From Tribonema minus (lineage: Eukaryota; Sar; Xanthophyceae; Tribonematales; Tribonemataceae): DNA of 64,000 nt. The first letter of the stretch is position 1; each line of letters opens with the position of its first letter. Of the stretch, positions 1 through 64,000 are shown piece after piece. The notes under the pieces are model-generated. The model made no database searches. It had not been told where the DNA came from and saw only the letters and a program-made list of their open reading frames with translations. The DNA is taken from assembly GCA_017506865.1 (NCBI GenBank), contig JAFCMP010000501.1, positions 310,001 to 374,000 of the forward strand, written 5' to 3'. The translations under genes were made by a program, and so were the position numbers.

Positions 1-115
1 TATCACATGACGAATGATAATTCTGAAATACTTTTTTGCTAATCGTTCTGTTATGTGATTGACATGATGTCTGTTGTGTACTTTGGTGGCATATTTTTTG
101 CTAAATTTTCTGAGT

Positions 116-650
116 TTAATGGTGAGTCGGACTGTTGAGTATCCGTGGTTGGTCATGTCCTTGGTATACGATATGACCCTGTTCATGAAAATTATTGGGT
201 TTGGTGATGATTCGAGTGAACCTGTGTAGTTGTGACCAGAAGACGCCGTACCTTATCTCGTCGGTAAGTATTGTATGTATGGTTGGAAATCGAATGTAAT
301 CCTTGAAAATGGGCATGTGTCGTAGTTTATCATATAGGTCTATGGTGAAATGTTCACAGTTTGTTACCTTGATGTGTAAGTCGAAAATAGTTTACTGTGG
401 TACCTGATTGTTCTAGATTGAGTTCCATAGGGTTGTCTATGTAATTGTTTGTGTTTCCTATGGCTATTCGTCCTGGGTATATTCCGTCAGTACCTCCCTC
501 TAAGTGTCTATTATCGTATAAAATGTCATCTATGTCAATGTGGCTTGGGAGGCCTGGGGCCAGTATATCATCAATATATCGGGCCCAATTGAGAAGCGAA
601 GTCAGTACTGTTTTTTCTGAATCTGTGGGTTTTGCTCTATATACTTCTAT
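116..650 (-). pseudogene. Decayed reverse transcriptase fragment inside PI4K intron
   Basis: On the minus strand two overlapping frames read as the end of a reverse transcriptase. The first frame (about 650 down to 354) has the catalytic-box-like peptide RYIDDILAPGLP, followed by TDGIYP and MELNLEQSGTTVNYF. The second frame (about 345 down to 116) has LYDKLRHMPIFKDY and YGVFWSQLHRFTRI, the conserved tail of one class of retroelement RTs (YGVF-SQL-RF). The frame change near position 360 and the following stop show that it is broken. It lies downstream of the last visible PI4K exon, on the same strand, so it sits in that gene's intron or beyond a truncated gene. Base composition is more AT-rich than the neighbours. 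The exact element class (Penelope-like, LINE or other) cannot be settled by eye. Confidence 0.65.
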
Positions 651-653
651 ACG

Positions 654-669
654 CACACACACACACACT
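654..669. repeat. (CA)n microsatellite
   Basis: About eight CA units lie between the PI4K exon end (699) and the reverse transcriptase fragment. Confidence 0.9.
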
Positions 670-698
670 ATGGGGCCTGTGCGGCATGCATATCGTAC

Positions 699-3600
699 CT
701 GTAGCAGGTAGCACACGATGGCGTACCCCGCGCACGACTCCACAAAGTTAGATCTCGCGCGCTTCAGGCTGACCCCGCCCGGCGCGCCAAAGTGCCGCTT
801 GAAGAAGTCAGGAAGTGACACTCCCGGCGCGTTGCGCTTGAGCGCGTGCAGGCTGACCGTGTCTGGCACCGCCTCCAGGATGCCGGCGGTGGCGCTCGTT
901 GCCAGGATCTGCGGCGCACGCACGGAGCGCATGGAACTTCATGATGCACACACGGCGTAGACAGGACTTGAAGTAATCAACCCCCAGAGCACTCCCAACA
1001 TCAAGCCTCTGTGGCAACAACGGTTGTGTCCAGATGGCAAGGACTGCACTCGCCATCGGGCCGCATGGAACGCGCCACAGACGCGTGACCGCTGCCGGAA
1101 CTTGGCTGCATATCACGCTGACTCCAGCACGTACGAAGCAGTGCAGCGCTTTCGGCACCAGCAGCCATAGTGAGCAGCGGCCACGCGCTGAGCGCTGAGC
1201 ACGTCAGCAACTGATGACATGGCAATTCTCAGCTGTCAGGTCCGTGTCACTTCGCCTCGAAACTGTCACGGAATGCAGGCGTGCTGGCCCATCTGCAGCC
1301 ACTGCGCGAGCACACACTTTGAGCGTGGATGGAGCCAACGCTGGCCACTCGACAGCATCGCGTTCATCGCAGTGCGCGGTCTTCATGCGACACAGCGCCA
1401 GCTCTTGCAGTGGCCGCCCCGCAATCCGCCCCGCCCCCCCCCCCCCCCCCCCTTGCAAGGACGCAATGCAGCAAGCAGCCCTCCACCCTCCACCGTTTTC
1501 AGCAACATATTCTGATGTACCGGTCGACAGTTGCAATTGCGGCCACAACAGGTCAGCAGCACAGTCACCAACAACCGCCTTGCCCCACCTCATCCGGGCC
1601 GCAGCCAAACCTTCACACCCACCGTTGGCAATGAGTCACTGACGCACTGAAGCCACCAACCTTTCCGGCAAACTCCGAAGGCTACGTTGAAGTCGCACTC
1701 AACAGTTACAACTACAACCCAAAGCACAGACCGGCAGCGTCACACCCCGCACTCCGTTCATACTGACGCAATGCAGCGACCAACCCTCTAGGCAGACTCT
1801 GAAGGCTGCGTTGAAGCGCCAGTCGACAGTTACAACTTCAAGCACAGACCGGCACCAATAGCACACCCCGCGCGCGCAGCCGCATGCACGCACCTCATAC
1901 GGCCGCAGCCACACCCCCACGTCCCCCTCCGTGAATATGCGGTGCAGCGACTCCACCATCTGGCTCACGGCCTGCTCCTGGCGCAGGTCGTCATTCGCCT
2001 TGACGATGATGGGGAACAGGCGCCAGCCCTCGCGCGGTCCCGCAGCGCCCGCCCGCTCGCGCTCGCGCTCGTGCCAGATGCGCGACTCCTTCTCCACCCA
2101 GCGCTCGCGGAAGATCACGCGGCTCTGGTGCTCCTGCGCGCAGAGAGACACGGGGGGGGGGGTTCAGTATATGCTACTTCAATTGGCAAGCAGTTGAAGT
2201 TATCGAGCCAGAAGCGCGACTCCTTCTCCACCCAGCGCTCGCGGAAGATTACGCGGCTCTGGTGCTCCTGCACGCGCGTGTGCAGGGAGCGAGCAACCAT
2301 GGCGGGCAAGGGGGGGGGAGGTTCAGTGTGTGCGACTTCAACTGGCAAGCAGTTCGAGCCGAGGACGTGCGCATTCTTCTCACTTCAGCACTTGCGGCGG
2401 ATCACAGGGTGATGGTGCTCCAGTACAGATGCATATGCATGCACAGAGCACCTAACGCGGCACACATTATCGTTCATCTCACACCGCAGCTTCAACTTGA
2501 AGATCTTTGTCCATGCACTCTTTGTTCATGGACCTTACGCGCCTGCGGTCATTGACATGTCCGTACACACACAAAACAAGCACAATGCAGCGTCTATGCC
2601 AACATCAACAGGGAACGCTACGCACCGACAGGTCCGCCGACGACGTGCTCTCCTCGCCGCCGCTGCTGCTGCGCCGCCGCAGCAGCGCGGGCCCCCCCCT
2701 CCCCCCCCCCCCCCCATCAGCTCCGTCGCCTGCAGCGCAGCGCTGTAGCTCCGCGCGCGCCTCCCATACTCCCCCCCAGGGCTCAGCAGCGGCGCCGCCT
2801 TGCTGTCGCCGTGCCGCCGCCGCCGCTGCTCGCCCCCCTGCGCCCCGCCCTCCGCCCCCCCCCCTTCGGGGACGGCCACCGCGTCCATGGGCGCCGCCGC
2901 GGGGGGCGCCTGCCCCTCCTCGCCCCCTGCCCCCCTGATCATGGCCCCCCACGAGCTCGCCGTGCCCGACAGCGCGCTCATGAGGCGCGCGACGCCGCTG
3001 CCGGAGGGCTCCCGCTTCGCGCGCGCGTCACGCCACTGGCCCAGGTGCGACAGCCCCACCTCGGGGGACCCCCCCCCGTTGTCCCCCCCTGTCCCCCCGT
3101 CGCCAGCGCCGTGGTCCGAGCGGGACCCCCCCCCCCCGCGCGGGGGGGTGCCTGCGGCGGGGGGCAGCAGGCGCGTCGCCCCTGGGCTGTCCGCGTCGTA
3201 GTCGACCTCGCTCTCTTCGACGTGTTGGGAGTCATACGCCGCGGCGCTGCTGTGCTGCCGCGAGTTGGGCTGCGGAGCGGGGGACGCGGGCGGGGGGGGG
3301 GGGGGGCGGGAGTGTCAGAGCTCGACTTTGGACTGTGAAACCTTGTTTATGATGGCAGGTGGGCTTACGGTATGTAACGCTGCTGAGCCGTGTTGACGCG
3401 CGCTTCGTCTGCGTAGCGCGACAACCGTGATGATTTGTTTACTGCAGCATTCTGCCAGCGCAGCGGCAGACAGGTCACGACGGCGGAGGTGCTACGCAGC
3501 CCCGAAATACTCGCAAGGGCACTGAAGCATTTCAGCATCAACACGCTATACAGCCGCCAGGGCACCGAGCGCACGACGCCCCGCAGCCGTTACACATCAT

Positions 3601-6137
3601 CAGCGCCACGCCCTCATGTGCGACGGTTGTGACGGCAGCGTACCGATCTTGCGCGCTTCGGCAGCTTCTCCCGCAAGCTCGCAATGTTGTTGGCGATCGC
3701 CTCCTTCCAGGCGTTCACCAGCGACACCTCGTCCGCGCCGCTGCCGCCGCCGCCGCCGCCGGTGCCGCTGCGCGAGCGCGAGCTGCGCCGCCGCAGCGCC
3801 GCCAGCTCGCACAGGTCTAGCGCGCGCACCTCGAGGCACACCAGGATCGGCACGCGCTCTTTGGTGCTGAAGACGATGCACTCTTGCGGGAGTATGGAGC
3901 GCACCTGAGGGGGGGGGGGGGGGGGGGTGACGACATGAATTCGCATATACATGGTTGGTCGCCTGCGGATGGCGTGTGCGTGTGGACAAGTGTGAAGGTA
4001 TGCATGTGTGTATGTATTCCGCAGCGCCTGCCTGTAACCTCAACTTCCTGCTGAACAGCAGCACAGTGCGGCAGAGGCGAGTGGAGCTGACAACGCGCAG
4101 GGCAGGTGTGGTCGCTGCGTCAAGAATGCCGGTTGCATACGTACATGCGTGCATGCGCACTGATTGGTGTGGCGCTAACAGTCCAACGACAATGCACTGC
4201 AGCAATGTGACGCGCCCTGAGAGGTGTGCATTGCGCAGCGTTGTAATACGATAACATCGCTGCCCCCTCACTGTTACTGCAATCGGCCGCATGCATGGTA
4301 GACGAAAGCTGGAACCATTGACTGCGTCTGCATTGATGTGTAAGCTGATGGCTAGTCTCACCTCTCACCCTATGCGCATGCTGAAGCCTCATCAAATCCT
4401 ACCTATAGTGCGCCTACATCTACAAAGAAGATGGCACAAGCGCACCTCATTCATGCAGGGTCTAAGACCACGACCACGGTGACCACTTGTCCCGAGCTCA
4501 CGGATGTTCATGCAGTTTGCAGGGCTCCAGCCAGTAACTTCAAACGCTGCTGCTCGGCTGCATCACGTCACTGGCTACCACACTCAAGCTCTTACCTGGT
4601 AGAAACACGCCCCAAACGGTACGTAGATGACGTCCGACCCCCCGTGCGCGCGCGCCGCCTCCGACAGAAAGAACTCATTCAGTCGCTCCAGCTTGGCAAC
4701 CATGGCCTCCTGCCGCTGCCCCAGAGGCACCGCAATGAGCTCCTCAGACGTCCGCGTTAGCGCCTCAATAAAGTACAGCGCGGAATGAAAGTGCTGCGGG
4801 GACCCCGCCAGTTCGCGCACCACACCGCCCCTATTTACACTATCCCCCCCGAATCCCCCCAAACACGCTGAGCCCCCCTCCTCCACCACCACCTCAGCCA
4901 CCGCCGTCGCCGCCGCCGCCGCCATACTGGTCCCTGTATCAGCGAGCGGCGGCAGCGGCGGCGGTGGCGACAGGCGCAGCGCAACGCCATCCTCAGAGGA
5001 CGTGCGTCTCGCCGAGCGCTGCCTCAACGCCACCGCCACCTCCGCCTCCGGCTCCACAGCGAACGCGTGCGCGACGGCGGCGCCGCCGTTGGCCGCTGCT
5101 GCTGCAGCCGCTGCCGGCGGCGGCGACCGCGACCGGTTCGACCGCCTCGACGACTGCCGCCGAAGAGCACGCGGGGACCTGCTGCCGCCATTGTGCGCGT
5201 CGCCGTCGGCGCTGTTGAGCGCTGCCTCTCTGAGCGCGGCGGCAGCGGCGGCGGCGGCAGCGGCGGCGGTCAGCTGCTTGAGGCGCTCGTTGAAGAGCGC
5301 CGCCGCCTTGCAGCCCTCCGCCTCGACGCGGTGGCGGAACGCCGCGGACGCGAGCGACGGCGCGCAGAACGCGGCGACGTGCCAGTACACGCGGTGCGCG
5401 AGGCGCAGGTCGAACTGGCAGAAGCGGCGCAGCAGGCACGCCTGGACCTCCGGCGACGCCTTGAACTGGCGCAGCGCGACGTACGTGCACAGCTGCGGCA
5501 GGTAGAACTCGACGGCCATGGGGTCGCGCGCGTGCAGCGTGAGGAGGTCCCTGCAGATGGCCGTCTCCTGGCGCGTGCGCTCCGCGTCGTCGCTGCTGCC
5601 GGAGTAGAGCCCCAGCAGCAGGGCGAAGGCGAGGTCGTCGTTGCTGGGGACGGAGCCGCCCACGCCGAACCACTTGGTGCGGTTGCGGAAGGCCTGGAGC
5701 TTGTGGCCCCACTTTCTGCTTCGCTCCAGGTCCTGGTGTGTGAGCAACAACGATGATCACGCATCAGGCGATGGGTGATAGAGATTGACATGGATTCTTG
5801 TGGCGGTGCTGCGCCATGTAGCGCACTCCGGCTGTGCCAGCATGAGCGCTGTCTCAAGCTGAGCAGTAGAACATGACCAGAGACGATGGCAGCAAACGCA
5901 GCAGGTGAAAGCAGGAGGTTAATTGTACAGTGCGATGAGCATTTGAGCAGCATGTTCTCAGCTGTGAGAGCGCCTGGCAGTTGGCTGTCGGATCAGATCA
6001 GCAAGGAAGAGAGGGACGAGTTTTCTCACCGCATCGTCTTCCGGACCCAGTATCTCCCTGAAATCCTTAGGCTGTCCTCGATAACAGCAGCAAAAGAGCC
6101 CGAAGCACCCGCATCCGCATGTCTCACAGCCGCCCAT
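699..6137 (-). CDS. Phosphatidylinositol 4-kinase (PI4K beta-type), partial at left edge
   Basis: Lipid kinase making phosphatidylinositol 4-phosphate on Golgi/endosomal membranes. Exons on the minus strand: 6137-6030, 5732-4596, 3904-3644, 3269-2626, 2133-1894, 908-699, all with GT-AG introns. Exon 1 begins MGGCETC and continues with a cysteine cluster. Exon 2 (379 codons) holds the helical PIK/LKU region (SNDDLAFALLLGLYS, then AVEFYLPQLCTYVALRQF) and a low-complexity Ala/Ser/Arg loop. Exon 3 has SILPQECIVFSTKERVPILV, typical of the start of the kinase N-lobe. Exon 5 has IVKANDDLRQEQ and WLRPYE; exon 6 has ILATSATAGILEAVPDTVSL and NFVESCAGYAIVCYLLQ. The catalytic DRHNGN and DFG segments would lie beyond position 1, so the gene is incomplete here. 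Exon 4 (low complexity) is one base out of phase, probably at a G run near 2690-2720. The family is certain; PI4K beta rather than alpha is likely. Confidence 0.9.
2080..2355 (-). repeat. Tandem duplication of PI4K exon-5 start plus upstream intron
   Basis: The first ~57 nt of exon 5 (encoding EHQSRVIFRERWVEKESR) recur upstream at about 2213-2273 with two or three changes. The following intron segment (poly-G stretch, then an ATTGGCAAGCAGTTGAAG-like string) is also repeated. The two units are about 135 bp apart. The outer copy keeps the coding-like sequence but is not followed by the rest of the exon. Confidence 0.85.
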
Positions 6138-7601
6138 GACACGCGGGGATGCCAATCCCAAGACTCACGGCCTGCCTATTGCTGCAGATACGGCACCATG
6201 TCTGTTGATATCGGCAGGTCCCAATCTGGCTGCGCTGCTCCGCTGCTGGATTTAGGTCCTGGTTTTGTGAGAGCCTAACACAGCTCGGTAGATGCGCTCT
6301 GAAAAATCATTGAAGTTCGGGGAAGGAAGTTGAACTTGTTGTTCACCCTACGTGGGGTGCTAGACCTAGGCGTGGGGGTGCAGACGGCTCGCGCTCCTCA
6401 GGCACTCAAACACACACACACACACACACACCTTCACAAGATGCATTGCCATCACATAGTGTACACAAATCACTACCAAACCACATACATACTAGTTTTT
6501 AAAAACCCAACCCATACAAACAGAGGGATTTGCACAAATACAGTGAGAGCGACAATTCATGAGCTGGCTCGCAAGTGTACCAAGGAGTTTGGAGTTCTTT
6601 ATAAACGTTAGACAAAAAGCTCAACCATCCGCCTATCTCGATCAGTGACTCTCTGTCCCCACATCCAGGCGCGGCCGTGACGGGTGTCGTTGACAGCACA
6701 TGCAAGCACAGTCTGTGATGGTTCAATTAGCATTGTTGCAGGCGCTGCCATGACCCTCAACGCAAACGTTCTACAACCGTGTTTTCTACACAACGAGCAT
6801 TAATTGGAGCAACTACAAGGAGCCAGCGGCAACAGGCCATTGTACAGATCATGTCCACACCAGCAGCATGTTTCGCGTCCGCAGCAGTGTCCGAAGCACA
6901 GCAGCTGCAGGCTTGGCAAAGCCGCAGATGCCAAAGCTCATACTGCGCTAGCTGTGACAGTGCAACACTGCCACAGTGGCAGCAAGGCCTTGCAGCTGCT
7001 AGCACAGCAGATGAAGTGCATGGCGGCAGCTGGCTGCATCTTGGATCTAGCAAAACCTCAACGAAGGTGATGATGGAGAAGGCAAAATCATTGTGCTTCT
7101 TCCCCAGCATGTTCCAGGCATCGAAACCGCTAGTCCAGCTTCACTAGGAGCTTTCAATGTGATGGCTGCAGAAAAATTGCACAAGGATGATACATTCAAT
7201 CCTACGTTAAAGGTTGTGACATTGTGATGCTTCCGCACATCAAAGAATCACAGCTTGCAGCATGAGGCAGTCACCCAGGGCAGCAGCTTGACAAGCAGCA
7301 GCCATAAACGCGAAGCGACGCAGCAGGTTTGCAAGCTCTGGAGCGCAGCAGCACTTGATAGCATCAGCATGTGCTTATCAATTTGATCAGAGGGTTCAGT
7401 TTGCTAGTCATATGCACATTGCAAGGCTGCTGTACCTGAGGCTTAAGCACAAGCACTGCACAGCGCACATGTGTCATTTGGTACGCAGCTGCCGGCACTG
7501 TCCGTCCATCATCAACAGATGAAATGCAGAGGAAGATGGGGGCCACTGCCCATTTCAAAACTGATGTGATGTGTATTTACAGTGTTTGTGCTCTGCCGGT
7601 G
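6138..7601. other. Intergenic stretch upstream of PI4K
   Basis: No supported gene. It holds a (CA)n microsatellite at 6410-6431 and an AT-richer stretch around 6430-6620. Short open frames on both strands show no recognisable domain. The PI4K promoter and 5' leader presumably lie near 6140-6400, and the 3' end of the CX9C gene just below 7602. Confidence 0.6.
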
Positions 7602-8138
7602 CTATTCATCTGGCTTGTAGTCTTTCTCCAGCGCTCTATATTCCTCCTGCACTCTTATCAGTTGTTGAGGCTTCTTCTTCTCGAGCTTGAACATGCAGGC
7701 GTCATATTTGCGCATCAGAGGTTCGCACTCAGCCAGCGCCTTCTTTCCAGCATCCTTATCCTGACAGCACAACATGCATGTAGGAAAATCATTCAAACAG
7801 CTGTGGTCCATTCACATACATCTTCCAAACTGCTCTATCTCGCCGTTTATGGGTTTCAAATGCAATTCCCAACTATGATGGCCTCGTGTACTGCAATCCG
7901 GTTATGCGATGCGCAATCATCCAGCTGCGACTGCCATGCTTACAACCACAGCTTTCATTGTTAGAAGCAGTGACAAGCGTCCATGGTGGTGCAAGATCTC
8001 GGATCTCACCCCTTCAGGAGGTTGTTCGCCCTTCTCGCTGAAGCACGCAAAGAAAGCGTCCGCCGGTTTGGCGCAGGGCTTGGGATGCCTGGGAAAGTGG
8101 TCCGCTAGCCGCAGCTCCGATGATGCTATCGCCGTCAT
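7602..8138 (-). CDS. Small twin CX9C (CHCH) protein
   Basis: A 95-residue protein from two exons, 8138-8010 and 7760-7602, joined in phase 0 (donor GTGAGA, acceptor TGTCAG). Residues ~22-32 read C-AKPADAFFA-C and residues ~57-67 read C-EPLMRKYDA-C: two CX9C motifs separated by about 24 residues. This is the signature of coiled-coil-helix-coiled-coil-helix proteins that fold in the mitochondrial intermembrane space by the Mia40 relay. The tail is a charged helix (LEKKKPQQLIRVQEEYR). It lacks the extra motifs of the CHCH proteins I can recall, so the specific function is open. The ATG lies 129 bp from the start of the divergent seryl-tRNA synthetase gene. Confidence 0.7.
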
Positions 8139-8267
8139 CGTTGAGTTTACTCATAACAAAAAAGGTGAACTTTAACTTCAAGGAGCACTGCGGTCGATTC
8201 CTGGCTCCGTGCGTTCTCTCATTGAGCAGTATACTTAGCCTCTGCTGCTGCAGTAACACTTGCGATC
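8139..8267. promoter_or_regulatory. Shared divergent promoter region
   Basis: Only 129 bp separate the start codons of the CX9C gene (minus) and the seryl-tRNA synthetase gene (plus), so both promoters and 5' leaders must fit here. It contains an ACTTTAACTTCAAGG string related to the dispersed AACTTCAA motif. No TATA box is evident. Confidence 0.55.
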
Positions 8268-17441
<9,174 letters not shown>

Positions 17442-18361
17442 GGGGGCGGCGCGGGGGGGGGGGGTGCTGCTCCGTGATGGTGTGGCGAGGTGCCGGGTAG
17501 CAGTTGGTGTGGGGGGTGTTGCGGTGCGGAGGGGGGGGAGTGGGCGCTGCGCAGGTGCCATGGCAGTAGAGCGTGGCCTCCGGTGGCGGACGCACAATGA
17601 GTCGTTGTCAAGTTTGCAAAATGCATCACAGCATGATTCACAACAGCGTGATCTGCACCATGGCATGGCCCCTATGCTGTTTTGAACATTTGCTGGTCTT
17701 GTCAGGTCATGTTGCCTCTTGCGCTCTCCCCTGATGTACCTTGACGTACTTTGAATAGATGAGAGGTTGCTGTCAGATAAATCTGATGAACACGCTACAG
17801 CAGAAGTAATGGCGTGTTGCCTGGACATGCACACCAGAAGAACCTGCCGCAAACAGAGCTGAGTCATAGCCACACTTCGTGTGCCACAGAACAAGTGCAC
17901 ATTCATGTTGCTGATGCCCTAGGCGCCTGCAGCTGCGACAGTGCGTGCATGAGACTCTGCTCACGTTGGGAACACGTGTGATATATCGCCATTCTGCTAC
18001 CGCAAGCGCATGGTGTTAGTGTATTCTTGACTGTAGCTTAGTGTACACTCACTTCCTGAGAGGTCAACAAGAGCAGCATCGTGATAGTCCAGTCCCTCGC
18101 AATAACACAGCGTTTGCAGCTCAACGTCAGTACCTTGTTCAGCTCGTGATGAAGCTATAGAGCAAAAAACCTTGCAAGATGAATACTGACACAGCAGCAA
18201 ATGCAGACCACCAAGCCCTTCAATGCAGTGACCACATGTTGACATAGCACAACGCCGAGTTTGTCCAGTGTGTGTGATACATGCAGACATTGCCATACCG
18301 CGAGCAGTGAAATACAGGGGACAGAGAGAGCACATCCGGCTGCATTGATCATCCCCAGTGT
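17442..18361. other. 3'-3' intergenic region
   Basis: Between the SerRS stop and the PIS-like stop. It holds G-rich tracts just after the SerRS stop and otherwise ordinary sequence. No supported gene and no clear AATAAA. Confidence 0.5.
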
Positions 18362-19228
18362 TCATTTTACATGAGGGCTGCCGTCACTGCGTATCTCCCG
18401 CATAGCCCTACAGCTGGCATTAATAAATGAAGACTGGTAAATACGGCCCAGAGACGTCAACACCTGCACAGCAGACAGCGCCTGGCGTGCAGCGCAGCAG
18501 GCCGCGAGCACCACCAACATGGGGTGCCCACTTAACACAGACGCCTCTTGGCTACCGCTCTGTCCGTTGAAGTACAGCCAAAGAAGAAACGCCTCATTGC
18601 CTGCGCAAACACTCATTAAAAGTAGTGGTGCGCGCCGCTGCAGCATCGCCGCGAACTCGATATCCGCATCGCTGCCGCAGTGACTGTGTGGGGGTTTTCG
18701 GGGCCAGCTGGCGGCGGCTTGCAGCAGCGCGCTGGCCTGGTCCAGCAGTATTATGCAAATAAGAATTGGCGCCCATAGCGGCAGCATGTGCACCAGAGTA
18801 CCGACAACTGACACCACAGTAGCTCTGTCTCCCACAATGGCGAGCATAATACACATAAGGTCGTCCTCTGCTGGTGGTCTTAAGCTGCTTGCAATGGCCT
18901 GTCCCCATACGTCCAATGCGTAAGCTGCCACGATGATGCCGAAAGCCAGCAGGGGCCATGACCTGTAGCACCAAATTGACGCCAGGCAAGCGACTATGCG
19001 CATGCTGGCGCAGGCCAAGCACAGCACAGGTGACAGTTGCTGTGACACACAGCGCCTGCGTTCCGGCGCAATCTCATCCGATCCGCCGGCAACGATGAGG
19101 TGTGTTGGGCAGTTCTTCTTGATCTGTGTGTATAGCGCTGGAATGCTGACCAGTCTTCGGACGATGCCCATCGCTAGGTTGGTAGTTTGGCAGATGTAGT
19201 CTGCCCCTGTAGGTGGTAGAACTTTCAT
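18362..19228 (-). CDS. Phosphatidylinositol synthase-like (CDP-alcohol phosphotransferase family) membrane protein, catalytic motif eroded
   Basis: A 288-residue single-exon frame from the ATG at 19228; a longer in-frame reading starts with GTG after an in-frame stop. Several hydrophobic segments are visible: LACASMRIVACLASIW, WPLLAFGIIVAAYALDVWG, APILICIILL and LLLMSVCAGNEAFLLWLYF. The CAGNEAFLLWLY stretch and the preceding DADIEFAAMLQRRAP resemble the C-terminal half of eukaryotic phosphatidylinositol synthase (family CAGNELFY). The family's metal-binding motif D-x2-DG-x2-AR-x8-G-x3-D-x3-D should lie at YALDVWGQAIASSL ... IMLAIVGDR. There only one early and one late Asp remain and the AR pair is absent. 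If the homology is right it may be a non-catalytic paralogue; a missed exon or assembly error could also explain this. Confidence 0.5.
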   Translation of the reverse strand: MKVLPPTGADYICQTTNLAMGIVRRLVSIPALYTQIKKNCPTHLIVAGGSDEIAPERRRCVSQQLSPVLCLACASMRIVACLASIWCYRSWPLLAFGIIVAAYALDVWGQAIASSLRPPAEDDLMCIMLAIVGDRATVVSVVGTLVHMLPLWAPILICIILLDQASALLQAAASWPRKPPHSHCGSDADIEFAAMLQRRAPLLLMSVCAGNEAFLLWLYFNGQSGSQEASVLSGHPMLVVLAACCAARQALSAVQVLTSLGRIYQSSFINASCRAMREIRSDGSPHVK

Positions 19229-20230
19229 CCTTGCATCATTTTCGTCTGCTGCGTCTGATGGTGCTAGCTGCACTGTCGTTCGGGACACCGCAGTCGACTA
19301 TGAGAGCTTGAGAGAGCACCACCACCCCCACTTTTCCTGTAACTTCAAGCTTTGGCGAGAGATTAGATTGCCCTGCGATTTATGAACACAAGGTGTGAAG
19401 CCAGCCTCACGACCTCTGACAGGATTGGCAGAGGAAATCGAGCCACTGCAGCCAAAGGAGGTGCTCGGCACTGCGACGGCCTGCGAGCCAGCAGCAGTGC
19501 CTAATTTAGATCTGCGGTGTGCTCGCCGGCAGCAGTGCTGATCAATGACCACATTTATCACCGCAACGCAAAGCTGTGTGTGGTACAAGATGAACACGTG
19601 CTGACCCCTCACCCTAAACCCTAAACTTAGCCCTGAATACATCCAGAGGCCCGACGCCAGTGCAGCAGTGGGCGGAGCAAGGCAGCCCCAGTACCTGCAG
19701 ATGCACAACACACGACACGAGTCCCATGACAGAAGTATGCATTAACATAATCACCCTTCGTGCGTGCTCACCGCTGTGTACTATAGTTTCGCAGCCACAC
19801 AGCCAGCACGTGGCCCAGCATCTGGACCCTGGTGGAGGTTGACATCTGGCCTCTGAGTACAGAGCGCACACTGCTATCCGCCTGCCACACATATTCGAGG
19901 GGGCAGACGTGCGCCAGAAAAGCTACCAACCGCATCCAATACTTTGAGTGGTGCCGTGCAAACAAGGGGCCCCTAGGATACACTGCCAACAACAGCCATT
20001 GCAGCTTTGGGCCTACCCCCATTCACGTCGAGCTGCACACGATGGCGCTAAGCCTACAGTAGTGGGCGCACTCCACTCGCACTCGCAAAGCTTTGGCCTG
20101 TTGAGCACTGTGCAGTGCTGCTCGAACGGCAGTACGACTCAGCAAGACTGCAGCATTGTTCAGCCGCTGGCCTCGACGGGCACTGCAGCAAGAGCAGCAG
20201 CGATCAGCAAGGAGCGCGCAGCACCGCTCA
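19229..20230. other. Intergenic region with telomere-like bases
   Basis: Lies between the PIS-like start and the NAPRT stop. Two CCCTAAA units occur at about 19612-19625. No supported gene. Confidence 0.5.
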
Positions 20231-23200
20231 TCAGCTGAGGGCCTTGATGGGCGCCTCGTGCTCCCAGAGCTCGTGCAGGAAGGCAAAGAGGCGCACGCTG
20301 AGGGAGACCTTATAGGGCGTCGGGTTGAGGCTGCGCTTGACGTCCTCGCGTAGCGACGCCATGCCCTGCGCACGGTGGCGACGACACAGTCGACCGTTGC
20401 GTGAGGTGCTGTGCAGGCGGAGTTCATGTGGTGATTTGAAGGTGTGCGATGTCTGCGCTATGACGCTGCTCGTGCAAATAAGCTTGTTGTGGAGACTGGG
20501 GTGAGGCAGCGCTCGACAACTGTGGTGCGCAGCGATGCCACACACTATACACATGTGCGCAGAACTTTGCTGAGCTGAGCAACGGGAGCAGTTGATGTCG
20601 CCAGGATTGGCACAGGAGCCTACTTCCGCCGTGTCTCAAATGATTCTCTTTTTAAGTACGTCGAAGCATCCAACTAGCACTTGGTACGGTAGAGAGGAAT
20701 GCGCCACTTGCCTTCATGACGTGTGCACGAACTTCATGTATTGTGGGCAGCGGCTCCACCACACCACCTCCGGCGCCGTCCCACACCTGTCAAAGCGACG
20801 CCACAAAGCAGGCGCAGGCAAGGATACATGTTGGAGTGGGCAATGTTGACATGTCCTTCCATGCCTCCATTAAACAGTTGATGAATGTTGCTGACCCAGC
20901 TCAGTGATGCACACACAGGAGCTCAAAGCCTCTATGTCACATGATTGATCGAACCCAGGTACGCAGACTGCCTAGTGTAGATTGACTACGGTATAGGTGA
21001 ACAAAGCTACTAGTTGAACTAGTGTGTCGCTCAGTATATGGCAAGTGCACATTAATTTGTGCAGGGTCCTTGCATCTGCTGAGGGGAGCTTGGACCACAG
21101 TCCTTGCATCTGCTGAGGGGAGCTTGGACCACATCAAGCCGCACAAACCGGTGTGAGTGAGATTGGTGCTGCCAATGACGGGCATGCTGGAATGCCGAAA
21201 GGAAGGAGAGTGATGGCTCTGTGCTTTCAAGCCTTGCTGCAGCGCTCAAGCGCTTCACAGGGACAGCCTCAAGGATTGGTGGTGGTATGGTAGTGATCAC
21301 AGCTTGACAGCACATAAGAAGAGCTTTCCGGTGGCCGGCAAGAGAGGACGCTGTTGACGCGCCTTATTCCCATCCCTAATTCTAACCCTAGCCCCCAAGT
21401 ATGTGTATCAGCACCTGCCCTGCACCACTACATGATTGCGCATCAGCGCCAGCATGCTCATCGCATCTGCCCACTGTTGACCGCTTGTGCGCATGCAACA
21501 TACGACACAAATACAGTATCAGAGTTTGAATGAACACGAATGGAAACAAATCAAAGGATCGCAGCGCTGTAGGTGACAAGGTGTGGTTAGCCGCCAATGC
21601 CTTCCACCAATATACACATGGTCGTCGCTCAATACTACTCACCAGTTGGTGCAGCGGCATGACGCGCGACGCTGTGACCATGGCGCGCACCGTTGCCTCA
21701 AAGGGGTGCTTGCAGAGCACGGGCTCGCCCGCACGTGGCGGCGGATCGTCAGCATGCTGCATGAGGTCTAGCAGCTGCGTGCCGTCGGCGCCAAAGAGGC
21801 GGTACGCGCATTTACGGCCTGGCACCGTGACCTGCGCAACACCATGCGTTCGGTGAGCAGAAGGCGGAGTATGAAGTGGAGCATGACGCCCGCCGTTTCC
21901 GTGTACTTCAAGATACTGTAAGGTATCACAGTGACCTGCACACCACGGTAACCCGCACAACAGGTGTGGTCGGTAGTCAGGCAATCTGGGTGTCCTGTGG
22001 AGCAGTGCGCAACCGGTGCGTGTGGGGTATTTCAAGATGCAGGTGTTGTGACATTGTGACCTGTACAAAGCGGCAACCGCAACAACACGTGTGGTCGGTG
22101 CTCATGTGAACTGGGTGGCGAGAGGAGCGTTGCGCGCGCCGTGCTTGAGGTGCCAGCTATGAATATGTGTGGCGGTTACAGTCGCTTGTGTCTGCAGGGC
22201 TGCCGCCGACGCCAAGCGGGCAGTGGCCAGACCCACGGTAATTACACCATTGGGCATTCTGAGAGAACAATCACAACCTCTATGCGTGCATTTGTGTGCG
22301 AGTGCGTGTGCTGGGGATCAGGTACAGGCATAATTCCAAAGCATGTTGTCTCTTCTGAGATGTACAGAGTGTACTCGTTGCGCTGCTATACTTCAACCGG
22401 CTCTTGAGCGGCAGGGCACAAACCAACGACACGCCGCCTCACACAATCGCGCCGCACCATACATGCATACACACCTTGTTTTTGTTCTCGCTGAGCTTCA
22501 TGCGCGGGCTGCCCGAGATCTCAACGAGCTTGTAGACGCAGCCGAGCGCGGGCTGCGCCTGGCATGTCACCAGGTGCGTGCCGATGCCAAATGTGTCCAC
22601 GCAGTGGCCTTGCTCGTCGAGGGCGTGCAGGACCTGGCGCACAGCAGCGGAATCACAGGCACATCGTAAAAACTCTAACTCACAGGGGCGTCGTGAACAC
22701 GCTGATGTAGGCATGCATATCGTGGCATAACTCTAATCTTGGCCCTGAAACGTGCGCCCCGCTGCGCCCCTGCACAACGCGAAGCAAACGAATCACAGGT
22801 GTTTGGTGACATTTTGGTGTTGGCATTGTGATCAGCCAGCGCGAGGTGCTGCCCTGCAGTGGCGTCACCAGTGCCCTTAGGGTTAGGGTTAGGGCTTGAA
22901 AAGCGCGCGCACAAGGAGCCACCTGAGAAGCTGCATAGCAAAACATGGTACCATTCTGAAAAGCTGCATGCCAGAGAGAAGGCCTCTGCGACTGGTGTGG
23001 ACGCAGCGTTGGCTTGTGAGTCATGTCGGAACAAGACGCATCTTTGTGTTACTTGCAGACATTCAAAAGGCGAGTGTCGGTGACTGGCTACAAGCAAGCG
23101 CGTGTCATTGCCGCAACTTCACAAGTACGACGCATTTGCGTTGAACAAAGCTGAGGAAGGCGCCAGCGACAGAGGCATAGCCTGGCACAAAGCACATGCA

Positions 23201-26002
23201 TGATTTGGTCACCAGACATTGCCGAGATGCCAGTGCAAAGTGCAGAGGTAACTAGCGGCTGGCCACCGCAAAAAGCACATGGTTTCATGGTTTCAACATC
23301 GCACGTCAAGTGCGCTCAAAGGCTTCCTGGCCGTCCCCAAACAGCACCAGACTTCACGATTGCGCTTACAGTGTCATCACGCAACCCGCAGCCATGAGCA
23401 ACGGTCACAGCGCACACTCGCCTTCTCGTTGATGTCATTGGACGCCACGATGGTGACCTTGGCGAGCCACGGCCGCGCCTCCGCCACCGCCGCAACTTCA
23501 AACATGTGACGCACTTCCTTGGACAGGTACGCGAGGTCGCCGCTGTCAAGCCTGACGCCAACAGCGCGGTGGCCGGCGTCGTCTAGTGCGAACGCCACTG
23601 CGATGAAGTTGGGAATGCCGCTCTGAGAGTAGGCGCGAGGGAAGGCGGGCGGGTGGGGGGGGTTGGGTGAGACAGGACTGTAATTTCAGCGATGCACTGC
23701 AGCAGAGTAAGAAGTGGGGGGAGAGGCATATCAGGGGGAAGCGGGGGGGGTGGGGGTGAAGCAGGACATGAACTCTGCAAGATATTGGCCCTGCGGCAGC
23801 AAGAACCTCGAATGGCGGCTAGCCCATTCAGCGCAATGGTGCAGTCAACAGCCAACATGGCACCTGGGGAGTCCACCGACTGCAGAGCCCCGACTGCATC
23901 ACATCATGGACGCATGTCACACAAAACCTCAATGCCAAATTTCAAAACCACAGCACAGTACCCATGGGAAATACAAGTTGCACACAAGCACCCCCTCCAT
24001 TCTAGCCCCCTCGCTAATTCTGACATGTGCCGCTGCCTGTGAATACCACTGACCTGCAGCGTGTCGTACGTGTCAACCAGCGCCAGGAAGCCGGCGGGGA
24101 AGGCGATGGCGTACGCGCAGAAGGCCGCCAGTTCACCAATGTTGGACGTCTCGTATCTGTGGGCAGTCAAGCACATGGCAGCTTGAGAAGGTCAGCGTAC
24201 GAGAGCCCGGCACACTGACAGCTTACACACCGGCCACTTGACAGTTAGAAGGTGTATCTAATGGCGCGTAACGGATGCGGGTGCGTCATCATGCTTGACG
24301 TGCAAAAGAAGTGGAGAGCAAGATGGTGAGCTGGCAGAGGCCAGGCCCATTTCCATTCGCCTTGTCGCAACTGGCTCGTCTCCCCACTTTCTAGCAACAC
24401 ATAGCAATGCAATCGAGGCGCTTACGATACGAACCATCGCCCTGACGCTAACCTAAACCCTACCTCTAACCCTATGCAACTCTATGAACGCACCCGAGCC
24501 GCCGGCGGTACAGCTCCGCCAGCGCCACCACGTCTTTGCCGTCGACGCAGCGCTGCCGGATCTGCTCGCACGAGCTGTACGCTTGAACGAAGGCGTGCGC
24601 GTGAGTGCCGCTCACGGGCAGGCCCAGGAACTTTCCCGCGGTGACGTTGCTGGTAGCGTCGAAGCCGCCCATGTACGCGTAGCGCGACGCCGAGAGGCCG
24701 CCGTCTGGGCCTTGCGCCCTGCGCACGGAGAGGAGAGTTCACGACAGTCCACGTGGACTGAGCTGGGGGTACAAGAGTTCATGGGCACTGTCGAAGCGCG
24801 CATCCATGTAGTAGCGCAGTGTACTAAAGCCATGACGCGTCACGATGAGACTAGGCACACCCACCCACGTCACGGTGAATGCACGCGTACGCGTACGCGC
24901 GCCTGTCAGTACTCGCCTGCGCAGCCCGAACTCCAGCAGCTTTTTGTCGGCGCCCGCGGCCAGCCTGAACCGTGCCGCATTGGTCGCCATGAGGCTGGGG
25001 AAGTTGACGAGGTTCAGTAGCGGCGTCTCCAGCAGCTGCGCCACCGCCAGGGGGCCCTCGATCCTCAGCAGCGGTATGCGCGGGAAGACGATGGTGCCCT
25101 CTCTGATTGCGTAGACCTTCACTTTGGAGCAGTCCGCCTGCGTTCGCAGGGGCGACAATGACATGGAAGCGGGTTTGGCTTGGTAGGTTGCGCCGTATGA
25201 GGTGTTGCAAAATGTGGCCTCGACCACACACAGGGAGACGACTGATGCAGACATCCACCTGAAAGCAACTCAAGTGACTTGTTTGTGTGCGCACTGGAGG
25301 GGATGACAGTTGCTAAGCAATCTGGCTGATTTCGTCGAGTCAACACGTGCTCATGGAATTTCAGTATGGGTGTAGGTGCGGCTATAACTGTAATGCGTGG
25401 GAGACGGTGTGGTAACAGGTGTCAGCCAGGGACTGTTACATGCAACAGCTTCAACAACACGTCTGTGTGAGTGTGAGCCCTTGCGAGAGGGCCTGCCTGA
25501 ATCACCAACGCAGTTGCTGCTGGCCTGAGTTGAGAGCTGTTGATCACCCACGAGTGGTAACGCCGCTCAGAATCAATGGCAGCAACGCCTGAACTGTTCA
25601 TGTGCTTCAAAGAATAAATGGCACCTGGCTGAAGCAGTACCATGGGTTTAAAGTACTCCACTACTCGGCCATTAAATTGCAATGTAGCATACTCACCTTA
25701 ATGAGCCAGTCGAAGAAGCCTTGGTCGATCCCAGTCATCACCCCTCTGAGGTATTCGATATCCGTGTCCGAAAAAGAGAAGCTGGATATGAGAGCAATGC
25801 ACTCTCCTAGCCCCCCGAACACCGTGAACTCCCCCTCAAAAGGGTTCTTCCTGAAGAAAAGGTCAAACACGGCAGGCTCCTCTGCCCGGCCCGCCTGCCA
25901 GTAGGCATAGGCCATCGTCAGCTGATACATATCGGTCATCAGAGGCGTGCAGAGAGGGTTGATGCACTTCAGTGCATCGGCTTTATTCGCCGGCACAGAC
26001 AT
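20231..26002 (-). CDS. NAPRT: Nicotinate phosphoribosyltransferase
   Basis: Converts nicotinate and PRPP to nicotinate mononucleotide in the Preiss-Handler route to NAD. Nine minus-strand exons: 26002-25697, 25137-24917, 24718-24494, 24156-24054, 23622-23422, 22633-22475, 21831-21643, 20786-20712, 20365-20231. All phases agree and give 537 residues, the family length. Landmarks: [17 protein letters not shown] (N-terminus), [107 protein letters not shown]. Donors after exons 2 and 5 are GCGAGT and after exon 8 GCAAGT; only these restore the conserved protein. The small exon 20786-20712 (VWDGAGGG ... HEVRAHVMK) is inferred from phase, splice sites and family pattern. The divergent neighbour starts 358 bp away. 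Confidence 0.95.
21066..21133. repeat. 34-bp tandem repeat, two copies
   Basis: Two perfect adjacent copies (21066-21099, 21100-21133) in NAPRT intron 7. Confidence 0.9.
21815..22105 (-). repeat. Duplicated NAPRT exon-7 start with acceptor
   Basis: The exon-7 acceptor edge (plus-strand GGCACCGTGACCTGCGCAAC at 21821-21840) recurs as CAGTGACCTGCAC near 21930 and TTGTGACCTGTAC near 22053. Shared flanks (ACGTGTGGTCGGT-like) continue downstream. The copies are diverged; period about 110-125 bp. Confidence 0.65.
22877..22894. repeat. Interstitial telomere-like (TTAGGG)3
   Basis: Three perfect TTAGGG units within a NAPRT intron. Confidence 0.85.
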
Positions 26003-26360
26003 GATCTGTGCGCACGAGTAGGTGCAAGCTCTGCTTCTCTTGTCTGACTTCCTGCTGATCAGCTTCTCTCCTCCTGCTGAGATGGCGACGACAGGGCCAG
26101 CTGCACTGCCTGTACTCACTTCTACGACGATTTGCAACTTCAACTTCAACTTTCCAGGTGTTCTGTCGTCATGAACGCAACTAATAATGAGTTCAGCCTC
26201 CGCCCGCGATGGCACGCTCTCAGCAGCGTAGACAGGCCCCACCCAGTGGCTTCAAGGCAGCATCCTCTGATAGGCAATGCGAAGGGTCTATACAGCAGCC
26301 ATGAGAGTTTAGTTACACCCTGGCCACCTTAAAATACAGTCAGAGGCAACGTTACGCGGG
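26003..26360. promoter_or_regulatory. Divergent promoter region NAPRT / ankyrin-DHHC
   Basis: 358 bp between the two start codons. It contains two overlapping AACTTCAAC units at 26136-26150. No TATA box is obvious. Confidence 0.45.
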
Positions 26361-28669
26361 ATGACCGCGGATGAAAACCGCGGGCATGGTGGCGGGGCCA
26401 GTACTGAAGCCTCCTCCGGAGCTACCGCACCTCCGCCGCCAGATCCAATGGCGAAAGCTGTGGACGCAGCGCGCTACGGCTCGCTGGACAAGCTCCGGTG
26501 CCTAATGGAGGAGGCACCTGTCGCTGCCAGGATCGCTCCCAATCAGAAGGATCGTGAGGACATCACCATGCTGCACTGGGCGGCGATCAACAACAGACTT
26601 CTGGTGGTGAGGTACCTGCTCAGCCACGGCGCGGATCCACGGCTGCCGGGGGGTGTTCTCAAGGAGACAGCGCTGCAGTGGGCTGCGAGGCAGGGGCACT
26701 TGGAGGTGGTGATGGAGCTGCTGAGAGTAGGCACCGATCCGGAGCATCCCAATGTGTACGGGCAAAACGCATTACATCTGGCCTGCCAACTTGAGAGGGT
26801 GAGCATCTTGACGGCATGAGAGGCACTTGTGTGAAGCGTTTTAAACCTGTGTCCTCGTCGCGAGTGCAGTCAACAATACGCAACATAGACTACCACAAAC
26901 AGTTCCCATCATGTTCCCCATATAGTTGACGCCTGAGTATCGGGAGGCAGGCAAACGCGCCTTGCGCTGTGACGACAAACTTCAATTGCTGGCAGCAGCA
27001 CTCCACAGCTCCGGATCGTGTTCGTGTTGGGGCCACCCGAGCCATCACAGCCAAATGTAGAGTGTGCAAATGCAGTTGACGTTCTTCTACAGGTTTGCAA
27101 CATGGCGAGTATATGAAGCCCAATGCGTGGTATGTCAGTCGCAAACTGATGTCTTGTGCCTCAGAATGAGCAGACCGGATGCCCTGAATGGCAGTCTTTT
27201 ATGTCATGGAGCCATTATGGTTTGTGGACCCACAGAGACTTGCGTTCGTCATGACAGTCCCGTTACTTGAACTCTTTGCACTCTATATAGGTGTTGCTGG
27301 TAGGTGGCACACAGGCATGTACCGCTGCTCTGGGCATGTCAGAACACCACCAGTAGCATGTCAACCATGCATAATCTGCCAAATCAGGCCGACGCGTGTC
27401 GGTATACCGAGAAGAAGGCCACTGGGGAGGTGTTCCGACATGCTGAGATGCACTTCAACTGACGCGTTGTGTATACATAGCGGCAGTATTGCTGCTGGTG
27501 TGCAGCATCTGCACTGGCACACATTGCTTACATTCTGAGACTGGTGTGTGAGCGTATAAGCCGTCGTGTCAGCATCTCATGCGTTGTTGCGGTGAAGGTG
27601 CTGCGTCTGCTGGGCAGCGCATGTCGTTGCTCACCGCTTATACCAACACCTCACTGCTTCGGCGCGAGCGCGCTACATCTGCTTGCTGTCGCCAGTGCCA
27701 TGTGGCGCACGCGATCCACTTTGGCGCGCATTCACCACCATAACCGGCCAACTTCACCTCTCAACCTCAACATTGCTCAGGTCGCCGTGGCCATGGTGCT
27801 GCTCGCGAGCGGCGTCCCCGCAGACGCGCGCGACTACAAGGGGTTCACCCCCCTCATGTACTCCGTCAAGCTGCGCGGGAACTGCCTGGACCTCGCGCGC
27901 GTGCTGCTGGCGTTCGGCGCCTCGGACTCACTGGACGCGGTGGACTCTGAGGAGGGGAACACGGCGCTGCATTGGGCGGTGATGAGCAGCTTTGGGCCGC
28001 AGGTCATGTTGAACTTGATCAAGGCGGGGGCGCGGCTCGACGTGGCGAACAAGATGGGGTTGACGGCGGAGGTGAGCGCTGCCGCGCGGGTATGCTGGGT
28101 ATCGATGGCTGTTGTACGGTTTTAACTGCCTCAGGCATAATCGAATTTGAGCACGGCAGTCGGCGATTGCTGTGCGCAAGGTGTGAATCGCTGTACAGCA
28201 GAGTGGAGTCTGTGACAGCGGGCTCTGCAGCGCTTTGCACTCGTGCACAATCACATGATGCTGACAGCTCACTCTTAGTGTGGTTTTGGCAGCGCGTCTT
28301 GGTCAGTGGTGTGCGGTCAACTGCCTTATGCACGGCTTTGCCGCCGAAACGAAAGCAAATTATCTGACTCATTCTTTGACAGCAACTTCGAGGTGGATGC
28401 AGCAGTGCTCACAATGCAGCCGCAGTCACTTGAGTGCGCTGCATTGCGGATCATACACGTCCCAGTCGAAGACATCGTGACGCATGACGCGCGCTTTGTG
28501 CAAGCTACATGCCGGCGAGCACTCGCGCGCTGCCTCCAGAACCATAACTTGCAGGACGCAGCGCTCAGCGCTGACGTGTCTCTCGGGCGCCTGTGTAACA
28601 CTTGCCATCAGAGCACTGTCACGACCCCCCCGCCGCCATGCAGTTCACTCTAGCACCTGCTCAAGCCTA

Positions 28670-28700
<31 letters not shown>

Positions 28701-29881
28701 TTCCCCCCCGCTGCGCCACCCAGACCCTCGCGCGCTCCCAGGGCATGTACATGGCCGCCTCCTTCCTGGGCAACGCGGCGACGCTGCCGCGCCGCGTCGA
28801 GGACGTCCCGCTCGCGCGCGGCGCGCTGCTCTTCCCGTTGCAGGCCGCCGCCGCCGCCGCGTGCGTCGCGTGGCTCGGCTGGTGGGGCGTGCTGGCAGCG
28901 CTCGTGGCGGCGGCGCTGTCGCAGCCGCTCGCGCGCCGCGTCGCGCACCACCCCGCCAACCGCTACGCGCTGGGCCTCGCGGCGGGCTCCGTGGGCGCAG
29001 TCTGGGCGGCGTTCACGCTCGGCGGCGTCGCGCGCGAGGCGCCCGCGGCGGCGGCGCTCGCCTTCCAGCTGAGCGTTGCCGCGACGCTGTACTGGCTGCG
29101 CGCGACGTGCGTCGCGGACCCCGGCGTCGTGCGCCTCGGCGCGGCGGAGCGCGCGGAGGCGGTGCTGAGCGCGGCCGCCGCGGGGGGCGCGCCCGCGCTC
29201 GGGCCGCGCGAGTTCTGCGCGACGTGCGCCGCGCCGCGCGCGCCGCGCAGCAAGCACTGCGAGGTGTGCGGCGGCTGTGTGCGCGGCTTCGACCACCACT
29301 GCCCGTTCGTGGGCAACTGCGTGGGCGCGCGCAACCGCCGCGCGTTCCTGCTCTTCCTTGCGTGCGCCGTCGTCGGCCTGACGCTGTTCCTGCGGCTCGC
29401 GCTGCAGTGGGGGGCGGCGGGGGGGACGCCGGCGGCGGCCGCGGCGGCGGCGCTGCGCAACGGCCCGCGCCGCTGGTACCGCGCCGTCTGCGCGGTGTTT
29501 GTGCGCAGCCGCGCCGTGGGCTGCGCGCTCGCGCTCGCGGCGCTGCACACGCCGTGGATCGCGTCGCTGCTGGTCTCGCAGGGCGTCATGGTCGCGCGCG
29601 ACCGCACGACGTACGAGTGCGTCAAGAGCCGCGAGTGGGTGGCGCGGCGCGGCGGCGCGGGTGGCGCGGCGGGGGGGCGCTGCTGTTCGGAGCGCTGCCT
29701 ACCGCGGTGGCTCGTAAACTGCGCAGAGTTCTGGCTGGGGCGCGCGGCCACCGCGGGCAGCTACGCTCAGGTGCCCACGGAGCTGCTCGCGAGCGCGTGC
29801 GAGCGCGGCCGCTGCTGCGACAGCCACGACCACGGCGGCGGCGGCGGCGGGCACTCGCACGCCGGTGTACAGATGGTTTAA
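26361..29881 (+). CDS. Ankyrin-repeat DHHC palmitoyltransferase
   Basis: Protein S-acyltransferase that attaches palmitate to cysteines on Golgi/endosomal membranes. Exons 26361-26798, 27781-28071 and 28724-29881, all phase 0, give 628 residues. Residues ~35-243 carry about six ankyrin repeats (for example [48 protein letters not shown]). The last exon encodes hydrophobic segments ([20 protein letters not shown] and others) and the zinc/catalytic core [21 protein letters not shown] with [16 protein letters not shown], so the DHHC cysteine is present. Two further membrane spans follow. The tail is Cys- and His/Gly-rich ([15 protein letters not shown]). This layout matches the human ZDHHC17/13 and yeast Akr1 class. 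The last exon is very GC-rich, with long antisense open frames that are shadows. The acceptor of exon 3 follows a run of 30 C. Confidence 0.93.
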
Positions 29882-30749
29882 CGCCCGCTGCTGCTGCGAG
29901 CATATGTGTATGTATATGTGGACTGTTGGAGGAGGTGATGTGTCGTCGCTTGCGGCGGCCTGCCGCTGCTGCAGCGCCGGGGCCCACTCTCCTCAATAAA
30001 TCATTGTTTACGTCCGCATGTTTTGTGTGCGCCTCATCTGCTCGGACAAGCGGTTGATACTTGTGGAATGCTGCGCTCGTAAAAGGGACTGGCACTGTGG
30101 ACAGGGTGACATTGGCGCTGTAAAAGTCATGACAACGAGAATGACAAGCACTTGTGCTGAGATGATGTTGTGGAGGGGTCTAGACCCCCTGGATGTCGTA
30201 CTCGCAGCGAGCTGACACAGTGCATGCATGTTGGCCCAACATGCAGCTGAAAACACGTCCTGCCCTTTCTTTTCAAAGTTGCGCTGCCAAGAATAGCATT
30301 CAATGTAAGTGAGCAGTAGATACGCACAAGACGTACTAAACGTGACCCTGCTGCTTGAAACAAGGGTGTATTAAAGGCCCCAGTACGCGACACCACGTGT
30401 GCAACAAGCTTTGTCCCAGCAATACCAAACACACCGCACTCGTGCAACAAGTCAGCATTTTAACGCCTGCAGTGCTGTAGGTTGAGCACTGCGACCATAC
30501 GTGCAACGTAAAGGAAACGTTGACAGGGCTGTTGGCCGCCACAGTGTGCACATGTGATCAGCAGTCAGGCTCGCCACCTGTCACCCTGCCACCAATGTGG
30601 TCGGAACACAGTACTGGTGTTGCCGGATGTAACGGCAGCAGCGCCGCACGTCGGCACTGCGCTCCGCGCCATACCCACGCAAGGGCGGCCCTTTCGCAAC
30701 GCCACCGCAGACGCACGCTGCGCGCAGCTACGCACCGCCGCAGCACAAC
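29882..30749. other. 3'-3' intergenic region
   Basis: Between the DHHC stop and the homoserine dehydrogenase stop. It contains one poly(A) signal (next entry). No supported gene. Confidence 0.5.
29995..30000 (+). terminator. Polyadenylation signal AATAAA
   Basis: AATAAA 114 bp after the ankyrin-DHHC stop codon, followed by a T/G-rich stretch. Confidence 0.5.
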
Positions 30750-33609
30750 CTACACCAGCGGCAGGCACAGCGGCGCCCCCGCCGCCGCGCCGCCCCCCGC
30801 GGAACCCGCCAGTATCGAGCACATGGCCGCCGCGGCGGAGCGCCGGCAGAGCGCGGTCACCGCCTGGCACACGCCGCCGCCGCCGCCGCACGTCTGCGCG
30901 ATGGTCACGCCGGCGGCCTTGGCGGCGGCGGCGAGCGCTGCGCCGCCGCCGCCACGCGTGCGCACGTAGAAGCGCGCGGCAAAGTCCGCGGCGAGCGCGC
31001 GCGGCGCGCGCGGCGGCTGCGGGAACGGCGCCGCCGCGCACGTCCCGTGCGCGAGCCGCGCGACGTCGCTCACAACAGAGTTGGCGGTGGGGTAGCGACC
31101 CGCGCCGGGGCCTGCGTACTGGCTCTCCGTGAGGTTTTCGGAGGAGACGACGACGACGTTTCCGGGGCCGCGCGCTGCCGCGAAGGGGCTGTCCAGGGGG
31201 GCTAGCGCGGGGGAGACGTAGACGGTGAGGGGGTCGGCGGGGTCGGAGGAGGCGGTGGCGGCGGTGCCCAGGAGCTTGATGGTGCAGTTGATGGACTTGG
31301 CGAAGGCGAAGTCGGCGGCGGTGAGGGCGGAGATGCCGGCGCAGGGCACGGAGGACAGGGGGACCGTCTGCCCGAAGGCGAGCTGAGCGGGGGGGCGGCG
31401 AGCGAGGGGCGAGAGGGAGGAGTCATGAGTCGCGAGCGGATGAGAGCGAGCATCCTGCTGTACTTTAGAATCAGAACATGCACTTTTGAAGTACATATTC
31501 CTGAAACAGATGTGCATGTGGAGTTTTTTCCAAGCCACCCGTAACTCTGCGCTCACCGATCTGGCCAGCATGTGTGAATTTGCGCCACCAGGCAAGAAGC
31601 CGAGCGGCGCACGGGACACATGAGGACAGCGCACATCTGGGTCTGCGTACGCGGAAGTGCCGGGGTGCGTCTTCCCACATTGCGGTGCGGAGACGAATGC
31701 GAGCCTGCGCGAGGCTTGTGATCATGTGGTCACATGTCGCGACACAAGAAAGCAGGAGATTCTGTGGCCATCTGCACTGGCGGCGCCATCGCCCTCAACA
31801 GGGTGCCAATTCTGTGCATCCCTGAGCGCTGCTGCAGTGACTTTAACCTCAACCTATCAAGCACTTGCCTTTGCGAGCAGCGCAATCTTGGCCTGCACGT
31901 CGTGCCCCTCCACGTCGGCAGTTGGGTCCGCCTCCGCAAAGCCCAGGTCCTGCGCCTCCTTGAGCACTGCTGCATAGTCCGCGCCCTCCTGCTCCATCTT
32001 GGTGAGCATGAAGTTGGTCGTGCCATTCATGATGCCGACCACCTAGGCGCACGTAGTAACAGCGGCGGCGGCGGCGGCGATGGGGGGCGGGCGCACGGTG
32101 TCACAAGGTGTGAGCGCTGCTACCAGCAGCAGCGGTCAGCATGATTGTGGCAGTGCTCAGGTGCTGATGCTATACCTGCCTACTCCGGGAGGCATGACTA
32201 GCGCAGAATGTGCAAGTACAGCAACGACAAGGTCTAGTCCACGGCTGCGGGTCTGCTGATGCGTTGTCGGCTGCGCTGCTTGCAACCATCTTAGCCTGCA
32301 TGGAGCGTCACAACACGCATGTTAATAAGGATCATGGCCATCTCGGAGCTGAACGTTGTGCCATTCGGTCGATTGCGGTCAGCGAGGCTTCAGGCGGCGG
32401 CTGGAGCAACCACATTGAATGATGACAACACAAAGTTTAGGTGGCACCTCAACTTGGACTACTGACAGCTGCGCCCTAGCACAAGTTCAGGCAGCAAACC
32501 TGCGACCCCCAGTCATAACTTGCCCCAGTCACAAGGCGCAAAATTTGCTAACCTTCGTGATGCTGTCCCCCACATAGTCCTGCTGCAAAGCCGCTATGAT
32601 GGGGATCCCCCCGCACACCGCCGCTTCGTAGCCCAGGCGCGCCTGCGGAGCGGCAGCGAGCAGCGCCTCTATCTCGGGTAGATAGGCAGCCAGCAGCGCC
32701 TTGTTGGCGGTGATGACGTGCTTGCCACGCTTCAACGCCTCAAAGACGACATCCTTGGCGTGCGTCACGCCGCCCATAAGTTCAATGATGCAGTTGATGC
32801 TGTCGTCCTTCAGGATGGCTGCGGAGCGAAGGCAGCAGCGGTGGTGTGCAGCTGTGTGTGTGTGCGTGGTTGGGCGGCGTGCGGGAATGCGCCTTTGCAA
32901 TTGCGCACCCAACCCATTCATGGTGCAGTGAATGCACGCTGGGAATGGGGTTGCTGGTGTTGAAGATGAAACTGTCTACTACGCAAGTGTTCATGTGCTT
33001 GAGCCTTGTGATCATATGTGCCACGTTCGCCACCTAAAAGGCGAGGCCGTCGCCGTCGCCCAGATCAGTCAGTACTGTTTTGGAACATGGAACCATATTA
33101 GAAGCTTGTACCTTCGTAGAGCGGTAGTATACACCATTAAGTGAGCAAGCCATACGGGTCACGAAGCACTCGCGCATAGCTTTAGGGGCAAGCCTTATCA
33201 TAGGTATTTGAGGCAGTCCATGATGTGTCTCGAGGCGAGGCGGCTGCCAGTACACGTCAGTACACAGCAGATGCCTAACCATTATGCGCAACATGTGCTG
33301 TCGCACTAGCGCAGTCTACACGCGCACGCGAGAGCTGGTGCGTCATGTGCGTGCATCACGGTGTTGCACTTTTACGTTCATGTGCGAATCAAGCTTTCGC
33401 TGCTCACCGTCGTAGTCTGTGACCAGCTGCGTGTGTGGCTCCACTTGGAATGTCCTGGGCTTGGCGAGATCCCTCACACAGATCTTGACCACCGTGGCGT
33501 CTATGCCCATAGCAGCGAAGGCAGCCTGCTTGCGTGAGGTCAGGATCTCATAGACACCCCCGCCCACCACACCTCCACCGAACATGCCTATCCGTAGAGC
33601 CTGCGCCAT
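30750..33609 (-). CDS. hom: Homoserine dehydrogenase (monofunctional)
   Basis: NAD(P)-dependent step from aspartate semialdehyde to homoserine, feeding threonine, methionine and isoleucine. Exons 33609-33408, 32818-32553, 32042-31869 and 31382-30750; phases fit and give 424 residues. Landmarks: the nucleotide-binding loop [101 protein letters not shown]. The donor of exon 3 is GCAAGT (a GC-AG intron). No aspartokinase domain is fused, unlike the plant bifunctional enzyme. The last exon ends in an Ala/Gly/Cys-rich stretch where the family has its small C-terminal domain. Confidence 0.93.
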
Positions 33610-35662
33610 GATGCTATGATAGCGTTCACACGTTCAAAAGCACTTCCTGCTACTCCACTTCCTTCCCACTTCCAAAGGTTGATGTTGATGTTTGACCATG
33701 GCAAACATGGCATGAAGGACATTCCATTGAAGATACCGTGTGACAACATCCGATTTTTTCTTCATGTGTGTGTCTGTTCTCGGCTCGGATGCTCTGTGTA
33801 CGCTGGCGCTACCCAGCATGGGAAGTAAGTTGCGCTGGAAACGCGAACTGTGCTACATGGTGAGATTGACGGCAAAGTACATTATGTACCAGCCATTGAG
33901 TATGCAAGCACGTGACGCACATGGAAAATGAAGTAGCTGTGCAGTCACTGCGCAGGCATTGTGGCAGGGTGGCAGAGAAGAGCAGGAGCGCAGGGGAAGG
34001 ACGAAGCAGCATATGGCGGCAACCAACAGAGACAGGGGCGAAGTGTGCAGCGCGTGCGCCATGTGCAGTGCTGCCAATAGAGCTGAATGTATGCACGCCA
34101 GTGCTATTTCTTTCAAAGCATGTACTTTTATTATATTCCACTTGTGGCTGTGGAAATGCCATGTTGTAGGTGTGTCGCCTTGTCCTCACTCTTGGATGTA
34201 GCATGCAAAGCTTGCACGCCACACCCCGCCCCCCACATCACCCCCAACAAAGCACCCGCAAGCGACTGTCCCCCACATACTAGCAGGGATACCAAACAAA
34301 GCTACAAGACTCTCCCCCCACAGACAGACCCGTCTTAGGGCCACCCAGCTCCACGCAGACTCCATCTCAAAGTTTTCATGCAGGCCAAGGTCACCATAAT
34401 GGGCCCTGAACTGGAGATTGTGGCTATCTACGTGAACCCCGATATCATAAAGATAAGCAGAGGGAGTCACTGGGCGCCAGGCGCTGACGCTAGAAAGAAA
34501 GGCTATATAACTAAGCAAAGCATCGCCTCCTTGATGAGCGGGACGGTGGTTTACCGGGCCTCCCATATCACCCCCAACAAAGCATCCGCAAGCGACTGTC
34601 CCCCACACACTAGCAGGGATACCAAACAAAGCTGCAAGACTCTCCCCCCACAGACAGACCCTTCTAAGGGCCACCCAGCTCCACGCAGACTCCATGTACT
34701 TCAGCTGGAAGTACGTGAAGGGTGAGGTACGCAGAGGCTTCTGGCATCACATCATCACAGGGTTTGACGCACTTATTTGCACAAACCTGCTGTATGTAAC
34801 GATTGTGCACACTGTTTGGCTGCCGCATGCCACCAGAGTATGGATGATCATATCGTAGGCAACAGACTGAGAGCTGCTACAGCTCTTGCTGACTTGTACA
34901 CTGGTTGGCGTTCACTTTGTGCGGCTCCTAATGCAGAGATGGACGCCAGAGTGTTGGTCGAAACGCACTCAGGCACGACTATGCGGGATGGTGTTTCCTG
35001 CCTCCACAGTCGTGCTGATCGCATGCGCGGCGGATCGTGGCAGTCACGGCTGGCTTGCCACGGGATGAAGGCGAACTCGTGTGCAGCGTAGCTGTCGGCC
35101 CTGCAGGCGCTGGTATGTGGCTACAGTCTGCTGCACCCGAGCCCTGACACAGTGCGACTGGCAGGGTTCGGGCTGGTGTGCCTGGACCACAGGGTCACTG
35201 GAGTGCGAGGCGGGCCGCTATACCAGAACTATACTTGAACCATACTTGAACATATTTAACCCCCAACCATACTTGAACCACGTTAAAAACAAAACTAGGG
35301 TTTCATCCGGGCCCCCCACAAACCGCTCCACCTCGTGATCCGCGTCCAGCCCCACCTGCGGGCAGACAAATCAGTCCGTACCCTGCCAGTCGCACTGCGT
35401 TGGGTTCTGGTGCAGCAAACTGTAGCCGTACACTAGGGCCTGCCCGAGACCGCTAACATGCACACGAGTTCCCGTTCATCCCGCGGCCAGCGATACCGCC
35501 TGGCAGATTCGATCACTGCCGCCATCAGCCGCCCAGGGCTGGTTTGATGCGGAGGGATGACGTCGAAGTGCAAGTTAAAGTTGATGTTCAGACTGACTTC
35601 TTTTCTTTCGCCAGCCCAGCAGGAGCTCGAGGTGGCTGTGCGCAACTTGTGTCGTCACAGCC
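33610..35662. other. Intergenic region with a repeat pair
   Basis: 2 kb between divergent homoserine dehydrogenase and DUF1295 genes. It holds the 129-bp repeat pair (next entry) and short CCATACTTGAAC repeats at about 35,230-35,280. Other open frames show no recognisable domain. Confidence 0.5.
34237..34695. repeat. Pair of 129-bp direct repeats around a 201-bp core
   Basis: 34237-34365 and 34567-34695 are about 95 percent identical over exactly 129 bp each. The 330-bp spacing is a multiple of three, so one minus-strand frame (34695-34186, 169 codons) stays open through both copies and the core. The termini (ATCACCCCC ... GACTCCAT) do not look like retroviral TG...CA ends. It may be a TRIM-like remnant, or a segmental duplication of part of an unknown coding sequence. 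Confidence 0.8.
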
Positions 35663-36759
35663 ATGAAGGACGATGCGAAGCCATCTCAAAACCACGCGGT
35701 GGTACGAGGCACCATAGTTCAGATCATCTGCATGGCAATCTTCACTCAGGTATGCTCTTGACTACGATCGTTGTCATGCATCGGGAGCCCTCGAACGTTG
35801 CTCATCATTGTGTGCAAGCGTGAAAGCAATCAACCGCGACATCTGTACTGGAAATAAGATTATCCCCAAGCATCTGCATCAAATCATCTGCAGCTACTTT
35901 TCAGAAACTACAAACCCGTCCCGCGAACAATTTGCTTACCTCAAAAAACTGCTCATCTATTTCGCATGGACAGGCACTGGCATATCCTGTCGGCCTGAAC
36001 AAGCCAGTGGCTCTGGGCTTGGGCATCCAGTGGCTCGTCTACCTCCCCAGCCTGGCTCTCAAAACGGAACGCTTCTACGACCTTACCGGCTCCTCCACCT
36101 TCATCCTGCTCGCCACGACGGGCTTCGCCCGCAACGGCGCGGGCTTCGACTGGCACAGCAATTGGCGCCAGCTGCTGGCGACGGGCATGGTGGTGGCGTG
36201 GGCAGCGCGGCTCGGCACGTATCTGTTCGCGCGCGTGTGCCGCGTCGGCGAGGACTCGCGCTTCAACGGGGTGCGCGACAACGCCGCGCGCGCGCTGCTC
36301 TTCTGGACAGTGCAGGGCGTGTGGACCGTCGTTACGCCCATGGCAGTGCTCATGCTGCAGGCGGCGCCGCCCGTCGCCGAGCGCTGCTGGTGGGACTACG
36401 CCGGCGGCGCCGCGTGGCTCCTCGGCATGGCCATCGAGGTCGCGGCGGATGCGCAGAAGTCCGCGTGGCAGGCGGTCCCCACCAACTGGGGCAAGTTCAT
36501 CGATGTAGGCATGTGGAGCTGGAGCCGGCACCCCAACTACGTGGGCGAGGTGCTGCTGTGGTGGGGTGTGTGGGGGGTCTGCTACGGGGGCCTCAGGGGG
36601 CAGCCGTGGGGGTGGTACACCCTCGTCGCGCCCGTGTTTGTGTCGCTGCTGTTTGTGTACATCAGCGTGCCACTAATAGAGGAGCACGCCGACAAGAAGT
36701 GGGGGGGCCTGGCGGAGTACCAGGCGTACAAGCGGCGCACGAGAGCGCTCCTTTATTAG
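35663..36759 (+). CDS. DUF1295 / steroid 5-alpha-reductase-like membrane protein
   Basis: Two exons, 35663-35749 and 35974-36759 (phase 0, donor GTATGC), give 290 residues. Exon 1 encodes MKDDAKPSQN and the first hydrophobic stretch (TIVQIICMAIFTQ). Exon 2 has membrane spans (LGIQWLVYLPSLAL, GMVVAWAARLGTYLFARV) and the family hallmark near the C-terminus: TNWGKFIDVGMWSWSRHPNYVGE, followed by WWGVWG and PLIEEHADKKWGG-YQ-YK. This is the conserved NADPH-binding tail of DUF1295 proteins, relatives of steroid 5-alpha-reductase and isoprenylcysteine methyltransferase. The substrate is unknown. Exon 1 was chosen because it supplies an ATG, a matching phase and a missing membrane segment. Confidence 0.9.
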
Positions 36760-38963
36760 GTCGCATTCAGGAGGGGCATACGAGCGCAGGAATCCTCTTG
36801 GGAGGCGATAGTGGGCATGTACTGTGATAAAGCGGAGAGGCAGTGCGGGCCAAGGCGCGCATCGGAATAAGCCTTGTGTGAAGATGCCCACGGGCACGTT
36901 TTTACTGCTCATGCAGCAGCTCCATCAGAATTTTTCAACCTCCCAAAGTATTTCGAATCTTCCCAATGAGGGTGCACATTTCACCGATGATCAATATATT
37001 ATTGGAAAGCTCCATCGGCGGGAACAAGCCCAACCAAGTGCTGAATTACACTGCCTGTCACCCCTCCCCCCCACGGGCCCCAGATCCCCTGTGCAACTGC
37101 CTTATTCCTTTGTTCACCCCCTCTTGATAATACCATTTCTGTTGGAGTGCACGGATGATGATGTCGTGTGGAGCGCTTCGCACAGAGCCGCGCATCTGTG
37201 CACAAAGCTGTGCTCAATCAAGGCAGAGACCTGGATGATGCAATAAGTGACACCCTCTGCTTGCGTGTTTAGCTATGCTTCCACAAACAGCCCAGAGTTA
37301 TAAAGAATCTGCAGAACAAGGGGTGTACTAAGCGTGCATTTACAACGTTTGGCACACTGTAGTATGTACACTTCAGGCTTTGACACTTGGCAAGCTCTAT
37401 AATCACCTTCTTTACAAGAATTGACATCATATTCTTTTCTATGAAGGCATCTATTTATGCAAAGCTGCGGTGTGCACTGCCATCAGTGATCCATCACACA
37501 AGCTTCTGACATGGATGGTGGTCGCAGGTGAACAGCAGAGCAGCAGAAAGGCCGACACTGGTTGACTTGGTGGTGGTGGGGCCACAACAGCTGTGCTTGC
37601 TGTGACAGGGGCTGGAAGTGATTGTACATTTAGAGCTGAGGTTGTGGAGGTGACACTCCAACTAGCTTGAGCTCGAAGGTGCCTATGTAGGGCGTACGAG
37701 AGCCACATCACTCAAGTTTCAAGTGTTGGGCCGCCATGCCTTGCACCATTCACCCCTCTAAAATGAGGAAACAACAAAGCAAAAATACCACCATTGTTCC
37801 AGCATTCTGCGACATTTACCACGGCATACGGCAGCCAAGTTTGGCCTCCGTTTCCACACACTCAGCAAAGCAAATGCCACTTAATGCAATGCATGTCAGC
37901 TGCCAATGGATGTTTGCGCAGCATGTGATTCCAATCAGCGCATTTATACTATCCCACCAAAGTGCAGGTTCAAGAACATGTCACGACAGTCTTGCTTTGG
38001 TGTGCACAATGCGCCTGACACACAGGCACCAGCACCACCATGACAGCAAAAGTCGCAGCAGCAGCAGTAAAAAATACACACAGCCAAGCCACCTCAATAT
38101 GGTCTAACACGAAGGTGACGTTACAACGGCGCTCGTAAAATCATAGCGTCACCACTGTCTCTAAAACGCGCGGAGTGGAAGTGCCGCTGTACATGGGGGC
38201 TCATGGTGATTACTAGTGGTGATGGTGTGCAGAGTCAGTCGGCGGCGGCGCCGGCCGTTGCAGCAGCGGTGGCGTCAGCAGCAGCAACAGGGGCCTGGCA
38301 TCATCATGCAAAATGCAGCGCATAGGCGCGGCTCGCGCAGTGCGCTAGCCGCCCACGCAGCAGCGCGTTCAACACAGACCAGACGGACACCCCCCTGTAA
38401 AATGGCGGGTACGCACATGGAAGCGGAAACGGAGGTGCCAGGGGTGGCGGCAGCCGTTTCGCCTGTGTCTCTACTCATAAAATCATGCACCGGGAGGCAG
38501 CGCGGGGGAAGGTGCAGAGCCCTCAACCCCCCCCCCACCCCCCACCCCCCCCGCCCTTATCGCCTCTTGTTTGTTCCAGCTCGACTCACATCTGCTCTGA
38601 ACGTATATGCCTGGGAACAGACGGGGTCCATCAGCAATGTCGCATGCCGGTACCCCCCCCTGCCCCCTGCGCCCACAGGTATCGGGCCCCATGGTGCGCA
38701 TGGCGTAATCCGGCGTTGAGCGATGGATGGCGTGCAACACCCCAGCCACCCATGGAAAGAACGGACAAGTCATGGCGCGCAATGGTGGCAGCGGCGCAGC
38801 ACGACAGGGCCCTAAAACGGCAGGTCGCGCTCGCTGTGGCGCCGTTTCGCGCAGCAGCAGCGAGCAACAGGCCACCGCCCCTCGCAGCCACTGGCAACAC
38901 CACTGCTGGTGACGCCGCGCATGGCACTGCATCCCCCCAGAGAAGACAAATTGTGTAACACCA
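36760..38963. other. Long 3'-3' intergenic region
   Basis: 2.2 kb between the DUF1295 stop and the GT4 stop. The part from about 36,900 to 38,110 is AT-richer than the genes; 38,200-38,960 is GC-rich with poly-C stretches. A 140-codon plus frame (36824-37246) matches nothing I know. No gene is supported. Confidence 0.5.
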
Positions 38964-41879
38964 TCATCCCTGCCGCTGCCCCTTACCGCGCACCAGCGGC
39001 CCCGCCCCCCCGCGCTCCCCGCCGCCGCAGTCGCCGCCGCCGCCGATCGGCACGGGGCCCGCCAGCGTCCCGTAGCTCGCGCGGATGCTGCGCGCGAGCG
39101 GCGAGCTCGCGATCACCGAGCGTAGCCCTTTGAGCAGCTCGCCGACGGCGCGCGCGAGCGCCGCGGGCAGCGCGTACACGTGCCACCCAATGAGCACCAT
39201 GAGGACGGCGGCGAAGAGCTGCGAGGCGCGCACGGCGGCGGTCAGCGGGCCCGCGCGCGCGCCCCGCGCAGCCGCCGCGCCGTACCACTGCACAATGTCG
39301 CGCGCGACCTGGTCGGGCGCGTGCAGCAGCACCTTGGCGCGCCCCGCGGCGCCGAGGCGCGCGCGCAGCGCCGGGTCGTCGCGCAGCGCCGCGAGCGCGC
39401 GCGCGCCGCTCGCCGCGGCGCCGACCGCGCCGAGCCCCGCGGCGTCGAACAGCAGGCCGTCGACGCCGTGGGAGACCGTGTCGACGAAGCCCTGCGCGCG
39501 CGGCGCGACGACGGGGACGCCGCACGCGTGCGCCTCGAGGACCGTGTTGCCGAGCGTCTCGAAGACGGACGCCGTCGCGTGCGCGTCGGCGCTCGCGTAG
39601 ACCGCCGGCAGCGCGTCGTGGTCGAGGAAGCCGGGGCGGCAGTACAGGCGGTTCGCCGCGCCGTGCTGCGCCGCGAGGTGCGGGCCGAGCGGGCCGTCGC
39701 CGATGACCGCCAGGTAGCAGCGGTCCACGCTGCGCGCCATCGTCACCAGCGTGTCCAGGCCCTGAGGATGGAAGATAGCGCGCGGCGTGTGTGAGGGCGG
39801 TGCATGAGGGGCATGCTCTTGGTGGAAGGCAGCACGCCTCGACTGTGTTGCGCACTGACTTCTTGCTGGCAATGTCTGACTGGCGAGGGTGCATGGTGAG
39901 AGAGCTGGCTGTGAGCGGGGTACCGCCTCTTGCCAGCAGCAGACATTGTGATTGTACTGCTTCTGTACTGCCAGTGTACTAGTGCAAGCAGAGGACTGCC
40001 ATATCAAGCAGACCAGACGGCCAGCTGGCGTGGCTGAGACAGTATATGCGCCGTAACAATTGTCAAAACCTCCATCATCATTCCAACTTTTACTGGCTGA
40101 TTGCAACAGTTGCTTGGCATCTGATCCAACATGATAGGTGTGCATGCATGAAATCTGCATGCTTTCACAAGCCGTTGCAACGCACAATTTGCAATGCCGC
40201 GATGCAACGCACACCTTGCAATGCCGCTAATCTCACCTTTTCTGGTGCCAACCGCCCCACATACACAATCAGGAATGCATCTGGATCGTTGAACGTCAGC
40301 TGCGCCCGCGTCTTTGCGCACCGCCGCCCCGGGTTGAACTTGTCCACCTGCACCGCCGTTTTGACGACGTAATCGCACGCGACGCCCTGCTTCAACAGCT
40401 TGGTCTTGAAGCTCTCACTGGTGGTGGCACAGCTGTCGAGCAGGCACGACTCCATACGCTCCTTCAGGTTGGTGAGATACAGCGCCAGGCTGGGCGCTCC
40501 TACCGCTGCCAGCCCCAGCTGAAAAGAGGCAATGTGACGAGTATAGCGGGCAGCAGTGAACTGGTAAAGCAGTGAACTGGAGTGTAAACTTGCGAAACCG
40601 AGATGCGGTGATCATTTGGCAGGTTGACTGTTGTAAGCCTGGTGTTTGTGTGCAAGCAACGTATTGTGCAGAGTGGTTCCTGAGCACTGCGCTGAAAACC
40701 GCATCAGGCTGCCAGTTGCAGGCAGGCGACTGTCAGAGAGGCTGCAGTGTAGAGGCAATGCTAGTGCTACAATCTGCTGACAGCAGCTGACCAATCACAC
40801 ATGTGGTGCTGCGCGAGTGACCAAATCTGCACTCAAAAGCAGTTGGCAGTGCCTCGGGGATGCTCCATCAGATGCTACGTGGCTGTCAGGTGCAACCGTT
40901 GTGAAGAAGTAGCGACGTGAGATGAGATGAAGCTGCTCTGAAGCGATGAGGACGTGATGCTGACAGCACAGCGGTAGCTCAAGCGTGCAGATACGACAGG
41001 TGCAATGGCTGCGTCTTGCACTACTGTAGTCATGCGAGGAAGCGCATGTCTCGCTACTGAGCACATCAGACCATTGGAGCAACCATGCAAGTCAACAGTA
41101 AATCCATACGCACACAACTACCGGTGCACACATTGACATATTGTGGTGCGAACGAAGCTCCACAGAGTGTGCGGAAGTGGGCAGACAAGTGATGGGAATG
41201 TCTTTAAGTCAGCTGTCAGCTGCTGCCTTCGACCCTCGTAGGTAATGCAGAACAATGAGATGTGGCTGCCCAGTCAACACCATTCCATGCAACAGAAGCG
41301 AGAAATGATCAAAAATAAACCAGGCTGTCGGACAAGAGACACTCCAAGGTTCACTGAAAATCCTCACCTGCACATCGGTGTGAATCGAGGTCACCACGGG
41401 AATCCCCAGCGCCTTGCCCGCCAATCCAAACTGCAGCGTGATGGCATCAGCTGTGCAGTGGATGACGTCCGGCCGCACTTGTGCCAAGGCATGACCTATG
41501 TGCCACAGGTTGCCGAGTGTTGGCGCGGCAATTCGCTTGCTTGGGTAGAGGTCATGAAATGTGCTCTCCAAGTGAACGTATTTGAACATTGGTCTCCTCT
41601 TTGAGCCCGGAAATAGCGTCGCCTCTAGCTGCGGCTCCTTCTCCAGCGTGAACACGAGCACCTGCGATGTGCGCAACGGAAGAAGACTGCAGTCAACATT
41701 TCTGCGACAGTTTGCTTTTGGCATCTGGGAGGGTGACGCGTCGGCGAGAGAAGCATCGGAGCTGCAGTGCCACTCACCTCATGGCCAGCCTTGTGCAGCT
41801 CGCTGATGATGCTGGTGAACCTCCGGGACACGCCATCGACGGCAGGAGGAATGCTGTGACTGTAAATGGCGACTCGCAT
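38964..41879 (-). CDS. GT4-family glycosyltransferase (SQD2-like)
   Basis: GT-B fold sugar transferase. Exons 41879-41778, 41661-41368, 40518-40237 and 39761-38964, all phase 0, give about 491 residues. The N-domain begins MRVAIYSHSIPPAVDGVSRR and includes VRPDVIHCTADAITLQFGLAGKALGIPVVTSIHTDVQ. The linker has SCATTSESF-KLLKQG and VDKFNPGRRC. The C-domain has VYVGRLAPEK, AVIGDGPLGPHL, LYCRPGFLDHDALPAVYASAD and the E-x7-E element FETLGNTVLEAHACGVPVVAP. These fit GT4 enzymes including sulfoquinovosyltransferase SQD2 and alpha-mannosyltransferases. The C-terminus has a hydrophobic span (LFAAVLMVLIGWHVYALPAAL). No plastid leader is visible from the ATG used, so an upstream exon may be missing and SQD2 identity is not secure. 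A GTAAGG donor near the stop (about 38,987) could lead to another exon. Confidence 0.8.
40176..40227. repeat. 25-bp repeat, two copies near GT4 exon-3 donor
   Basis: TGCAACGCACA--TTGCAATGCCGC at 40176-40200 and 40203-40227, directly beside the donor of exon 3. Confidence 0.85.
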
Positions 41880-43083
41880 TTTGCTCCGCGTCTGCCTTCT
41901 GAGAGGGACTGCTGCAGCGAGCACGGACCTGCCGAGCACCGGGCTGTTGGCAATTCACCGCCACGATCAGCGCCAACCGATCCAGTTCGACCACATCGTC
42001 TCACGGTGTGTGTGCGTGCGCGCAGCAGGAGAGAGCTGCAAGAGGGGGCCTTCGAAAGCTCCGGGGGGGGGGGCAGATTCTCTAAAGGAAGAATCTTGGT
42101 CAATTAGTGTATGCACACACATGTGAGACAGCGTGTCAGGGACACAATTATGATGCAAACTGTCCATTGGCATTGTAAAATGTGATCGTTGCAGCACTGT
42201 GAACAACTCATGGACACACGCACATACATGCTGTAACATACACATGCCTTTACTAAAAAAAAAGTATGCTGTTGCAAAATGAGCCTCAACAATCAAGTTG
42301 GGCCCAGGGCCACAGAAGGTGCGCATGCTTGCGTGCGAGTGCGTGTGTGTTGTGTGCATGCGCATTGTGTGTGTGTGCGCGTACATTCAGTACCATTGCC
42401 TGTGTGCCATACTCAAATGGTACATGTAAGGGCAGCGACAGCAACAGCAAAGTCGCAAAGACTATCACATGAGAAGGTGTGTGCATACATTCACGACCTT
42501 ACGGATGTGCAACAACATGCCCGCTGCACTAATGCAACACTTCTTCCTGCCCAGCCCTGCAACTAACCTGTACGCAAGTGCAGGCAGCTCTCACCCGACC
42601 TTGCACCAGTACTGCTGATTTGCGCATGCTGATGTTGGCGGAAAAGCTTTTTTGACATCACTAGCGACAAGCGATGTAACCATAACCCCTGCCGTCACAT
42701 GACCTTGCAGCCCTGCGACCCCTGCTTGCTCGAGTGGGTATGTCACACCAGTTCTGCCAGGCCTTGCACACTCCCTGTCAGACAACTGGCAAAATCTTTC
42801 CGAGCGGCAATACCGCCTGCGAGGCGATGCTGCAACCAGCACTTGCGGGGCAGTTGGCTTACTGTGGCGTACATACCAGGCAGCAGTCACCCAGCCATGA
42901 TTTTTGCTCATGACTGAGGCTTGCGTTTTGCGCCTGTGGCTACAGGCCGCTGCATGCGCTGTGAGGCCCGCCAGTTGCAGCGGGCGCTCGGCTTGCGCGT
43001 CTCTGTCGGCAAGCGCAGTTGCTGCTTTGCCCCTTGCTCCCCGACTTTGTGTGAATGTCCGATACCTTGCTCGCTGATGGGCC
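41880..43083. other. Region upstream of GT4 and downstream of the PEX26-like gene
   Basis: It probably holds the GT4 promoter and possibly a missed 5' exon, since the frame before the ATG (VLAAAVPLRRQTRSK) stays open. GT/CA-rich runs lie around 42,320-42,390. No other gene is supported. Confidence 0.45.
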
Positions 43084-43938
43084 TCAGCCCTCTTCGCCGA
43101 GGATGAAGCGCAGCGTATGCGTGGCCGCACTGGTGGCCCCCCGCCCAACCCTCGCCAGCGCCCCCCTGCCCCGGTACGCCGCCACCGCGCCCGCCACCGC
43201 TGCCGCGCACAACAGCAGCTTCGTCTCCCACCTCGCTCCAAATGGATCCGCGGTGTCGAGGTCTTGCTGCAGCAGCCGGCCGGGCGGCCCTCGGCTGCTT
43301 GATGTGTCGATGGCGGAGGTACCGTGGTTTGCGCCGTGGCCATTGCCCTTGGCGGTGTCCGCCGCCGCGTACGCAGCGTGTAGCATGGCGGTCAGCAGCT
43401 CTGGCTCCATGTGCGCGCTGACCGTGCTCTCACTGAGAACGTGCTTGGCGGCTGCGAAGTCGCCAGCTGGCAGTAGCACGTCCGCGACCAGCATCTCGCT
43501 GATCTGAGCGTAAGAGTGGGTGCCTGATGGGTCGTCACGAAGTGCAGTGCGCATGTCCTGCAGCGCCTGTCGTGTGAACTCCAGCTCTCCCTCCTCCAGC
43601 CTCAGCTTCAGCCACAGCAGCGCTATGGCGAGTGGAATGGGGTGCTTCAAGGCGCGGGACTTGTAGTACGAGTGGCAGAAGCGATACTCGTTCTTCCTGC
43701 CTAGCTCGAAGCCACACTGTAGCAAAACTGCAATGAGCTGGTCGCATTCCTGCAAGTCTGCTACAGCCACGCTCAAATCTCCTAGGTGAAGAGAGGTACT
43801 ACTGCTCGACACTGGTGTTGAGGTGCCATTGCCATCCGGGTGTAGTGTGGCTTCCAAGTGCTCACGGCACAGGGACGAGGCTTCTGCGAAGCGGCATGAG
43901 ACCAGCGCTGCCTCTGCGGCGTCCAGAACAGCTGACAT
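43084..43938 (-). CDS. PEX26/APEM9-like tail-anchored peroxisome biogenesis protein (tentative)
   Basis: Single exon, 284 residues from the ATG at 43938. Helical repeats fill most of it: LDAAEAALVSCRFAEASSLCREHLE near the N-terminus, then CDQLIAVLLQCGFELGR and ALLWLKLRLEEGELEFTRQAL. The segment SYAQISEMLVADVLLPAGDFAAAKHVL resembles the corresponding part of PEX26. One hydrophobic span close to the C-terminus (LLLCAAAVAGAVAAY), followed by Arg-rich residues, gives a tail-anchored layout. PEX26, yeast Pex15 and plant APEM9 share this layout and tether the PEX1-PEX6 ATPase to peroxisomes. Sequence similarity in this family is very low, so the assignment is by pattern. It could be another TPR-like tail-anchored protein. 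Confidence 0.5.
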   Translation of the reverse strand: MSAVLDAAEAALVSCRFAEASSLCREHLEATLHPDGNGTSTPVSSSSTSLHLGDLSVAVADLQECDQLIAVLLQCGFELGRKNEYRFCHSYYKSRALKHPIPLAIALLWLKLRLEEGELEFTRQALQDMRTALRDDPSGTHSYAQISEMLVADVLLPAGDFAAAKHVLSESTVSAHMEPELLTAMLHAAYAAADTAKGNGHGANHGTSAIDTSSSRGPPGRLLQQDLDTADPFGARWETKLLLCAAAVAGAVAAYRGRGALARVGRGATSAATHTLRFILGEEG

Positions 43939-44173
43939 TGCAGTTCAGTTCAGGTTTCTTGGTGGTTCTTCTTCTCCTGGTGGGTGAAGTTGAAAGTGAA
44001 GTTTGCACCCTCTAAGAGCTCTGCAAAAGCCAGTCACGCTGTTTCGGTGTCGTTGTTCATAGCTAGACGCGCTGGCTCAGCACATCACTCCACCTCCAGC
44101 GGACCATCGCGCGGCATCCGCGGTGAAAGCCTGGCGGCCCATCTTTCGTTGCCGTCTCTGTTCGCCATTCACA
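43939..44173. promoter_or_regulatory. Divergent promoter region PEX26-like / LSG1
   Basis: 235 bp between start codons. It contains a GAAGTTGAAAGTGAAGTTTG string at about 43,986-44,006, related to the dispersed GTTGAAGTT motif. Confidence 0.4.
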
Positions 44174-47100
44174 ATGGGTCGCACAGGCAAAGCTCCCAGC
44201 ACCATGGCCAAGAAGGGCAAGGCGAAAGATGAGGCATCTCTAGGCAAGGCGCTGCAGCGGCGACAGGCACAGCAGCTGGCGGAAAAGAGGGCCAATGCGC
44301 GCTTCGATGTGGATGGCAGCGTGACTAGAGGCAAGCGCGAATGCCTTGTCTGCAGAGCTTTATCATGGAAGCAAATGTGTTATCACCTGCTGATTTGCAA
44401 GCGGATCATGCATTGATCCTTGCAATCTATCCGGGCACGCAATGGAGTGCACTATATAACCGGTGCTGCCTTTTGCCCTGCAATGTGGCTCTGCGAATGC
44501 TGCACTCTGCGCTGCACTTCTGTTTGGTACTTTGCAAGTTGGCCGTTGTGCTTGGTGTGCTTCTTCACAATGTGCTGTACTGTGTAGGAGGTTGTGCACA
44601 AGGAGACGCTCCTCTCAGCAATCCTGACAGTTTCAGGCGTTTCCTTCCTGTCTAGCTAAGCACACCATGGCCCATTGAGGAAGTTCGAAACACTGCATCA
44701 GACACAGCAAGCTGTTGTCATAGAACTGCAGGAGCTTTTGCCTCATGCGGTCTCTGCCACTGCTGCTTCAGCTGCTCCTCAGTCAGAGCAGTAGCAGGCA
44801 ATGTCTGTCTATGCCCATCTCGTTTGCTGACATTGGCTGATGGCAAGGCCTTGCACCACCACACACCACGCCAAAAGGGGCTGCTAGAACTGCCGCTTGC
44901 ACATCATCTGCAGGGACACTCTACAGCTGCAAGTTCTGGAACCAAGCCTGTTGTACGTAACAATCAATGGCACCATCCAGCGCTGCCTGTGCGCCTCCTC
45001 ATCAATCAACAACTTCATCAGTACCCGACATCAAAAAGCACCTTAATACACTTCAGTACTCCACATCTCATAATCAGAACCCCATTCTCTGCGCACGATC
45101 CAGGCAAGTACGTCTCCGTCCTGGAGGCCAACTCGCTGGAGGACTTCATCGCGAGCGCCATGCTCAGCGAGCGCGAGTTCGAGTCGCACAAGGCGCACAC
45201 CGTCATCCTCGACGGCGCCACGGGCGAGAAGCTGCGCATCGACGCCGACGACACGCACGTGGCGGTCGAAACCGACGAAACCGCCGCCGCGGCCGCGCAC
45301 GTCTTCGGGTTCGAGCAGATGGGCGTGCCGCGGCGGCCGCCGTGGGACGCCGGTATGAGCGCGGAGGACCTGGATAAGGCGGAGAAAACGGCGTTTATTG
45401 AGTGGCGGCGGGAGATTGCGCGGCTGGAGGAGGAGAAGGCGGGGCTGAAGGTGACGCCCTTTGAGAAGAACATTGAGGTGTGGCGCCAACTGTGGCGCGT
45501 GCTGGAGAAGAGCGACCTCGTGGTGCAGATCGTCGACGCGCGCAACCCGCTCTTCTACTACTCGCGCGACCTGCTCGCGTACGCGCGCGAGCTCGACCCG
45601 CCCAAGCCCGTCATCATCCTCGTCAACAAGAGCGACTACCTGACGGCGGCGCAGCGGCGCGAGTGGGCCGCGCACTTCATGCGGCAGGGCTGGCAGGGGC
45701 TGTTCTTCAGCGCGCGCGCCGCGCAGGTGAGAGGTGCACAACAGAACTTCAATGTTGCAGTTGCGAGAGCATCAGTACATGAATTTGAGTCTTGTTCACA
45801 GCTCCATGTTGCTGGTGCAGGGGGCGTGCACTGGAGGTTATACAAAAGCGCCTGCAGAGCGTGCCCAGTGTCTCCGGTGGTGAAAGGGAGGTGCTGCCTG
45901 GCCACTGCTGCTTCTACGTATAGCGCAGGTGGAGCTGCTACCATTTGTGTGATGGTTTGATCAAAGGACTTTCTTTGAAAGTCAGGAATCATGGTCTTTT
46001 CAAAGTGCGACTGGCGTGTAATCTGCATCAAATTGTTCGCATCTGCCATACATCATCGACGATGAGTCTACGGGGTCGATCAGCTTATGAGAGCAAAATC
46101 AGGGTGGCACAGTTTGCCGAGAGAGTCGTAGCACTGTACTCAGGCAACGTGTTGCAGCTTGCGTACCTCACTGGATGAAAGCAATTGCATCCCAGCTCTG
46201 CAATCTGTACCACAAGACGATGGAGCGCGCTCGCACGCTACGGTGCTGACACCACCACACTGCGCATGTGCAGGTCAAACTCAACCGCGAGGCGCGCATC
46301 GCGCGCGGCCTGGAAATGGCGACGGCTGACGATGCAGCTGCGGAGGACGCCGATGCGACCTCCAGCGACGACGACGATGATGACGATGGCGACTTCGACG
46401 AGAGCTCTGACAGCGAAGACGGCGAGAGCGACGGCGAAGAGCAACAGCAGCAGCAGCAGCGCTCAGCTCCGGAGCTGCAGGACGGGGCGAGCGAGACGGC
46501 GGGAAGCGGCGGCAGCGGCGGCTGCAGCAGCGCGCTGGCAGGGGCGGCGGCGGGAGGCGACGAGAGCAACTCTGAGTTCGAGCGCGAGGTCGCGCGGCGC
46601 GCGCGCGTGCTGAGCCGCGAGGAGCTGCTGCACGTCATCGAGCACCTGGCGCGCTCGCTCGGCGCGGCGAGCGCGGCGCGCAGCGCGGAGCGCCACCACG
46701 GGCGCGCGTGCGTGGGCATGGTGGGCTACCCCAACGTCGGCAAGTCGTCCGTGATCAACGCGCTCGCGGGCGCGACGCCGTTCTCGCACGGCGCGACCGC
46801 GCGCGTGAGCGTCGGCGCGACGCCCGGCAAGACCAAGCACTTCCAGACGCTCGCGCTGTCGCCGTCGCTGCTGCTGTGCGACTGCCCGGGGCTCGTCTTC
46901 CCGTCGTTCGTCTCCAGCGCCGCGGAGATGATCTGCGCGGGCGTGCTGCCCATCATGCAGATGCGCGACGCGCTGGCGCCAATCGCGCTCGTCGCACGCC
47001 GCGTCCCGCGACACATCCTCGAGCTCACGTACACCATCACCGTGCCGGAGCCGAGCGATGGCGAGCGCGCAGCGGCGGCGGCGGCAGCGGCGGCGGCGGC

Positions 47101-48242
47101 GGCAGCGGGGGAGGGGGAAGCGCTGGCGACGCGGCCGCCGACTGCGACGGAGGTGCTCACGGCGTTCTGCGAGTCGCGGGGGCTGTACAGGTGAGTGCAG
47201 TGCAGTACCTGGGGTATGCATTTAGCTTGATGTGTACACCGCAGTGCTGTTCGTATAGGGAGTAGGGGCGAGGCTTGTGGAGGCGGTGCGATGTGAGCAG
47301 TGGTGCTGCTGAAGAGGCTGTGCCGGCAAAAGCACGCTTTACTACCTATACTTCACAACACGCCACTTACTTCTTTGGCCATGACACGCAGTTGGCCAGA
47401 CTCTGGGTGCTGTGCAGAGCGTGGCGGCGTTGGCACCTGCACTCGCTTCAATGTGATGCCAGTCCTGCTGCAGCGTTCGTGCGCTTCCCAGCTTCTAAGG
47501 GCTCTCGCGCCACTCTCCGCAACATACCCGCACATCACATATGTTACCCGCCACGGGCACATCACATATGTTACCCGCCTTGGCGGCAGCTGCCAACACC
47601 CCGCATGCACGCACCACCGCCTTCTTGCCGGACCACAGACCGGGGGGCCTCGGCGACTACGACCTGCCGCGCGCCGCGCGCATGCTCCTCAAGGACTACA
47701 CGGAGGGCACGCTGCTCTTCTGCCACCCGCCGCCGGACCTGTCCGACGCCGCCGCCGTCGCCGCCTTCCTGCGCGAGACGGAGCGCACTCACCTGTCCAG
47801 CGGGCGCCTCGCAGCGAAGCTCGCCGAGCAGCAGCGCAAGGCGTACGGCGCCAGCAGCGCTCAGCAACAGGGGGGCGGGGAGGGGGGGGTGGTGGACGGG
47901 GAGGCGCTGACGGCGCGGCTGAAGGCGCGTGCGGATGAGATTCGCGCGCGCGAAGCCGCGGCGATGGACGGGCCGACCAAGGTCGAGCAGGGGTTCAAGC
48001 GGTGGGGGAAGAAGAGCAAGAAGTACAGGGACCCGACGCCGTACGCGAACTGGGAGGGGGGCGCGGCGGCGGCGGCGCGCGGCGCGTCGGTGCAGCGGGG
48101 AGGCAAGAAGCCGAATAAGAAGCTGGCGAAGAAGGCCGCGGCGGTGGTGGGGGAGGGGGAGCAGCAGGGGTTTGTGCGCGCCATGCTGCCGCATCACGCG
48201 GGGTATGAAGGGCCCATAGGCGCCGCACAAGCCACGGCATAG
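44174..48242 (+). CDS. LSG1: Large-subunit GTPase 1 (60S biogenesis, NMD3 release)
   Basis: Circularly permuted GTPase that releases the export adapter NMD3 from cytoplasmic pre-60S ribosomes. Exons 44174-44330, 45104-45726, 46274-47190 and 47639-48242; phases agree and give 766 residues. Exon 1 encodes the basic N-terminus (MGRTGKAP, LGKALQRRQAQQLAEKR). Exon 2 has NSLEDFI, VPRRPPWDAGMS, FIEWRREIARLEEEK, TPFEKNIEVWRQLWRVLEKSDLVVQIVDARNPLF and the G4 motif NKSD. Exon 3 starts with an acidic Asp/Glu/Ser stretch and poly-Gln, then G1 (GYPNVGKSS), PGKTKHFQT and G3 (CDCPG), then an Ala-rich insert. Exon 4 has RAARMLLKDYTEGTLLFCHPPP and a Lys-rich tail. Order G4-G1-G3 shows the permutation. Intron 1 uses a GCAAGC donor, needed for the phase. 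Confidence 0.95.
47530..47579. repeat. 23-bp repeat, two copies
   Basis: GCACATCACATATGTTACCC-type unit at 47530-47552 and 47557-47579 in LSG1 intron 3, just before exon 4. Confidence 0.85.
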
Positions 48243-48470
48243 GGTGCGCGCGTGTGTAGGTTCTACTACTAGGTTACCTATTTGCGCACGCCCTTCTGGC
48301 GGCTCCCAGTTTTGCAGCACAATACATTAAGTGTTCTGTATAATCCTATTGATTGTTATCAACATTCTGTTCGATGTCACACATCATGGGTTGTTGGAAG
48401 AAGAGAGGTGAAGTTCGAGGTCACTTGAAGTCCCAAGTTGAACATCCGCTTTTGAGGGAATACCGCAAGC

Positions 48471-51400
48471 ATGGTGGCGCCGGCTCCGAGATGGTGCACG
48501 CCCGTGGTGGCTTTGCTGCCGCTGCTGCTGGGAGCAGTGACAGCGCTTCTGCCTGCAGCCACTCTGCATGTGCGCCAACACCGCCTGCAGCTTCATGCAA
48601 TCGGCTCTGCGCAGCCTTTGCTGCGCCAGCGCCATGCCCTTGGCATGTCAACGACTGCTGCTCCAGCGCCAGCACAGTTGAGCGCCGGTGAAAACTTTAA
48701 TTACTGGCGAGCATGGTGGCCTGTCGCCATCGCGGAAGATCTGCAACCCGATGTTCCTGAGAGAGTTGAACTTCTAGGCGAGGCGCTGGTGCTCTGGCGA
48801 GACAGCAACAAGCAGTGGAGGGCGGCAGTGGACAGATGTCCTCACAGGGTGAGGCTTATGTGGTGTTGATGTCAAATTTTGGACAAAAAGCGCGAGCATG
48901 AGCTGATTGCTGATTCAGAGGGCCTTCGGAGTCTCAGAGGGCCTTCTACAGTGTCACAAGTATATGTCACTCCCAGTCCAACTCTAGCCTTGAAGCTACA
49001 TATACGATTGCTAAAAAGTCGCCATCAGCCGTGCTGCTCTGCAGCTTCAAAGGTGGTCACAGTAATGCAGCTCAATCACTCGTTCCCCTTTCCTGCCCAG
49101 TATCATCCATAGCTACTTGAGTGTACTTAACATTCACTCAGGTTGAATCAGAACAGAGCGATGTCAGGGTGTTGTTGTGAAGTACACCATGTTCCAGCGC
49201 AATCTGGCACCTCTCTGCCCACCTACTACCTACCCACTGCAGTACCCCTGAGCTGTGGCAGCCCAAATGAAGGCCAGTCCCCCTCTTTGGGTGTTGTAGT
49301 ATCAGCTTTTTGCTCCATGATGTCGCCACGTTGTCATCAGGGGCAGGTGACACCTGTGTGAGATGTGTAGCATGTATGCATGTGAGCGACGACAGAGCTC
49401 AAACGCGAAGGTGCCCCACCCACGCGCCTGCCCTGTCGTGTGACGTCTGCGGGAGCCAGGCCCGCCCTTCATTTACGCCCTTTGCTCAAACCGCCACACG
49501 TCGCACATGAGCACACTGACTCGTTGACAAGTGATCCAGCGGCATTGTCTGTCAAAACCTGCGTTCAAAGCACAACACCTTGTACACATGAGTACACCGA
49601 GTCGGTGAGCGATTCAACGGCATTGCCTGGCAATGCGCGGCGCTGCCACACTGAGGTTAAAGAGGTGTGTTTGCAACCTTACCAAACCTTGTTTTTGACA
49701 AACTTCTTGTGATGCGCAAATTGGAGCAGATGGCGCCCCTGAGCGAGGGCATCATACACCCCAAAACGGGCAACCTCATGTGCACGTACCACGGCTGGGA
49801 GTTTGACGGCGATGGCACGTGCACAAACATACCTCAGGCGACCACTGACGCGGCTGCGGCGTCCCGGAGGTAGGCACTGCGCAGCGCTGGTGAACTCTGC
49901 TTGTCTTGCCAACAGAGTAGTGGGTGCTCCATTTTGGCTGTCACTATGTATGATGGTGAGCCGTATGCCACTATGTGTCAGATACTACTTGCGTTCTTTC
50001 GGTGATGTCAGGGCGTCCTTTCGCCCTGCATATACAAAATGCGCTACATGTCATGTGTGTGTAGTACGACACTTAGACCGCATACGTGAAGCGGGTTGAG
50101 ACTTGTATTTCTTATAAATCACCAGGAAAACTTGCAAAGTGCGTTTGACATCGCAAAGCGCGTTCGACACTCATCAACAGCAGCTGCAATCAACTTTGCT
50201 GTTGTGACGGTCGACTTGAGGGGGCAGTATCAACATGGACGCATGGCATGTATGTAGGTCTTCAAGTACAAACGGCTTGAACCTTTCAGCATGACTATCG
50301 TCACGAAATCGTGGGCTGCTTGTCCTACAGCTAGCTATGGCAGCCTGAGAGGTTGCCCGTGCTCCGCATATGTGCCGTCATGCGCATGCCGCGAGGCTTG
50401 CTTGTTTTCTTCGCTCTGCCCGTGACGCCCTACACCACCAGACGCGGCGGCAGCGCTCAACTTATCGCGCAGGCGCTCTCGACATGGCTGCAAGACGACT
50501 ACCAATACTAGCTGCTTTGCTTGCTGCTTGCTGTGGGTCGTGCTTCCGCAGCAGACCAATGCCCCATATCCGCTGCTCGCTCACGTCTTGGTTGGCGACA
50601 CAGTTTGCTGAGCACTGGGCAACATACCCCTTGTGACACTCTCCAATGACACGCATAATTGCATCTTGGCGTTGCGCGCCTCCGCAGGGCGTGCGCGCAG
50701 TCTGTGCCCGTGCAGATTGCGACGGGGCTGGTATGGGTATGGCCCGACACCTCGCCGGAGGGCCTGGCAGAGTCCAAGATAAAGCGCCCTGCTATCGTGG
50801 CCGACATGGACCTGCCCGACTACAATGGCTACTGGTGAGGCACGCGTGCTGAAGGTTATTTTTGATAAGTTTGATAGTGAGGGGATTGGGTAGCTACATG
50901 TAGGTAGGCACAGAATGTGTGTGACGGACATGAACGTGGCTGGCTACAGCGGCCACTGGTGAGTCACGTAGCTGGAAGTGTGTGGTACGAGCGCCCAGCG
51001 CAGCACAGTCGAGTTCTGCCTGAAGATTGGGCAGGTACGCACGAGGTAGGCGCACATAGGGTATGTATGGCAGGCATGCTGACTCTAACCCTAACCCTGC
51101 CTGCATATGACGGCTACTGGTGCGGCTCACGGCCCTGAGGGTTTGGTAGGTTTAGGGTTGTCCCTCATCCTGTGTGGTACCGCCCGCCTCCGCAAGGTGG
51201 TCGAAAGTTGAGCCTAGCGGATGATGCTCAGTGCAAGGTGGTCACTGTGGACGGCGCTTATTGTCTCCATCGACGGTTAGGGGCAGGCATGGGTCGTCTG
51301 CGGTGCGGAAGCTGGTGGGTTCAGTCTCAACAACAGCGCTAACCCTTACCCTACCCCTAATCCTCAGGGTCGCTGCGCACAAGAGGCCTCAGCATCACCC

Positions 51401-54400
51401 TTAAACAAAAAAAGAAGACTCCAAGAGAGGTCCCTGTGATCAGCCTCAAACTCGCATTTTGTTATTGGAGTTTGCTGTTGAAATGCCTGGCAATGTCGCC
51501 GCAGTAAAATGCAGGGCGCAGCGGATATGGCCTTCGAGAAGTGCTGCCATAATTTCGGTTGCGCTTGAGCATCGACAAGTGCAGCTGCGGACGTCAGCTA
51601 CCACGCGCCTTTAGTGTGTGCGTTGTCTGTGCTTGCTTGATGCCGCTGCCGTCGCGTGCAGGTACGTTCGCGATCAGCCGTACTCGTACGACGTGCTCAT
51701 TGAGAATCTGGGAGGTGAGTGCGCTGAACATTGCTTCTAGGCTGAGCACTGAGGCACGAGCGGAACCTGGTACAACCACGATTCACTCCCCCACAGCAAG
51801 CACTCAGCAGTGAGAGCACCCCTTCTGCTGAGCACATGTCGTTGTTCATGTGTGGCGACCCTGGCTTGCCATTGAGCTGAAAGGGTTGCGCACACAAGGC
51901 AGGTAACCTTCCCCATGCAATCGTGAGCTTCCGCCTTTCCGTGGTTTGCAATGGCGACATGACAATGGAAACGCTCATACTGTAGCTTGCAATAGTGACA
52001 CATACATCAAAACACATGCAAGCTCATCAAACCCAACCTCCTGAACTACCACCACTCATCTCTCACCTATGCAAAATGCGTACACCATGCGCCTGCTTGG
52101 TGCACGCATCATCAGCAACCCCATAAAGTCGTGAGCTACCGCCTCTCTTGGCTTGCAATGGTGACATGACAGCCGAAACACTCATACTGCAGCTTGCAAT
52201 AGTGACACGTACATCAAAGCACACCACCATCAGGATACTGGCAGCGCATCCACGCTCGCCTCTTATCCTCTCACCAGCCCCCCCCACCCTGTCAATCGCT
52301 GTGTTGCCCTGCCCCACCACTACTATAGTTTGCGATGTTGACACGTAGACCATTACATGATCATCAGGGCCTGGGCAGCCGTCTCGCGCTCGCCTCCACC
52401 CCCCCTGCGTCGGATTCACACACTACCAGTAGGAGCTAGGCAGCTCATCCACTTTAACCTGCCTGCCCCCCCCCCCATCAACCTCTCAATTGCCCCATGT
52501 ACCCCTGCCGCTACCCCCTAACCTACCCCTGAACCTACCCCTGCTGCGCAGACCCAGCGCATCTGCCTTTCGCGCACCACGGCGTCATCAGTAACCGCAA
52601 GAGCGGGGCCCCCCTGGGCATCACCATGGAGCCCCCATCGGCGCTATTTGGGCCGGATGCCAAGAACCTCCACGCCAATGGGGGGTATCTGTCCAAGCCG
52701 TTTGCCTTCATGCCCGCGCTGCGCGACACGCCAAACATGGTCATGGGATTTGAGCCGCCGACGCTGTTCTACTACAAGGTGATGACATAGGTGAACATAA
52801 TCTACATAGTGAGAGGTGACGTGTGCGCAGAAGTACGAGGTTACGGGGCTTGAATCGCCAGCGTTGTTTCATTACAAAGGGGTTCTTGTTGTTAAACATT
52901 GTGTGCAGTTGAAAAGTACATACTTCAAAGTATACTCGAAGTATACGTATACAGTTCATGCACAGGGTCATGGATTCCTGAACCTTGACGCTGGTCATCT
53001 ACAAGGTACTCCCCAAAGTATGCACAGCGATGCACAAGGCTCGGCACACTCTCATCAAGCATGTGCGTGTATCTGGCAGGTGATGGAAACATGCGCGGTG
53101 CGACCTGCAATGCACCAGACATTGCAGCGCATAGGCTAGTAAAAGTTGTAGATCGAGGCGACATTCCTGTGCTCCAGGGCAACAGTGCTCTCGACTTGCC
53201 AGCTCACGACCTCAGAACGGACCGCCGCCAGCAGCCGGTGCTAACATTCTTATGTTTCATATATTCTACATGTTGCATGCCGCTGCTAAACAAGCATCAG
53301 TATGTCATCTGCTAGTGAGAAGCACTATGAGTGATCGCAGGTACTTGGATGCATGCTGTATGTATATAAAACCATCAAGTGCTTCGGGCAACATGCCACA
53401 GGTCACATACAATTCACAGGCGCCCACTGACACCACTCCCACACGTCTGTGCGCATGCGCGCTATTCCCTGCATGTGCCGTCGACGACAGAGCACGTACA
53501 CAGGGGACATGCTGCAAGACGTGGTGCGGCGGCTGCCGCTGCCGCCGCCGTTTAAGGCACTGGGCCGGTTTATGGTTGGCAGAGACACCAAGAAGGCAAG
53601 CCTCGTTGTCGCCTTTGCAAATATTGCAGCGCAAGTGACGCATTGATGAACGCACGGAGGCCTGTTTTCAGGTTGTAGCTCGTCAGCACAACGTTGATTT
53701 CCCGGCAAGCGTCAGCTTTTCTACTTGTAGTCTGCACTTGGCGGTATTTCTCACCAAGTGGTTGGTCGTTGGTATGCAACAGTCAGCGGTGAAACATGGT
53801 GTGTCATCCACAGCCCAGCAAAGCCAATGGTCTACTCTTGCAGCGCTGCACAACTGGCATCCAACTGCAATGCGTGTTGTTGAAGTATGCGCACATCATG
53901 CCACCCGCCTTCACCTGAACAAGATTGACGCTGGTGCTTTCGAATGCCCCATGCGCCTGTGCGAGACAGCTTCACAGCATAAGAAGACACACTAGCAGTG
54001 GCCACACTTTCGCTCACCGCTGTACGGAATTCAACCTGACGCCCATCCGCAACTGTCATGTTCAACCTTGCAGAACCCGGACAAACCACTGCACCTGTAC
54101 TTTGTGGGCTACTCAATCCCAACGATGCCCGGGAAGTCGCGGCTCATTTTGCGGAACTGCAGAAACTTCCTGACGTTTCTGGGCAAGAAGTCGCGCGCCG
54201 CAGACCACATCCGGCAGCACCTGGTCCTCGACGGCGACAACGCGCTGCTGCACTACGAGGTGATCGTCAACTTCAATATGCAAACCTCAAGTCTGTGCGA
54301 TAGAGTGATAGTTACCATTGCGCGCTTCTGCACTACGAGGTGAGCTTCAACATCAACGCTTAAACGTGAAGTCTGTGTGATACAGTGATGGTCGCCGCAC

Positions 54401-56407
54401 GAGATTGTGCTACGAAGTGGTGACGCAGTTCGTTGTGGGTAGCATCACTTCCAGCGTCGCTGGTCAGTGGCGCGGCGCGCTCTTGTTCTGAGGTGATGCG
54501 CCAGCGCACTGGATGCATGCATGCATTTATGCTTGTCAACAAGTAGTCGAAGGTGCTGCTCGTAAGGTCATGTAACTGGCAACCGCCTGCGCATGCAGGA
54601 CCGCCTGGTTTCATTAAACGCACGGCCGCACGCCCCCCCCCCCCCCCCCCCCCCTTCTCCGCAACTTCAACTTTGTATGCCCAGGAGCGGGAGTACGACC
54701 GTCTGGGCGTGAAGGACCGCCTGGAGTCGTCGCTATACCTACCCACTGATGCCGATACGCCCGTGCGCGCGTGGCGCCAGTGGTACCAGAAGAACAAGAT
54801 TCAGTGGGCGTGCGGCGTCGAAGACAGGGGGGGCGACAAGGAGGCGGTGCCGCCGCGCGAGGTGCTGCTCGAGCGCTATCACGCGCACACGAAGCATTGC
54901 TCGGCGTGCCGCGCCGCGCTCGCCGCGACGCGGAAGGTGCGTTGCGTTTAGACGCGGAGGCTGAGTGACGCGTGCGCAGATTGGTGGCATGATTGAGCTC
55001 GGGAGTGCGTTGAGATGCGCGGACTGAATGAACGACGCGTGTGCGGATTGAGGGTATGATTGAGCCTCAAGGTGCGCTCAGATGGGTCAGGGTTAGGGTT
55101 AGGGTTAAGCTGAATGAACGACGGTGTGTGCGGGCCGAGAGCATGATTGAGCTCTAAGGTGCGTTCGGTCGCGCGGGCTAGCTGAACGACGTGTGTGCAC
55201 ACCGAGGGAGTAAATGAGCTCTGGGGTCAGCGGGTGACTGGAACCACGCACACTTCCTGAAATATGCGTTCGACAGTGAGTTGCGTCCGTGTGCACACCG
55301 AACGCGCATTGCCATTGAGCTGCGGGTGTGTGTGGATGCTGATTGATTCTACTATAAGAGGGGGGCGCGACACAACGGCGGTGTGGGGGCGCCGGATGAG
55401 CGCTGCCGCACATGCACATGTGTGCAACGCTGCGCAGCGCGACGCTACTCGTGCTGCCAGGCTCACGAGAGAGGGTATAGCAACAACGCTCAGCTCCACT
55501 TCGGCGAGCCTTTATGACTGCTCTGAATGTTTGTAACTGGGCATTTTTGATGGGATGGCGCTGACTAGCGGCAGCTCCATGCGAATCACCGTCTCAGACG
55601 TGAAGTGGGCGTCAGAACAAATGTGCAGTGGCAGATGTGACATCAGCGATTGTCATGAGTATGTGACATCTACAGGTGACGCATCTCCATTGCTCAGGCA
55701 TTGGCCACACGTGTCTTAACCCATTCCAGTTGTGAGTGATGATTTGACAGTCGTGTGCATGCCTATGGTACACTGGCACAGGCAGCAGTGCCCGATGGTC
55801 TTGTCGGTCAGTGGGGTCAGCACCGAGTGCCTCCCTGTAATTATCCAGCAGGTGCTGCCGGCGCCGCAGCAGCGCTCTGTCGCAGCAGATGCTCAGCTGA
55901 TGCTGCCTAACACACCGGGCTGTCGTGTGCAGCGGGCACAGAGATACGGCAGCGGCGGTGCATGTCCGCCAATGCGTGTAACCCTGACCCTCACTCTAAC
56001 ATTAACCCCAAAGTTGAAGGGGGTAGCATGGGCTGAAAGTCTGCGTGCATGTGCTCCATGACCACTGGCTTAAACCACAACAAGGGCGTTTTGCCCTCAC
56101 CAGTATGGCGGCACAGGTTGTCTTATATCACGTCTCAGGAGGAAGCCGGCGACGGCAGCAGTGCTAACACGCCCACAACTCCTCATTCCCCGCGTCACAC
56201 ATCTCTACCATGCTGCAGAAACGGAAGTTGAGCTTGGGAGCGGCAGCAGTGCTCCTCGCGATTGCGGCAGCGCTCCCTGGAGGCACGCGCGCTTCCGTCG
56301 CAGCAGCGGCGATGGCGGTGGCGGCGGCCGGCGCCAGTTACCGGCAGCAACAGCACGAGCGCGAGTTCCACTACGTGGAATACATACACGCCATGCGCGA
56401 TGTGTGA
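48471..56407 (+). CDS. PAO: Rieske-type pheophorbide a oxygenase-like protein, plastid-targeted
   Basis: Rieske/mononuclear iron oxygenase of the PAO/TIC55 group, which opens or modifies chlorophyll-derived rings in plastids. Exons 48471-48848, 49730-49869, 50688-50834, 51662-51714, 52552-52778, 53491-53595 (probable), 54074-54259, 54685-54936 and 56219-56407 give about 558 residues; all phases agree. The N-terminus is hydrophobic ([17 protein letters not shown]) then Arg/His/Ala-rich, like a signal peptide plus transit peptide. The Rieske centre reads C-P-H-R ... [10 protein letters not shown]. Then come [36 protein letters not shown] (iron ligands) and [10 protein letters not shown]. The C-terminus has HTKHCSAC (the family CxxC), two hydrophobic spans and a [12 protein letters not shown] tail. 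Exon 6 ([10 protein letters not shown] ... RDTKK) uses a GCAAGC donor and fills an insertion also present in plant PAO. Several exon ends are duplicated in the introns. Confidence 0.9.
49503..49640. repeat. Diverged ~50-bp repeat pair in PAO intron 1
   Basis: CACATGAGCACACTGACTCG... (49503-49554) and CACATGAGTACACCGAGTCG... (49586-49640) share an alternating pattern ending in GGCATTG-CTG-CAA. Confidence 0.7.
50803..51135 (+). repeat. Duplicated PAO exon-3 end with donor
   Basis: The exon-3 end (GACATGGACCTGCCCGACTA ... TACTG|GTGAGGCACG, 50803-50848) is echoed at 50924-50968 (GACATGAACGTG ... CACTG|GTGAGTCACG) and more weakly at 51101-51134 (GACGGCTACTGGTGCGGCTCACG). The second copy keeps an intact donor. 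Confidence 0.75.
51086..51099. repeat. Telomere-like TAACCC units
   Basis: TAACCCTAACCCTG in PAO intron 3. Confidence 0.7.
51917..52230. repeat. ~100-bp direct repeat in PAO intron 4
   Basis: The segment at about 51921-52020 (CGTGAGCT-CCGCCT ... GCTTGCAATAGTGACAC-TACATCAAA) recurs at about 52129-52230 with roughly 85-90 percent identity. Confidence 0.85.
52741..52885 (+). repeat. Decayed duplicate of PAO exon-5 end
   Basis: The exon-5 end encoding [11 protein letters not shown] (to 52778) is followed about 95 bp later by a diverged copy encoding [11 protein letters not shown] (about 52841-52880), without a good donor. Confidence 0.7.
54244..54425 (+). repeat. Duplicated PAO exon-7 end with donor
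   Basis: GCGCTGCTGCACTACGAG|GTGATC (donor 54260) is followed 80 bp on by GCGCTTCTGCACTACGAG|GTGAGC (donor 54340) and then a decayed TGTGCTACGAAGTGGTG near 54,410. The intron segments between the copies (TCTGTG-GATA-AGTGATAG) also match. Confidence 0.85.
54960..55330. repeat. Degenerate tandem repeat in PAO intron 8
   Basis: Units of about 70-85 bp share ATGATTGAGC, a GTGCGTT-like string, CTGAATGAACGACG and GTGTGCG. Three or four copies are recognisable. A TTAGGG triplet run is embedded at 55088-55107. Confidence 0.75.
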
Positions 56408-57876
56408 TGCGCCGTGCGTGCAGCACTGCTCAGCATGCGCTGTAGCACCTAAAGTAGGCACGGTTGCATGAACGGCGTGAATCGGCAACTTAGTGCCATG
56501 GTGGTGGCGGTCTTGGATTTGGTGGTGCTGGCAGCGCGCAGCAAAGCTGATGTTCTCAGTGGCAACGTGTTGCGGTTGCAGCGCGCGCTAGTGGTGTGCC
56601 GCTGACTCTCGTGATCGGCAGGCAGCACTTGCAGACAACCGTTGTCCCTGGCATCTTTGGCTGCTCTACATGAGACCCAGCCCCCTCTCCTGCTTACTGC
56701 AGTGGCACAACGTGCTGCTCCGTCACGCTGCGGGTGCCGTGCTGGCAGCCATGTTCAGTTGAAGAGCACTCCATGTGTTCAGTCTTTTTAAACTCTTCAT
56801 AGACCTGATAGGTCCACCTGGCTGAGGGCGGCTGCAGCTGCACTGTGCAAAGCCCCCTCCCCTCCCACAAGCCACACGCCTTACGTGCCTTACATCACTC
56901 CCATTTGTTTCATGCCGGCATGTTGAACTTGAACTTGTGCCTGAGACAAGATACAGCAGGCGAGTGTGGCTGTGCTAACGTGCACTCTTGTGTGAGCCAC
57001 GGCACCATGGGCCAAAGTTTGCCAGGTTGAGCTTCACTGCAAGGCATGCCAGCAAGAGCACGCACAGGAAACACTGGCAGACTGGGACTTGTGTGATTGA
57101 TGCATGTAAGCTCCTGTGGCCATTCGCCATCTGCTACGCCACTTCCAAGCCTGCCCATGCTGCAAGAAGCCAAGGCAGCTGGGCTGTGGCACTAGAGGCG
57201 TGATAACAACTGTGGTTTGTGCCGTTGCAACTGTGGTTTGGTGCCGTAATGGAAGCACTGCTGCGCAGGCGGGCGGCGGTGACTCACTCCGTTATAGACC
57301 TACAGACACAAAAGCAACAGCTCCAGCGCAACACGTGTCACGACGTACCAACCTGAACACACCAAAAAGTGGAGCCAGTTTGGGACCTGCCTGGTCCCGA
57401 ATGCTCGTGCCTCTCACTACGTGCGATGCTCAACATAACACGGGCTCGCCCGCTTGCTGCCACCACCCAGCAACGCGCAGTACAGTGTACTCATAGCGCG
57501 CAGCAGCCTAGTGCTGCTGATGCCTGCCGCTGTGCACATACAACAAGGTGTCAGCTGGTGACCTTGAAACGAGCTGCAGCACCCGGTGCCGTCTCGCCCT
57601 CCCCTCACGCCCTCTTGTGCCCCCCTACACCACGCCCACCGGCTTCTTCAGAAATTGAGGCAGCGCTTCCGCTTTGCGCAATCCCTGCTTGGCCTGCAAG
57701 CAGCCGAACGCACAGCCCCCCCTCCCCCCCTCCTTCGCCTCCATGTCAAAAAAAAAGAGCAGGTCTCCGCCTTACTGCTCCGTCGCACACCGCTCCTTGG
57801 AACCTGCCCCCTCCCTCCCCCCTCCTAAATACCTCGGCCGCCCCCCCCTCCCCCCCGCCCCTTCTGCCGTCAAAAG
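56408..57876. other. 3'-3' intergenic region
   Basis: 1.5 kb between the PAO stop and the PX-protein stop, with C-rich tracts at 57,600-57,870. No gene is supported. Confidence 0.5.
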
Positions 57877-60374
57877 TCAAAAGTATGAGCGGTGGCGGCG
57901 GCACGCCCACTGCGGCGCCTGCACAAAGTCGATGAGCACCGAAATGTCGGGTATCTCCTGCAGGAGGTGGGCGAGGAGGCGCTCAATCGCGCGCGCGCGC
58001 CGCGCCAGGAACGGGTCCGTCAGGTTGGGGAACGGTCCGTCGCTCGCGCCGCGCGCGTTCTTCACGCGCCCCCACGCCTCCATCGAGTTGGGCAGGCACA
58101 TGGGCACAACGGTCGCCATGAGGCGCTCAAAGTCGGCAAAGCAGCGCCACGCAATGTACAGCGAGTCCTCAAAGCTCAGCGCGATGCGGTACTCGGCGAA
58201 CTCGTACTGGAACCAGAGCAGGCCGCGCGCGCGCGCCACGCGGTAGCCGTACACGGCACTGCGCGGGGAGTAGAGAAGGGGGGAAGTGGGTGTCAGGCCG
58301 GTCGGTTTTCTGTGGTGCGAGGATGCTGTGGTCGTGTGACTGCACGGAGACTGCGCCATGTATCATATACTGTGGCGTGTGACGGGGCGCAGGGGGCTAG
58401 CGCAGCAGGTTGCCACCGATGACGGCGGTGCAAGGGTACACATGTCACATGACACATCAAGCGGGGCAAGCAGCACAGCTTGAATGCTCGGCGAGGCACG
58501 TGGCAAAGCCATCACCACCATGTGTTGTGACCAGCCTCTAGAGGTGTGCTGACGACGCACTCATCCTGCGGTCATCATTGAGCACTGCTGCATCAACTGT
58601 GTACGTATCACACCAAGGTAAACCTTCATACTTACCTGGCTGCGCATGGCTCCTCGCGCGCAGTGATGTATGTGCCCTAGGTCACGCGCTCCCTGGCGCT
58701 GCACTCTGAGCTCTACCGCATCAACTCTTTGTGTGTACGCGCTGATATGTACATGTGCCTATGCGCTGAGCACTGCCGCATCTACTCTGTCGCACCTTCT
58801 GCACGGCGATACACGTGTCTAGGAGCATACCTGGCCGCCCAAGGCTCCCTGTGTACTGCAACCTCGCAAAAGACGACTAGTATTACGGTTTACGGTACAG
58901 CGGCCTTTGCAGTTGAGCTTGTTTAGCAGCTCGGCGGCAGTTCGCGCGCATCCTGGGTATGTACACACGCTGATGATACACGCAATACATACCTACGTGC
59001 ACCCACCTGGCCGCCCACGGCTCCTCCCTCACGGTGATGTAGAGATCGCGCGCGTCCTGGCGCTCCTCGCGCAGCACCACGTGCCCCTGCCGCTCGCAGC
59101 GGCGGCGGCAGTCGTCGCACAGCGCCAGCAGCATGGTGTCATCGCGCACGGGGACGCGCGACAGGTTGCGTGCCCTGTCCTCGTCCCCCTCCCCCTCCCC
59201 CCCCTCGCTGTCCCCCTCACCGCCCCCCCCCTCTGCGCCGTGGTGCGCCTCCACCGCGTCCACCCACTCGAAGATGCGCTGCAGGATGGGGTTGACGCCC
59301 GCGGGTATGGACTCGCGCCGGAACGCGTCCTCCGAGTCTGCGCGCCAGGGGGGTTTAGGGGGGGGGGGGGAGAAAGGAGAGCGGGGGCATTGGAGACGCG
59401 CGGATGAGCGGTGGCGCGGGCACAAAGTGGCGGCTCGATTGAAGTTTCAGGAGAAGTTTGCGCGTGCTGAGTTCTGCGTGTGTGTGATGGCGTCACCAAC
59501 GCGGTGCTGCCCCCTCCTCCCCCCTCCCCGGTGTCAGTGCACAACAGTGGTCTCCTACCAGAACGGGGGGGGGGTGGGTGGGTTGTCGGCAGTGAACTTT
59601 ATCCTCTGGCCGTGCAGCAGATGAGGGTTGCAGTGGCACGCAGGTGGTGAACGCATGATCATTCCAGAGTGGGATCATGCGCTTGAAGCGACAAGGGCCA
59701 GCAGTGCACGGCGAAGATCACGACGCACCAATCAGAAGCTGAGGCAACTGTAAGAGCATCCTACAGTGAGTGTGCACACATGCAACTACTATGTAGAGTT
59801 GTGTTGCGAGGACAATGATGAAAAATTAGACGTTTTCACATTGACGCGCATGGCGTCGTGTGCATCTGATACGCTCATTGCTCTTGCAAACTTCACTGGA
59901 GGCAGGGTGGCAGCAACATTGCATGGGTGACCTGATCTGGCACCCTATGCCAGTAATGCACGCGCCGACTTCTTGGCGTTGCAAGGCGTGCTGCAGCCAC
60001 AGGCACTTTCCAGGACAGATTGGCTTGTCAAATGAGCAAAACAATCACCACAATCAATTCGACAACAAGCCCGAACGCTGCTGGCTGTTGGTGCTTGCAG
60101 CAGGCGGTGTATCCACCTGAAGGGCCAACTCACCGAACCAGCCAAAGAACGAGGAGTGCCGGCGGCCTGGAACGAGGGCGACGCTGTTTTCCGCCGTGTC
60201 TGCCTCGCTAGCAGTACTGAAGGGCACGTGATTCCGCAGCACCGGGCTCTTGATTTCCACGATTTGGCTGGTTCGCTGCTTGCCGCTGAAGGGGACGAAG
60301 TTTTCGATCGTATGGCTTGGCGCGGCATCCTCACTCAAAGTGAGTGAGGAACCTTCGCGTGATGTGAACGCCAT
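57877..60374 (-). CDS. Divergent PX-domain protein (tentative)
   Basis: Three minus-strand exons, 60374-60134, 59337-59007 and 58258-57877, join in consistent phases (1, 2) and give 317 residues. Residues 1-80 are Ser/Thr-rich and look disordered. Residues ~81-190 include ESIPAGVNPILQRIFEWVDA, an acidic Glu/Gly loop and a helical segment with cysteines (LALCDDCRRRCERQGH). Residues ~191-305 resemble a PX (phox) phosphoinositide-binding domain: SLYIAWRCFADFERLM occupies the place of the RRY-x-x-F element, and FPNLTDPFLARRARAIERLL with LLQEIPDISVLIDFV matches the C-terminal helices. The central proline loop is altered. The homology is by pattern only. The exon-2 donor edge is duplicated downstream. 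It is divergent from the gamma-tubulin-complex-like gene. Confidence 0.55.
58627..59077 (-). repeat. Duplicated PX-gene exon-2 end with donor
   Basis: The exon-2 end and donor (plus strand CCACCTGGCCGCCCACGGCTCC at 59003) recur at about 58827 (TACCTGGCCGCCCAAGGCTCC) and 58635 (TACCTGGCTGCGCATGGCTCC). Both extra copies, read on the minus strand, retain strong donors (GTATGC and GTAAGT). Matches continue into the exon for about 60 bp in the outermost copy. Confidence 0.85.
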
Positions 60375-61056
60375 GCTCACGACTGCCAAAATTTCAGACA
60401 GAGCAGGCTGCGGCAGCTACTCCCCACGCCGCCAACACGAGCTCGCGCGCCACAGCAAAGTAGATGCTGGCGTGTATACTGCCTCCCTGTTTCCACGAAA
60501 TCTATTGCAGCAGGTCCCGACGGAGTGCGCGTTCGGCTTTTCTGGATACCAGGATCACCCACACCAGTCGTTGACCGTCGAGGCGCCGCTGATTACCTCA
60601 AAAACATCAAAGTGAGTCGTGCAGCTGCTGTGGACCCACTCAGCAGCGCGCTACCGGCCAGCTCGGGTGATCGTCACGCGTGTTCTCACCTTGCTACAGA
60701 GCGCGAAGTTTTGCGACACTGAGACTGCCAGGGTGGCAACTATCTGACACAGAAACGTAAGGCGTCTCAATTAGACGCCCGAGTCTCAGCAGGTGTGGTG
60801 TGCCGCGCGATCTCACCGTGTGTTTTTGTATTCGAAACACACACTTTCGAACTGACAGTTGAAGTTTGCTCGAGATTTTGTTGTGATTTTGTGATCACGA
60901 TGAAGCAGAGGAGCGTGACGTCCTCTGCTGCTGCCAGCTCCACCATCTCGTCTAGTAGCAGAAGCAAGGTTACCACATCATCGATGGTTTGTTGTTGACG
61001 CGTACACTGTGACGAACGTACCGCCGCCAACTGCCTGATATCTTGGGCTCGCAGCT
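60375..61056. other. Divergent intergenic region with one unassigned exon-like frame
   Basis: It holds the promoters of the PX gene and the gamma-tubulin-complex-like gene. A GTTGAAGTTTG string lies at about 60,861. See the separate entry for 60514-60611. Confidence 0.45.
60514..60611 (+). other. Possible unassigned coding exon
   Basis: Flanked by TTGCAGCAG and a GTGAGT donor, this 98-nt segment reads in one phase as DGVRVRLFWIPGSPTPVVD then RRGAADYLKNIK, with no stop until after the donor. I do not recognise the protein and found no convincing partner exon; it could be chance. Confidence 0.25.
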
Positions 61057-64000
61057 ATGAACGATATGAACGATGCACTAGAATCTGTGCATTTGCCGCT
61101 TCAGCTCACTGATTGGGAGCGCGGAGCAGAGGGTGATGATTGGGTCCTTCGCCAGCTGCAGCAGGGAGGGAGCTGCGCCGGGATTGCTGGCGCAGCGCTT
61201 CTGCAATGTTATTTCGAACCGTCAGAGGCGTCGCCGAGTGCGCAAGCCACACACTGGAGTGGTGTGCTAAATGATCGCAGCGTGGCCACCTACAACTTCT
61301 TTGGAAGTGCCGCGTTTGACGAAGTCAGCGATGAGCACTCCTTGACGTTTCCACGCCGCCAAGAAGAAGCCGAACGCTGCAGCGACGTCGCAGCAGCTCC
61401 AGATTGCACAGTTCATCAGGATCATGACGACGGCGATCTCTTCGGCGCGCTGCACAGCCAATTGCTATCCGCCGGGGCACCAGCGTACCGCCAGCTTGAC
61501 CTGCCGCTGTCGCTCCCTCACCTGCCCTACGGCGACGCCTTCGGGCCGGACATTGTTGAGCGCGCCACCAAGCGCCCTGCTCTAGCCTCTTCACAGGGCC
61601 ACACCAGCGGTGAGCGGCCAATGCACGACGAGCGTTGCCATGGCAGCAGCAACAGCGCTGCACGCATTTGCGGTGCTGCGTTATCACTGCAACCGGAGGT
61701 CGCGCACGCACTAGGAGGGGCGGATGTTGGCGCTGTGGGTGTGCCGCTGCTGCCGCTGGGGTGGGAGCGTGCTGCCTATCGCGAGCGGCGCGCGGCGGCG
61801 GGCACAGGGGGCGCCTCTGCCCTGCGCGCGTTTCCGCGCCTGTCGCAGGAAGGCCGCGCAGCGCTCACATGCGCACAGGGGAATCGGGCCGCCGCAGCTG
61901 CAGCGGCTGGCGATGCTGAGCTGATTCGCGATGCCGTGGCAGCGCTCGTTGGTATCCCCGGCGCTAACTTTCCCATGAGCGGCTCTGGCAGCAGCAGCGG
62001 CAGCGCTGCAGTGGTGGCGCGGCGCAATGCCCTGCTGGGCGAGTTCCTGACTGCGGGGGAGCGATACCAGGCGTTGGAGGCAGCGGCGCGGCGCTGCTGC
62101 TGCTGCGACACATTATATGGAGGTGGGCGGGGGGGCACGGCGGGTCGCGCGCGGCGTGGCTTTGGCGGAGCGCTGCTGCGGCAGCTGACGCGCGTGCAGG
62201 CGGAGGCGCTAAACGTCGACGCCTCGCGCCCGCGCACGCTCGTGGCGCTGCTCATCCGGTCGCAGCGCCCGCGCGCCAGACTGGCGGCGCTCGCCAAGGC
62301 GGCGCGCGGCGCGCGCGGCGAGCACGACCCGGCGGCGGAGGAGGCGGACGCGATGATCCGCCGCCTGTTGGCGCATGCGTGCGCAGTCGGCGCGGCAGGT
62401 GCTGCCGGCGGCGACGGCATTGCGCTCAACGTCGCGGTCTCGCTGCTGTGCGCCGCGACGCGGCCACTGCTGGCGGCGCTGCACGACTGCCTGTGGAGCG
62501 GCGACGGCGCAGCGACCGATGGCCTCTTCGCGACTGCGCTCGAGCACGCCAGCGCTGGCAAACAGACACACGGCGACGGCATTGGCTTGGGCGGCGGCGC
62601 AAGCGCAGCGGCGGCGGGCATCCTGACGCCCGAGAGGGCGCAGCGCGCTGCTGCCGCGGCCGTGCACGTGCGCGTTCTTCGCGCCGCCGCCACCGCCGCC
62701 CCGCAGTACTTCAAGGCGGTCAGTACGCCGCCGCCGCCGCGCCTCGAGCTCGCGCCGCGGCGGCTGCACGACTACCTGGCGGCGCTGCAGCGTCACTTGC
62801 AGCAGCGCTCAGCGGCAGTGGAGGCCCTGGAAGAGGAGTTGAACGAGCGCGCAAGCGCAGCGGAGGCGGCGGAGCGGGCTGCGCGCGTGCTGCGGCTGCG
62901 GCAGCTCAAGCGCGCGCGCAAGGCGGCGAGGGCTGCTGCGGCGGTGGCGGCGGACGCGGCGCAGGAGGGGCGGCGGGCGTGGGCGCAGGTGGGGGAAGCG
63001 TTCATGTTTCTGCTGCAACTTCATGGTACATGGACTTTGCGTTGGTTTGTGGTGTACATGGGAAGCCACTGGTCGTAAGCGTGCTTGCGGTACCAGACGC
63101 TGGAGGCCGCACAGACGAGGGCGGTGCCGCCACGCAGTGCGTAATTGTTTTTGTGTAGGACTAACACTGCCCACATAAAGTTGCTTGTAGTACATGTGTG
63201 GTCACGGCCGGCACATTGCTCACAGAAGTTGATTGGTGCGCTTGCGCCCATGGGCAGCGTGCTGTTGCTGCAGAGGCGCCCTGAGCGTACAGCAGCATAC
63301 AATGAACCTCAACGATACCCGGCCAAGCTTTCCTATACCCATTCTTATCAGCGCTGTTCGACCGGCAACCCAGGCCTGCAGCATCAATGACGCACCGACC
63401 ACGTTCTGCCGCGCCCGCCACCTTCAGGTTCTGATTGAGGACGCAGCAACGCGCAAGGGCGAAGCCGCAGCAGCCCAGGAGCGCGATGCGGCGGCCGACG
63501 CTGCCATCGCCGCCGCCGCCGCTGCCGCAGCGAGCGCCCGCGACGCTGAGCTCCTCACCACCGCCGCCGCCATTGAGGACCACTATGCGGTACTCAGCGC
63601 TGCAGCAGACAGGCGTGCGGCTGCTGCGCGCTGGCGTGCGGCGCGACGCGACAGGGTGGCGGCGGCGCCGCAGCAGCTGCGCGCGCTGCACGCCGGCGAC
63701 GCGGCTGCGTTTGCGCATCCGGGGGGTGCATCGGAGGGCGGCAGTGGCGGCAGCGCAGGGGGCGTTGCTGGGCCGCTGCTGCCGCAGCCGCAGCAGCAGC
63801 AGCAGCAGCGCCAGGACGATGGCGGTGGCGGGGATGTGGAGCAGGAGCAGATGCCTGCGCAGTTGCCGGGTGTCAGAGCGTCAGCGCCTGGCGTGCTGGC
63901 TGCTGAAACGCTGCTGCTGCCGCCTACACCAGACGCGCAGGAGGGCGCAGTGTGCGCCGCAGGCACAGAGAGTGGTGCACGTGCCAGTGGAAGCGAACAC
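61057..64000 (+). CDS. Gamma-tubulin complex component-like protein (GCP5/6-type), partial at right edge
   Basis: Exon 1, 61057-62988 (644 codons), and exon 2 from 63428 to beyond the window, joined in phase 0 (donor GTGGGG after RRAWAQ). Residues ~1-260 are poorly conserved. From about residue 287, AELIRDAVAALVGIPGANF, then LLGEFLTAGERYQALEAAAR, GALLRQLTRVQAEAL and RPRTLVALLIRSQRPRARLAAL resemble the N-terminal GRIP1 region of Spc97/Spc98 proteins. ALNVAVSLLCAATRPLLAALHDCLWSGD fits the following conserved element. The end of exon 1 and all of exon 2 are Ala/Arg/Glu-rich, probably coiled coil or disordered, as in the long central insert of GCP6. The GRIP2 half would lie past position 64000. 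No single residue motif proves the family. Confidence 0.6.

Follow-up and report, generated by a model that had tools for sequence, protein, structure and literature searches.

In the genome of Tribonema minus, the ends and starts of exons, together with their splice sites and the bordering intron sequence, recur as copies inside the adjoining introns. Such exon-edge duplication was found in 32 of 166 introns of a 334-kb sample (about 0.2% of the genome, with gene models predicted in this analysis and lacking RNA support), and repeat clusters that span an exon edge are about twice as frequent as uniform placement would give. The copies probably derive from ordinary small tandem duplications that are tolerated, are over-represented at exon edges, and lengthen introns that already exist.

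Exon-edge copies in the window

The window, the whole 64-kb stretch of DNA analysed, had been described as carrying such copies at about ten boundaries in five genes. Seven boundaries stand. They lie in genes for PI4K (a PI3_PI4_kinase domain was found), SerRS, and a PaO-like protein (a Rieske match and a weak PaO match). The features are as follows.

2069..2141, minus strand: PI4K exon start and acceptor (junction 2133/2134; predicted exon 1894-2133), source of copies
2203..2275, minus strand: PI4K acceptor edge copied into the upstream intron, 95% over 73 nt versus 2069..2141
2364..2420, minus strand: second, decayed PI4K acceptor-edge copy (exon-edge scan score 21; 69%, 36.5 bits)
9431..9482, plus strand: SerRS exon end and donor (junction 9468/9469), source of four copies in the intron
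9532..9569, plus strand: SerRS 9468 exon end, copy 1 (exon-edge score 34)
9640..9677, plus strand: SerRS 9468 exon end, copy 2 (score 38; 100% over 39 nt)
9779..9816, plus strand: SerRS 9468 exon end, copy 3, in an array of period 139 with copies 2 and 4
9918..9955, plus strand: SerRS 9468 exon end, copy 4 (score 26)
11651..11730, plus strand: donor edge of a SerRS exon (junction 11680/11681), copied once at period 80
11731..11809, plus strand: copy of the SerRS 11680 donor edge (81%; score 26 on the exonic part)
12444..12529, plus strand: donor edge of a SerRS exon (junction 12507/12508), the source of one copy
12603..12688, plus strand: copy of the SerRS 12507 donor edge (92% over 86 nt; score 50)
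13661..13727, plus strand: copy of the SerRS 14112 acceptor edge, unit 65 bp, copied AG ending at 13716, 100% tandem with 13726..13792
13726..13792, plus strand: SerRS 14112 acceptor edge, copy 2, with its AG ending at 13781, 100% tandem with 13661..13727
13935..13985, plus strand: SerRS 14112 acceptor edge, copy 3, with its AG ending at 13952
14113..14263, plus strand: real SerRS exon past the last acceptor (junction 14112/14113), in frame with the upstream exon
21903..22150, minus strand: NAPRT tandem duplication inside an intron (21903-22025 / 22027-22150), period 124, 69%; predicted exon 21643-21831
50797..50844, plus strand: PaO-like exon end and donor (junction 50834/50835; exon predicted), source
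54241..54312, plus strand: donor edge of a PaO-like exon (junction 54259/54260), copied at period 80 to 54321-54392 (81% over 72 nt)
59005..59041, minus strand: tentative donor edge in the gene called PX in the preliminary description; weak copies at 58634-58670 (38 bits) and 58829-58848 (30 bits)

In the PaO-like gene, the donor edge at 50834 has a copy at 50921-50968 (77% over 48 nt, 42.8 bits) and perhaps another at 51096-51131 (30.1 bits), and a further weak match of 27 nt lies at the acceptor 54684/54685. Three of the seven junctions (14112, 54259, and 50834) have a short or decayed exonic part and so fell below score 19 in the scan that used exon edges only; BLAST or visual inspection revealed them. 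The two other genes named earlier fared less well. The NAPRT repeat begins about 70 nt into the intron and crosses no predicted junction, making it an intron-internal repeat. Two open reading frames tested at the PX locus had no Pfam match, so that the gene is tentative; its exon-edge copies are only suggestive and probably do not belong with the seven. The WHEP repeats at 16576-17047 belong to the coding sequence as protein repeats and were set aside as unrelated to the exon-edge process. Rfam and tRNA scans of the 64-kb window gave no matches.

Frequency and excess at exon edges

Local direct repeats were sought after tandem repeats with a period of 12 or less had been masked. We recovered 241 pairs of at least 45 bits in 344 kb, or 210 without one satellite locus. 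In a chance control, pairings of unrelated 3-kb chunks yielded 0/210 at 45 bits and one at 40 bits, and 625 trials with random exon edges gave no match to the intron segments tested. An introner family was rejected on the same pairings (0/210 at 45 bits), the distant matches of the window being short and GC-rich. Seven pseudo-exons were removed from the 334-kb sample before junctions were counted. The gene finder of this analysis called seven apparent copies exons.

Copies of mixed age occur in many genes outside the window too, as had been suggested, and both kinds of edge are hit: 24 donor and 19 acceptor edges in the 334-kb sample or, in a separate scan, 26/154 donors and 16/154 acceptors with copies. 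Periods had been put at 65-190 bp; the actual spread in intron-associated clusters is wider, with a median of 168 bp and a 5th-95th percentile range of 78-447. The rejection of microsatellite slippage holds, given the masking of short periods and a middle half of periods at 125-247 bp. Edge duplications go with longer introns (median 826 versus 447).

The proposed enrichment at junctions is supported by self-alignment on this 0.2% of the genome with our own gene models. Overall, 42 of 85 clusters cross an edge or join exon to intron. Against a null with the same introns, the same periods, equal tolerance, and modelled detection, 41 of 59 clusters span an edge versus 21.7 expected (sd 3.3), an observed-to-expected ratio of 1.89 (gene bootstrap 1.45-2.23). 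A cruder sliding null (33/53 versus 12.1) was dropped, as all pairs of a cluster had been compared with the best pair only. Single-pair clusters alone are edge-spanning in 16 of 27 cases versus 9.7 expected, and multi-pair clusters in 25 of 32, a count inflated by sequential events. Per kilobase, duplications number 0.83 across edges, 0.18 inside introns, and 0.17 elsewhere; with correction for detectability, the ratio of edge to intron-interior density is 3.2. Two predicted genes on one contig supply 24 of the 41 edge-spanning clusters, and the window's own contig has a weak excess (7/14 versus 3.6).

It is conceivable, if somewhat doubtful, that exon edges are true duplication hotspots, at which breaks or nicks linked with transcription, with nucleosome borders, or with the transition from exon to intron would repeatedly duplicate short units and provide a main route of growth for the introns of some genes. 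GC content drops from 73% to 56% across the exon-intron step. The exonic end of the units lies on average 53 nt from the junction versus 84 expected, and mostly within about 90 nt.

The opposite reading, which we regard as unlikely, is one of uniform placement: duplications inside exons are purged, and those that span an edge are seen more often since the copy in the real exon does not decay. A placement simulation without any hotspot does yield 39% edge-spanning among detected events, and the densities inside introns and elsewhere are equal. When exons were masked, 11 of 43 clusters directly contacted a junction versus 10.2 expected, which is chance level; the exon-masked excess thus rests on 18 further clusters that contain an exon-edge copy inside the intron, and these may be multi-step. 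However, the matched null already holds the detection bias, yet the difference of 41 from 21.7 remains. The most similar clusters (identity at least 88%) also argue against uniform placement, with 10 of 12 edge-spanning versus 4.2 expected, as do the homology-checked genes, where 11 of 13 hand-classified clusters are edge-spanning (IspH 6/7, SerRS 4/4, PI4K 1/2; binomial p 0.0006 at 0.37), although automatic gene models for the IspH gene give a lower 3/5.

Fate of the copies

In two conserved genes the copies are skipped. In the deposited IspH protein each duplicated segment appears a single time: every copy is passed over and the outermost sites are used. In SerRS, choosing the first donor and last acceptor keeps the reading frame, and these are again the outermost sites. 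Real exons and their copies differ at 0.074, 0.083, and 0.144 of first, second, and third codon positions, respectively (63 of 76 copies, 36 junctions), or at 0.054, 0.066, and 0.133 with one copy taken per junction. Positions 1 and 2 are therefore not spared, and synonymous change in the real exon would by itself add as much as the third-position excess. Among well-placed copies, the donor GT is intact in 31 of 42 and the acceptor AG in 15 of 17, so copied sites are not strictly conserved, but they do not disappear quickly either. Copies found by their donor exon part diverge at 0.123 in the exon part versus 0.261 in the intron part, and acceptors found by their intron part at 0.236 versus 0.167, which means that this comparison of rates depends on the part that served to find the copies. 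Judged from the codon-position differences and the IspH protein, the copies look dead.

The preliminary description had also raised functional decoys, cassette exons, and new introns made by the AGGT route; none of these finds support, as the copies lie inside existing introns. That copies serve as decoy splice sites or as cassette or mutually exclusive exon pieces under selection is very improbable. The frequent retention of GT and AG would suit such a role, as would the SerRS copy at 12603..12688, whose 56 exonic nt hold four differences, all of them at third codon positions. That pattern had hinted at conservation by selection or conversion, which the larger count did not bear out: across the 63 copies, positions 1 and 2 change too, and the constraint there that would be expected of duplicated alternative exons was not found. 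In addition, donor-edge units need not include an acceptor, and no copy is used in the deposited IspH protein.

Equally hard to credit is that the copy-bearing introns were themselves created by tandem duplication of exonic AGGT, even though the SerRS intron 12507-14113 has the donor AG/GTAC and the acceptor AG/GTAT and the available text on a potato intron gain describes a unit of the same kind as here, intron end plus exon start (PMC4974935), since the copies extend past the splice site into intron sequence and both SerRS and IspH use the outer sites. If a duplicated exon had given rise to a new intron, that intron should be made up of exon copy, and in neither SerRS nor IspH does a duplicated exonic AGGT supply the donor and acceptor of such an intron.

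Origin and implications

The copies are head-to-tail repeats of one local segment, as in tandem duplication by end-joining. All six fresh tandem duplications have microhomology of -1 to 2 bp at the join, which suggests end-joining. Among the six, a predicted real junction is crossed once and a copied acceptor edge once; this suggestion thus draws mainly on duplications at other places.

We favor tolerated small tandem duplications as the source of the copies. Specifically, units of mostly about 80-250 bp would keep arising, probably through end-joining of staggered breaks. Where a unit crosses an exon edge, splicing would stay with the exon-proximal site (the first donor or the last acceptor), and the protein would be unchanged because that site is still used. 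We expect the same of other genes with copies. The extra exon piece, the copied splice site, and the intron piece would then turn into intron, which lengthens. The copy would decay without constraint, and later duplications could multiply it.

Introns would thereby lengthen and accumulate decoy-like sequence through a simple and largely neutral process, which would offer many natural test cases for the choice of the splicing machinery between near-identical sites. If the edge excess holds genome-wide, it would point to a mutational hotspot at exon borders. The seven apparent copies mistaken for exons by the gene finder are a warning to gene annotators.

Relation to known systems

Exon-edge copying in Tribonema is not described among the literature matches listed, a set that takes in few subscription papers and not the genome report for Tribonema. 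Gao and Lynch reportedly found in 2009 that within-gene duplications, some of them including intron sequence and splice sites, are recurrent in many eukaryotes, and their focus is said to have been on added coding sequence or new introns. The Tribonema units likewise contain the splice junction, as expected of an internal gene duplication of that sort; in contrast, their copies are absorbed into existing introns, in 32 of 166, and decay.

Intron gain by tandem genomic duplication is covered, in the available parts of the sources, for a potato RdRp gene (PMC4974935, which cites Gao and Lynch 2009) and in a review (PMC3443670). The potato unit comprises an intron end and the start of the next exon, as do the acceptor-edge units of Tribonema. 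However, a new intron formed there, its donor being a cryptic site taken from the exon upstream (PMC4974935), whereas neither a new exon nor a new intron was seen in Tribonema and the outer sites are used. In Drosophila, the accessible text describes duplication of exonic proto-splice sites (PMC2891723). The likeness is regional tandem duplication near splice positions; the difference is that duplicated coding sequence was then intronized, unlike the intron lengthening in Tribonema.

Small tandem duplications in human and mouse cells are attributed to fill-in at break ends and non-homologous end-joining (PMC8355091). The short microhomology of the fresh Tribonema duplications (-1 to 2 bp) resembles these, but no preference for exon edges is described in the available portion of that paper. 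Introner elements are also intron-associated repeats of eukaryotes (PMC9860276). Introners belong to one family found across many genes, whereas in Tribonema each intron repeats its own exon edge.

Exon edges copied into introns

The rebuilt SerRS model comprises seven exons separated by GT-AG introns, with the frame open across all of them. Three donor edges and one acceptor edge of this gene (the exon end or start with its splice site and a piece of intron) recur in the adjoining intron, and in the in-frame model splicing runs from the first donor to the last acceptor. Repeated edges were also identified in PI4K and a PaO-like gene:

9468/9469, SerRS donor, four copies in adjoining intron
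11680/11681, SerRS donor, one copy in adjoining intron
12507/12508, SerRS donor, one copy in adjoining intron
14112/14113, SerRS acceptor, three copies in adjoining intron
2133/2134, PI4K acceptor edge, repeated
PaO-like gene, two donor edges, repeated

The preliminary description placed such duplications at about ten boundaries in five genes. Seven boundaries in three genes stand; the PX case is weak, and in NAPRT the repeat is intron-internal. A scan with exon sequence only scores three of the seven below its threshold.

Other repeats occur in the window. The C-terminal region of SerRS has two WHEP-TRS domains (16576-17047), each a tandem copy of the other. An inverted repeat (35053-35184 and 35363-35491; 78% over 132 nt) lies between the homoserine dehydrogenase and DUF1295 genes. 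A direct repeat (34223-34365 and 34553-34695; 94% over 143 nt, offset 330) lies within a single minus-strand open frame that has no gene model.

Frequency in the sampled genome

The genome of Tribonema minus, a xanthophyte alga, comprises 158.18 Mb in 554 contigs, and the window lies on contig JAFCMP010000501.1 (C501). We sampled 29 stretches of 10 kb, of which one was dropped and another, L018, was excluded from all cluster counts; with the window the sample is 334 kb (~0.2% of the genome), 164 kb of it around the window. L018 carries a satellite array on a small contig, a long run of repeats that have diverged and are spaced about 143 bp apart (7532-9990). Genes were modelled with a gene finder written for this analysis and trained on the sample. 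Seven apparent pseudo-exons were taken to be copies and removed, which left 166 introns flanked by confident exons.

We identified 241 local direct-repeat pairs of at least 45 bits, 210 without L018; 210 pairings of unrelated chunks gave a single match at 40 bits, and none reached 45 bits. The pairs outside L018 form 85 clusters: 42 edge-spanning or exon-to-intron, 18 intron-internal, 2 exonic, and 23 outside modelled introns. Overall, edge duplication affects 32 of the 166 introns (24 at the donor, 19 at the acceptor). A separate exon-edge search found copies at 26/154 donors and 16/154 acceptors.

Excess at junctions

For comparison, units of the observed period were placed randomly in the same introns, with edge-spanning and internal placements equally tolerated, the real exon held nearly fixed while the remainder decayed, and detection as for the real data. 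Among 59 clusters (one with a period of at least 500 was excluded), 41 are edge-spanning versus 21.7 expected (sd 3.3), a ratio of 1.89 (95% limits 1.45-2.23, resampling 17 genes). The excess appears at identities of at least 80% (24/35 versus 12.3) and at least 88% (10/12 versus 4.2), on C501 alone (7/14 versus 3.6) and away from it (34/45 versus 18.1), and in single-pair (16/27 versus 9.7) and multi-pair clusters (25/32 versus 12.0). Cluster density per kb of possible starts is 0.83 at edges, 0.18 in intron interiors, and 0.17 outside introns; corrected for simulated detectability, the edge-to-interior ratio is 3.2. Classified by best pair with pseudo-exons still included, 32 clusters strictly straddle an edge, 9 are exon-to-intron, 17 internal, 2 other, and 25 without an intron; for comparison with this count, 39% of simulated detected events straddle an edge. 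Hand classification of IspH, SerRS, and PI4K introns gave 11/13 edge-spanning clusters (p 0.0006); the automatic count for IspH, from a model that was cut, was 3/5.

Detection from intron sequence alone, with exons masked, gave a different result: 11 of 43 clusters contact a junction directly, versus 10.2 expected. The proposed enrichment of junctions over interiors is thus borne out, in 0.2% of the genome, by the edge-spanning count but not by direct contact of exon-masked clusters. Of the other 32 exon-masked clusters, 18 contain an exon-edge copy and 14 do not, so 29/43 carry or touch an edge; random exon edges gave no match to those 32 in 625 trials. Some of the 29 may have reached the edge via several steps, an origin that the single-event null does not cover.

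The signal is also uneven. Of the 41 edge-spanning clusters, 24 come from two predicted genes on contig C1, one of which is probably a chain of several genes, and 16 genes with at least four introns are heterogeneous (chi-square p 0.0004; 0/5000 permutations). On C1:1000001-1050000 (L022-L026), one myosin-like and one patatin-like gene, in the first 10 kb and at 37-47 kb, have edge copies in many introns, beyond most other sampled genes.

The exonic part of the units averages 53 nt (range 13-136; 42 junctions), shorter than the 84 nt given by uniform placement (0/2000 simulations as low). This is only suggestive because decay at the far end can shorten a copy.

Fate of the copies

Differences between exon and copy fall at codon positions 1, 2, and 3 in 69/935, 78/938, and 135/938 sites (63 of 76 copies, 36 junctions), and in 30/558, 37/557, and 74/557 for the best copy per junction. 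Change has reached positions 1 and 2 as well, and the copies therefore do not seem to be under coding constraint; synonymous substitutions gathering in the real exon would be expected to raise position 3 in this way. The SerRS copy at 12603-12688, which differs over 56 exonic nt only at four third codon positions, looks striking in isolation but is not general.

For donor copies found by their exon part, divergence is 0.123 over the exonic stretch and 0.261 over the intronic one. This is the two-fold ratio predicted by neutral decay, but it depends on how copies are found, because those found by their intron part give other values (donors 0.118 exon, 0.170 intron; acceptors 0.236 exon, 0.167 intron). 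GT is kept in 31/42 well-placed donor copies and AG in 15/17 acceptor copies.

A deposited T. minus IspH protein, whose gene is on contig C20, is identical along the full 293-residue query. In this protein, as modelled, every duplicated segment is present once. At three exons the donor chosen in the model precedes the copies; at the exon starting VNENGKK, the acceptor chosen is the last of two copies.

Origin and relation to known intron gain

In six contiguous duplications of at least 95% identity, the unit measures 65-283 bp and the microhomology is -1, 1, 1, 1, 2, and 2 bp, the pattern to be expected from end-joining of staggered breaks. Of the six, one crosses a predicted real donor and another a copied SerRS acceptor edge; a third is intron-internal, and three lie outside modelled introns. 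With few at edges, they show a general duplication route here, not one for edges in particular. Median length is 826 bp for introns that carry edge duplications (n=32), above the 447 bp of those without any duplication (n=121; p 0.0007); the difference fits growth by duplication without establishing the direction.

That new introns can arise by tandem duplication is already well documented (PMC3443670, PMC4974935, PMC2891723). The unit in the potato case (PMC4974935) is an intron end plus an exon start, and the process yields intron gain, whereas here the copies are swallowed by existing introns. The present case also differs from the known ones in its reach, a fifth of sampled introns, and in its excess at exon edges.
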